Source of the DNA: Apostichopus japonicus
Lineage: Eukaryota; Echinodermata; Holothuroidea; Aspidochirotida; Stichopodidae
Direction of reading: 5' to 3'
Assembly: GCF_037975245.1 (NCBI RefSeq)
Contig: NC_092569.1
Coordinates: 29,348,168-29,412,167, forward strand
Length of the DNA: 64,000 bases
This document shows positions 1-64,000 of this stretch, one piece after another. Below the pieces are notes generated by a model. The model saw nothing but the letters and a program-made list of their open reading frames with translations, did no database searches and had not been told where the DNA came from. Position 1 is the stretch's first letter. Each line of letters begins with the position of its first letter. The position numbers and the translations under genes are program-made.

Positions 1-789
1 AGTCTTTAAATCCTCAAATTGGGGTCATATTCTGACGTTAAATGTTCAACCAAATAAAGAAGTATGATGTATATACCTGGAAAAGTGAAAACAATCAAAT
101 ATTACTTTTTGTTCATCAACATTACATCACTAAAACCTACCCTACTATCACATGTCTGTCTTTCTTTTCTAACAATACTTACTATGACCTTGATCTAAGT
201 TTTGTATTTTTGGAGTTGGAATATATTTGTCGCTGTAATGTTCACACTGTTGGAATTCTTACGGACTGAACAACGACTGTGACGTCTATTGTTAAAGGCT
301 TGTTGCATCAGTTTGGGGAACAGTAATCAAAGGGATGGCTGTGGCAACTGAACTCAACAAAAGTTACAATTCAGAACCCAAGGGGATAGTTTCAGGTTGC
401 AATAACATACCAGGCCAGAAGAAGAACCAGCCAGAAGCAGAGACCTACCATCTGATTAATAACAGCCGAACATAGAAATAGTGAGAAATAAGCGAAATTA
501 TCCTAAACAGCCATAAACCTAATTTCATAACCATAAACTTGTACCACCGAAAACGAAACAAATTGACAAATAAAATGCCCTCGAAATAATTTGGGCAGTC
601 GGGACAAAGTGAAACATCTTCCTTGCATGTTCCTCTTGGTTTGTAAAATGCATTACAACTCGTTGATAACTTGGTCAAAGGATACATTCACTCACGAACA
701 ACTGATGAGCAATGTAAGACGAGCTTGGACAACATAAAATGCAGACTTATTTTGTAGAAATTCACTAGGATTTTATTTAACAATCTTAC
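1..789. other. No recognisable exon; probably AGPAT5-like intron
   Basis: Following the exon 4 donor on the minus strand, I found no segment resembling the next AGPAT5 exon. Short open frames at 42-269 (+) and 445-687 (-) show no family motif. This is probably the start of a long intron running off the left edge. Confidence 0.5.
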
Positions 790-880
790 CTTGGTTTTCT
801 GCAAACTGTCTACTGGCTAGTAGTAAACCGGGTTCTTTGGGTTTAAATCTGGTGCCTTCTGGGTACACAATCATCCAAAT
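790..880 (-). CDS. AGPAT5: AGPAT5-like exon 4 with PEGT motif
   Basis: 91 nt, phase 0 to 1, acceptor TTCCAG and donor GTAAGA. It encodes IWMIVYPEGTRFKPKEPGLL then LASRQFAENQ. The YPEGTR block is acyltransferase motif III (phosphate binding). Confidence 0.87.
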
Positions 881-3560
881 CTGGAAGGACGAAGGTTGAC
901 AATGGTGTCATTAGTTGCTATGGTAACATCTCATGAATATTCAGATGAAAATACCACAGAAAACAAATTTTGCTAAATTTGGTAAATTACAACAAAATCA
1001 ATTATGGCTGTCAAACGAATGTATCGGTAACATCTCATAAATATTGAGATGAAAATACCAAAGAGAACAAATTTGGCTAAATTTAGTAAATTACAACTAA
1101 ATCAATTATGGCAGTCAAACGAATGCATACATAACATCTCATTAATTTTCAGGTGAAATTACCAAAGAGAACAAGTTTTGCTTACCACACATACTTTCAA
1201 GGCATGTTAGTGTATACATATATATCAGAATTATTTGTACTGACAAGTCCCTGAACTGACAAATTTTCAGTTTTGATTTTAACTAGGCACCATAGCCTTG
1301 ATCAAAGTTGTGAACCATCAAATAATGAACTCATTGACTCACTACAACTCTTGTTGTAGAGCTGGGTTTTGTTTCCCTAGTTTTTCACCCTCTCTTGTGT
1401 TGAGCAACCTTTTAACTTGATTTATGAACTAACAAGATGGGTGCTACTTTGTTATTGCTTGCAGCTTGTGAGTTTAGGTTACACTACTGAATTGATTTTT
1501 TTATTTTTTACAAATTAAAGCATGAACTATACAAAGACAAAACATGGATGGACTATCCAGTTACGTAAGATCATAACTAAAATTCATTAAGACTTTTGAA
1601 AATAAGCCATGCTGAACACCTTAAAACTATCATTGTAATTAAGTTAGTTTCTCCAATTTCTACAGCAATAAGTTTTATTTGGGTAATAACAGAATCCTGG
1701 TTCAAATCCTGTTCTAGCAAAACAAAGAAATTACTGGGCTCTCTCTCAAAACAGACTTACCGGTAGTTTCTTCTCCCGAAAGTTGCTCAATCTCCTCATG
1801 ATCCTCTGTTTATTGCTCTCGTCGAAGTTGCGCCCTCTCTTGACGTATATTCCACCGTGCTATTTACCGGAGAGAAGAGTTGTCAATTAAATTAAAAGAT
1901 TAAATTGGATTAAAATGTTACCATACATGGACCAATCTTATCATCTCATCTGTCTTCTTCTTGCCTAGAGGCAAATAAGGCCTCAACAGAGTGTCTCCAT
2001 TTATCTCGGTCGGCAGCTGCATTTCTGGCCTCATTCCAGGATCGCCAACCAGCCCTCTCTCTCTTTATCTACTGCCCTGCGCCATGTTGTTTTTGGTCGC
2101 CCTCTCTTTACCTCTCTTTCTCCACATGGACCAATAATTACACACAAAAAACAAAATAAATAAAAAATGCATGTTTTGTTGTCTTCACTCACCAGATTAA
2201 AATAATACCCAAATAAGGGGAAATATTTAAGTCCATCTTTGAGAATGAACCTGCATCTGCCAAGACACCCTGCTCTGATGGCCATCATATCAACTACAAT
2301 CCAATCCATGGTACTTTGATGATTGCACAGGTATATTACGTTTTCCTTGGCCTCCAAAGCATCGTAATCTCCGTACAAGATTATCTAGACATAAAATAAC
2401 AGCTGGGCATTAAAGACAGCTACAGTCATAGGCGTTGGAGGGGGGGGGGGGGGGGGGGGCTGCAGGGCTGCAGTCTCCCCCCAACCAAAATTTTCTTGCT
2501 TATATTTTTCGGGCAAGTTGTTACAGCCCCCCCCCCCCAATCAAATTGGGCTCCTATGCCTATGGCTACAGTAACGTGCAGAGGGAGGGCAGTGGGGGCC
2601 AGTGGGGTAAGGGGGGAGGGGGACGCTCAATGCTACTGTTATAAAGTCTTATTTACTTCTAAAAGGTTACTTGTAATTTGCTATGAAATTTGCTGCATGA
2701 AGTGGTAATAAAGTGTGAAATGGACACAACGTCTTTCAAACACATCCAGTTTCTTCAAATAAAGACTCTTTCATCTAGTACTGTTTCCTTGAAATGTAAG
2801 GTTAAACTGAACTGCCCATGACATATAACCTGCATCTTACAAAACTTGCATGGGATTATAAAGGTTCATGCCAAATCCTTTCCTTTGCCCCCCCTCCATC
2901 CCAACCCCCCTCTTCCACACCCTTTCAAAATGACTCAATTATACTTGTATCCAATTGGTCATAACCAGGGTTACTAACAATTGTCGCTAAGTACTGTACT
3001 GTACATTTCATTGTAAATTCCAGTGAGGAAAATGAGCAATGTAAGGCATTGCAAGTTTATGAAACTAACGGCCGCTAAAAAAACATTACAATGTCAGGGT
3101 TGAAGAATTTGTCGCCAATATTTCTACAATGCATTCCATTATTGGCTTGAAATACACTGTTAAGCATGAGGTATTTGACATAACTGTGGATTGGGCAGGG
3201 GGGAGGGTTAACTTTCTCTCTCTGATTAGAGATGATTCCTTGGGTCACATTTAGCTTAGTCCTGCAACATTCTCAGTTCATTGCGTGACGGATAGGAACT
3301 AGATTACATATCGAGCTGAGACAACTCACGGAACCACTCACCTCTGTGCCGGTTAAACTTTCAAAGAAGAACTCCACTACCCTTTGAAATGTTCCCCATA
3401 TTCTATCGTCAACCACTCTGAACCATCTTTCGGGGAAAACTGCCGACACTGCCCTCCATCCTACTATCCCAGTGAAGTACTGCGGTGCAAGGCCAAGCAT
3501 AAACGCAGCGGGCACTGCAGACTTGAGTGAATTCAGGTGCACAAGTACACTCAACACCAT
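790..3560 (-). CDS. AGPAT5: AGPAT5-like 1-acylglycerol-3-phosphate acyltransferase, first four exons (3' end outside window)
   Basis: Four exons read right to left (3342-3560, 2193-2384, 1761-1859, 790-880) with GT-AG borders and matching phases 0, 0, 0, then 1. They give about 200 residues resembling animal AGPAT5/LPAAT-epsilon. Exon 1 is a hydrophobic N-terminus with a family-like VVDDRIW stretch. Exon 2 holds acyltransferase motif I (NHQSTMD, the NHx4D His-Asp pair) and the following GLKYFPLFGYYF. Exon 3 holds GGIYVKRG, and exon 4 holds the YPEGTRF motif III. The family transfers an acyl group from acyl-CoA to lysophosphatidic acid to make phosphatidic acid, in ER or mitochondrial membranes. 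The C-terminal half is not visible in 1-789 and should lie beyond the left edge. No frameshift is seen. The family call is strong; AGPAT5 rather than another AGPAT rests on recalled similarity. Confidence 0.88.
1761..1859 (-). CDS. AGPAT5: AGPAT5-like exon 3
   Basis: 99 nt, phase 0 to 0, acceptor AATAG and donor GTAAGT. It encodes HGGIYVKRGRNFDESNKQRI followed by a basic helix ending EKKLP. The GGIYVKR segment is the acyltransferase block II region. It is too short to stand out as an open frame and was found by translating between splice sites. Confidence 0.87.
2193..2384 (-). CDS. AGPAT5: AGPAT5-like exon 2 with NHx4D motif
   Basis: 192 nt, phase 0 to 0, acceptor TCTAG and donor GTGAGT. It begins IILYGDYDALEAKENVIYLC, continues NHQSTMDWIVVD and ends FPLFGYYFNL. 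The His and Asp of NHQSTMD are the expected catalytic pair of the PlsC acyltransferase fold. Confidence 0.9.
2427..2573. repeat. MITE-like element with poly-G/poly-C tips
   Basis: The left end CATAGGCGTTGGAG followed by a G run is mirrored by a C run and CTCCTATGCCTATG at the right end, giving imperfect terminal inverted repeats around an AT-rich core. It lies about 40 bp upstream of AGPAT5-like exon 2, in intron 1. No coding capacity is seen. Confidence 0.5.
3342..3560 (-). CDS. AGPAT5: AGPAT5-like exon 1 (start codon)
   Basis: ATG at 3560-3558 opens 73 codons that end at the donor GTGAGT. The peptide starts MVLSVLVHLNSLKSAVPAAF and ends FFESLTGTE, which is where the vertebrate first exon ends with a similar FFENYTG sequence. 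The hydrophobic N-terminus is typical of this membrane enzyme. The start is the first Met matching the family N-terminus. Confidence 0.87.
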
Positions 3561-6000
3561 TTCTATAACTATTAGTTATTCTGAAAGTAAACAGAAAAAT
3601 GAATCCTATGAAACACCTTAATGTGTTGACAGTCTCAACTTGGAATACCTCAAGTACAATCCTGTTAAAACAAGGCAAAAAAAGATGCTACTGTACCTGT
3701 GCATCACAAGATGTCATTATTTTAATAGAAACCATGCATTTTTTAGCCTACACTCTGTATAGAGGGACTATAAATAATAATCTTCGGCAAAAAACAAAAG
3801 AAGATCGCATTGCTTGATGAGCTCTTAGAAGTTCAGTGAAGACTACTTTGTTGTGTTCTCAAGGAAGTTGAAGGAACTGTTGATAACACAGAAGGCTGTC
3901 ATTCTGCTTTTATAAGTTACATTCATGAAAGCAATTTCAAACAGCCTTGTTGCAGAATAGGCTACACTACCACAAGCTTTTCTGAGTCAGTGAGTACGAC
4001 ATGACAATGCAGCCCAGGGTGATGTGCTTCTTGTACGACCTAGCCAAGCATATTGTATGATGTATATATACTGTAAACTCAGCCTATGCGACAAATTTTG
4101 TTAAAGGTACTGTACTAGAATAGGGTTGTCATGGGAGTACTGTACATGTGTGTAATTGGGTATAGTTGTGACAAAAAGCTGGCTTAGAGGTTTCCTTTAG
4201 TCTTAAATATCATCAAAAGATAATTTAATTAATTGCAGAGAAGATTTTCTTCTGGTTAATTATGCATCTGGAGAAAAATGTTATTATATCTGCACTGCAG
4301 TTAGGAGAACAATAATGCGTTGTGACTATTGTCCCGCTGTTCATACAACAGTTAATTCGGTTTGATTCCATGCATCACTGCTCTCAGGTAATTTTAACGT
4401 TGCCTCATTTTATTCGAAGCCTCCAATAATTTCTGATATTATTACATACGCTAGGCCTACTTTTGTATTCATGACTGCTTAATGCCATAATATTAATAAG
4501 CTTAATGCCAGCATTGCTCAATGAGGTTATCATTGTTGCCTGCACCCTAGGCCTATGGTTAGTGTACTTCAGGCTGAAAGCAAACTTTCTCGGAAATTCT
4601 GGTCATCATTTGGTCAAGGTTTACACTGAGGGGCTAGATTTCATTCCATACTAGATCTAATTTGTTCAAAAAAGTTCTGAGATTTACTTGAGCTGTAGTA
4701 AGCTGAGGCAGGTAGTGGGGATCGGGATTCAGCTTGCAGAGGGACTTCATTTTCTTTCCATTTTTTGAATACTATTTATCTGTGTGAGTTTACCGAGCAT
4801 TATTCAAAGGTTATTGCATGGGTTAGCTGACGACAACACACTGAACAGATTCGAGAATGTTTAACAAGTATGAATGAACTAGTGAACCATTCTGTGACTA
4901 CGTACTATAAATTAACTAGCCATGTAATCCTATCTTTGTAGGGTCCATATGCCAGTGAATGAATATGGAGCTGCATTACCCTGATTCCACTTCTGCCAGA
5001 CTTAAAAGGTAAAACCAGACAAAACAAAGATTTGAATGCACAGAAAACTATATTACTACAGTATAGCCAAGGTTACATTTTGAATCCATCCGGCTGCAGG
5101 GTTCACACTGGTTATAGACTGTAGCAAAATTATGTTTGTCAGTATGTGACTATGTCTACCATTAGGCCCCAAGTGACAACCAGGTTGTAAATCAATTTTA
5201 CTCATAGTGACACAAACTCTTAAGTCACCTCATTCCATAGTCCTTAATTCGTAGGCCAAACAATTAAGGATAATTAAGAAGAGAAAATCAGTTCATGTTT
5301 GACCAAAGGCTCACAGTCACACAAACAGGTTTTTTCACGTTTAACCATCCATTCCTAGTGTTAATTTCATGACCAAAATGGGCCTGCGCATATGTACGGT
5401 CCAAATTTTCGAATAGCCTACCCGTACCACTATACTAGCCTAGGCTACTGTATTACTACTGTGGGTCTGAGTAAGTTAAAACTAGGGGGGCCTAGGTTAA
5501 CCTGTTTAATTACAAAATACAACTTAGGTTACTCTACAAACCAGATTAAGCTTCTAAAAACGTGACTTTAATTGTATTCCAGAAGCAAAGTCACCATCTG
5601 AAAGGCCTGCTTGATCAAAACCCAAGAATCATCACACATAAAGTACTGTAGCTTGCATGCACGGTGAGCCTCGGGGTCAGACTCAGGTGAGAAAGAGTAT
5701 TTTTACCAACACATTGTTATTGTTCGTACCACGTGCGACATGAATATCGCAAAACTGGTGCTCTGTACTAAATGTATCGTTCATTATAATAGCAAAGAAC
5801 CAGGCAATCGATGGACCAGGCGAAGTAAACACAATTCGCCGAGGAAGTAAAACAGGAAGTAAGTTTATATGTGGAAGTATTCCATCAGTCAACCCCCGCT
5901 ATACACCCCCCCCCCCCCCCTTCCGGCAGGTAAAACCGTCGGCAATTCTAGATGTGAAAAGCTAGGGAAGGGATGCGTTCCAATAAATTACTAGGATAAT
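3561..6000. other. Intergenic stretch, no feature seen
   Basis: AT-rich DNA upstream of the AGPAT5-like start. No exon with a recognisable domain, RNA gene or strong repeat was found, apart from a short C run near 5908. The AGPAT5-like promoter should be near 3560-3800, but no diagnostic box can be named. Confidence 0.4.
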
Positions 6001-6148
6001 CCAATGATCTGCTTTATTGGCTCCAACTATAGCACGCTATTGCTAGAAAAGTTTTATTGAGATTACGTATTCGACCTGCAACGGTCGTAAATCGACTTCA
6101 GGCTTTACATAAGGTCAATAAGCTGCATAGCTAGCGTGCCATAGTTGT

Positions 6149-6181
6149 ACCAGGGAGCTGTTAGAGTAGCAGCTCCCTGGT
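6149..6181. repeat. Perfect 12-bp stem hairpin
   Basis: The arm ACCAGGGAGCTG at 6149-6160 is followed by a 9-nt loop and its exact reverse complement at 6170-6181. It has no flanking gene and no T tract. Confidence 0.6.
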
Positions 6182-6534
6182 TGTACAGCAGACATTTAAC
6201 TCTTCTCGTTGGTTTCCAAAGATGTGAATAGCAATTTGAATCCATGATCAGTTTCCACATGTAAAGGTCAAATTTTACCCCAAACTTGCTTCTCTAACAC
6301 TCCGCCCCTCCCACCTCACCCCCCCCCCCCACACAAAACAAGAAATAAATAATATTCAAGTGCCCCTCTGAAAGTTTTTTGACCTACTTTTGTCCAGGGG
6401 TGAACTTCTGTTAGTGTTAGAACTGTTACACTGAGATTTATTACTACTTGGACATCGCTTAAGACAATACAAAAATAATTATTACAAAAGTACGTATTAC
6501 TTTCTAGCAAATCCTGATTAACTATATCAGCTAA

Positions 6535-7076
6535 AAGAAAATTTCTTTTTGATATGTTACAGTGGAACATAATCTAAGCATTCTAGTGAAAGTTGTATTC
6601 AATTCCTATACACCGTTTTGGAGATATATTGACCGTTGAAGTTTATCTAATATACTACCAAATGTGAACAAAGGTGTGATGTAATAGTTGCACACTGACA
6701 AATATACAGTTTTGTTTTTTCTTTATTTTTCAGTCTATTGATTTGACATTGGATTGGATTGGATAGGGAATTATAGGGAGTAACTGTCTAATGGGGATGT
6801 GAAGTTTATAAAATACCAATACCTATGGTACATTCATATTATGGATGCATCCAATGGTGCAGTATAAACTTATACTTACGTAAATTTTAAAGGAAAAATG
6901 AACATTATTTTTCAGTGTGCAACAATGACGTCACACCTGTTTGCTCTAAGTTCACTTTTGGTACGAAATATGTACAACTGTCAATATCTCAAAAACGGTA
7001 CATAAGAATTGAATGCAAATTTCACCAGAATGCTTAAATTATGTTCCTCTTTAACATATCAAAAGAAATTTTGATC
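6535..7076. repeat. Fold-back (inverted-repeat) element with ~170-bp arms
   Basis: The left arm (about 6535-6705, from AATTTCTTTTTGATATGTTA through to TTGCACACTGA) matches the reverse complement of about 6910-7076 with roughly 85-90% identity by eye. About 200 bp lies between the arms, including tandem ATTGG copies at 6750-6763. It looks like a non-autonomous fold-back or MITE element. A direct repeat with shared core GCACGCTATTGCTAG lies just outside, near 6007-6055 and 7106-7152. Confidence 0.6.
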
Positions 7077-7502
7077 TGGACTATTCTTTTCATTGTTAAT
7101 TGCTTAAAGATCTGTTTATTGGCTCAAATTTCAGCACGCTATTGCTAGGAAAGTTAGGTGATTACGTAATCTTAACACCATTGAGCCCTTTGCATAAACA
7201 ATGTGTGGAAATATGTTCATGTCTACAGGGTAGTTAATCATAAAGTGTTCACACAAAGACCCCATACAAGAAAAATATTTGGCAGGTTATACGCTTATAT
7301 GTTTTCGCCTAGTTGTCTCTTGAGGTGGAATAAAGTGTGCTAAGAATGTTTCAAAATTTGTGAGTGGATCAATGTGTCCATTCACCCTCAGACCATTACC
7401 TCAATTCAGGTCCCTACAACTGTGATAGTTTTTCATCTGTTCTTACACACAACAAATACATACGTCTAACTTTTATTTCTCTCTAAGCATACAGTGGCGA
7501 AC

Positions 7503-7876
7503 AGTGGCGTAGGAAGGTACTTTTGAGTGGAGGGGGGGGGGGGGCTGAAGACTGATGGCCGGCCTGGGGGAGGGGTCTAAGGGAGGGGGTGTCCCCCTCC
7601 CCTTTGGATTTTTTTGCATTTCCAGGTGGCCTCAGATGCAATTTGGTGCAATATAGCACACTTCAACACCCACTCCATTTTGTAAATAATTTTGCATTTT
7701 CACCTGGCCTTAGATGCAATTTGGTGCACCAAATGAGATTTTTTTTCTCATTTGGAAATGAAAAAAGGGGTTTTCTGACTTGCGAAGCGGGGCGGGCGGA
7801 ATGATACTTCCGCCCCTCCATATTTTTCACTGGGGGGGCTGGCGCCCCCCAGCCCCCCGATTCTTACGCCCTTGGT
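7503..7876. repeat. MITE-like element with GGCGTAGGAA/GGCGTAAGAA termini
   Basis: The left tip CAGTGGCGTAGGAAGG with a G run and the right tip CCCCGATTCTTACGCC form short imperfect inverted repeats. The interior has paired G-rich and C-rich blocks and two copies of a TTTTGCATTT...AGATGCAATTTGGTGCA motif. Open frames over it look like by-products of its GC-rich composition. Confidence 0.5.
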
Positions 7877-9457
7877 GGCAAATCGAGGTTTTTAGTAAAA
7901 GAGGAGGCTCAATCAGGCCCGTAGCCAGACTAAGAATTGAGAGGGTGGCAAGATATTTTCCGGTGGAGGGTGATATTTTTGTGACAGTATCTAAGCGGAG
8001 CGCCACCATCTGAACATCACTTTAGTTTGATATGTTATGCCTATCGTAAGTAACGAACTACGCTCTCCACAGCCCTCGCTTAGGTCTTAGAATGAAGAGA
8101 AAGACATATTATTACCAAATTATGACTTCTTTTTCTTCAATTCGTGATCCTTGGCAGGTTATTCGTAAACTCATATAACTGACTGATGTTGCACGTTGGT
8201 GAGCTGTAACCTTACGGTTATCAAAACAACCCCATGGCCAGCCAATTGGTAAGATAATTGCTGACAGCATAGGGGAAGATTAAGATGTTTTCGGAGTGAT
8301 GGCTAAATTGAAGCAAAACTTGTCGCACTTGTTGTACGAAGTTTTCGGTTCTTGCGCTATGTCAGCACGCTACTTCTGATAAGTACGAAGAGAAACTTGA
8401 ACCGTCTTATTTCTGAACATATCGAGTTAGTTTTCTTCCCGATAAAGTACAACAAAAAATTCTCTCCTGAAAAACGTTCGCCTCAACCACACGTGATTTC
8501 TAGTGTCCAAGTATTTTACTATTTATGAAATTTCATTAATGTGTTATTGTGTGGGAGTTTTCGACTTTATCAGTATTCTAGTGTCAGTCAGTCAGGATGA
8601 AACCTCATTCGACTACAGGTTATATAATCATTGGATTGGAAGGTAATCGTTTAAGTGATGCGATGAAGTCGAGGGGGGGGGGGAGGTGGTGGTGCAATCA
8701 GTGGGTGCGAGTTTGGAGGAGGATATACTTACAGATAAGGACTACTTACAATCGGGTGGAATATAATAAATAAATTCTTTATTTTCGAAACAGATTCATG
8801 ACAAATTCCTTTGGGTTCCCTATAAGGTTGGATATCTGTATGCATAACTTAAAATGTAAATCAAGTGATGGATCAGTGGAGTACACAGATATCAAAGGTG
8901 AGGGTTCTGGAGAATTTTACATTTCTTTGACTGACTTAGATAGGGAACTGGAACTTTATGGTCACTGTAGTTGAACAAAGCAAATTGTACACAATGGAGT
9001 ATAAGACCCTGAGATTTGGTCAAAGGCGACTACCACGTTGGGGATTCTAGGGTCTTGCTAATTAAAACTCTTGTGTGCGGTTGAAAAGGAGTGTGCACAT
9101 TTAGATGAGTGGTCTCATTCTTTCACCAATGAAAGTAAACCAAAAACAATCATGCGATTGAGCTAGCTCCCCCACCCCCGATGGAGCGAGAGAGTTGAAA
9201 GGGGGTGTTCTCTTGCGAACGCAAAAGTTATTGGACTACAAATTGCCTTGCCGTCAGGAATTGCAGTCAAATATTGGCCAATAAGTATCTAAAGTGAATT
9301 TAGTTCAGGATAGAATATTAGAGCGACAGACTTTCATAAGAGTTTTATTGTGGTGAGATATTATTACGGTATTATTTTAATTCTTAAGCAATGAACGAAA
9401 TGACAAATAAAAAGAAGAAGTCATCGTTACCGACACTTTATTGTAGTTTTTGTTCAT

Positions 9458-9463
9458 TTTATT
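9458..9463 (-). promoter_or_regulatory. Poly(A) signal AATAAA, paralogue A
   Basis: AATAAA on the minus strand about 295 bp past the stop, within CCGAATAAA, which recurs at the same place in paralogues B and C. A second AATAAA lies just upstream in the transcript, near 9440. Confidence 0.5.
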
Positions 9464-9757
9464 CGGAAATTAGTTTCACATTATTGTAATTTCATCATTA
9501 CTGTTAATGACATGACACATTTAAATGGGGTTGTCACATAGAGATATCTTAATGTTGTCGTATAACTAGGTCGAATCAGTTCTGTCCGTTCTGTTCATTT
9601 TGGACAGAGTTGAAAGCCATATTCCTCGATTAAAGAAATATTACATTAGGACCCGTGAAACATTTGGTGGAGAGAAGTTCAGTTGTTTTGAAATGTCTCA
9701 ATGTTGTTTTTCTACACTCTGTTACATAGACCACTCTGCAAAGAGAATTGCTTATCT

Positions 9758-10086
9758 CTACACTGGTCGTAATTTCATCTCTGTGTATTTTAGGCCGCAG
9801 TCGTATCCATCAAGAAAACTCCAGTATATGTTCGTTCCTCGAGTTGAGCCGACGTAGTCTCCGTTGAGGTGAGAATACGCACAATAGGCACAGGTACGTC
9901 CGACAGGGAAACTACCGCAATAAAATTCATGAGAACGGCAAGAATAATAATAACTATAATTGTAATGATCGTCGAACCACCAGGCTCCTTGATGCTTCTC
10001 GGCGCAGTCATAGGAACTCGACTCATCGTTATCCCGATCACGTGTGCTGAATGGTTTGTTGTTGCCATACGACATAGCATCAGAAC
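9758..10086 (-). CDS. Paralogue A exon 20, FReD2 C-terminal part with Tyr/Cys-rich insertion
   Basis: 329 nt, entered in phase 1, ending KLRPV and TAG. The calcium-site-like DRDND, CAEKHQGAWWF, SHLNGDY and the final KLRP block match FReDs. Between WWF and SHLNG there are 33 residues with four cysteines and many tyrosines, where most FReDs have about six residues and one Cys. The same insertion is in B and C. Confidence 0.9.
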
Positions 10087-13000
10087 CTACGGATTCGAGA
10101 AAGAAAACAAACTTCAAATGTTACGTGCACTTTATCTTGCCGTATTTTATATGACTTAATGTTAGTATTAGTGCTTCTCTAGTGAACTGTTATTTCTTAA
10201 AGCAATACAAACTGTATTTACTGAAAGGAAAAACCACATCAGTATATTATACACGATTTCACAGAGCAAAAACTAACCGTGAAGTTGCGTTGCCGGCGTC
10301 TTCGTAAGGCTTTACTAACAGGTTTGTCTACGTGTTTTTAGTAAATTCCTCAAGTTTGTCTTCTGCAAACATTTATTTATTACGAATATATAACCGATAA
10401 CTAGCAGATAACTAGCAGTAGGGTGTAATGTATATTATTGTATTTGACACTCATTAGCAATCACTATATCGTTCTAAATTTCTAAAACTTAAATCAGAAA
10501 TAGAAACGGCATATTAGGATTTTTTATTTCATTTGCTTATTGTTATCATCTGTTCATTAATTTGATAGTAATTTCATCATTCAGCGGTTAGTGCCAGAAA
10601 TAGTAAACTTTCTTACAAATTAATTTCCAATGTCTCAAACTTGAGACAACGGACTAATGGTAGTATACATTCGGGGTGAAAATTTTAAACAATTTATTCA
10701 TACAAAAGCGATGAATCTACGTAGAATGTTTTAAAGCTACATTAGATCAATATTTGTGCAAGCTATTAAACTTCTTTCTGTCTACGTAGTTGTTTTCGCA
10801 TTGATCATTTGGCTATCACACAGTAGGCTAAGTTGTGGTTTGTAACCTTCTTGTTACGCTATTGGCTATTTATGTTCATTTTGTTTTGTTGAAATTATGC
10901 TTACTAATGTGTGTAAAAATAACATACTTGTATCATGTGTATTTGATAATGATGTCATCAGTATTTCATCATATTGTGTCTATGTCCACATAAATCATGA
11001 AGTTCACATTTTAGAGAGGCAATGACCTTCTTTTGTTAGCCCTGTCAGTCAGACTGATCACAAATGACTGTTTAAAGATATAAATATGTCACTGCGTGGC
11101 TACGTTAAGGCAATTTCTCACTTACTTTGTCAAAAATTTAAACAAAAAAAGTTAATCGAAATTTTTAAACAATATGTATATATATATATATATTTAATAT
11201 GCTTCTTATTTTAACATTTTTGATACGATTGATGTTCAATGCGTAAAAGTTAAGACAGAAATTGCTCAGTATAGCGTATTTACTAGTTTGTCATGATTTG
11301 TAGGTATCACAGCTAGACATAAGTTACGAGAAACATGGTTGTTGGAAAGGATGTGTAAATATGTAGATTAAGATATGAAGTATATTTCAGGTTCAATATG
11401 AAGTTTCATGGATTAGTGATCAGATGCTAAGGACACAAGTGTAATGCTTTTACACTCATGTTTCGTGAGTTATTTGCATTAATCATTTAATAATTAAACT
11501 ATTAAAAATAACATTCTTGCATTTTGTGTATATTTGATAATGATGTCATCCGTATTTCATCATATTGTGTCTACGTCCACACAAATCAAAGTTCAAATTT
11601 TAGAGATGCAATGACTTTCATTTGTTGGCACTGTCAGTCAGACTGATCACAAAGGACTGTTTAAAGATATTAATATGTCACTGCGTAGCTACATTAAGGC
11701 GCTTTCTCACTTACTTTGCCAAATATGTAAATATAGAAAGTTAATTGAAATTCTTAAACAATAAATAAATAAATATATATATATATATTTAATATATTAC
11801 TTATTTTTTTAAATTTTTAATTTGTATATGATTGATGTTCAATGTGAAAAGTTAAGAAATAAAATGCCCAGCATAGTGTATTTACTATTTTTGTTCAGAA
11901 TGTGTGGGTATTGCTGCTAGACATACGTTACGAGAGAAACGGTTATTGGATAGGATGTGTAAATATGTAGATTAGAATATTAAACATATTTCAGGTTCAT
12001 TATGAAGTTCCATTGATAGGTGACTAGATGCTAAGGAGACAGGAGAAATGCTCTCTCACTCATGGCTATATTTAGCTACCTACCTATAACGTTTAACTAC
12101 CATGTATACGTGGATATTCCTTCCCATATTTTAATGAATTGTTTGTCAACAAACATCTGTTAGATCAGGTGTTAAAACATGCAGATATGCTTTTACTGTA
12201 AAACAATGACGAACGTAGAGAATGTCATTGTTATTTGTTAGAATGCATGTAATTAGTAAATGGCAAATAATGATACCAATAAAATACAGAGTAGCTTACC
12301 TGCATTTCCACTATATGATCCAATTGATAGTCGATATTTGTCCGCCTCGTCACTTATGCTAAATGAGGAATAGAGGGCGTAATACGACGACCCTCTTGAA
12401 TCGGTGAGGTCTATCCGGAGACTGTATGTTTTTTGGTTGGTAATTGAGTGTATGTAACCATTACCTAGCCAATGATCACGACTAGGATGTCCAAATCCGT
12501 TCTTGTATTCAGCCCAAATACGATAGAAATCAACAGAGGCACTTGATCGTCGCTGAATGACCTATGAGTATAAAGAGAAATGTACATGTGACAGGAGTAA
12601 GTGAGAAATATGTAATGTGTCTTCCACACTTTCGCAGAACAAATGTATTCAGTTGCAAGGCACTGCACTGTTTTAAATATTCGTGCACAACTCACCGTCC
12701 ATCCTCCTCCGTTACTTTCCATCTCACAGTAAACCTGAATGCCGTGTGGCCAAGTATCAGGGTAAATGGTGTAAACTCCATCACTGCGTGTACCGGAAAC
12801 ATAAAGCTCGTAGCAATCTTTTGGAATTGCGCTGGTGCACGTCACTCCGTTTCCTTCGTAGCCATCATTGCAGTAACATTTACGGTCATTGTTCCTCGTA
12901 TCACAGGTTGCGTGAGCACTACACTGGTAAGTCTCATCTATAAGACGGTTGTTCCTACAAGTTGATTTTCGTGTACATCTTGCATTAGCGTAAAACTGGC

Positions 13001-16000
13001 CCTCCTAATTTATGATATTCAGCGGGAAAAACAAAAATGAAATATGAATTTGCAGTTGTCACAATGATGTGTACAGGACTTCAACGCTTGGGTGACCAAT
13101 GCAAAATTCACCCTGAGTGATATAGGTAAAGCTATGAACCTTGATGAAGGTTTTATTAGGACTTGATACCAACACTAAAGTAGGGGGCCTAGTTATTCGC
13201 CATAAAAAGGTGGCTGACATATGATGCATTCAAGGATTTATTGCAACTGTACATGAACCCGATAATTTTTAACTGCAAGACTATGGTAAGAAGTATCCAT
13301 GAAATGTATGTATCGTTGATAAGGGAATGTTCACCTGTATAGGAGTGGTCTTATGCGTTCAAGCTAAGTGTAATACATCCATCGACTGACAGTTTTGTCT
13401 GGACTGGCGACCGAAGTGAGGTCGATGGCCCCTGCTCAACCGCGATGCAAGCGCTATTCATTTATCTTTAAATATAATGCGATAATCAACAAGTTTGAAT
13501 AATAAAAGGTTTCCTTTTAAGTATATGGACAATGGAGTATTATAAAAGTATTTGAAATGCCATTACAGAGCCGTACTGACCCTTAATACACTTCCTTTGT
13601 CAGCAACGAAGCAGTTGTGGGTGCACGTCGCTCCGTCCCCATTGTAGTTTTGATTGCAGTAACATTTACGGACACCGCTCCTCGTATCACAGGTTGCGTG
13701 TTCACTACACCGATAACTCTCATCTGTAAGGTGGTTGTTTCTACAAGTTGATTTTCGAGTACATCCTGAATTAGCGTGGAACTGGCCCTCCTAAGTTAAG
13801 TATTTAGTGAAAATACTAATAAAGTAATCATAAATTGCAGGTGTGAAAGTGAAATATAAGGGATTTCATCGGTGCATGACCAATGCAAAGTTCCCCTCGA
13901 TTGAACTAAGTTAAAAAAATAAACTTTAAGAAAGTTTTATTAGGTCTTGATACCGACCCCAAAGTAGGGGGCATATGGTTTCGCCATTAATAAAAATAGC
14001 CCTCAAAGATTCCATTCAACAACTGATTACGATATTTGGGACACCATACGCCTGTAATTAGTTCTAACTGCTAAACGGTGGTAAGAATTATGTATGATTT
14101 TTTTTGTAAAAGGTTTATAAAGGGGTTGCACACCCGTAAATAGGAGTGGTTCTATGCTTCCCGACTAAATTTAATACATCACCCGACTGACAGTTTTGTC
14201 TGGACTGGCGACCGAATTGAGGTCCATGGCACCTGCCCAACTGCGATGCGAGCGCCTTTAATGTATCTCTAAATATTATGCGATACTCAACAAGTTTTAA
14301 ATAGTAAAATATTTTCCACTAATTATATGGATAATGAAGTATGAGAAAGTATTTAAAATGTCATTACAGAACCGTTCTGACCCTTAATACACTTCCTTTG
14401 TCAGCAACGAAGCAGTTGTGGGTGCACGTCGCTCCGTCTCCTTGGTAGTTTTGATTGCAGTAACATTTACGAACACCGCTCCGCGTATCACAGGTTGCGT
14501 GTGTACTACACCGGTAACTCTCATCTGTAAGACGGTTGTTTCTACAAGTTGATTTTCGAGTACATCCTGAATTAGCGTGAAACTGGCCCTCCTAAGTTAG
14601 ATATTGGATGAAAATACTAATAAATGAATTATGAATTTGCAGTTGTCACAATTTAATGAAAAGGGTTTCAACGTTTTGTGACTGATGCAAAATTCCCCTC
14701 GACTGATATAGGTAAAGGTATGAACTTGGATGAAAGTTTTATGATGTCTTGATACCAACTCTGAAGTAGGGTGCCTATTTATTCGCCATAAAATAGGTAG
14801 CTGCCAAATAATGCATTCAAGGGTTTATGGCAACTATGCATGAGCCGAAAAATATTTTTTACTGCAAGACTGTGATAAGAACTATCCATGTAAGTTTGTG
14901 TATCGTTGATAAAGTAACATAAACCCGTATAGGAGTCGTATTATGCCTCCCCACTAAGTGATATACACCCATCGACTGACAGTTTTGTCTAGACTGGCGA
15001 CCGAAGTGAGGTCGATGGTCCCTGCCCAACCGAGATACGCGCGCTATTCATTTAAATATATATGTAATGCAATAATCAACAAGTTTTTACAGTAAAAGGT
15101 TTCCTTCTAAGTATATGGACAATGAAGTTTCAAAAAAATATTCAAAATGCCATTACAGAACCGAACTGACCCTTAATGCACTTCCTTTGTCAGCAACGAA
15201 GCAGTTGTGGGTGCACGTCACTCCGTCCCCATTGTAGTTTTGATTGCAGTAACATTTACGGCCATCGTTTCTCGTATCACAGGTTGCGTAAATACTACAC
15301 TGGTAACTCTCATCTACAAGCCGGCTGTTCCTACAAGTTGATTTTCGTGTACATCTTGAATTAGCGTAAAACTGGCCTTCCTAATTTATGATATTAAGCG
15401 GGAGAAAAAATTATGAATTTGCAGTTGTCCCCATGAATTGTACAGGATTTTAACGCTTGGATGACCATTGCAAAATTCCCTTTGACTGATATTGGTACAG
15501 GTATGAACCTTGATGAAAGTTTTATTAGGGCTTGATACCAACACTAAAGTAGGGGGCCTAGTTATTCGCCATAGAAAGGTGGCTGACAAATGATGCATTC
15601 GAGGATTCATTGCGCATGTACATGAACCCGATAATAATTTTTAACTGCAAGACTGTGGTAAGAAGTAACCATGAAATATATATATCGTTGATAGGGAAAG
15701 TACAGCCGTATAGGAGTGGTATTATGCTTTCCCATCCAAGTGTAATAGATCCATCGACTGACAGTTTTGTCTGGACTGGCGACCGAAGTGAGGTCGATGG
15801 CCCCTGCCCAACCGCGATGCAAGCGCTATTCATTTATCTTTAAATATAATGCGATAATCAACAAGTTTAAATAATAAAAGGTTCCTTCTAAGTATATGGA
15901 CAATGAAGTATGAGAAAAGTATTTAAAATGCCATTACAAAACCGTACTGACCCTTAATACACTTCCTTTTTCAGCAACGAAGCAGTTGTGGGTGCACGTC

Positions 16001-19000
16001 ACTCCGTCCCCATTGTAGTTTTGATTGCAGTAACATTTACGAACACCGCTCCTCGTATCACAGGTTGCGTGTGTACTACACTGGTAACTCTCATATATTA
16101 GACGGTTGTTTCTACAGGTTGACTTTCGTGTACATCCTGAATTAGCGTGGAACTGGCCCTCCTGATTTAAGATATTCAGTGGAAACACTAATAAATTAGT
16201 GATGAATTTGCAGGTGTCAAAGTGGAATGTAAGTGATTTTCAACGGTGCATGACCAATGCAAAATTACCCTTCATTGATCTAAGTAAAGGTATCAAACTT
16301 TAAAACAGTTTTACAAGGCCTATATGCTGACTCCAAAGTAGGGGGATAGGGATTCGCCATTAATTAAAATAACCGTCAAATGTAGCATTCAACAACTTAT
16401 TTAGATATTTTTCATGCATTATTCCTGCAATGATTTCTTACTGCAAGACTGTAGTAAGAACTATATATGACTTTATGTGAAAGGTTTATGAAGAGGTTGC
16501 ACACCCGTAAAGGCGTGTTCTTGTGGTTCCCAGCTAAGTGTAATACATCCCTCGCCTGACAGGTTTGTCTGGACTGGAGACCGAACTGAGGTCCATGGCA
16601 CCTACCCTACCGCAATGCGAGCTCGATTATTGATCTCTAAATGTAATGCGATAATCAACATGTTTAAATAGTCATATGATTCCCTGTAATTATATGGACA
16701 ATGGAGTATGATAAAAGAAGTAAAAATGCCATTACAGAACCGTACTGACCGATAAAACACTTCCCTTATCAGCAACGAAGCAGTTGTGGGTGCACGTCGC
16801 TCCGTCCCCATTGTAGTTTTGATCGCAGTAACATTTACGGACACCGTTCCTCGTATCACAGGTTGCGTGTGTACTACACCGGTAACTCTCATCTGCTAGA
16901 CGATTGTTTCTACAAGTTGATTTCCGTGTACATCCTGAATTAGCGTAAAACTCGCCCTCCTAAGTTAGATATTGGATGAAAATACTAATAAATGAATTAT
17001 GAATTTGCAGTTATCACAATGAAATGTGTAGGGTTTCAACGGTTTTGTGACCAATGCAAAATTCCCCCTTGACTGGTAAAGGTATAAACCTTTATGACAG
17101 TTTAATGTGGTCTTGATACCAACTCCGAAGTATGGGACCTAGCTCTTCCCAATAAAGGTAGCTGCCAAATATTGCATTCAAGGGTTCATTGAGACTATAC
17201 ATGAGCCCGATAATTGTTTCTAACTGCAAGACTGTGATAAGTAGTATCCATGAAATTATGTATCGTTGATAAGGGAATGTACACCCGTATGGGAGTACTC
17301 TTATGCTTCCCAGCTAAGTGCAATACATCCATCGACTGACAGTTATGTCTAGACTGGCGACCAAAGTGAGGTACATGGCCCCTGCCCAACCGCGATACGA
17401 GCGCTATTCATTTAAATATATATGTAATGCAATAATCAACAAGTTTTTACAGTAAAATGGACAATGAAGTATGAGAAAAGTATTCAAAATGCCATTACAG
17501 AACCGAACTGACCCTTAATGCACTTCCTTTGTCAGCAACGAAGCAGTTGTGGGTGCACGTCACTCCGTCCCCATTGTAGTTTTGATTGCAGTAACATTTA
17601 CGGCCATCGTTTCTCGTATCACAGGTTGCGTAAATACTACACTGGTAACTCTCATCTACAAGCCGGCTGTTCCTACAAGTTGATTTTCGTGTACATCTTG
17701 AATTAGCGTAAAACTGGCCTTCCTAATTTATGATATTCAGCGGGAGAAAAAAATTATGAATTTGCAGTTGTCCCCATGGATTGTACAGGATTTCAACGCT
17801 TGGGTGATCAATGCAAAATTCACCCTGAGTGATATAGGTAAAGGTATGAACCTTGATGAAAGTTTTATGAGGTCTTGATACCAACATCAAAGTAGGGGGC
17901 CTAGTTATTCGCCATAAAAAGGTGGCTGACAAAAGATGTATTCGAGGATTTATTGCGACTGTTCATGAACCGGATAAATATTTTTAACTGCAAGACTATG
18001 GTAAGAAGTATCCGTGAAATGTATGTATCGTTGATAGGGAAAGTACACCCGTATAGGAGTGGTATTATGCTTCCCCAGTCAAGTGTAATACATCCATGGA
18101 CTGACAGTTTTGTCTGGACTGGCGACCGAAGTGAGGTCGATGGCCCCTGCCCAACCGCGATGCCAGCGCTATTCATTGATCTTTAAATATAATGCGATAA
18201 TCAACAAGTTTAAATAGTGAAAAGTTTCCTCTTAAGTACATGGACAATGAAGTATGAGAAAAGTATTTAAAATGCCATTACAGAACCGAACTGACCGATA
18301 ATACACTTCCTTTGTCAGCAACGAAACAGTTGTGGGTGCACGTCACTCCGTCCCCATTGTAGTTTTGATTGCAGTAACATTTACGGACACCATTCCTCGT
18401 ATCACAGGTTGCGTGTGTACTACACCGGTAACTCTCATCTACTAGACGATTGTTTCTACAAGTTGATTTTCGTGTACATCCTGAATTAGCGTAAAACTCG
18501 CCCTCCTAAGTTAGATATTGAATGAAAATACTAATAAATGAATTATGAATTTGCAGTTGTCACTATGAAATGTATAGGGTTTCAACCGATGGGTGACCAA
18601 TGCAAAATTCCCCTTGACTGGTAAAGGTATAAACCTTTATGAAAGTTTAATGAGGTCTTGATACCAACGCCGAAGTATAGGGCCTAGCTCTTCCCAATAA
18701 AGGTAGCTGCCAAATGTTGCATTCAAAGGTTTATTGCGACTATACATGAGCCCGATCATTGTTTCTAACTGCAAGAGTGTGATAAGTAGTATCAATGCAG
18801 TTATGTATCGTTGATAAGGGAATGTACACCCGTATGGGAGTGGTCTTATGCTTCCCAGCTAAGTGCAATACATCCATAGACTGACAGTTTTGCCTTGACT
18901 GGCGTGCGAAGGGCGGTCCATGTCCCCTGCCCAACCGCAATACGAGCGCTATTCGGTTATATATACAAATGTAATTCGATAACCAACAAGTTTAAGCAGT

Positions 19001-22000
19001 TAAATGTGTCCCTCTAAGTATATGAACAATGAAGTATGAGAAACTGCCATAACAGAACCGTACTGACCCTTAATACACTTCCTTTGTCAGCAACGAAGCA
19101 GTTGTGGGTGCACGTCACTCCGTCCCCTTGATAGTTTTGATTGCAGTAACATTTACGGACACCGTTCCTCGTATCACAGGTTGCGTGTTCACTACACCGA
19201 TAACTCTCATCTGTAAGACGGTTGTTTCTACAAGTTGATTTTCGTGTACATCCTAAATTAGCGTAAAGCTCGCCCTCCTAAGTAAGATATTGAATGAAAA
19301 TACTAATAAATGAGTTATGAATTTACAGTTGTCACTATGAAATGTATAGGATTTCAACGGTTGGGTGACTAATGCAAAATTCCCTTTGACTGGTAAAGGT
19401 ATAAACCTTTATGACAGTTTAAAGAGGTCTTGATACCAACTCCGAAGTACAGGCCTAACTCTTCCCAATAAAGGTAGCTGCCAAATATTGCATTCAAGGG
19501 TTTATTGAGACTATACATGAGCCCGATAATTGATTCTAACTGAAAGACTGTGATAAGTAGTATCCATGAAATTATGTTTCTTTGATAAGGGAATGTACAC
19601 CCGTATGGGAGTACTCTTATGCTTCCCAGCTAAGTGCAATACATCCATCGACTGACAGTTTTGTCTTGACTGGCGTGCGAAGGGCGGTCCATGTCCCCTG
19701 CCCAACCGCAATACGAGCGCTATTCGGTTATATATACAAATGTATTGCGATAACCAACAAGTTTAAGTTGTTAAATGTGTCCCTCTAAGTATATGAACAA
19801 TGAAGTATGAGAAAAGTATTTGAAATGCCATAACAGAACCGCACTGACCCTTAATAAACTTCCTTTGTCAGCAACGAAGCAGTTGTGGGTGCACGTCATT
19901 CCGTCCCCATTGTAGTTTTGATTGCAGTAACATTTACGGACACCGTTCCTCGTATCACAGGTTGCGTGAATATTACACTGGTAACTCTCATCTATTAGAC
20001 GGTTGTTTCTACAAGTTGATTTCCTTGTACATCTTGAATTAGCGTAAAACTCGCCATCCTATTTTAAGACATTCAGTGACAAAACTATTAAATGAATTGT
20101 GAATTTGCGGTTGTTACAATGGTCTGTACGGGATTTCAATGGTATTTTGCCAATTTCAAATTCCCCTCAAATTAATATAGGTATTGGTATGATCATTTAA
20201 GACAGTTCCATGAGGTATTGCTACCAACTTCGAAGTAGGGAGCCTAAGGATTCGAAATAAAACGGTAGGTGCCAAATGTTGCATTAAACTGGTTTATTGC
20301 GACTATACATGAGCCCGATAATTAGTTTTAAATGCAGGGCTGTGGTAAGAAGTATCTATAACATTTGGTGAAATTTATATAAGGGAATGTACACCCGTAT
20401 AGGAGGGATCTTATGCTTCCCAGCTAAGTTTAATACATCTCTCGACCGACAGTTTTGTCTTGACTGGCGACCGAAAGGCAGTCCATGTCACCTGCCCAAC
20501 CGCGATGCTTGCGCTATTCTCTTAATATAATGTAACAATCAACAAGTCCAAATAGCAAAGGTTTCCTTCTTATTATATGGACAATTAAGTATGAGAAAAC
20601 TATATAAACATGACATGAAAGAACCGTACTGACCCTTAACACACTTCCTTTGTCAGCAACGAAACAGTTGTGGGTGCACGTCACTCCGTCCCCTTCGTAG
20701 TTTGGATCGCAGTAACATTTACGGACACCGTTCCTCGTATCACAGGATGCGTGATCACTACACCGGTAACTCCTATCTATAAGACGGTTGTTTCTACAAG
20801 TTGATTTTCGTGTACATCTTGAATTAGCGTAAAACTCGCCATTCTATAAAGATATTTAGCAAAACATACTAACCATTGAGTTATGAATTTGCTGTTGGTA
20901 CAGTGAATTGTACAGAATTTCAACGGTGTGTTACCAATTCAAAATTCCCCTTGACTTTATTTAGTTATGGGTATGAAAATTTATGACAGTTTCATGAGGT
21001 CTTGATACCAACTTCAAAGAACGGAGCCCAGGGACGCAATAAATAGGTAGCTGCCAAATGCTGCATGCTACGGTTTATTGCGAGTATACATGAGCCTGAT
21101 AATTAGTTCTAAATGCAGGACTGTGATAAGAAGTATATATGAAATTGTGTGTAATTTTCATAAGGGAATGTACACCCGTATAGGAGTGGTATTATGGTTC
21201 CCAGCTAAATGCAATACATCCATCGACACAGTTTTGTCTTGAGAGGCGACCGAAGGGCGGTCCATGTCCCCTGCCCAACTGCAATACGAGCGCTATTCGG
21301 TTATGCGATAATCAATAAATTTAAATAGTTAAAGGTTTCCTTTTTATAATATGGACAATAAAGTAAGAGAAAAGTATCTAAAAATGCCATAACAGAACAG
21401 TACTGACCCTTAATACACTTCCTTTGTCAGCAACGAAACAGTTATGAATGCACGTCACTCCGTCTCCATGGTAGTTTGGATTGCAGTAACATTTACGGAC
21501 ACCTGTCCTCTTATCACATGTTGCGTGTTCACTACACTGGTAACTCTCATCTATAAGTCGGTTGTTCCTACAAGTTGATTTTCGTGTACATCTTGAATTA
21601 GCGTAAAACTGGCCCTCCTATTATAAGATATTCAGCAAAAAATATACTAATAAATAAATTATTAATAAATCGGTGTCAAAGTGAAATGGATGAGATTTCA
21701 ACGATAGGTGACCAATGCAAAATTCCCTTCGGTTGATCTAGGTAAAGGTATTAAACTTTAAGAAAGTTGTATAAGGTTTTTGAAACGGACATTAAACTAA
21801 ACGGGATAGGTATTCGTCGTTAATACAAAATAGAAGTCGAATGTTGCATTCAACAAATTATTTCGATATTTTTCGATCACTTGGCCTACAATTAGTTTTA
21901 TCCCCAAGAATGTTGCACAAAGTTTCTATGATTTTCGTCTAAGAATTAAAAAGTGGTAGCACAGCCGGAGGAGGGGTCTTATGCTTCCCAAATAAATGAA

Positions 22001-25000
22001 GTGCATCCCTCGACGGACAATTTTGTCAGAAATGGCGTCGAAGGTGGGGTCCATGGACCTGTTCAAACGCGATGCGACACTACTTGGATATTTACAAATG
22101 TAACTCAATACTCAACAAGCTTATATAGTAAAATGTTTCCTTCTTATTATATGTACAATGAATTAAAAGCGAATAATTAAAAGAGACCTGAAAGAACCTT
22201 ACTGACCCTTATTACACTTCCTTTGTCAGCAACGAAGCAGTTGTGGGTGCACGTCATTCCGTCTCCATGGTAGTTTGGATTGCAGTAACATTTACGGACA
22301 CCGGTCCTTGTATCACAGGTTGCGTGTTCACTACACTGGTAACTCTCATCTATAAGTCGGTAGTCCCTACAAGTTGATTTTCGTGTACATCCTGAATTAG
22401 CGTAAAACTCGCCCTCCTAATTTAAGATATTTCAAAGATATAAAAAAAAACTAATAAATAAACTATGAATTTACGGGTGTCACAGTAAAATGTACGGGAT
22501 TTCAACTGTGGGTGGCCAATATTCTTCCCAAACCGCGATGCGCATACTACTCGGTTAAGTGTAAATGTAATGCGAAGATCAAGAAGCTTAAATAACAAGA
22601 GGTTTCCTTCAATTATATTAAAAATTAATTAAAAGGAAATCATTTAAATTGAAGGAACCGTACTGACCGTTAATACACTTCCTTTGTCAGCAACGAAGCA
22701 GTTGCAATGGTTCCGAGGGATGCATTGTTCTTGCTGTCTCAGATAATCGCCAACACAAACACATTGCTCTGTTTCTGTGCGAGAGGTAGCCGAGATGCAA
22801 GTATCGGGGTCTTCACAAGTCCTCTCACATGTCTCATTGCTAAAAATCTCATTAGCTGGACACCATTCAGGGTTTAATTCTAGAGAACAGGAAAGAAAGA
22901 AAGACAATGTAAATAATAGTAACCTGATACAGACACGAAGAATATGATATCATACAAAGTCTAGTTTTGGCCATTCCTTCAATACGTGGCTATTAGCACG
23001 TTACAGAAAAGAAAAACACCTTCAGAATCAGTTCGAATTAATCTAGAATATTTCAAATCAGGTAGTGGTCGTTCCGTAGTCAAATTAATGATCATATCTA
23101 TTCAACATTAAGAGATTTCACCCCATTATTTGTTGTACAACTGGTCTGATACCAGAGAGTCATAGCTCATTTCTGTTTCACAGTTTCCCTCGGTGTTAGT
23201 ATACTACTTTATGACAACATTGACAATATTATAGTGTAGCTCCGTTGTCTTGCTGGTATACCATATGTTTACGCGTTGTTTATGTATTGTAGCAGTTTTT
23301 TCAAGCTAAGAAAACATGCTTGACAAATTTACTTCCAAAAGATCCATTCGTTCTCAGAATAAATCTTTCAGTTGACACACGTTTACATTTGACATTTAAT
23401 AAACGATCACCTTTTTTGTGATACTGGATTTCAATTGAATAAGAATGTAAAAGACACTTACCATCTGATATTGCAAATGTACCTAAACTAGAGATATAAT
23501 ATTTCCCCCATTCATCTGAGATGCGAAACTCGTCGTATGTTACATAATAAGTGTCCCCAGCAACGTTCTCAAAGTCCATTCGCAGTTGGTACCGCTTTTG
23601 ATTTGTTAAGACGGCAATTTTCTCATTTCCGATCCAAAACTCACTTCCTAGAAAGCCAAAGCCATTTCTGAAGTCTTTCCAACTTCTATTAAACTTTACA
23701 GAATCTAATCTTCGTCGCTGTAATACCTACAACGAATATCAAAGAAGACAAGCTTTAACTAGGAAGTTAATAAATATTTATTATTCGTTCCCTTCTGCAA
23801 TGCGATTTGTTGCTAACAGTTATAACAGAGAAATAAGAACTTTTATATCTAACTTTAATTGTAGTGTGGGCTAGAGGTCTACAATTTTCTTAGAAGATGG
23901 ACAACACTGTATTTAATTTCAAAATATATAAAATAATTGATTCAAATCTCGTTTCGATAAAAAATATCAAATATTAAGAAAAAAACGATTTTGTATTACA
24001 TCGCTATATATTCGTTTATGCAAACTTGAGTAAATTTGTACAAAACTAGTGAAAGTTGAAAAGGAGACATCATGTAATCAGCCATACCGTCCATCCACCA
24101 GCATCAAGATCATTATTACAGTAAGCCTCAAACGATTCCGGATAGCCATCTGGTTTAATAAGGTACACTCCAGATGTATTGTGGATAGAGGAACATGTAT
24201 TCGAAACTTCTTTGCAATCCCTCGGATACGCTGGTTGTTGAAAAACAAAGTATGATATACCTTTATGGAAAGAAAAACAAAGTAAAAATGTTAATGCAAT
24301 TGAAAATCAGTTCAATTAATGAAAATATCGCCTTTGATTATACGTCAATTGTTATAGAAATGGATTATTTACTATGAGAGTAAGATAATAGGTCAGTCTT
24401 TATGCCAATTATTACTCAACTACCATATAGATGAAGATATAGCGACTAAATTAAGTACAGTAAACGTTACTTAATTTATACATGTAACTGTTTTGAAGCA
24501 TTGGTTCTCAGTCTGCAATGGAAATTTAGAGACCATGTTAATTGAATTTATATTTCATCAAGTTTCCGTAGTTATCGATCATATCCAAGTTTGATCAAAA
24601 GACTCATGAAAAAAAGTCAAATTCGATTTAACTTACCTGAAAAAAAATAGATGTAGCACGTAGGACTTGATCAAAATATACGACTCAGAGGAAATCAATG
24701 TTTTAATATATGTTAGGAAATGGTGGCACGATTGAAAACAAAAAGTATAGAGCGACCATTAAATAACCTTGAAAATTCTCAGCCTTTCAATTTGTCCAAC
24801 TGATGTGTTAACGTTTATAATACATAGGTGATATAACTTACAGAGGTTGCTTCTTATTATAACATAAATCATATAACATTACAATTACACCTACCTGAAG
24901 ATCTTCCCTCGGCACTGACGATTACCTGTGTAATAATAGACATTTTCTGAATACATTACAAGACATACAGAGTGTTGCAGTCAACACTAAGCAGGATCAG

Positions 25001-28000
25001 ATTAAAATGTATAATGAACCAGTTCGAGGGAAAGGAGGAGCATTTCGAGAACTTGTCCCAAAAAATGTTACATTTAAACAAGTAAAGTCGATTTAAACTT
25101 TGGTAAATTCTCCTGATCACCAATTTATATGATTTGTTTGTTTTTTCTATATTCCATATCTGATTTACAGGTCAATGATCACTTACAGAGTACAACTTTC
25201 TTCCAGGAAGCATTAGATTGGCATTTTCCGCTTTTTACAGCCACTCTCGTACATGATATGCAAGCTAACGCGAGAGAACAAAGGCAATAGCCGGCTGCTT
25301 GAATAAAATGCTTTGTTGCTCAATGCAGACAGATGTTCTTTGTTCATAATATATTTTGACATAAGAACATTCCAGACATGAGTTGTAACTCATTTGTGTT
25401 TGACAGTCCATCGTAACGGGTATGGATCATAAGCTATTCTTTCTGGAATACAATTACTGTTTCTTGATACTTACCGTGCACATGAAACACTGAGATTTAA
25501 AAAGTGTCATTTTACTTGTAAGGTAAGTGCAAAGATATATACTAGTATATCTTACTAAATAAACAAGTGAAGCAGCGATGTAGAAGCTCAGCTAAGCTTC
25601 TATTTGATAAGTTTGTTTCTAGTGTTGTGCAGATATCCTGAATATCGGTTTTGGCCGATATCCGATATTACAATCCCAATATCGGCCCATATGCCGATAT
25701 TTTAAACAGCAATAATGATGGTCAAAATACACGTTAAGTCTTGCTTCAATACATACAGTATCATAATTATAATCGACTGTCGTAAGTTATTGTCGTTTTC
25801 ACAACTCAAACGCAGTAACAGCTTGTTTACCTCTCATTTGCAGAAAAAAAGGCATATTTTATAACATGTTTCCTATCCTAAATAAACGATTATATTTCCC
25901 ACCAAGTTGATATGCATGAAATTGTGTGCTATCATTTGTTGTGTGTAAAAACAGAAGCCTATCCTTCCTGTTTCTTCTGTTGCACTATTCGTTACTCTGT
26001 TTGACCAACTATGTTCAACACTTAGGCTGCAAGTCTTATACAAACTGCCTTCAAATGGAGCCACGAATTTCTTAGCAAAAGTGACATCGTGTGATGAATA
26101 AGCTCATTTAATGTAGAAAAGACACGATCATATCCCGGCTAAGAACTTATCGGCTAAGAACAATATCGGTTTGCCATTATCGGCATTGGGCCTTAATTTT
26201 ACCGATACCGATATGCCGCCGATATCACAAACTATTATCGGCGCAACACTAGTTTTGATTGGAAATATGTTGAGCAGTTTTATCCATATTTTTGTTCGTA
26301 AGGTATAAGTCATAGGCAAAATAACGATGTCAATCCCTTATGCCTTATGCTCCTTCTTAGCAGACATAGGCCTAGTTTGTTACAATGTTAGAAATTTGTA
26401 ATTCCTCAAATGGTAACACTTTCACAAACTAACTAGAAATGTAAGACAACAATATTAAAAGCTAACTCAACAAATCCACGTGGTATAGAAAGAAGAATAA
26501 AGATTTAACATTAAAATGGTATCGTCTATAACATGATGATAATATTACATAGTGTGACATTGCTCTTGTAACAGTAGAGAAGGGTCGGAAGCAGCTTAAA
26601 CAATACATTTTTCTTGTTTGCTAATTCCGAATTATACTAATATAGACAGGTTAGAACAGCTGAGCATATTACAATTCAAATTTTATGAAATGACGATGTT
26701 ATCTGTCAAAACAAAAACATAATGTATAGCATTTCCAGTACATGAAGTGAATTTAGACAATTCTCTGAATAACCAGAATAAAACAAGCTGTAAATAATTT
26801 CTGAAATTTAACAGTTCTCTGATGTTTTCTTCTCCATCAAATTTGTGAAAATTCTTGAAAACAATGTTTTCACATGGGTCATCTTGTCAATAATTTTAAC
26901 ACGTCGAACAGGTCAAGGGTTACTTTTTGGCACAATTTAGTATCCTTCTAGAAGAATATGGCCCTCAGATACAAGTCTATGGTATCACATTTACCTAAAG
27001 TTATAAATTATCAAATCTACATAATCGAAATCATTACGTGGATTGATATGAGCTATTTAGAAGTACATATTATACTTTGCTGTTGCCAAAAGGAGTAAAG
27101 TACACGATATCATACAATCTCTACAAAGATATTGACGCTTAAAGGGGAGGGGTGGGGGTTGGGCCGGTGAGATATATTGTTATCGTCGAATATGTTATTC
27201 AGGAAGCAACGACTTACACTGTTTGAGACGTTACTGCTGTATCTTTACACAACATTGTATTTATTATCACAGATTGCTAAATATCACATGCCGTATTTTC
27301 CCTGTATAAAATGCTCGTGCGAACTATTGCCAGAACATATCATTTGGAGGGATTAATTTTGATATCTCTCAACTTATTACCATACATGGAGAAGTTAAAG
27401 GTATTTCGACAATACTTTCCAGTTTTTGCAACATGTTAGAAAAGAGACATTTAAATACAGTGTGATATATTTGATGTATAATTTTTACAAGTCTATCATC
27501 AATGTCTATTTTAAGTATTGGGAGAGTTCACTTTTGCATACTGAACTACATTACAACTTACATGTTACTGTTAAACGACAAACGAAAAATTAAGTTCTTT
27601 ACTACACCGACCAGCCACATAGAGGGAAGGTGTGAGTCGTGTGGGAAGGAGGGCGTGATGGAGGACAGCGAAGAGGGAGAGCGTGGGTGGGGATCAGTGA
27701 CTACTCCCATCGTATACATGTTATAGAGATAGAGTACATTTTCAGTAGTATATCTGGTCATTAACTATGAACGACGAAATACATGAGAATATCTTCGCGT
27801 TAGTTTTACATTTAATTTCTGTATTCAAATTGAGGCTATGAAACGTTACCTAGTTTGACACTCACAAGGAAATTTACATGATTGGAACGACTTTATGGAG
27901 CATTTTATGTGAAAATCAAGTAAACTACCCGTGATATGAGAGGTTTAAATAGAGGACCATGAATATCTGTCTTTCTCGTATCAGTTTATTTCCAGATTAT

Positions 28001-31000
28001 ACATTGCCACTAAATGAACTATTTCGCACAGTTGTAGTTTATATATGCATCAATTATTAATCCTTTAGACGATGAATAGCCTGTAATATTCCAAAATTTG
28101 ACAAAAACATCACTTTGAATTGTCATTAAAATGTTGGTAAATTGGATTATGTAAAAAAATATATATATATAAAAATGAAATATAATTTACAGTTTAGAGA
28201 TTTATCCTAACTTGAACTTCAAAAAAAAACTACTAAAGACAAAACAAGGAACTATGTTTTAAAGAGTTACTGATCAACATTACTTTGAAATTAAAATTGA
28301 AGAATATAATTATGTAAGTACAAACAACCAGCATAAGAATCATGTTAGCTTTAAGGTGTTAGAAATGTTCTCTGCATCTACACTGAGTTATTCCCCTAGG
28401 AATATGGCCTTTAGTGATTTTCTTATGATAGGGTGAAATTGTAGTTTTACTTTGTCCTAAATATGGCTTATACCTGACACTATAATGTAACAAAAGGGAT
28501 TTAATGGAAGAAAACATACAAATCTTCCGTGAAATTTGATTAATTTGATAAGGCATTTCAAATTTTTCAAACAGTTTTCTTTTTCTTACTATTTGTCTGG
28601 ATTGGTGGCACAAAGGATAAAGAAACATTCTACTACAAATTTTATTTTGACTATGATTGAAAAATTGTTTTTATCAGTAAAAATGAAATGCAATTTACAT
28701 TTTGTTGAGAAAGCTCTCGCTCCAGTTATGTTGTATTACTAATTCTCTACGTTGCTTTAACTGTTATAGATTAATCCTTATTGGAAGTAAAAAAACAAAA
28801 CAAAAAACAATAACAAAACTAAAGACAGAACAATAAACGATGTTTTAAAGAATTCCTGATCAACATAACTTTGCATTTAAAATTAAAGAGTGCAATTATT
28901 TAAGTACAAACAGCCAGAATAAGAATCAGGTTATTTTTAAACTGTTAAAATGTTCTCGGCTTGTACACTGAATTATTTCCCTATTAATTTAGCCTTTAGT
29001 GGTTTCTTATGATAGACTGAAGTTGTAGTTGTACTATGTCTTAGAATATGGCTTATTCTTGATACTATAATGTAACAAAAGGGATTTAATGGAAGAAAAC
29101 ATACAAATATGCCGTGATATTGATTTATTTGAAAAGAAATTTACATAGTTTTTAAACAGTTTTCTTTTTCTAACCTCATGTCGGTATTGACGGCACAAAG
29201 ACTAAAGAAAACGATTTGTATTTAGACTATGACTTTAAACATATAACTATTATCCACCTTTAAAATTCACATTGCACTGTAAAGATTGGTTTGAAACTTA
29301 AATAATTTAAACGACACAACCTAAACTAAATGTACAAAGCTAATGATTAGTTTTCATCATTCAAATGACTCGAAAAGGTAAATCAAATGTTACAAAAATG
29401 GCAATTTAAAAGCTCTCATAAAAACCCTAAACGCAGAAGTAACGCCTATGACATTAAAAAGCGCCTTTGTGGGTTTTTTTTTAATTCTATTTTATTCAAT
29501 TACAGATCGTGTAATAACAATACTATAAGAAAACAATGCTGTTACAATACTATTAGTTGTCATTACCATCACCAAATCGCTACTGCTTACTAAACTTCAA
29601 CGTTTTTGAAATTTAAAAGGCATGCGATAGAGATGTTTTTTTTTTTAAACTTTGTCGTTTCAAGTCAAATAAATGAACATGTCTTACATTTTTTTGCTCT
29701 TATGTCAATAATCTTTTAAAAAGTGCGGTTAACACAAGTGTATTTATCAAGATAAGAAAGCGGAATATTGGGATAATATTTCCTGGGAATTACTAACAAT
29801 ATAAAGCCTGAAGGAAAAAGAGAAACATGGAAAGAGAAAAATTGGAAGCTAGTCTCTACAATCGCTGTAGACATTTTTCATGATCGCGTACCATATAATT
29901 TTTGCGTGAAGGCAATTGAAAGCCACAACGTAGCATCTGAAAACAGCCGTTGCACTCACAAAAATTGTTTTTGTACTTTTCTGGCTTTGTTGAAGTATAT
30001 TTTTCTTTGATATTTCGTTCTGCTTAGTTTATTATTTTCAGCATTTAATTTCCTAAATGTCACTTTCTTTTTTTTATTTTCCATAAATTACTTTTAAATG
30101 AGATTGACGTGTTTACCAGTTAGTTTTAATGTTATTCAACCTTGTTTCATTGAACATGTACATGTACAAAATAGGGATCGTAAAATTTATGTCTTTAAAA
30201 TACATTTCAAAACATCTTTACTTTTTGTTGTAGACTATTTGTCACATAATGCTACTTAAATAACGATATTATTAACGTAATATGATGTAAGCATGTAAAG
30301 GAAGTAACATTTAGGTGCTCTTAAGAAATTGTAAAGCTGCAAATGTTAGGTTTGGATGATAGTTTATAGCAATATTATCACACTTAAAACTGAGCATTGC
30401 TTTGAATGTGATTAAACCTGAATCGGTCTTGCCACTCTTTTAAAGTTATACATATCTTTTGTAAAAGGATGTTCCTTATCGTTCAAAATTTTGTTCACAG
30501 TAGTTATCCAACTGTTTGACTATTTGAAATGGAAGTTAATTAAACAGCTTTGTGGTTAGATTATTACATAGAAATGTTTTGCTTTTAGATTAGCCAACGC
30601 AAATTTTGCTTTAATGTATTCATAAGAATAATTTGAACAACAACAAGCAATACAGTGTCCGTTTTGGAAATCATATCAAAATAACAGACCTGACAAAGGA
30701 AGTTGCCTCTTTACAGATGGATATCAAGTTATTCGTATGTAATTTATGTCAAATATTAAAAAAGAAGCAAGGCATTTGATAAATAAAAACATTGGAAACG
30801 TTTTTACCGTACAGAGAGTACCGAGTATCACTGTATCGATAGAGAATATGATTATTGGATTTTTAACAGTGAGAAAAATGTTAACATATGAATCTACAAG
30901 TAAATGAATACAATACTTAAGTATTAAGTTTTTCCCAAAAAAAATATGGAGCATGAATTAATGAGCTAGAATAATACACATGTGAATTTAAACTCAGTAA

Positions 31001-31651
31001 TTCATAATATAAAATGAAGGAGTGTTGTAACGTATTGGTATGTATCTGTGAAAGGTAGGGTTGGCTATTGGTGGTTTTTTAAAGGATATGTGGAGAAAGA
31101 TATACTCACAGTTTGAAAAGAGACTGCTTTTTCCCGACCATATCACGAAACGTGATTTACTTTAAAAAATTGGTGTGTAGCGAAAATCGATTGAGATGTT
31201 TGAGTTAGCTTTCTTAAGTATTTTACACGTAAGCAAAGTGTAGAGAATACAGTATTTAGGCATAAGAAAACCAGTTATGACTATTTTAGCCCTTTTTTTT
31301 AACGCAATATGTGTGGTTAAATTAAAAGTCGAAACATTGTTGTCCTATCGCGAAGTTAAAAAATGTGAGTATATTTAATTGAAGGCCTTCTTATTGAATA
31401 TTATCAGGTATTTTTATCGAAGTTTTCCTACTTCTTGGAAGATGTAAACACTTCAGTTTGTCACATCATTTAATATTAACAGAGTTAGCTCAACAACACA
31501 CTAACGCAACTTATGTAACTTTAGAAACAGTCAGAAGATATTCAGTGGTAAAATACAAAATATATTTAATAATGGAAAAACTTACCTTTTCTGTTCCAAA
31601 CGAGTTCCAAATCGTCAAAACAGTCAAACAAACTTTGAAAAACTTCTCCAT
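9758..31651 (-). CDS. Paralogue A: secreted half-FReD / TIL-like / 13 EGF / FReD protein, 20 exons
   Basis: Joining 20 exons gives 4137 nt, exactly 1378 codons plus stop, with agreeing phases and no internal stop. Predicted order: signal peptide (1-22), short linker (23-33), FReD1 without its C-terminal part (about 34-169), TIL-like module (169-239), twelve 70-residue EGF repeats (240-1079), a 13th EGF fused to FReD2 (1080-1378). FReDs are known in ficolins, tenascins, FREPs and fibrinogen, where the C-terminal part binds calcium and sugars or acetyl groups. FReD2 keeps the family blocks DRDND, CAEKHQGAWW and HLNGDY. A secreted pattern-recognition or matrix role is inference. I do not recognise a named gene. 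Alternative first exons or EGF skipping are possible. Confidence 0.8.
10915..12060. repeat. Two-copy tandem repeat of about 590 bp inside the FReD2 intron of paralogue A
   Basis: The unit beginning AATAACATACTTG near 10918 recurs near 11507. The copies share TTTGATAATGATGTCATC, the TCAGACTGATCACAAA segment and a terminal AT-dinucleotide run. The paralogue B intron has only one copy. Confidence 0.65.
12300..12561 (-). CDS. Paralogue A exon 19, FReD2 middle part
   Basis: 262 nt, phase 0 to 1. It begins VIQRRSSASVDFYRIWAEYK, with GFGHPSRDHWLGN, YSLRIDLTD and SISDEADKYRLSIGSYSGNA. This is a standard FReD middle section, one codon shorter than FReD1 exon 4. Confidence 0.88.
12696..13004 (-). CDS. 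Paralogue A exon 18, EGF fused to FReD2 start
   Basis: 309 nt, phase 0 to 0. The first half is a 13th EGF (CRNNRLIDETYQC, CSAHATC, then CYCNDGYEGNGVTC). It passes without an intron into FReD2 (IPKDCYELYVSGTRSDGVYT, then VYCEMESNGGGWT). The EGF-FReD fusion within one exon is conserved in paralogues B and C. Confidence 0.88.
13581..13790 (-). CDS. Paralogue A EGF exon 12 (exon 17)
   Basis: 210 nt, phase 0 to 0. It begins EGQFHANSGCTRKSTC, with CRNNHLTDESYRC, CSEHATC and NYNGDGATC. It is the last stand-alone EGF cassette before the EGF-FReD exon. Confidence 0.86.
14382..14591 (-). CDS. Paralogue A EGF exon 11 (exon 16)
   Basis: 210 nt, phase 0 to 0. It reads CRNNRLTDESYRC with CSTHATCDTRSGVRKCYC and NYQGDGATC. 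Eight cysteines are kept. Confidence 0.85.
15171..15380 (-). CDS. Paralogue A EGF exon 10 (exon 15)
   Basis: 210 nt, phase 0 to 0. Its sequence is the same as EGF exon 7: CRNSRLVDESYQC, CSIYATC, GSALR. Parts of the flanking introns also match, so the copy event was larger than the exon. Confidence 0.85.
15952..16161 (-). CDS. Paralogue A EGF exon 9 (exon 14)
   Basis: 210 nt, phase 0 to 0. It reads CRNNRLIYESYQC and CSTHATCDTRSGVRKCYC; the tail is FVAEKGSVLR, with Glu for the usual Asp. Eight cysteines are kept. Confidence 0.85.
16750..16959 (-). CDS. Paralogue A EGF exon 8 (exon 13)
   Basis: 210 nt, phase 0 to 0. The core reads CRNNRLADESYRC, with CDRNYNGDGATC; the exon ends GSVLS. Eight cysteines are kept. 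Confidence 0.84.
17513..17722 (-). CDS. Paralogue A EGF exon 7 (exon 12)
   Basis: 210 nt, phase 0 to 0. It contains CRNSRLVDESYQC, CSIYATCDTRNDGRKC and the tail GSALR. By eye it is identical over all 210 nt to EGF exon 10 (15171-15380), three cassettes away. Confidence 0.85.
18296..18505 (-). CDS. Paralogue A EGF exon 6 (exon 11)
   Basis: 210 nt, phase 0 to 0. The core reads CRNNRLVDESYRC and the exon ends GSVLS. Eight cysteines and the NYNGDGVTC block are kept. Confidence 0.84.
19068..19277 (-). CDS. Paralogue A EGF exon 5 (exon 10)
   Basis: 210 nt, phase 0 to 0. It begins EGELYANLGCTRKSTC and contains CSEHATC and the NYQGDGVTC block. Eight cysteines are kept. Confidence 0.84.
19849..20058 (-). 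CDS. Paralogue A EGF exon 4 (exon 9)
   Basis: 210 nt, phase 0 to 0. It begins DGEF and has CNIHATC in place of CSTHATC; the tail reads GSLLR. All eight cysteines are kept. Confidence 0.84.
20634..20843 (-). CDS. Paralogue A EGF exon 3 (exon 8)
   Basis: 210 nt, phase 0 to 0. It begins NGEF, from a changed acceptor-proximal codon (ATAG then AATGGCGAG), and reads CSDHASCDTR followed by CYCDPNYEGDGVTC. Eight cysteines are kept. Confidence 0.84.
21408..21617 (-). CDS. Paralogue A EGF exon 2 (exon 7)
   Basis: 210 nt, phase 0 to 0, all eight cysteines present. Differences from its neighbours are CDKRTGVRKC instead of CDTRSGVRKC, and CIHNC instead of CTHNC at the tail. Confidence 0.85.
22207..22416 (-). 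CDS. Paralogue A EGF exon 1 (exon 6)
   Basis: 210 nt, phase 0 to 0. It encodes CRDYRLIDESYQC, then CSEHATCDTRTGVRKCYC with the NYHGDG block, then the THNC tail. Cys spacing fits an EGF-like repeat (x11, x5, x8, x1, x10) with an extra Cys pair outside it. It is the first repeat after the TIL-like module. Confidence 0.85.
22668..22879 (-). CDS. Paralogue A exon 5, TIL-like cysteine-rich module
   Basis: 212 nt, phase 1 to 0. It encodes WCPANEIFSNETCERTCEDP then a CISATSRTETEQCVCVGDYL run ending CIPRNHC. CPANE, CVC, GYLR-like and CIP..HC match the trypsin-inhibitor-like (TIL) family, but eight cysteines are seen instead of the usual ten, so one disulfide is probably missing. The last 12 residues (NCFVADKGSVLT) and the donor are the same as the tails of the EGF exons. 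Inhibitor activity is not implied. Confidence 0.82.
23462..23726 (-). CDS. Paralogue A exon 4, FReD1 middle part
   Basis: 265 nt, phase 0 to 1. It starts VLQRRRLDSVKFNRSWKDFR and includes GFGFLGSEFWIGNEKI, YQLRMDF and the FRISDEWGKYY stretch. This is the standard middle section of a FReD. Just where the C-terminal calcium/ligand part should follow, the frame passes into the TIL-like exon. Confidence 0.87.
24088..24230 (-). CDS. Paralogue A exon 3, FReD1 N-terminal part
   Basis: 143 nt, phase 1 to 0. It encodes YPRDCKEVSNTCSSIHNTSG, then a YLIKPDGYP stretch and YCNNDLDAGGWT. This is the start of a fibrinogen C-terminal domain: DC, the GVY.I.P.G block, and the C...GGWT end where FReDs usually have an intron. 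Confidence 0.85.
24895..24925 (-). CDS. Paralogue A exon 2, 31-nt microexon
   Basis: Acceptor ATTACACAG, 31 nt, donor GTAGGT. Read from phase 0 it gives VIVSAEGRSS and ends in phase 1, which is the phase exon 3 needs. The same exon is conserved at 44766-44796. Confidence 0.6.
25619..26252. mobile_element. Non-autonomous hAT-like element, deleted copy
   Basis: The ends TAGTGTTGTGC and GCGCAACACTA are imperfect terminal inverted repeats, with CCGATATCGG-type subterminal repeats at both sides. The flanking 8-mers GTTTGTTT and TTTTGATT agree at 6 of 8 positions, as an aged hAT-type target duplication would. No transposase is seen. It sits at the same site in unit B, so insertion came before the duplication. 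Confidence 0.6.
28130..29260. repeat. Two-copy tandem repeat, period about 586 bp
   Basis: TTTTAAAGAGTTACTGATCA at about 28257 and the near-identical TTTTAAAGAATTCCTGATCA at about 28843 start similar blocks, each later containing CAGTTTTCTTTTTCT. The matching place in unit B holds three copies. Confidence 0.65.
31586..31651 (-). CDS. Paralogue A exon 1, signal peptide
   Basis: ATG at 31651-31649; 22 codons, MEKFFKVCLTVLTIWNSFGT then EK, ending in phase 0 at donor GTAAGT. A basic residue, a hydrophobic core and a polar end make a short secretory signal. The copy in unit B has the same length and is nearly identical. It lies 6.7 kb upstream of exon 2. The link is supported by phase and conservation, not by transcript data. 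Confidence 0.65.
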
Positions 31652-34600
31652 TATTTCGGGTTTGTATAAATGTACGCGAAAATATATTCGATGCAGTGCA
31701 AGATGACAAATGGCACAGAGTCTCTCTATAGGGGTGATCAACTCTCTATTGAAATGACCGCAGTAGTATGGATGTCTATAAATGCCATCATTTTATTTGA
31801 AATATGATTTGGTGAACAGCTTATACAAATGTACTGCACATCTGTAGTATCCGTAGGCTTGTATGTAAAGATGACTATTCGACATGCGCAATCCAACTCA
31901 ATATTATTCAGGGCTATTTATATCTTGAACATTCAGTATATAGTACAGTAAGCTTAGGTTGTATGATGTTCAATTGTCCTTGATCCGATAATTACAGCGT
32001 AACACCTAGTGTATACTTATTGACTATCGTGCCTCTAGTTCCAAGGACAGCAAAGATATTGTAATTCAATAATAGTAAAATGTATTTTGTTTTTAAAACG
32101 AATATCAATAACGGTGGTCACTTTTATTTTATGTTACATCTAGTGTGGTTCATATTAAAGTCTTTTGTAGTTGTGACGTCAATGCTACCAAGTCGATAAT
32201 AAGAATAGGAATGATAATTTGCTTGTTCTGGTTAAGCTGCTATTATCGATATTTTTAAGAACCCTTTATGAGTGATTAATTTAAATAATTTACTTCACTT
32301 TTACTTGGAAGTCAAAATTAAAGCAGTATCGAAAGGACAGGAAGTGATACTACTAATCAGGACTTTATAACATGCATGAACTAGTACAATACATGTTATA
32401 TACCGTTAAATGTACAGTTTGATCTATTATACACTATTGATATTTATGTAAAAATATCTAATTAACTTATTTTGGAAAAGGTCGATGATTTGAAGCGGTA
32501 AGCTCTATGAACAATACTTCCTTGTTTATGATACCTACGTCACACCCTGTTTGCGGAATCGAGTGTCCTCACATCTGATTGAATAAACATGTCATCTATT
32601 TTGCTGGGCTTTGACTCAATTTTTTTAATTGACGGCAAGATTTACATCTACACTGACTGTAAATGATGAAGAAAAGCTTTTCGTCATATATATAAGATAT
32701 TGAATCGAAGAAGCTAGTTACGAATTTTGAATAGGTACTTTTATATCAGTTATTAACCTCTCTTTTAATGAAAGTTATTTATATTAGTCAGCAGGGGAGT
32801 ATCTAGAGCTTCCTTTTATGCGTAGAGCTACGTTTTAGTTGTAGCTATAAGCGGTTCATGTAACAGTTGCCCGCAGTTATCAGGGGGTCCTGAGCGTCGG
32901 TTCCCAACAGTTTTAGCCAACGGATGAAATCTGCCAGTCAGGTTTTTGGATGTATTATTAAATGAGTGCCAGCATGCCTACGACATTTTGTTATATCGCT
33001 GACAGTGGCGTAACCAGAGGTAGAAGGATGGTTGCCCCTCCCACACACACACAAAACATTTTTTTAGGGACGACAACTGGGACGGCAAAGAAAATAGCCA
33101 AAAGAGAAATAAATATCTCTCATACATAATACTTCACCGCGTGAAGGGCTTCGCAGGAGGTTTCCCTCTCTAGCTATAGGCCTACGTAGCACAGAAATAG
33201 GTTTCTCTTAACAAGTTGAGTCGATAATTGTTACATCTAGTCAAAGTTCCGTGAGTTGTATGACACTGGATTGTCTTTAATAAGAAAAAAACACATGTCC
33301 ATATGGATCACTGAGAAAGTAGATAAATTCGTATTTGTAACTGTTTTAGATTTAATATATGCAAGGCCGTAGCCACTGGGACCGCGGAAAAACAAACACG
33401 ACCTCTATTATATTTTATAACGCATTAACATAACTTTAAAGGTTCTTAACATAATGGAAATTATGGCATTAATTTCTTCTAAGCACTCTAACCGATACAA
33501 TATTATCTCAAAGGTGGGGGACACTCCCATGCCCTTAGGCCACACCCCACTGCTAAGATCCCTCCACAGGACAGAAGTCAGCACAATTTTGTGCCCCTCC
33601 GTCTAACATTTGAATTGAATTTCGTAACAGAGGGTAGAGACGTTTAATTCCCATCCAAAAAATACCAGTACACGCGGCAAGTTAACTTAGTATTGTAGTT
33701 ATGCAGAAGTACACGCACAATCTGCGAACTGTCTGAAATAGTACAGTATTAGTTAATCGAACCTTGTATTGCCAATGCCAGACATATTTAAAAACAAAAT
33801 TAAATTCATACACTTTTCAACTAAAGGGATGTATTCCACGGCAGTACTTAATCTTTTAGCTAACTCTTTGTATTATATCAGACAAAAATACAGTGGAACT
33901 TTTGAGATACGTTCGGGTGAAGAAATGAAAACTTTTGATACCAGTCTAAATTTTAAAATGAAATGTCGTACTTTAAGGTTTGAGCATAGTCAGTGGAAAT
34001 TATGAAATAATGTAGTTGGAATTTTAGATAAGTCTTGATACAATACGTCAAACTGTCGAAGTATTCCTCGTCATTTCCGGGATGACTATAGTTGCTCGAA
34101 AACTTACTCTTAGAAAAATGAGTTCTCGAAGGCCTTGACTTTGGATACCATATCAGAATTTGACACCTAAAAGTTGAAACATATTTGGCAATTTTTGTTG
34201 ATGAACATGGCCCATGAAATTGTGCCGATTTCAGCTAGGCTATTCGGGCCCGAATTGGATCTACATTCCCCTTGAAAAGGAGAACTTACGCCCTGCACTT
34301 ACATTACACGTTTATATTCGTTGTTATGCATTAGGACTGGAAGTTGCGCCAAAGAATTTAGATAAGTTAACTTTACATTTTAGCCTATTTGAATCTTCAA
34401 TAATGCATGAACAAACTTACATTCAATCACATGCAGTGATAAACATTCAATATATATAATTTTTATATCCATAATTTGAGAGCGATGTAAATTTTTATCA
34501 TCTTCATATAAATGTACTAACAGTTAAAGGGGGCTAAACTTGTGGAGAAAACTCTTTAAATCCCAGCCAGTAAAAAGTAGATTTATTTACAAATCGAGGG

Positions 34601-34807
34601 ATTTGCATTGGAATGGTTATATTGATATGAACTATATCATTTATGTTACACTGCTATGTTTTCTTTAATATCATAAACAGTAATTTCCATCATTGTGTAG
34701 ACGTGGAGTTAGATTATCCATCTTATCCACCTTATCAATCTTTTAGGGTTCAGAAGTCACACTCTTTGTTTATTATTGAACTTCTTATTTTAATTTGTGG
34801 CTAATAG
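31652..34807. other. Upstream region of paralogue A, no gene seen
   Basis: This AT-rich DNA should hold the promoter of paralogue A just right of 31651. It matches 52.5-55.7 kb. I see no convincing exon. A short CAGTGGC-ended repeat lies near 33003-33380. Confidence 0.4.
33003..33380. repeat. Possible MITE with CAGTGGC ends
   Basis: The left tip CAGTGGCGTAACCAG and the right tip (reverse complement) CAGTGGCTACGGCC are partly matching. The interior includes a short CA run and C-rich stretches. The same element is at about 53850-54280 in unit B. Confidence 0.35.
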
Positions 34808-34920
34808 AGGGCAGTAGAGCTGGGGGAGAGAAGCGGAAGAGGAAGCAATGAAGGCCCAAGAGGCTATAAAACAAGCTAAGAATGCGAAAGAGAGACGAGT
34901 GGCTGAGAAGGCTGAAAAGG
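34808..34920 (+). pseudogene. Orphan coiled-coil exon, frameshifted copy
   Basis: Homologous to the exon at 55717-55828 but 113 nt instead of 112. One extra base near its start shifts the charged E/A/K/R frame. Acceptor AATAG and a GT donor remain. No downstream partner exon follows, because unit B begins about 220 bp later. It appears to have been carried along as the end of the duplicated segment. Confidence 0.6.
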
Positions 34921-35911
34921 GTACAATTTAAGCAAACCAAATGTAATCAAAGAAGAGGAATTAATTAGCATTTTACTAGTTTGTAAAAAGTTTATATTTA
35001 TTAGTTGGTAATAATATCTAAAATAGGCTATTAAAACACCAAACTACAAACAAACCCCACTCAAAGCGAAAACAAATCGAGGCATAGCATAGAAAAGCAA
35101 AGTATGGGATTTCGTTTTAATCAAGAATATATAAAGAGAACCAGATTTTCAAAATGCCCTCTAGATTTCCTCAGGTGATATATCTGCTATACGCAAAGGT
35201 AGAGCAAGCTATGCATGAACAATTTACGCAAGATTTCAAAGGTGAGGTGGTATCGAAAAGATAATTCTACATTTCTCCGACTGAGTTAGATAGGAGTAAG
35301 GTCCTTTATGGAAGGTCATTGCGGTGAATAAAGGATGTTATAAAGGGGGAGGTGAAGCTTAGGGGTGATTGAAGGCCACTTCAAAGTCAAGGGATTATGG
35401 GGATTAAGAACACCCCCACCCCCTCCCCATGAAGAGTTAAATGTTGAAACGGGTGCAATCTCCAGGTAAATTTAGTGTATAAATAACTGGGCCCGAATTC
35501 GGTATAATCGTAAAATAAATACTGTTACCTTTTTTGAGAGAGGTTGAAAAGACACACAAGGGTAAGGGTTATAATTCTTATCCATTTCCCCACCGCACTG
35601 AATGTAAACGTACCCCAACGGAAAGATAGAGGTAAGAGGGGAGGCCATACACTCTTTAACATGTTTTAATTGCCGAAGGTATGGATCTAAAAGTTTACTG
35701 CTGTCATTAATATAGGTCCAATAATGGCCAATCATTTTCAAAAGTAAAAATTCTTTTGTTCCAGAATTTTTGAGTAGATTTGATAAATGTTCCAGATTTT
35801 TTTAGTAGTGTGACGTTGACATAGCCATATCTTAATTAATAACTAATTCACGCAATGATAAATTAAAGAAGAATTCAACGTGACCGACACTGTACTGTAT
35901 ACTTCTTATAG

Positions 35912-35917
35912 TTTATT
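35912..35917 (-). promoter_or_regulatory. Poly(A) signal AATAAA, paralogue B
   Basis: AATAAA in the conserved context CCGAATAAA, about 235 bp past the stop, at the position homologous to the signals of A and C. Confidence 0.5.
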
Positions 35918-36149
35918 CGGAAATTCCACATTATTGCAATTTCTCAACATTTTTATAATTTTCAATGACCATAACATAAATAAATGAATTAATTGTCACA
36001 TAAATTAGATATCAAAATGTAGACGTATATCTGGGTCTATTCATAGTTACGTCCTGCTGCTCTAAACAGAGATGAGAGCCAAATTCCTCGATAATACAAT
36101 GTTACATTAGTACACTCTGTTATATAGACCACTCCGTAATCAGAACTGT

Positions 36150-36496
36150 TTATGTCTGCACTGGTCGTATTTTCATATCTGCATATTGTAGGCCGCAGTT
36201 GTATCCACTAAGGTTAGTCCAGTATATGTTCGTTCCTTGAGTTGAGCCGTCGTAGTCTCCGTTGAGGTGAGAATAGGCGCAAATAGCACACCTGCTGCTT
36301 CCGTAAGGGAAATAATCGCAATAATATTCACTAGTGCGGCAATAAGAATAACTATAATAATAATAATAATAATAATAATAACCGAACCACCAGGCTCCTT
36401 GGTGCTTCTCAGCGCAGTCAAAATCACTCCACTCATCATTGTCTTCACCACGTGTGCTGAATGGTTTGTTGTTGCTAAACGACATAGCATCATAAC
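36150..36496 (-). CDS. Paralogue B FReD2 C-terminal exon with nine-Tyr run
   Basis: 347 nt, entered in phase 1, ending RPVQT and TAA, two residues longer than A and C. It has FSTRGEDNDEW at the calcium-site position (A has DRDND), CAEKHQGAWWF, then a run of nine Tyr encoded by a TAT repeat, four insertion cysteines, and SHLNGDY. In this copy it is out of frame with the upstream exon because of the 2-nt deletion. Confidence 0.82.
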
Positions 36497-39400
36497 CTAC
36501 GTATTCGAGAAAGAAAACAAACTTCAAATGTTACGTGCACTGTATCTTGCCGTATTTTATATGACTTATTGTTAATATTAGCACTTTTCTAGTAATCTGT
36601 GGTGATACCACTTCAGATTATTATATGCAATTTCACAGAGGTTTTCTACGTGTGTTTGGTAAATTTCTCAAGTTTGTACCCTGCAAACACTTGTTTATTA
36701 CGAATATTACCGATAACTAGCCGTAAGGTGTAATTTATATTATTGTATTTGACACTCATTAGCAATCAATATATTGTTCTAAATTTCCAAAATTTTATTC
36801 AAAAATAGACACGGCATATTGTTTGTTTGTTTTTTAGCTTATTATTTTCATCTGCTCATTAATTAGATAGTAAGTTTATTGTTCAGCGATTAGTGCCAGT
36901 AATAGTAAACTTTCTTACAAAATTATTTTCCAATGTCTCAAAAATTAGATACTTTCGGGGTGCAAAGTTAAAACAATTTATTCATACAAAACGATGAATC
37001 TACCTAGACTGTTTCAAAGCTACATTCCATCAATATTTGTGCAAGCTATGAAACTTCTTCCTGTCTACGTGGCTGTTTTTGCACTGATCATGTGACTATC
37101 ACGCAGTAGGCTAAGTTGTGGTTTATAACTCTCCTGTTACGTTATCGGTTATTTTTGTTTTTGTTGTTTTGCTAAAATCATGCTTACTAATGTGTGTAAA
37201 AATAACATAATTGTTTCATGTGTATTTGTTAATGGTGTCATCGGTGCATCATCATTTATGTCAATGTCCACACAAATCACGAAGTTCAATTTAAGAGAGG
37301 CAATGACCTTCTTTCGTTGGCACTGTCAGTGAGACTGATCACAGAGGACTATTTGAAAAATTAAATATGTCACTGCTTATGTGTATATATATATATATAT
37401 ATATATACATACATACACATAAGCAGTGACATGTTATATATATATATATATATATATATATTTAATATGTTACATATTTTAATTTGTATATGATTGATGT
37501 TCAATGTGAAAAGGTTAAGAAATAAAATGGCCAGTATAGGTTATTTACTATTTTTTCAGAATGTGTAGATTTCGCACCTAGACATACGCTACGAGAGCAA
37601 TGGTTGTTGGATAGGATGTGTGAATATGTAAATTAGGCTATTAAATACATTTCAGGTTCAATATGAAGTTTCATTGATAAGTGACTAAATGCTAAGGAAA
37701 CAGGATAAATGCTCTCTCACTCATGGATATATTTAGCTACCTGCCTTTTACGCTTAATTACCATGTTTCGTGAGTTATTTGCATTAATTATTTCACAACA
37801 ACTAAATATTTATGTGGATATACCTTCCAATATTTTAATGAATTATTTGCCAACAAACATCTGTTAGATCATGTGTTAAAACATGCAGATATGCTTTTAC
37901 TGTAAAACAATGACGAACGTAGAGAATGTCATTGTTATTTGTTAGAATGCATGTAATTAGTAAATGGCAAATAATGATACCAATAAAATACAGAGTTGCT
38001 TACCTGCATTTCCACTATATGATCCAATTGATAGTCGGTATTTGTCCGCATCGTCACTGATGCTAAAGGAGGAATAGAGGGCGTAATACGATGAACTTCT
38101 TGAATCGGTGAGGTCTATCCGAAGACTGTACGTTTTTTGGTTTGTAATTGCGTGTATGTAATCATTACCGAGCCAATGATCACGAGTAGGATCTTCAAAT
38201 CCGGTCTTGTATTCAGCCCAGGTACGAGAAATTAACAGCGGCGCTTGATCGTCGCTGAATGACCTATGAGCATAAAGAGAAATTTACATGTAACAGGAGT
38301 AAGTGAAAATATGTAATGTGTCTTCCACAATCTCGCAGAACAAATGAATTCAGAAACAAGACACTTAACTGGTTTAAATATTCGTGCACAACTCACCGTC
38401 CATCCTCCTCCGTTACTTTCCATCTCACAGTAAACCTGAATACCGCTTGGCAAACCATCAGGGTAAATGGTGTAAACTCCATCACTGCGCGTACTGGACA
38501 CATACAGCTCGTAGCAATCTTTTGCAATCACGCGGGTGCACGTCACTCCGTCTCCTTCGTAGCCATCATTACAGTAACATTTACGGTCACCGTTCCTCGT
38601 ATCACAGGTTGCGTGAGCACTGCACCGGTAACTCTCATCTATAAGCCGGTTGTTCCTACAAGTTGATTTTCGTGTACATCTTGAATTAGCGTAAAACTGG
38701 CCCTCCTAATTTAAGATATTCAGTGAGGAAAAAAATGAATTACGAATTTGCTGTTGTCACAATGAAATGTACAGGATTTCAACGGTAAATGACAAACGCA
38801 AAATTCCCCTTGACTGATATAGTGGAAGGTAAGAACCTTGATGAAAGTTGTAAGAGGTATTGATAACGACTTCAAAGAAGGGGGCCTAGTTATTCGTCAT
38901 TAAGAATAATATCCGTTTAAATGTTGCATTCAACAAATTATTTCGATATTTTCGATACATTAGGCCTGCAATTAGTTCATACTGCAAAACTGTTGTAAGG
39001 TGTATCAATACATTTTTGTGTTGTGTTTAAAAAGGGGTTGCACACCCGTATAAGAGAAGTGTTATGCTTCCCGACTAAATGTAGTACATCCCTCGACTGA
39101 CAGTTTGGCTCGACTGGCGTCGGGAGTGGGTCCATGGTCTCGCTTAACCGCGATGCGAACGCTACTTGGTTATTTGTAAATGTAATACGATACTCAACAA
39201 GTTTAAATAGTAAAAGGATTCTTTCTAATTATATGGAAAATGAATTAAAAGCAAATCATATAAAATTTCATAACAGAACCTTACTGACCCTTAACACACT
39301 TCCTTTGTCAGCAACGAAGCAGTTGTGGGTGCACGTCACTCCGTCCCCTTGGTAGTTTGGATTGCAGTAACATTTACGGACACCGTTCCTCGTATCACAG

Positions 39401-42400
39401 GTTGCGTGTTCACTACACCGGTAACTCTCATCTATAAGACGGTTGTTTCTACAAGTTGATTTTCGTGAACATCCTAGATTAGCCTGAAACTGGCCCTCCT
39501 AAGTTAGATATTTAGTGAAAATACTAATAAATGAATTATGAATTGCAGGTGTGAGAGTGTAATGTACCGCATGACAAATGCAAAATTCCCCTCGATTGAT
39601 TTATGTAAAGGTATGAAGCTTTAAGAAAGTTTTATGAGATCTTGATACCGACTCCAAAAAGGTGGCCTAGGGATTCGCATTGAAAAATAAATAGCCGTTA
39701 AATGTTGCATTCAACAACTTATTTTGATATTTTCGATACATTAGGCTTGCAATTGGTTCTAACTGTAAATTGTGGTAAGAAGTATGTATGCATTTTTGTG
39801 AAAGGTTGATAAAAGGCGTTGCACAACCGTGGGAGAAGTCTTATGCTTTCCGACTATGTAGTATATCCTTCGACTGACAGATTTGTCTGGACTGGCTTCG
39901 GAAGTAAGGTCACCTCTGCCCAACTGCGATGCAAGCGCTATTCAGTTATCTCTAAATGTAATGCGATAACCAACAAGTTTAAGTAGATATAGGTTTCCTT
40001 TGCATTATATGGACCATGAACTATGAGAAAAAGTATTTAAAATGCAATTACAGAACCGTACTGACCGTTAATACACTTCCTCTGTCAGCAACGAAGCAGT
40101 TGTGGGTGCACGTCACTCCGTCCCCTTGGTAGTTTGGATCGCAGAAACATTTACGGACACCGTTCCTCGTATCACAGGTTGCGTGTTCACTACACTGGTA
40201 ACTACTATCTACAAGCCGGTTGTTCCTACAAGTTGATTTTCGTGTACATCTTGAATTAGCGTAAAACTGGCCCTCCTAATGTAAGATATTCAGTAAAATA
40301 AATGAATTATGAATTTGCTGTTGTCACAATGAAATGTACAGGATTTCCACGTTGTATGACCAAACAAAATTCCCCTCAACTGATGTATGTAAAGGTATGA
40401 ACTTGGATGGAAGTTTTATGAGGTCTTGATACCAACTCCGAAGTAGGGGGGATAGGGATTCGCCTTCAAATAGGTAGCTGCTAAATGTTGCATTCAAGGG
40501 TTTATTGCGACTATACATGAGCAGGATAACTATTTCTAACTGCAAGACTGTGATAAGCAGTATCCATGAATGTTTGTGAAAGGTTTATCAAGTAGTTGCA
40601 CATCCGTGTAGGAGTGGTCTAATGTTTCCCGGCTAAATTTAATACATCCCTCGACTGACAGTTTTGTCTGGACTGGTGTCGGAAGTGAGGTCCCAGACCC
40701 CAGCTCAACCGCGATGGAAGCGCTAGTCATTTACATCTAAATGTAATGCGATAACCAACAAGTTTAAGTAGTAAAAAGTATCCTTCTAATTATATGGACG
40801 ATGAAATATGAGAAAAGTATTTAAAATGCCATTACAGAACCTTACTGACCCTTAATACACTTCCTTTGTCAGCAACGAAGCAGTTGTGGGTGCATGTCAT
40901 TCCGTCCCCGTGGTAGTTTTGATCGCAGTAACATTTACGGACACCGGTCCTCGTATCGCAGATTGCGTGTTCACTACACTGGTAACTCTCATCTATAAGC
41001 CGGTTGTTCCTACAAGTTGATTTTCGTGTACATCTTGAATTAGGGTGAAACTGGCCCTCCTAAGTTAGATATTCAGTAAAAAAAACAAAGTGAATATACG
41101 CATTTGCAGTTGTCACAATGAAATGTACAATATTTTAACGTTGTATGACTAATGCAAAATGACTGATATAGGTATGGGTATGATCCTTCAAGAAAGTTTC
41201 ATGAGGTCTTGATACCAAATCCAAAGTAGGGAAGGGGGTGTAGGAATTCGTCATTAACAAAAATAGCCGTCAAATGATGCATACAACAACTTATTTCGAT
41301 ATTTTCGATACATTAGGCCTGCAATTAGTTCATACTGCAAGACTGTGGTAAGGTGTATCTATAAATTTTTGTGTAAGGTTTATGAAGGGGTTGCACACCC
41401 GTAAAGGAGAAGTGTTATGCTTCCCGACTAAATGTAGTACATCCCTCGACTGACAGTTTTGTCTGGACTGGCGTCGGGAGTGGGTCCATAATCTGGGTTA
41501 ATCGCGATGCGAACGCTACTTGGATATTTGTTAATGTATTGCGATACTCAACAAGTTTAAATAGTAAAAGGATTCTTTCTAATTATATGGAAAATTAATT
41601 AAAAGCAAATCTTATAAAATTTCATAACAGATTGTACTGACCCTTAATACACTTCCTTTGTCAGCAACGAAGCAGTTGTGGGTGCACGTCACTCCGTCCC
41701 CATGGTAGTTTTGATTGCAGTAACATTTACGGACACCGGTCCTCGTATCACAGGTTGCGTGTTCACTACACTGGTAACTCTCTTCTATAAGACGGTTGTT
41801 CATACAAGTTGATTTTCGTGTACATCCTGAATTAGCGTGAAACTGGTCCTCCTAAGTTAAATATTTAGTGAAAATACCAATAAATGAATTATGAATTGCA
41901 GGTGTTAGAGTGTAATGTACCGCATGACAAATGCAAAATTCCCCTCGATGGATTTAGGTAAAGGTATGAAACTTTAAGAAATTTTGATAAGGTCTTGATA
42001 CCGACTCCAAAGAAGTTGGCCTAGGGATTCGCATTGAAAACAAATAGCCGTTAAATGTTGCATTCAACAACTTATTCGATATTTTCGATACATTAGGCTT
42101 GCAATTGGTTCTAACTTGGATACTGTGGTAGGAAGTATGTATACTTTTTTTTTGAAATGTTTATAAAGGGGTTGCACACCCGTATAGGAGTGGTCTTATG
42201 CTTCCCGCTTAAGTTTAATACATCCCTCGACACATCTTGTATTGATGTAAAAACTGCCCTCCTAATTTAAGATATTCAGCAAAACAAAACTAATAAATAA
42301 ATTATGAATTTGCGGTTTTAACATTGAAATGTACGGAATTTCAACGGTGGGTGGCCAATCCTCTCAACCGCGATTCGTATACTTCTCGGTTATATGTTAA

Positions 42401-45400
42401 TGTAATGCAATGATCAACAAGTTTAAATAGTAAATGGTTTCCTTTTACTTATATTGAACATTAATTAAAAGTAAATCATTTAAATTGAAACAACCATACT
42501 GACCGTTAATACACTTCCTTTGTCAGCAACGAAGCAGTTGCATTGGTTCAGAGGGATGCATTGTTCTTCCTGTCTCAGATAATCACCGACACAAACACAT
42601 TGCTCTGTTTCTCTACGAGATGTAGCCGAGATGCAAGTGTCAGGGTCATCACAAGTCCTCTCACATATCTCATTGCTAAATATCTCATTAGCCGGACACC
42701 GTTCAGGGATTATTCCTAGAGAACAGGACAGAATAAAATGTAAATAATAGTAACCGGTATCAGACACGAAGTATAAGACACGTGGCAAAGAATAGTTTTT
42801 GTCATTCCTTCAATACTATCAATACTATACAATGGCTATCAGAACGTTACTGAAAAGAAACATACCTTCAGAAGCATTTTGAATTAATCTAGAATATTTT
42901 AAATCATCTAGTGGTCGTTCCGTAGTCACATTAATGTTAATATAAATTCAGCATTACGAGATAACAACCCATCCTTTATTGAACAACTGGTTTGAAACCA
43001 AATAGTCATATCCTATTTCTGTTCACAGTTTCTCTCGGTGTTAGTTAACTGCTTTCTGAAAACAATGATAATTAATAACAGCATCGAATCATTTGCGTTG
43101 GTTGTTCTGATCAAACTGGGAGACGTAACTGTTTTAAGTGTAAACGTTCTGTTGTCCAAACGTTAGATACTGTTTCTTGTTCAGAGCCAAGATAAGAGTT
43201 AAGTACGAAGCAGTCTTACAGTAAGTGTGTAATTACACTTTGGCCAGAATAAACAATTAAGTTTAAACACGTTTACATTTTAAATTTAATAAACGATCAC
43301 AATTATTTTTAATTTTTGGCTTTAAATTTAATAAGAATGTAAAAGACACTTACCATCTGATTTTACGAATGTACCTAAACTAGAGATATGATATTTCCCC
43401 CATTCATCTGAGATTCGAAACTTGTCGTATGTAACATAGTAAGTATCTCCAGCAACGTTCTCAAAGTCCATTCGCAGTTGGTACCGCTTTTGATTTGTTA
43501 AGACGGTAATTTTCTCATTTCCGATCCAAAACTCACTTCCTAGAAAGCCAAAGCCATTTCTGAATTCTTTCCAATTTCTATTAAAATTGACAGAATCCGA
43601 TCTTCGTCGCTGTAATACCTACAACGAATATCAAAGAAGTCAAGCTTTGACTAGGACGTTATTAAAAATGTATTATTCTTTCCTTCCTGCAATGCGATTA
43701 GTTGCTAACAGTTACAACAGAGAAAAAAAACTTATAATTTCTAATTTTACTTCGTAGTGTGGGCTGGAGGTTTACAGTTTTCTTAGAAGATGAACCACAG
43801 TGTACTTAATTTCAAAATAAATAAATTAATTGATTCATATTTCGTTTCGAAAAAAAATATCAAAATTATGAAATAACCATTTTGTATGAAATCGGTACAT
43901 ATTCGTCTATGCAAAATTGAATACATTTGTACAAAACTAGTTAAAGTTGAAAAGGAGAAATCAAGTAAACACCCATACCGTCCATCCACCACTATCAAGA
44001 TCATTATCACAGTAAGCCTCAAACGGTTCCGGATAGCCATCTGGTTTAATAAGGAACACTCCAGATGTATTGTGGGTAGAGGAACAGGTATTCGATACTT
44101 CTTTGCAATCCCTCGGATACGCTGGTTGTTGAAAAACAAAGTATGATATACCTTTATGGAAAGGAAAACAAAGTAAAAATGTTATTGCAATTGAAAATTC
44201 AGTTCAATTAATGAATATATCGCCTTTGATTATATGTCAATTGTTATAGACATGGATTAGTTACTATGAGAGTAAGATAATAGGTCAGTTTTTATACCAA
44301 TTATTACTCAACTACCATATAAAGGGAAGATATAGCGACTAAATCAAATACAGTAATCGTCATTTAATTCATATATGTTTTGAAGCATTGGTTCTCAGTC
44401 TGCAATGGAAATTGATTTTGCATCAAGTTTCCGTAGTTATCAATCATATCCAAGTTTGATCAAAAGACTCATGAAAAAAGTCAAATTCCATTTAACTTAC
44501 CTGGAAAAAAAATAGATGTAGCACGTAGAACATGACATGATCAAAATATACGGCTCAGAGGAAATCAATGTTATAATATATGTTAGGAAATGGTGGCACG
44601 ATTGAAAAACAAAACGTCTAGAGCGACCATTAAATAACCTTGAACATTCCAAGCCTTTCAATTTGTCCAACTGATGTGTTAACGTTTATAATACATAGGT
44701 GATATAACTTACAGAGGTTGCTTCTTATTATAACGTAAATCATATAACATTACAATTACACCTACCTGAAGATCTTCCCTCGGCACTGACGATTACCTGT
44801 GTAATAATAGACATTTCTGAATACATTACAAGACATACAGAGTATTGCAATCAACACTAAGCAGGATCAGATTAAATCTAATGTTAATGTATAATGAACC
44901 AGTTCGAGGGAAAGGAAGAGCATTTCGAGAACTTGTCCCAAAAAATGTTATATTAAAACAAGTAATGTCGATTTGAACTATGGTAAATTCTCCTGATCAC
45001 CACTTTATATGATTTGCTTGTTTTTTCTATATTCCATATCTGATTTACAGGTCAATGATTACTTACAGAGTGCAACTTTCTTCCAGGAAGCATTAGATTG
45101 GCATTTTCCACTCTCGTACATGATATGCAAGCTAACGCGAGAGAACAAAGGCAATAGCCGGCTGCTTGAATAAACTGCTTTGTTGCTTAATGCAGACAGA
45201 TGTTCTTTGTTCATGTTATATTTTGACATAAGAACATTTCAGACATGAGTTGTAACGCATTTGTGTTTGACAGTCCATCATAACGGGTATGGATCATAAG
45301 CTATTCTTTCTGGAATACAATTACTGTTTTTTGATACTTACCGTGCACATGAAACACTGCGAATTAAAGGTGCCATTTTACTTGTAAGGTAAGTGCATAG

Positions 45401-48400
45401 ACATATACCATTATACCTTACTAAATAAACAAGTGAAGCAGCACTGTAGAAGCTCAGCTAAGCTTCTATTTGATAAGTTTGTTTCAAGTGTTGTGCAGAT
45501 ATCCTGAATATTGGTTTTGGCCGATATCCGATATTACAATCCCAATATCGGCCCATATTCCGATATTTTAAACAGCAATAATGATGGTCAAACTACACGT
45601 TAAGTCTTGCTTTAATACATACAGTATCATAATTATAATCGACTGTCTTAAGTTATTGTCGTTTTTCACAACTCAAACGCAGTAACAGCTTATTTAACTA
45701 TCATTTGCTGAAAAAAGGGCATATTCTATAACATGTTTCCTATCCTAAATAAACGATTACATTTCCCACCAAGTTGATATGCATGGAATTATGTGCTATC
45801 ATTTTGTGTGTGTAAAAACACAAGCCTAGACTTCCTGTTTCTTCTGTTGCACTATTCGTTACTCTGTTTGACCAACTATGTGCAACACTTAGGCTGCAAG
45901 TCTTATACAAACTGCCTTCAAATGGAGCCACGAATTTCTTAGCAAAAGTGACATCATGTCACGAATAAGCTCATTTAATGTAGAAAAGACAGGAGCATTT
46001 CCCGGCTAAGAACTTTAACTACTCCTTGTGTTTAACTTTTTCTACGATTTTCTAATTACCGTAGACAATTATGTCCTTCCATTAGCCGGCTATACTAACA
46101 GCTAAGCCTAGCCAAAATTAGCAAGTGCTTCGTGTTTGAAATATTTCGTAAACCAGTCGACAACAAATTGTGATAAGCAAACTTGATTCTCAAACTAAAA
46201 TCTTTTCTTTACCCATTGCTGTTTCACAGAATGCATACATGATACTCTTTGCAGCTTTTGAAAGGTACATAATGAGTTAGTAGGGGGTTTCCATGTGATA
46301 AAACTTTTATTCTCAGCCTAAGACTCAGAAGCACTGTGCAAGTTAGTGTGATAGGCTACTACAAGTCATATACATATAGTTCCATAAGTTACTTCTTACA
46401 TTGTGTTACACCCCGGTGCATTTTTCGTAGGTCTGAATATGCCATATTTACAACTTTGCTTGTGCAAAATGTTTCTTGGACTCTTGCCAAGAATATTTGC
46501 AAGGGCAAAACAGTGAAATTTATTTTAAAGCGCGACAGAGACTGCTTTTTACGGGCTATAAGAAGCGTTAAGTGGCCTGACTGGTCCGTTTATATCTATA
46601 AATATAAATCAGAACTGCTTGTTTGACAAGCTGATCGGCATATTGGCCACTGGCTATGAATCGAAATCGAAACTGAGGCTAAAATTGTTGAGAACATTGC
46701 AAAAACAAGAAGTGGCTTTGTTATGGAAAAAAAAGTTCAAAATCGGTTTGCCGTTATCGGCATTGGGCCTTAGTTTCATGATGCCGATATGCCGCCGATA
46801 TCACAAACTATTATTGGCGCAACACTAGTTTTGATTGGAAATATTTTGAGCAGTTTTATCCATATTTTTGTTCGTAAGGTATCAGTCATAGGTTAAATAA
46901 CGATGTCAGTACCTTATGCCGTATGCTCCTTCTTAGCAGACATAGGCCTAGTTTTTTACAATGTTAGAAATTTGTAATACTTGAAATGGTAACTCCGAAA
47001 TGTAAGACAACAACATTAAAAGCTAAATCAACATATTCACTTGGTATAGAAGAAAAATAAAGATTTAACGTTAAAATTGTGTCATCTACAACATGATGAT
47101 AACATTACATAGTGTGTCATTGCTCTCGTAACAGTAGAGAAGGGTCGGAAGCAGCTTAAACAAATACATTTTTTCTTGTTTGGTAACTCCGAATAATACT
47201 AATATAGACAGGTTAGAACAGCCAAGCACATTACAATTCAAATTTTATGAAATGACGATGATGTCTGTCAAGACAAAAACATAATGTATAGCATTTCCAG
47301 TACATGAAGTGAATCTAGACAATTCTCTGAATAACCAGAAGAAAAAAAAACAAGCTGTAAAACATTCCTGGAAGTTTAACAGTTCTCTGATGTTTTCTTC
47401 TCCATCAAATTTGTGAAAATTCTTGAAAACAATGTTTTCACATGGGTCATCTTGTCAATAGTTTTAACACGTCGAACAGGTCAAGGGTTACTTTTGGCAC
47501 AATTTAGTATCCTTCTAGAAGAATATGGCCATTAGATACAAGACTATGGTATCACATTTACCTAAAGTTATAAATTATAAAATCTACATAATCGAAATCA
47601 TTACGTGGATTGATTTGAGCTATTTAGGAGTACATTTTATACTTTGCTGTTGCCAAAAGAGTAAAGTACACAATATAATACAATCTCTACAAAGAGATTG
47701 AAGCGTAACGGGGAGGGAGGGGGCGGGAGATATATTTTTATCGTCGAATATGTTATTCTGGAAGCAACGCCTTACACTGTTTGAGACGTTACTGCTGTCT
47801 CTGTACACTACATTGTATTTATAATCACAGAATGCTAAATATCACATGCCGTATTTTCCCTTTATAAAATGCTGGTGCGAACTATTGCCAGAACATATCA
47901 TTTGGAGGAATTCAATTTGATATCTTTTAACATACTACCATACATGGAGTAGTTATAAGTGTTACGACATTACTTTCCAGTTTTTGCAACATGTTAGAAA
48001 AGAGACATTTAAATACAGTGTGATATATTTAATGTTTAATTTTTACAAATCTATCATCAATGTCCATTTTAAGTATTGGGAGAGTTCACTTTTGGATACT
48101 GAACTACATTACAACTTACATGTTACTGTTAAACGACAAACGAAACTTTAAGTTATTTAGCCACATGGTATAATAAAGGGAAGGTGTGAGTCGTGTGGGA
48201 AGGAGGAAGTCATAAAAGACAGCGAAGAGGGAGAGTATGGGTGGGGATCGGTGACTACTCCCATCGCATACATGTTTTGGAGATAGAGTACATTTTCAGT
48301 AGGAGAGTATGTATATCTGTCTTTCTCGTAGCAGTTTATTTCCAGATTATACATTGCCACTAAATGAACTATTTCTCACAGTTGTAGTTAATATATGCAT

Positions 48401-51400
48401 CAATTTTTTAATCCTGTAATATTCCAAAATTTGACTAAAACATCACTTTGGATTGTCATTAAAATGTTGGTGAATTTGATTACGTCAATTTTTTTTTCTA
48501 TAAAAATGAAATATAATTTACAGCTTACAGATTTATCCTAACTTGAACTTAAACAAAAAACTAAAGACAAAACAAGAAACCATGTTTTAAAGAATTCCTG
48601 ATCAACATAACTTTGCAATTAAAATTGAAGAGTATAATTATTTAAGTACAAGCCACCAGAATAAGAATCATGTTAGCTTTAAGGTGTTAGAAATGTTCTC
48701 TGCATCTACACTGAGTTATTCCTCTAGGAATATGGCCTTTAGTGATTTTCTTATGATAGGGTGAAATTGTAGTTTTACTTTGTCCTAAATATGGCTTATA
48801 CACTTTAATGTAACAAAAGGGATTAAATGGAAGAAAACATACAAATCTTCCGTGAAATTTGATTTATTTGATAAGGCATTACATAGTTTTCAAACAGTTT
48901 TCTTTTTCTTACTATTTGTCTGGATTGGTGGCACAAAGAATAAAGAAACATTCTACTACAAATTTTATTTTGACTATGGTTCAAAAACTGATTTTTTTCA
49001 ATATAAATCAAATGCAATTTACATTTTGTTGAGAAAGCTCTCGCTCCAATTATGTTGTATTACTAATTCTCTACGTTGATTTAACTGTTATAGATTAATC
49101 CTTATTGGAAGTAAAAAACAAAAAACAAAGCAATAACAAAACTAAAGCCGGAACAATAAACAATGTTTTAAAGAATTCCTGATCAACATAACTTTGCATT
49201 TAAGATTGAAGAGTATATTTATTTAGGTACAAGCAGCTAGAATAAGAATCAGGTTATTTTTAAAGTGTTAAAATGTTTTCGGCTTGTACAATGAATAAAT
49301 TTCCTAATAATATGGCCTTTAGTGGTTTCCTTATGATAGAGTGAAGTTGTAGCTTTACTAAGTCTAAAATATGGCTTATTCTTGATACTATAATGCAACA
49401 AAGGGGATTTAATGGATGGAAACATACAAATCTTCCTTGAAATTGAATCATTTGATGAGGCATTTACATAGTTCTTAAACAGTTTTCTTTTTCTTACTTT
49501 TTGTCTGGATTGGTGGCACAAAGAATAAAGAAACATTCTACTACAAATTTTATTTTGACTATGATTCCAAAGTTTTTTTTTTCAATAAAAATCAAATGCA
49601 ATTTACATTTTGTTGAGAAAGCTCTCGCTCCAATTATGTTGTACTACTTATTCTCTACGTTGCTTTAACTGTTATAGATTAATCCTTATTGGAAGTAAAA
49701 AAAAAAAAAAAACAAGAACAAAACTAAAGACAGAACAAAAAAACATGTTTTAAAGAATTTCTGATCGACATAACTTTGCATTTAAAATTAAAGAGTGCAA
49801 TTATTTAAGTACAAGCAGCCAGAATAAGAATCGGGTTATTTTTAAACTGTTAAAATGTTCTCGGCTTGTACACTGAATTATTTCCCTAGTAATATAGCCT
49901 TTAGTGGTTTCTTATAATAGACTGAAGTTGTAGTTATACTATGTCTTAGAATATGGCTAATTCTTGATACTATAATGTAACAAAAGGGATTTAATGGAAG
50001 AAAACATACAAATCTTCCGTGAAATTGATTTATTTGATAATGCATTTACATACTTTTTAAATAGCTTTCTTTTTCTAACCTCATGTCGGTATTGATGGCA
50101 CAAAGACTAAAGAAAAAGATTTTTATTTAGATTATGACTTTAAACATATAACTATTATCCACCTTTAAAATTCACATTGCACTGTAAAGATTGGTTTGAA
50201 ACTTAAATAATTTGAACGACACAACCTAAACTATGTACAAAGCTAATGATTAGTTTACATCATTCAAATGACTCGAAAAGGTAAATCAAATGTTACAAAA
50301 ATGGCAATTTAAAAGCTCTCATAAAAACTCTAAACGCAGAAGTAACGCCTATGACATTAAAAGGTGCCTTTGTGGGTTTTTTTTAATTCTATTTTATTCA
50401 ATTACAGATCGTGTAATAACAATACTATAAGAAAACAATGCTCTTACAATAATATTACTTGTCATTACCATCACCAAATCGCTACTGCTTACTAGACTTC
50501 AACGATTTTGAAATTTAAAAGGCATGCGATAGAGATGTTTTTTTTTTTAACTTTGTCGTTTCAAGTCAAATAAATGAACATGTCTGACATTTTTTGCTCT
50601 TATGTCAATAATCTTTTAAAAATTGCGGTTAACACAAGTGTATTTATCAAGATAAGAAAGCGGAATATTGGGATAATATTTCCTGGGAATTACTAACAAT
50701 ATAAAGCCTGAAGGAAAAAGAGAAACACGGAAAGAGAAAATTGGAAGCTAGCCACTACAATCGCTGTAGACATTTTTCATGATCGCGTACCATATAATTT
50801 TTGCGTAAAGGCAATTAAAAGCCACAACGTAGCATCTGAAAACAGCCGTTGCACTCACAAATATTGTATGTGTACTTTTCTTGCTTTGTTGAAGTATATT
50901 TTTCTTTGATATTTCGTTCTGCTTAGTTTATTATTTTCAGCATTTAATTTCCTAAATGTCCCTTTTTTTATTTTCCATAAATTAGTTTTAAATGAGATTG
51001 ACGTGTTTACCAGTTAGTTTTAATGTTATTCAACCTTGTTTCATTGAACATGTACATGTACAAAATAGGAATCGTAATATTTATGTCTTCAAAATACATT
51101 TCAAAACATGTTTACTTTTTGTTGTAGACTATTTGTCACATAATGCTACTTTAATAACGATATTATTAACGTAATATGATGTAAGCATGTAAAGGAAGTA
51201 ACATTTAGGTGCTCTTAAGAAATTGTAAAGATGCAAATGTTAGGTTTGGATGATAGTTTACAGCAATATTATCACACTTAAAACTGAGCATTGCTTTAAA
51301 TGTGATTAAACCTGAGTCGATCTTGCCACACTTTTAAAGTTATACATATCTTTTTGAAAAGGATGTTCCTTATCGTTAAAAATTTTGTTCACAGTAGTTA

Positions 51401-52516
51401 TCCAACTGTTTGACTATTTGAAATGGAAGTTAATTAAACAGCTTTGTGGTTAGATTATTACATAGAAATGTTTTGCTTTTAGATAAGCCAACGCAAATTT
51501 TGCTTTAATGTATTCATAAGAATAATTTGAACAACAACAAGCAATACAGTGTCCGTTTTGGAAATCATATCAAAATAACAGACCTGACAAAAGAAGTTGC
51601 CTCTTTACAAATGGATATCAAGTTATTCGTATGTAATGTATGTCAAATATTAAAAAAGAAGCAAGGCATTAAATAAATAAAAACATTGGAAACGTTTTTA
51701 CCGTACAAAGAGTACCGAGTATTGCTCTGTATCGACAGAGAATCTGATTATTGGATTTTATCAGGGAGACAAATTTTAACATATGAATCTAGAAATAACT
51801 GAATACTATACTTAAGTATTAAGTTTTTTCCAAAAAAAAATCATGGAGAATGAATTCATGAGCTAGAATATAACACATGTGAATTTAAACTCAGTAATTC
51901 ATAATATGAAATGAAGGAGTGTTGTAACGTATTGATATGTATCTGTGAAAGGTAGGGTTGGCTATTGGAGGTTATTTAAAGGATATGTGGAGAAAGATAT
52001 ACTCACAGTTTGAAAAGAAACTGCTTTTTCCCTACCATATCACGAAACGTGGTTTACTTTTAAACATTGGTGTGTAGCGAAAACCGATTGAGATGTTTGA
52101 GTTAGCTTTCTTAAGTATTTTACACGTTAGCAAAGTGTAGAGAATACAGTATTTAGGCATAGGAAAACCAGTTATAACTATTTTAGCCTTTTTTTTGTTA
52201 ACGCAATATGTGTGGTTAAATTAAAAGTCGAAACATTGTTGTCCTATCGCGAAGTTAAAAAATGTGAGTATATTTAATTGAAGGCCTTCTTATTGAATAA
52301 ATCAGGATGCTAACACTTCAGTTTGTCACATCATTTAATATTAACAGAGTAAGCTCAACAACACACTAACGCAAGTTATGTTACTTTAGAAACAGTCAGA
52401 AGATATTCAATGGTAAAATACAAAATATATTTAATAATAGAAAGACTTACCATTTCTGTTCCAAACGAGTTCCATATCGTCAAAACAGTAAAACAAACTT
52501 TGACAAACTTCTCCAT
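36150..52516 (-). CDS. Paralogue B: half-FReD / TIL-like / 5 EGF / FReD gene, 12 exons, frame broken in FReD2
   Basis: Same architecture as paralogue A with 12 exons: signal peptide, microexon, FReD1 (two exons), TIL-like, four 210-nt EGF exons, EGF-FReD exon, FReD2 middle, FReD2 end. Up to the EGF-FReD exon the frame is open for 622 codons. The FReD2 middle exon has lost 2 nt compared with A and C, so translation would stop after 16 more codons (638 residues) and lose most of FReD2. The final exon is otherwise open and would end RPVQT. The break could be a real allele, a decaying copy, or an assembly error. Splice sites are all kept, which suggests recent loss if it is real. Confidence 0.75.
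37367..37432. repeat. Long hairpin with AT-dinucleotide loop in the FReD2 intron of paralogue B
   Basis: ATGTCACTGCTTATGTGTAT at 37367-37386 is the reverse complement of the sequence ending at 37432, with a TA-rich loop. A further AT run follows to about 37461. The paralogue A intron has the ATGTCACTGCG motif but not this palindrome. Confidence 0.65.
38004..38263 (-). pseudogene. Paralogue B FReD2 middle exon with 2-nt deletion
   Basis: 260 nt, against 262 in paralogues A and C. A and C read TACGATAGAAATCAACAG on the plus strand where B reads TACGAGAAATTAACAG; the lost AT shifts the frame. Translation enters as VIQRRSSAAVNF and meets TGA after 16 codons. Both splice sites are intact and the rest of the exon is still FReD-like. 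A sequencing or assembly error cannot be excluded. Confidence 0.75.
38397..38705 (-). CDS. Paralogue B EGF-FReD2 fusion exon
   Basis: 309 nt, phase 0 to 0, open. The EGF half has CRNNRLIDESYRC, CSAHATC and CYCNDGYEGDGVTC. The FReD2 half has IAKDCYELYVSSTRSDGVYT, then VYCEMESNGGGWT. Confidence 0.87.
39289..39498 (-). CDS. Paralogue B EGF exon 4
   Basis: 210 nt, phase 0 to 0. It begins EGQFQANLGCSRKSTC and has CSEHATC and CYCNPNYQGDGVTC. Eight cysteines are kept. Confidence 0.84.
40066..40275 (-). CDS. Paralogue B EGF exon 3
   Basis: 210 nt, phase 0 to 0. It has CRNNRLVDSSYQC and CFCDPNYQGDGVTC, with Phe for the usual Tyr in CYC, and the tail of the variant ending GSVLT. Confidence 0.84.
40850..41059 (-). 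CDS. Paralogue B EGF exon 2
   Basis: 210 nt, phase 0 to 0. It has CSEHAICDTRTGVRKCYC with NYHGDGMTC. Eight cysteines are kept. Confidence 0.84.
41642..41851 (-). CDS. Paralogue B EGF exon 1
   Basis: 210 nt, phase 0 to 0. It begins EDQF and has CMNNRLIEESYQC, CSEHATCDTRTGVRKCYC and NYHGDGVTC. Eight cysteines are kept. Confidence 0.84.
42231..42262 (-). pseudogene. EGF-exon relic in paralogue B
   Basis: Immediately after an EGF-type acceptor (TTAG), about 32 nt still match the start of an EGF exon (GAGGGCAGTTTTTACAT, then CAAGATGTGT). The sequence then switches directly into the intron motif CTCGACGG-like/CATCCCTCGAC. The rest of the exon and its intron are missing, so this marks a deletion breakpoint. 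Confidence 0.6.
42504..42715 (-). CDS. Paralogue B exon 5, TIL-like module
   Basis: 212 nt, phase 1 to 0. It reads CPANEIFSNEICERTCDDPD, then a CISATSRRETEQCVCVGDYL run and CIPLNQC. The eight-cysteine pattern and the EGF-type tail NCFVADKGSVLT are the same as in A. Confidence 0.82.
43354..43618 (-). CDS. Paralogue B exon 4, FReD1 middle part
   Basis: 265 nt, phase 0 to 1, open throughout. It includes NRNWKEFRNGFGFLGSEFWI and FRISDEWGKYH, and ends FVKSD before the phase-1 donor. As in A, it is followed by the TIL-like exon and not by a FReD C-terminal exon. Confidence 0.86.
43979..44121 (-). CDS. Paralogue B exon 3, FReD1 N-terminal part
   Basis: 143 nt, phase 1 to 0. It reads YPRDCKEVSNTCSSTHNTSG, then FLIKPDGYPEPFEAYC and DNDLDSGGWT. 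Same length and borders as the A copy. Confidence 0.85.
44766..44796 (-). CDS. Paralogue B exon 2, 31-nt microexon
   Basis: Same 31 nt and splice sites as 24895-24925; encodes VIVSAEGRSS, phase 0 to 1. Confidence 0.6.
45486..46827. mobile_element. hAT-like element, longer copy
   Basis: Same ends and same insertion site as 25619-26252, but about 1.34 kb compared with 0.63 kb. The additional segment, about 46010-46730, carries an unrecognised 96-residue frame rich in basic and aromatic residues. It is either remnant internal element sequence lost from A or a later insertion in B. Confidence 0.55.
48440..50130. repeat. Three-copy tandem repeat, period about 580 bp
   Basis: TTTTAAAGAATTCCTGATCA-type starts recur at about 48583, 49163 and 49749, each followed by CAGTTTTCTTTTTCTTAC-type blocks. 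Unit A has two copies in the same place. Confidence 0.65.
52451..52516 (-). CDS. Paralogue B exon 1, signal peptide
   Basis: 22 codons, MEKFVKVCFTVLTIWNSFGT then EM, donor GTAAGT, phase 0. Compared with paralogue A it differs only at a few residues (F/V, L/F, K/M). Conservation of the start, length and donor supports it as a real first exon. Confidence 0.65.
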
Positions 52517-55500
52517 TTTTTCGGGTTTGTATAAATGTTACGCAAAAATATATTCGATGAAGTGCAAGATGCCAAATGACACAGCGTATCTATTCAGGGG
52601 TTACCAACACCTTATTGGAATGACCGCAGTAGTATGGATGTCCATTAATGCCATTATTTTATTTGAAATATAATTTGGTGAACAGCTTATACAAATGTAC
52701 TGCACATCTGTAGTATCCGTAGGCTTGTATGTAAATATGACTATTCGACATGCGCAATCAAACTTAATATTATTCAGAGCTATTTATATCTTGAACATTC
52801 AGTATATAGTACAGTAAGCTTAGGTTGCATGGTGTTGAATTGTCCTTGATCCGATAAATACAGCAAAACACCTAGTGTATATTTATTGACTATCGTGCAT
52901 CTATTTCCAAGGACAGCAATGATATTGTAATTCAATAATAGTAAAATGTCTTTTGTTTTTAAAACGAATATCAATTACGGTGGTCACTTATATTTAATGT
53001 TACATCTAGTGTGGTTCATATAGTTAAGTCTTTTGTAGTTGAATGTCGAAATAATGACGTCAATGATTCCAAGCCGATGAAAAGAGAAGGAATGATGATT
53101 TGCTTGTTAAGAACCCTTTATGAGTGATTAACTTAGCTAAGTTACTACACTTTTACGTTGGAAGGCAAAAATAAAGAAGAATAAAAAAGACAGGAAGTGA
53201 TTCTACTAATCAGCACTATATAACATGCATGAACTAGTACAATACATCTTATATGCCGTGAAATGTACGGTATGATCTATTCTATACTATCAATATATAT
53301 GTACAAATATCTAATTTACACATTTTGGAAAATGTCGATGATTTGAAGCGGTAAGCTATATAAACAATACTTCCTTGTCTATGATGCCTACGTCACACCC
53401 TGTTTGCGGAATCGAGCATCCTCACATCTGATTGAATAAACATGTCAGCTATTTTGCTGGGCTTTGATTCAATTATTGACGGCAAGATTAACATCCATAC
53501 TGGCTGTAAATTGTGTAGAAAAGCTTTTCGTCATATATATAAGATATTGAATCTAAGAGATTTTAAGCACTTTTGCATAGGTACTTTGATATTAGATAAA
53601 AACCTCTCTTTTAATGAAATTAATTTATATTAATCAGCAGGGGAGTAGCTAGAGCTTCTTTTTAAGCGTAGAGCTACGTTATAGTTGAACTATAGGCGGT
53701 TTTCATTTAACCGTTGCCCACAGTTATCAGAGGGTCTTGAGCGTTGGTTCCCAACAGTTTTAGCCAACGTTTGAATCTGCCAGTCGGGTTTTTGGATGAA
53801 TTATTGAAAGAGTGCCAGCGTACGTACGAAATTTTGCTATTTCGCTGACAGTGGCGTAGCCAGATGTGGAAGGATAGTTTCTACTCCCACACACACACAC
53901 AAAACATTTTTAGGGACGATAACTGAGACGGCAAAGAAAATAGCCAAAAGAGAAATAAATAGCTCTCATACTCATATATGATACTGGAGAGGCTACTTGA
54001 TTTTACAGCAACGCTTGGAGTACTTCTCAGAAGGTTTCCCTCTCTAGCTATGGGCCTACGTAGCACAGAAAGAGGTTTCTCTTATCAAGTTGAGTCAGTA
54101 ATTGATACTTCTAGTCAAAGTTCCGTGAGTCGTATGACACTGGATTGTCTTAAATAAGAAAAAACACACATGTCCATTTGGATCACCTGGAAAGTATATA
54201 AATTCGTATACTTTCACTCATTTACTATTTGGCATTTGTAACTGTATTAGATTTAATATAGGCAAGGCCGTAGCCACTGGGACCACGGGAAAACAAACCT
54301 GACCTTTATTTTCTTGCAAATGGTTAGCATTTTATAACGCATTAACACAACTTTAAATGTTCTTAATATAATGGGAATGATGGCATTATTTTCTTCTAAG
54401 CACTGTAACCGAGACAATATTATCTCAAAGGTGAGGGGACACTCCAACTTAGGCCACACCCCACTCCTAACATCCCTCCACAGGACAGAAGTCAGCACAT
54501 TTTTTGGCCCCTCCACCTAACATTTGAATTGATTTTCGTAACAGAGGGTAGAGACTTTTAATTCCCATGCGAATGAATATCAGTACACGAGGCAAGTTAA
54601 CTTAGTATTGTAGTTATGCAGTAGTACACGCACAATCTGTGAACTGTCTGAAATAGTACAGTATTAGTTAAATCGAAACTTGTATTGCCAATGCCAGACA
54701 TGCAAATACAAAAACAAAATTCATACACTTCTCAACTATAGAGATGTATTCCACGGCAGTACTAAACCTTTCAGCTAACTCTTTATATTATGTCAGTAGA
54801 AAATTGGAACTTTTGGGATACGTTGGGTTTAAGAAATGAAACCTTTTATAACCGTCGAAATTTTGAAATAAAATGTCGTACTTTAAGGTTTTAGCGTAAA
54901 CAGTGGAAGTTATGAAATAACGTACTTGAAGTTTTAGATAAGTCTTGATCCAATACGTCAAACTTTCGAAGTAATCCTTGCCATTCCGGGGTGACTATAG
55001 TTGCACGAAAACTTACTCTTAGATAAATTAATTTTCGAAGGCCTTGACTTTGAATACCATATCAGAATTTGACACCTAAAAGCTGATATATATTTGGCAA
55101 TATCTGTGGATGAACATGGCCCACATAATAAACCAATTGCTTCAAGTAAAACAAAAAAGGCAACTTAACAACCTTGGGAAATCGCAGAGTTGTCAGAAAT
55201 TGTGTCGATCTCAGCTGGGCTATTCGGGCCCGAATTGGATCTACATTCCCATTGAAAAGGGAGTATTTACGCCCCTGTACTTACATAGCACGTTTATATT
55301 CGTTGTGATGCATTAGGACTATTAAAATAATTCATGAATAAACTAACATTAAATCACATGCAGTGATAAATATTCAATCACATCTTTTATCCATAATTTG
55401 AGAGCGATGTAAATTTATATCATCTTCATATAAATGTATTAAATGTTAAAAGAGGTAAAACTTGTGGGTAGAAACTGTTTAAATCCCAGCCAGTAAAAAG

Positions 55501-55716
55501 CAGAATAATTTACAAATCGAGGGATTTGCATTGGTATGATTATATTGATATGAACTATATCATCTATGTTACACTGCTATGTTTTCTTTAATATCATAAA
55601 CAGCAATTTCCATCATAGTATAGACGTGCAGTTAGATTTACCTTATCCATCTTTACGTTTCAGTAGTCAAACTCTTTGTTTGTTATTTACTTCTTGTTTT
55701 AATTTGTGTCTAATAG
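52517..55716. other. Upstream region of paralogue B, no gene seen
   Basis: Homologous to 31.65-34.8 kb. It should contain the promoter of paralogue B near its left end. No exon is supported. A CAGTGGC-ended repeat lies at about 53850-54280. Confidence 0.4.
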
Positions 55717-57532
55717 AGGGCAGCAGATGTGGAAAGAGAAGCGGAAGAGGAAGCAAGGAAGGCTCAAGATGCTATAAAACAAGCCAAGAATGCGAAAGAG
55801 AGACGAGTGGCTGAGGAGGCTGAACAAGGTGCAATTTAAGCAAACCAAATGTAATCAAAGAAGAGGAATTAATTAGCATTTTAGTAGTTTGTAAATAGTT
55901 TATATTTATAAGTTTGGTAGAAAATATATAAAATATGCTATAAAACACAAAAAACAACAAAAAAACCCCACTCAAAGCGGAAAACAAAACGAGGAATAAC
56001 ATAGAAAAGCAAAGCATGGGATTTTGTTTTAATCATGAATATAGTATCCTGAAATGAGGTTATCTTCAGACAATATTTTCACAGAAATACATTTTAAAGG
56101 TGCAAAGAGGATATGTCCTTTTCCTTCTGTCAAAAGAACAAAGCGTTTTTGAAGTCTTACCGGAGTGCTTCATAGCTACTAAACATTGGTCACATAGTTA
56201 GAGAGTTGACCCTGAAGACTGTACAAATAATAAGTGAAATTTTTGTGAAGATATATTATTCATAATTGTTTTTTCATGTTTTCATTATTGATTGCAGAAG
56301 AAAAACATGAAATATGGTGACCTAGCTGAAGAATGCTGAAACCTTTCTGAAATGGTTCCCAACGAGAGATGGTGAGTTGTTAATTTTCATGATAGTAAAG
56401 TAATATTTTGATTCTGATAGCAATAGTTTGTTCATATGTTTGACCTGGGATCAGGGAACAAAGATAATTGAGAAAGAAAACCAAAAGCCAAAAGCTTCAA
56501 AGCCTTGTTTGTCATCTCAGAGTTTCTTTAAATATTACTTTTTTTTTTTAAAGATGTGTAATTTTTATTTTTCATACATCTCTTCAATTTACTTTTTGCT
56601 GCAACTTAAGCTTTTTTATTAAGCATTAGCTTTGTTTTATTTAATAATTTGTTGTTGTATTTTTCTGCTACTTTTCCCTCCATCTTATAGTTTCTTTGTT
56701 CTTTATTTATTACGTTTTTGCTATTTGTTTAAACTTGTTTTACTTTTAAGGACCTGGGGGGGGGGGAGGGGGGTTAGCACCTTTCCTAACCGAGTTTTAC
56801 CCTAGTGTCAAACGTTAAAAAGGAAAGGGGTGCTTGAACCTGTAACCTTTGGAGTACAGTCCTGTGCCTTACTGACTGAGCTATCCAGGTTTTAGTTGGA
56901 TGTCAGTTCAGAGGCTACTGTATTCTTTGCTGTTACACTACTACAACAAAACTGGAACTTGTGTTTAACAAAATGTAAGAAACTCTTTGAGAGATCTTTG
57001 ATATAAAATATACGTTATTTTACAGGATGTTAGTCTTGAGAACCTCTACATTCCAGTTTACAGATGTTTAACATTCATATTAATACAGTTGACAGTACGA
57101 AACATTACTGGTGCACATTGTTAGAGACAGTGTCAAAGGGCAAATGATTGCAACTTTGTGTAGTATGGTGAGGTGTGGGGGTGAGGGTGAGGGGTTGGGC
57201 AGATATTTTGTCGAGTTTGAGGCTGACATGACTTTATGTTATAAATGGGGGTGACTGTAAACGTAATTCAAGAAGAGAGATGCATCATCAGTCTAATGAA
57301 CAAACTCATTAAGGTGAAAGGTAAATCGACTTTTTGCAGTTTGCTATTCATGTAAAGTTCCTTAAAATTCTGATATATATTTCAGATAGTAATCATATAA
57401 ATATTCCATTTTATCATAAAACAGTCGTCAGCAACGGAAGAAGATGTCCTGGAGCGTGAGAGGCAAAGGGCAGAAAGAATCACTCCAACTGAGTTAAAAG
57501 GAGGACATAAAAAAAAATTAAGACAGAAATGA
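55717..57532 (+). CDS. Coiled-coil protein, last two exons (5' part not found)
   Basis: Two exons agree in phase: 55717-55828 (phase 0 to 1) and 57432-57532 (phase 1 to stop TGA). Exon one reads RAADVEREAEEEARKAQDAI then KQAKNAKERRVAEEAEQ. Exon two reads ATEEDVLERERQRAERITPT and ends HKKKLRQK. The composition is almost all Glu, Ala, Lys, Arg and Gln, as in a long charged helix or coiled coil with a basic tail. I do not recognise the family. The first donor (GTGCAA) is weak, and upstream exons are not visible in the window, so it may itself be a gene remnant. Confidence 0.45.
56828..56890 (-). repeat. tRNA-like sequence, probable SINE head or tRNA pseudogene
   Basis: On the minus strand, GGATAGCTCAGTCAGTAAGGC resembles a tRNA start with A box TAGCTCAGTCAG, and GGTTCAAGCACC resembles a B box. 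The cloverleaf is degraded, so a working tRNA is unlikely. It lies in the intron of the coiled-coil gene, next to a G run at 56756-56773. Confidence 0.5.
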
Positions 57533-59359
57533 CTTCTGGATCTCTAACCATTACCATCTGAGTCAAATCAGCTCACATTAGTAAGTTGGTTAGCTACAGA
57601 ATGCTTCTGGTATGCATTATTGGTCACCTTGATATCCAAAGATATTTCTTTCCATCTTAAAGGATCTCACTAAGCTATCGAACATGTCATGTTGATTTGT
57701 CTGAAGGCGGAGCTGGATGAGTGATTGCCTCAAAGTGCAGTTTCACATGATGAAAAGCATGTTTAAGAAAAAACAAGTTAAGGTGCTTAACTTAAAACAG
57801 TTTCTTAGCCTTTCAAATTCCTAGAAATGTTTCAAACGATGATTTTTCAATAATCACGTAAAAACATATGGCGTTCAACCCGTGGTACAGCTATGCTACT
57901 TCTGGTGATTCCATGGTGACGGTACTAAAACTCATAGCAATAGTTAATCTAGTTTTCTTGATAGAACCGAAAAACGCCCTCTGTTTATTTTGTTTGCGAC
58001 TGTAGCGCCCATTTGTTATTGATCACATGCATCACAAAAATTTCATATTGAGAAAAGTCTTGCAATTTTGACCAAATTGACCAAATTACTGACTAAGAAA
58101 ACAAGTTAAATAAATTTCCCCATTTTATAAGTGTGTAACTTGTATGATTTATCTACTTATAACGACCCTATTATTCGTACTATTCTCATCTTAGTACTGT
58201 TTGCTATTACCTAGCATCCACCTTGATCGGAACATATTTCCTAAATAAATACTGTATTTTACTAATATTTAGAGGTTTAAGTGATTAAATAGTGATAACT
58301 ATAACCAGATAACCAGATATTATATTTATATTATATTATATTTAAAATCTCATTTAATATTTAGTTTGGTTGAGTCACTGATTTTGTATTATATAAGTAA
58401 CAATATCAATAATTTCATTCATTTGTGTAGTATATTGTTTTTAGAACCTCGCAGCTTAAAATGGCAACACGAATGTCCAGTACTAGATTTATTAAAGAGT
58501 GTTTATTAAAGGAAGCTTAGAATAAAGTTGCCAAGTTTGCTGATAAATCAAGTAAAATTAGCGGATGCTCAAGGTATTTTAGTTTGCTATTTTTTAGGAG
58601 AGAGGGGGTAATGGGTAGAGAAAAGAAATAAAACAGAAGAAGATACAGATTACTTCACAAAATGAACCTATTGAAACTAAACCCATCGAATGATCTGGAG
58701 AATTGACAAATATTCTTATACTGTGTTTGCAGGCAACAGTATTGATGGTAACTAATCCATTTAGATAAATGTCTTTCAAATGCAAATATATGTTAATAAC
58801 TGAAAGAAGAGCTTCAAGTGTTTTCTAACTTTAGGATGCAAAGTATATTCTGCTTGATTCTTGATATCAAATGTGACAACTACCTGCCGATGTCATTTCT
58901 CAAAAACTGAAAAACAATTTGTAAATGCATTGTTACAGACCAAAGTGGCCCTTCACCCTCGGGTTATCACAGCAAAATAAGTCCTTAAAATTATGACAGC
59001 TCTCTAGTGCTGTTTAGTGTTTACCTCTTTTCTTACACGTCAGAACACATGTTTAAAACGTGAACTTTTTTCGGAATATGTGTCGATAATCACAAAAGTA
59101 ACGTTCGCTCGGATTTCTAGCGCCGAATATTTTACTGATCATAAAATTATGTGAAAATTGGTAATCTCGAACATGTATTGCTAACGTATGTGCAAAACCT
59201 TTTCTTGAAACATGATCTAATAAGCTCGTATCATTAAACTTAAGTCAAGATGAAACCATACTCGTGCCGATGGTAGCTGCAGATTTTGGTGGTGGAAAAA
59301 CTTTCACATATATGGACCAATTACAATAAGACGGAATTTAACTTTTCCTTTCTTTAAAA
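57533..59359. other. Unique spacer between units B and C
   Basis: AT-rich DNA with no match in units A or B seen by eye. No exon, RNA gene or clear element is supported. The open frame at 58594-58785 shows no domain. Confidence 0.4.
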
Positions 59360-59504
59360 CAGATTTTCAAATATTCCACCCACTTCCTAGGTTCCCTTAG
59401 GTGAGGTTCGTGCTATACGTAAAGGTAGAGCAACATTTGCATCAGTGACGTGCACAATATGTTAAAGGTGTCGGGTATCGGGGAGGAGGTTCTATACGTT
59501 TCTC

Positions 59505-60040
59505 CCTTTGAGTTAGATATGAAGATCATTGCGGTGAATGAAAGATGTTAAAGAGGAGGAGGAGGTGAGGCTCAGGGGTGATTGAGAGCTACTTCTAAGT
59601 CGGAGGTTATAGGGTCTACCAAATCCTCCTCCCAACAAAATTAGATGTTGACATTCTCCAGGTAAATTTAATGTTTAAATAACACCGTCAGATTCGATCT
59701 AACCGTAGAATCGTGTTATGTAATGAATGCTCTAGAATTTTTGTGAGAGGTTGAAAAGACACACACGGATGAGGGGTCTAATTCTTCCCCTACCCTCCAA
59801 AGCCTCACTGAATATAAAAGTACCCCAACTCACTGTAAAAAGTACCTCAACTTAATCTCAGACTGAGTTAGATAGGAGCATAAACCTTTATGGAAAGTCA
59901 TTGTGGTGAATGCAGGTGAGAAGGTGTGGCTCGGGGGTGATTGAAAGCCACTTCCAAGCCATGGGTTATGGGGTCTAAGAACTCCCCTTCCTCAACAAAG
60001 ATAGATGTTGAAACTGTTGCAAATCAAATAACAGGTCCCA
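59505..60040. repeat. Imperfect direct repeat in the 3' flank of unit C
   Basis: The block with GAGTTAGAT, GGTCATTG/AGTCATTG, GGTGAATG and GGGGTGATTGA near 59505-59690 recurs near 59865-60040. One copy is at 35275-35400 in unit B and a diverged copy near 8930 in unit A. Confidence 0.5.
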
Positions 60041-60378
60041 AATTCGGTATAATCGTAAAATAAATACTCTCAAATTTTTGTGTGAGGTTGAAAGATACAC
60101 ACGGGTAAGGGTTCTGATTCGTGCCCCTCCCCCACCCCATATTATATAAAGGTACTCAAATGAGCTATAAAGGTTAGAGGGAGCCATACACTTTAAAAAG
60201 TGTTTTTCTAATATATTAATCAATCAAGACTTTTTGGAACAAAACCTCTTTTACAGAGTTTTACTATAAACATATAGATGCTAACATAGCCATATGTGTA
60301 TAAAAAGTAATTTAAAAAAAAAGACGAAGTAAAAGAAGACGTAAACTTTACCGAGATTTGGTTGTACACTTTGTATAA

Positions 60379-60384
60379 TTTATT
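60379..60384 (-). promoter_or_regulatory. Poly(A) signal AATAAA, paralogue C
   Basis: AATAAA in the conserved CCGAATAAA context, about 290 bp past the stop, homologous to the signals at 9458 and 35912. Confidence 0.5.
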
Positions 60385-60669
60385 CGGAAATTAGTTGCAC
60401 ATTATCGCAATTTCTCAACATTTTAGTAAATTTTAATGACATGGTATCTTAAATGGCGTTGTCACATAAATTAGATAATAAAGTTGACGTATATCTCACG
60501 TATACCTAGGTCTGTTGACCTCGTTACGTTCTGTTGCTTCCAGACAGATATGAGAGCCAAATAACCTCGATAATAGAATGTTACATTAGGACACATGCAG
60601 CAATGCCTCAATGTTGGTTTCCTACACACCGTTACTAAAGATCATTCCACCAATCAGAATTGCTTATCT

Positions 60670-61001
60670 CTACACCGGCCGTATTTTCATCTCCGTATAT
60701 TGTAGGCCGCAGTCGTATCCACTAAGATTAGTCCAGAAAATGTTCGTTCCTCGAGTTGAGCCGTCGTAGTCTCCGTTGAGGTGAGAATGAGCGCAATTAG
60801 CACAGCTGCTGCTGCTTCCGCGAGGGAAATAATCGCAATAATATTCATGAGAATGGCAGTAAGAATGACTATAATAATAATAGTAACCGAACCACCAGGC
60901 TCCTTGATGCTTCTCAGCGCAGTTATATGAACTCCACTCATCATTATCCTGGTCACGTGTGCTGAATGGTTTGTTGTTGTGCCAAGACATAGCATCATAA
61001 C
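60670..61001 (-). CDS. Paralogue C FReD2 C-terminal exon with five-Tyr run
   Basis: 332 nt, entered in phase 1, ending MKIRPV and TAG. It has FSTRDQDNDEW, CAEKHQGAWWF, then G and five Tyr, HSYCHSHEYYCDYF, two further cysteines and SHLNGDY. The four insertion cysteines match those in A and B. Confidence 0.9.
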
Positions 61002-63631
61002 CTACGGATTCGAGAAAGAAAAACTTCAAATGATACGTGCACTTTACCTCGCCGTAATTTATATGATTAATTTTTGATATTAGCACTATTCTCGTAACCT
61101 GTGGTGATACTACTTCAGATTTTTATATACGATTTCACAGACTGGACAAAAATCACCGTGAACGTTGCCAAAGTCTCTGTAAGGCTTTTAATAACAGGTT
61201 TTTCTACGTGTATTTGATGAATTACTCAAGTTTGTCCCCTGCAAACATTTGTTTACAACGAATATTACCGATAACTAGCAGTAAGGTGTAATTCATATGA
61301 TGTATTTGACACTCATAAGCAAACACAATATTGTTCTAAATTTCTAAACCTTTATTCAGAAATGGAAACAGCATGTTGGGATTTGTCTGTTTTGCTTATT
61401 GTTTTCATATGCTCATTAATTAGATAGTAATTTCATCATTCAGCGTTTATTGCCAGTTTCTTAAAATAATTTTTATTTATGATTTTTTCATTTACTAATA
61501 AACTTTCATACATTTGGGGGCCAATAGTTAAGCAAGTTATTCATACAAAAGCGATGAATCTACCTAGAACGTTTGAAAGCTACAGTCCATCAATATTTTG
61601 GAAAGCTATGAACCTCCCATCATACAACGAGTTATGGTTCATGATATTCCTGTTATGTAATGGGATATTTAGGTTTTGTTATATTATGCTTACTAATGTG
61701 GTTTCTAAAAATATACTTGTATTATGCGTGTTTGGTAATGGTGTCATCATCAACAAATTGTGTATTTTTCCACACAAACCAAACAGTTCAAGATTAGAGA
61801 GGCAACGGACCTCTTTTGTTGGAATTGTTGACTGAATACAGAGGACTGTTTTGAATGATTCGAATACGTCACTACGTGGCTGCATTAAGGCACTTTCTCA
61901 CTTATTTTGTCCAAAATGAATAACCAATATGTTTTACAAGAAATTTGTGTGTGTGTGTGTGTGTGTATGTATAAATGGAGATCGTAATGAGTTGGGAAAT
62001 CAAGAACAGTGAAATTACTTCCAGCCTCCACCAGGACTCGAGCCCGGGCCTCCCGCTCTATTCGCAGACACCCTAACCACTAAGCTATGGACATTGATTG
62101 CATGTCCAGAGGTTCGAAACCGGTAAGGAAGGTCGTAATTCAACTGTAGGCGTTTGTCACCTGTATTGAACAATACTAGTTCTGTTTTTGGTGACATATT
62201 TTGCCTTACTCTAGAGATCAAACATGATGCTAACCAACTCGAAAGCAGTTGTGATTTCTAAAGCCGGATCTCGAAAGATATACTTTGAACATACTTTATG
62301 TTAATGCAATGGAGGTAAACGACAAAGGCAAATGAATATATATTAATATATATATATATATATATTTATACATATATAAACATATATAAACATATGATAT
62401 TTGTTATTCATTTTATTATTTGTTACTTTCTATAAGATTGATGTTCAATGTGAAAAAAAAGTTAAGAAATAAATGCCCAGTATAGCGTATTTACTAGCCA
62501 TTCCGGATTTGTAGGTATCCCGACGATACAAACTACGTTACAAGAGAAACGGAAATTGGATAGGATGTGTACATATGAATAAAAGGATTTTAAATATATT
62601 TCAGGTTCAATATAAAGTTCCATGGAAAAGTGACTAGATGCCAAGGAGACAAGTAAAGTGCTCTCTCATTAGTGGATGTACTTAGCTAACTATAGGCCTT
62701 TTACTTTTAATTACCATGTTTCGTGAGTTATTTGTATTAATCTTTTAATAACTATTAAACTATTATCGTGAATATTCCTTCCAATATTTTAAACAATCCT
62801 GTGTCTTTAAACATCTGTTAGATCAGATTTAAAAGCAGGCAGATATGCATTCATTTTAAAACAATGATGAACGTAGAGAACGTCATTTTTATATTTTAGA
62901 ATGCTTGTAACTAGCAAATTGCAAATATTAATACTAAAATTACAGAAATGCTAACCTGTATTTCCACTATATGATCCAATTGATAGTCGATATTTGTCCG
63001 CATCATCACTAATGCTGAAGGAGGAATAGAGGGCGTAATACGATGAACTCCTTGAATCTGTGAGGTCTATCCGAAGACTGTATGTTTTTTGGTTGGTAAT
63101 TGCGTGTATGTAATCATTACCAAGCCAATGATCACCTCTAGGATGTTCAAATCCGGTCTTGTATTCAGCCCAGGTACGATAGAAATCAACAGGGGCGCTT
63201 GATCGTCGCTGAATTACCTATGAATATAAATATAAATTAACATGTAACAGGAGTAAGTGAGAACAAATGAATTCAGAGACAAGACACTAAACTGTACCAA
63301 ATGTTCTTGCAAAACTCACCGTCCATCCTCCCCCGTTACTTTCCATCTCACAGTAAACCTGAATGCCGCTTGGCCAACCATCAGGGTAAATGGTGTAAAC
63401 TCCATCACTACTACCATCAACGTAAAGCTCTTGGCAATCCTTTGGGACAACCTCGCGGGTACACGTAACACCGTCTCCTTCGTAGCCATCTATACAGTAA
63501 CATCTACGAACACCATCTCTGACATCACAAGTCGCGTCATCACTACAGTGGTAACTCTCTTCTATCGTTAGTTGGTTTTTGCTACAAATTGATCTTCTTG
63601 TACATCCTGAATTGACGTAAGACTCGCCGTT
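60670..63631 (-). CDS. Paralogue C: EGF-FReD 3' end, three exons (5' part outside window)
   Basis: Exons 63320-63631, 62956-63217 and 60670-61001 give 906 nt, 302 codons including stop, fully open and in phase. The first has an EGF (CSKNQLTIEESYHC, CSDDATC, CYCIDGYEGDGVTC) fused to FReD2 (VPKDCQELYVDGSSDGVYTI, GGGWT). The last keeps DQDND, CAEKHQGAWWF and SHLNGDY. Unlike B, FReD2 is intact. It is the most diverged of the three in the EGF half. Upstream EGF, TIL-like and FReD1 exons, if present, lie past 64000. Confidence 0.82.
62021..62093 (-). repeat. tRNA-derived SINE head
   Basis: On the minus strand, GTCCATAGCTTAGTGGTTAG carries a good A box (TAGCTTAGTGG) and GGCTCGAGTCC is a good B box about 35 nt further. 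The following GGTGGAGGCTGG is typical of tRNA-derived short interspersed elements. The 3' body probably runs to lower coordinates. A (GT)n run near 61947-61967 may be its tail. It lies in the FReD2 intron of paralogue C. Confidence 0.6.
62339..62395. repeat. AT/TATA simple repeat
   Basis: Runs of TATATA with short CATATATAAA variants in the FReD2 intron of paralogue C. Related AT runs are at 11176-11192 and 11765-11790 in A and 37383-37461 in B. Confidence 0.6.
62956..63217 (-). CDS. Paralogue C FReD2 middle exon
   Basis: 262 nt, phase 0 to 1, with donor GTTAGC in place of GTAAGC. It begins VIQRRSSAPVDFYRTWAEYK and contains the GFEHPRGDHWLGN stretch, so the reading frame is intact, in contrast to B. 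Confidence 0.87.
63320..63631 (-). CDS. Paralogue C EGF-FReD2 fusion exon
   Basis: 312 nt, phase 0 to 0, one codon longer than in A and B. It begins NGESYVNSGCTRRSIC. All EGF cysteines are kept and the FReD2 half ends VYCEMESNGGGWT. Confidence 0.86.
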
Positions 63632-63711
63632 CTAAATTTAATGGGAAATATTTAAAAAAGAATGTCATGAAAAATTAAATCAGTTATTCTGAATTTACCA
63701 TTGTGACTCAC

Positions 63712-63736
63712 CAGACTACCGGACAAATTCACCATT
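63712..63736 (-). pseudogene. Possible EGF-exon relic in paralogue C
   Basis: After the acceptor AATTAG comes AATGGTGAATTTGTCCGG (NGEF, as at the start of EGF-type exons), then an in-frame TAG and a donor-like GTGAGT. Only about 25 nt are exon-like. It may be another truncated cassette. Confidence 0.35.
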
Positions 63737-64000
63737 CTAATTTAGAAAAAAAAAATTACAATATGTTAAAGTATGAATAAGAAGGACACAAGAATTTTAA
63801 TTCTGTTTCCGGCAATAGAAACTGAAGAAAAATTAAACCACAAGTAAATTGGTTATCGTAAATTATTTGAAAATATAGAAACTTGCAATAAAATTTAGTA
63901 TTACCATACATTTCTTTCTTTTTGAAACTGTCAATCAAACATTGGGCAGTTGTAATTTCTGCTTTTAATTATGAAAGTCGTTTTCATTTCTTTTTTTTCG

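Follow-up and report, generated by a model that had tools for sequence, protein, structure and literature searches.

A large tandem family of putative secreted FReD proteins with a variable loop in the sea cucumber Apostichopus japonicus

Results

A predicted 20-exon gene with two FReD regions

The window analyzed here is a stretch of 64,000 nucleotides from Apostichopus japonicus (NC_092569.1, positions 29,348,168 to 29,412,167). The gene order of the mitochondrial contig indicates the echinoid/holothuroid type. The minus strand of the window carries a predicted gene of 20 exons, a second gene of the same architecture, and the 3' part of a third. The first gene was rebuilt from the raw sequence and runs from 31651 to 9758, with 1378 codons plus stop; all of its internal introns are GT-AG, and the phases are compatible throughout. 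The features are as follows (FReD2 is the C-terminal FReD).

31586..31651, minus strand: exon 1, contains the start codon; its peptide (MEKFFKVCLTVLTIWNSFGTEK) is a putative signal peptide, judged by eye
24895..24925, minus strand: exon 2, peptide VIVSAEGRSS, phase 0 to 1; the same peptide is found at 44767-44796
24088..24260, minus strand: exon 3, opens the half FReD (A subdomain); corrected from an earlier start at 24230
23462..23726, minus strand: exon 4, completes the half FReD (B subdomain)
22668..22879, minus strand: exon 5, TIL-like module and start of a TILa domain
13581..22416, minus strand: exons 6-17, twelve 210-bp exons, phase 0-0, spacing 763-801 bp
12696..13004, minus strand: exon 18, unit 13 of TILa-EGF_3, fused to the FReD2 A subdomain
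12300..12561, minus strand: exon 19, FReD2 B subdomain
9758..10086, minus strand: exon 20, ends with the stop codon; encodes the FReD2 P subdomain, including the calcium site and the variable loop
9884..9973, minus strand: hypervariable loop of this gene, DDHYNYSYYYSCRSHEFYCGSFPVGRTCAY, lying between GAWWF and the pocket cysteine
36153..52516, minus strand: second gene; first exon 52454-52516, exon 2 equivalent 44767-44796, half FReD 44122-43355, TIL 42707-42504, four TILa-EGF exons and a further one (38705-38397) that continues into FReD2, FReD2 38263-36159
60673..63631, minus strand: third gene, 3' part (TILa-EGF-FReD2), locus L009

The second gene has a frame break near 38227, in its FReD2 B-subdomain exon (F2b), and the TIL exon of the third gene lies just beyond the window (C9:29412248). 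No Rfam match was obtained in the 64-kb window.

Two points of the gene model concern its 5' part. Firstly, exon 1 has a 90% identical counterpart in the second gene (52454-52516), and the 151-bp region around it has 40 genome matches (itself included; 40 scored of 93 candidates), all located on the chromosome of the window gene. These matches support exon 1: in 36 of the 40, a half-FReD exon follows 5-15 kb downstream. A small candidate exon near 25187-25260 breaks the frame from exon 1 and was dropped. Secondly, the AG required for an exon 3 start at 24230 is present in the window's two genes and absent from nine other family loci compared. Nine of 11 loci compared have an AG of equal phase 30 nt further upstream (in the remaining two, the compared sequence breaks off at that point). 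The first exon of the half FReD (FReD1) hence most likely starts at 24260, giving a protein of 1388 residues. The 20 exons and agreeing phases of the original prediction were thus reproduced, and its length of 1378 codons was revised.

In the full protein, Pfam identifies 13 pairs of TILa and EGF_3 domains, preceded by a half FReD and followed by a complete one. Fibrinogen_C is found in two stretches above the Pfam cut-off (288 bits versus 22); exons 3 and 4 correspond to positions 2-124 of its 221, and exon 3 has three cysteines in all 35 copies counted. The Pfam TIL model aligns end to end, yet remains below its cut-off (16.7 versus 24.5 bits), and it is not among the models listed for the full protein. 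By eye, this module has eight cysteines ahead of the TILa cysteine, as compared with 10 in a typical TIL domain; on the basis of score and cysteine number, we call it TIL-like. The domain profiles suggested with the original prediction recovered Fibrinogen_C and EGF_3, with TIL sub-threshold.

Exon 5 stops in the middle of a TILa domain, which exon 6 finishes in phase. Each of exons 6-17 finishes a TILa domain and then encodes an EGF_3 domain, with mutual identities of 0.857-1.000 (mean 0.904). There are 13 EGF_3 stretches ahead of the C-terminal FReD, all 13 with the cysteine spacing C-x11-C-x5-C-x8-C-x-C-x10-C. The predicted number of 13 repeats is therefore correct, but the plain EGF label was replaced, the repeated unit being TILa + EGF_3 according to Pfam. 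No Ig, FN3, VWD, or C8 model was listed for the protein (Pfam, E up to 0.1), and the TIL-TILa-EGF part matched no solved structure at E up to 0.1.

A tandem family on one chromosome

A half-FReD exon lies directly upstream of 136 of the 148 TIL exons examined in the genome, and 96 of the 148 have both a half-FReD exon upstream and a last FReD exon downstream. All 96 complete sets are on one chromosome, 79 of them inside 6.5 Mb (29.3-35.8 Mb). Within this cluster, 106 of 118 TIL exons have a half-FReD exon no more than 3.5 kb upstream, versus a mean of 4.5 and a maximum of 11 in 500 random placements. Judged from these arrangements, the window gene is one member of a very large, chromosome-scale tandem family.

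Forty paralogs were fetched, drawn from the 96 loci pre-selected for the order half FReD, TIL, last FReD. All but L042 (39 of 40) also have, between these exons, the one that joins TILa-EGF to FReD2 and the middle exon of FReD2; the splice phases mostly match those of the window gene. Core exons are open in 33 of 42 loci, or 32 after removal of the window's frame-broken second gene; several family copies carry stops or frame breaks. The number of TILa-EGF units varies through duplication of exon plus intron: the compact genes among those fetched have 1-2, the window gene has 13, and a neighbor has at least 24. The family counts may include recent segmental or haplotypic duplicates (e.g., at 34.6 and 35.3 Mb, 677-678 kb apart).

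A variable loop in the C-terminal FReD

By E-value, the best matches of FReD2 are ficolin-1 and FIBCD1. The acetyl pocket of FIBCD1 is described as containing residues Tyr405, His415, Tyr431, and Trp443, and the pocket cysteine as helping to form the acetyl pocket in both FIBCD1 and tachylectin 5A (PMC3908420). Among 74 last-FReD exons of the family, the two calcium-site aspartates and both pocket-framing cysteines are present in every copy. The Tyr405 position is occupied by His in 74/74 and the His415 position by Ala, Gly, or Thr in 74/74; at the Trp443 position, 66/74 have Tyr and none has Trp. Tyr431, compared in the window gene only, falls in an alignment gap.

Directly before the pocket cysteine is an inserted loop of 26-43 residues, rich in Tyr, Ser, and Cys. 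The 74 exons, a set selected as open, contain 72 distinct loops, the identical ones belonging to two sister pairs. Loops are 27% Tyr and 13% Cys, as compared with 9% and 4% in the remainder of the compared segment. Loop cysteines are found at columns 72 and 83 in 74/74 and at column 65 in 72/74, and their number is odd in 68/74, which matches one additional conserved cysteine downstream of the loop (73/74). Among these open exons, loop length differs by whole codons. TAT accounts for 547 of 670 Tyr codons within loops versus 221 of 503 outside, in runs of up to 10 codons. Three further last-FReD exons (L056, L063, and L104) have a stop codon within the loop.

Pooled over 32 of 42 genes, dN/dS is 0.21 for the second part of the half FReD (F1b), 0.32 for TIL, and 0.24 and 0.28 for FReD2 exons F2b and F2c; without the frame-broken gene the values are the same, except for F2c (0.29). 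Ratios this low indicate purifying selection on the half FReD. In 31 genes, mean amino-acid distance is 0.506 for the loop versus 0.187 for the half-FReD exon. Distances in the same 31 genes correlate strongly between half FReD and TIL (Spearman 0.84) and weakly between loop and half FReD (0.25); the correlation between the loop and the remainder of its exon is 0.54.

In sister pairs, dN/dS at kappa 1-2 is 0.83-1.03 for the loop and 0.37-0.46 for its flanks. The loop value rises to 1.25 at kappa 4; the estimated kappa is about 1.2. With dN/dS near 1, simple counting does not demonstrate positive selection on the loop. Synonymous change per codon is 0.101 in the loop versus 0.077, an excess that is larger among close pairs. 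Since dN/dS is not clearly above 1 and synonymous change is raised, part of the loop signal may stem from gene conversion, local mutation, or errors of alignment.

Discussion

A putative repertoire of recognition proteins

We consider it probable (roughly 0.64) that the family is a germline-diversified set of secreted recognition proteins, most likely directed against microbes and probably immune. The original prediction had suggested a secreted recognition or matrix protein; this is kept, and narrowed towards recognition because the hypervariable loop lies at the ligand site. The TILa-EGF repeat unit, the very large tandem family, and the variable loop of the last FReD go beyond what had been predicted.

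The recognition reading would involve (i) a conserved N-terminal part that multimerizes the protein and consists of a half FReD (subdomains A and B, with no P) and the TIL-like module, (ii) a TILa-EGF stalk that sets its reach, (iii) a disulfide-tied loop that stands in for the acetyl pocket as contact surface, and (iv) a tandem array that serves as a germline-encoded repertoire for varied targets, most likely microbes. Multimerization is suggested by the odd conserved cysteine and by a B-subdomain sheet without its usual C-terminal strand. A half FReD that is retained by purifying selection in the array, with no ligand-binding P subdomain, is also an unusual form of a well-studied fold.

A more specific version is put forward tentatively: the family could be an antibody-like germline repertoire on fibrinogen-like domains, in which a disulfide-tied Tyr/Ser/Cys loop covers the dismantled acetyl pocket and owes its diversity to TAT slippage and to exchange among more than 90 tandem genes. 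The half FReD would take its C-terminal strand from a neighboring chain, polymerizing the proteins, and the loop design would be comparable to a long antibody CDR-H3.

Rather unlikely, in our estimation, is a family acting in matrix, adhesion, or regeneration, with stalk and FReDs building or binding extracellular matrix and the Tyr/Cys-rich loop used for cross-linking or adhesion. Tyrosine-rich segments do occur in marine adhesives. Tenascins likewise combine EGF and FReD (PMC11401434), and the FREPs of A. japonicus, described as the most expanded family there, are reported to rise in visceral regeneration (PMC5638244). However, a structural role would not need 72 different loops among 74 open copies on a constrained scaffold, and the variation is located at the ligand site and tracks the N-terminal part weakly.

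We hold it to be improbable that the family is real and its loop a weakly constrained surface insert, drifting via TAT slippage and gene conversion with unselected diversity. The excess and runs of TAT, the dN/dS near 1, and the three in-loop stop codons would fit such drift, but free drift should lose the loop cysteines, which are kept at three columns with their parity retained; the whole-codon length changes also speak against it, albeit in a set chosen as open. That two adjacent genes, FReD1-TIL and EGF-FReD2, were joined in error is very improbable and was rejected: the TILa domain is split across exons 5 and 6 and completed in phase, the intervening exons recur in 39/40 fetched paralogs, and both in-window exon 1 matches sit upstream of FReD1, one per gene, with none between TIL and FReD2 among the 40 matches listed. 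A single modular, putatively secreted protein (half FReD, TIL-like module, long EGF-containing array, C-terminal FReD), as in the original prediction, is favored because of this shared TILa domain and the 96 collinear sets.

Comparison with known systems

Among the open-licence papers listed in the literature searches, none was found to describe the half FReD-TIL-TILa-EGF-FReD architecture or the variable loop. With Fibrinogen_C above cut-off, the protein belongs to the fibrinogen-related proteins. In A. japonicus, FREPs have been reported as the greatest family expansion in the genome, mainly on one linkage group and in tandem copies, with a proposed role in regeneration (PMC5638244). The family described here is likewise a FReD family clustered as tandem copies; compared by description only, the cited parts of that account mention neither a half FReD nor a TIL module, a TILa-EGF array, or a variable loop. 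The recognition reading, if true, would explain a possible purpose of the expansion reported in sea cucumbers.

FReD2 shares the calcium aspartates and the two acetyl-site cysteines with ficolins, FIBCD1, and tachylectin 5A, and differs from an acetyl lectin of the ficolin/FIBCD1 type in being without the equivalents of Tyr405, His415, Tyr431, and Trp443; where FReD2 has its loop of 26-43 residues, FIBCD1 has two residues before Cys414 (as described in the cited sections of PMC3908420). In the snail Biomphalaria glabrata, FReMs (EGF-like plus fibrinogen domain) and FREPs (with IgSF domains) are multigene families that have been studied for their part in defense (PMC7588048). The present protein has EGF-like domains before a C-terminal FReD and no IgSF domain, as in the FReM definition, while its half FReD, TIL-like module, and TILa domains fall outside it; without an Ig model, it is not a mollusc-type FREP, which has one or two IgSF domains and a fibrinogen domain. 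The sections cited describe the B. glabrata FREP fibrinogen domain as relatively conserved, whereas here the FReD loop varies, and a half FReD, TIL, or TILa is not mentioned there for either group (PMC7588048).

Tenascins also have EGF repeats ahead of a C-terminal FReD, with an EGF spacing given as C-x3-C-x5-C-x4-6-C-x-C-x5-G-x2-C (PMC11401434), unlike that of all 13 units here. The FN3 domains that tenascins carry between EGF and FReD are absent from the window gene. TIL-TILa pairs are also contained in VWF-type D assemblies (VWD-C8-TIL-TILa). The order TIL-like then TILa is shared with these; here, VWD and C8 are lacking and TILa alternates with EGF_3.

The Sp185/333 (SpTransformer) proteins of sea urchins have, to our knowledge, no FReD, EGF, or TIL domains. 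They too are an echinoderm tandem family with extreme diversity and microsatellites; those microsatellites are described as flanking genes and segments (PMC3091723), whereas here the TAT repeat is part of the loop's own coding sequence. If diversity does sit in one ligand-site loop with the rest conserved, the family would be an echinoderm hypervariable-loop repertoire on a lectin scaffold, evolved independently of the Ig, VLR, and snail FREP systems.

Gene model and domain content

Rebuilding the minus-strand gene from raw sequence reproduced the 20 exons of the original prediction, running from 31651 to 9758 with GT-AG introns, agreeing phases and 1378 codons plus a stop. One boundary was moved: the first exon of FReD1, the N-terminal half fibrinogen-like domain (FReD), probably starts at 24260, 30 nt earlier than predicted, because the predicted AG is missing in all nine paralogues shown from other loci and a same-phase AG lies 30 nt upstream in 9 of the 11 shown loci (the other two are cut at that place). 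The corrected product has 1388 residues, 124 of them cysteines.

Pfam finds two Fibrinogen_C, 13 EGF_3 and 13 TILa stretches in this product. The first FReD covers model positions 2–124 of 221 and the last (FReD2) positions 1–220, in agreement with the truncated FReD and the full C-terminal FReD first proposed. The predicted TIL-like module (exon 5) matches the Pfam TIL model from end to end but scores under the curated cut-off, and thus keeps its cautious name. The 13 predicted EGF repeats are present, but with 13 TILa stretches alongside them the repeat unit is TILa plus EGF; every 210-bp exon completes one TILa domain and begins the next. The units recur every 763–801 bp (introns counted) and two of the exons are identical, as would be expected from recent unequal exchange.

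Two introns hold features of their own. In intron 1, inspection by eye shows that positions 25619–26252 have near-inverted ends (CTAGTGTTG / CAACACTAG) and many GATATCGG-like words; a repeat search found no long arms there, and the element is probably a short non-autonomous transposon. The last intron contains a tandem duplication of ~590 bp (10936–12064), with pieces 72–94% alike.

A tandem family with a conserved exon order

Single-exon genome searches gave at least 150 scored matches (lower bounds) for each of the TIL, TILa-EGF, last FReD and half-FReD exons, nearly all on one contig, C9. Of the 148 listed TIL exons, 136 are preceded on their own strand by a half-FReD exon at most 3.5 kb away; 96 of the 148 are also followed, within 60 kb and with no other TIL exon intervening, by a last FReD exon (a pairing that drew on 106 of the 150 last-exon matches listed). 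Most full-set loci (79/96) fall within 29.3–35.8 Mb, where TIL and half-FReD exons are paired in 106 of 118 cases; random placement, repeated 500 times, gave 4.5 pairs on average and never more than 11.

From the 96 loci, 40 compact paralogues were retrieved, a choice which guarantees that each contains half FReD, TIL and last exon. Within this set of exons, 39 of them also carry the exon joining TILa-EGF to FReD2 and the middle exon of FReD2, mostly with the same splice phases; the sole exception, locus L042, gave no clean match for the intervening exons. Between half FReD and TIL, none of the 40 paralogues gave a match to a third FReD exon. When the two window genes are added (42 loci), 34 have an open first half-FReD exon followed by an open second one (in several of the remaining eight the first falls outside the fetched stretch), and all five core exons are open in 33, or 32 once the window's second gene, which has a frame break, is removed. 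The first-exon region, used as a query, gave a list of 40 matches including itself; 36 lie 5–15 kb upstream of a half-FReD exon. That the architecture is an artefact of two genes joined into one is a less likely reading, to be weighed against this recurrent order.

The unit number varies from one or two in compact genes to 13 in the gene studied here, and the TIL exon at C9:29506609 has at least 24 TILa-EGF exon matches downstream. The window holds two further members:

36153–52516, minus strand: second gene of the same architecture, with five TILa-EGF units
3' part only inside the window: third gene, locus L009 of the 40 fetched

In the second gene the reading frame is broken near 38227, within the middle exon of FReD2, and this gene is either a pseudogene or affected by an assembly error; the variable loop of its last exon contains nine consecutive TAT codons. 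Elsewhere in the window, a minus-strand open frame at 2034–2384 matches Pfam Acyltransferase (36.9 bits) and may belong, as an exon, to an AGPAT-type gene adjoining the array.

On C9, family exons at 34.6–34.7 Mb repeat at 35.3–35.4 Mb with matching scores and a near-constant offset of 677–678 kb; either the segment was duplicated recently or two haplotypes were left uncollapsed, which would inflate the family count. Among the matches listed, half-FReD-like and TIL-like sequence occurs off C9 only on contig C20 (22.57 and 22.65 Mb, ~79 kb apart), possibly as an old relative of the family. The small contig C29 carries COX1 pieces (14745–31219), probably a mitochondrial insert or assembly leftover. 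The assembly totals 671.6 Mb in 35 contigs; among the contigs with lengths at hand, size drops from 18.2 Mb (C23) to 0.13 Mb (C24), which points to 23 chromosomes, a number typical of sea cucumbers. Its mitochondrial gene order is that of sea urchins and sea cucumbers, so that the source is probably a sea cucumber.

The half FReD

Residues 13–136 of the half FReD, as searched, align to residues 151–277 of a 411-residue fibrinogen gamma chain. By the usual subdomain limits, the half FReD comprises subdomains A and B; it lacks P as well as the C-terminal strand that normally fits into the B sheet. This strand insert is described in PMC7659954, according to which it can be pulled out, and polymers have been proposed to form by its entry into a neighbour. 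The second half-FReD exon has been kept by selection, given a pooled dN/dS of 0.21 over 32 of the 42 genes (and 0.21 over 31). The first exon has three cysteines (35/35 copies counted) and the second none, and therefore one is unpaired within the half FReD. We infer that the half FReD acts in multimer formation.

A calcium-framed site and a hypervariable loop

For the last FReD exon, 95 copies were seen; three were closed, eight more were dropped and ten from other FReD families were set apart, leaving 74 open family copies. FIBCD1 binds acetyl groups in a pocket of Tyr405, His415, Tyr431 and Trp443, with an Asn413-Cys414 cis peptide and calcium ligands Asp393 and Asp395 (PMC3908420). Both aspartates and both cysteines (401, 414) are retained in 74/74 exons. 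Position 405 is His and position 415 Ala, Gly or Thr in every copy, position 443 is Tyr in 66 and Trp in none, and Tyr431 meets an alignment gap (window gene only). The calcium-framed site is therefore kept, the acetyl pocket not.

Directly before the Cys414 equivalent enters a loop of 26–43 residues, starting one residue after a conserved GAWW; FIBCD1, aligned with the window gene, has two residues there. We infer the loop's place in space from its position in the sequence. Seventy-two of the 74 loops are distinct, and they are rich in Tyr (27% versus 9% of the remaining compared segment) and Cys (13% versus 4%). TAT makes up 547 of 670 Tyr codons inside the loops versus 221 of 503 outside, in runs of up to 10, which points to triplet slippage as a contributor to changes in loop length.

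Amino-acid distances average 0.506 in the loop, 0.245 in the remainder of its exon and 0.187 in the half-FReD exon (31 genes; nearly the same with 32). Across the 31 genes, loop distances follow those of the half FReD weakly (Spearman 0.25) and those of their own exon moderately (0.54); half-FReD and TIL distances correlate at 0.84. In 37 disjoint sister pairs, loops carry 420 non-synonymous and 122 synonymous changes, flanks 338 and 224, giving dN/dS of 0.83 versus 0.37 (kappa 1), 1.03 versus 0.46 (kappa 2) and 1.25 versus 0.54 (kappa 4), with kappa estimated at ~1.2. Loop length differs in 17 of the 37 pairs, and loops are identical in two. Compared with its flanks, the loop is clearly under weaker constraint and has diverged further, yet net positive selection is not proven, because dN/dS is only near 1 and synonymous change in the loops of close pairs is raised too.

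A neutral loop is a less likely reading of these ratios, to be set beside the loop's cysteines: two columns are invariant and a third is present in 72/74. The count is odd in 68/74 loops, which fits pairing with a further conserved cysteine downstream (73/74). Five loci of other FReD families (L098, L099, L101, L102 and L103; C9 15.8–18.0 Mb and C1) carry, at the equivalent place, 26–29 inserted residues rich in Cys, Tyr and Ser, and the loop may therefore be older than the TIL-containing family.

Function and comparison with known proteins

The gene probably encodes a secreted, multimeric recognition protein. The loop would give specificity, and the gene would be part of a germline repertoire, probably immune, whose targets are most likely microbes. 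The original prediction had left recognition and matrix roles side by side; recognition, through the loop, is the best reading. A matrix or regeneration role is its main rival: FREPs are reported to be the most expanded family of A. japonicus, to sit mainly on one linkage group and to be up-regulated in visceral regeneration (PMC5638244).

Literature searches turned up no description of the half FReD-TIL-like-(TILa-EGF)n-FReD order or of the hypervariable loop. Already known are FReD expansion in sea cucumbers, repeated in a preprint on H. glaberrima (PMC13228809), FReD families studied for defence, and proteins of EGF plus FReD: the snail FReM, as described in PMC7588048, combines the two, as does the gene studied here.
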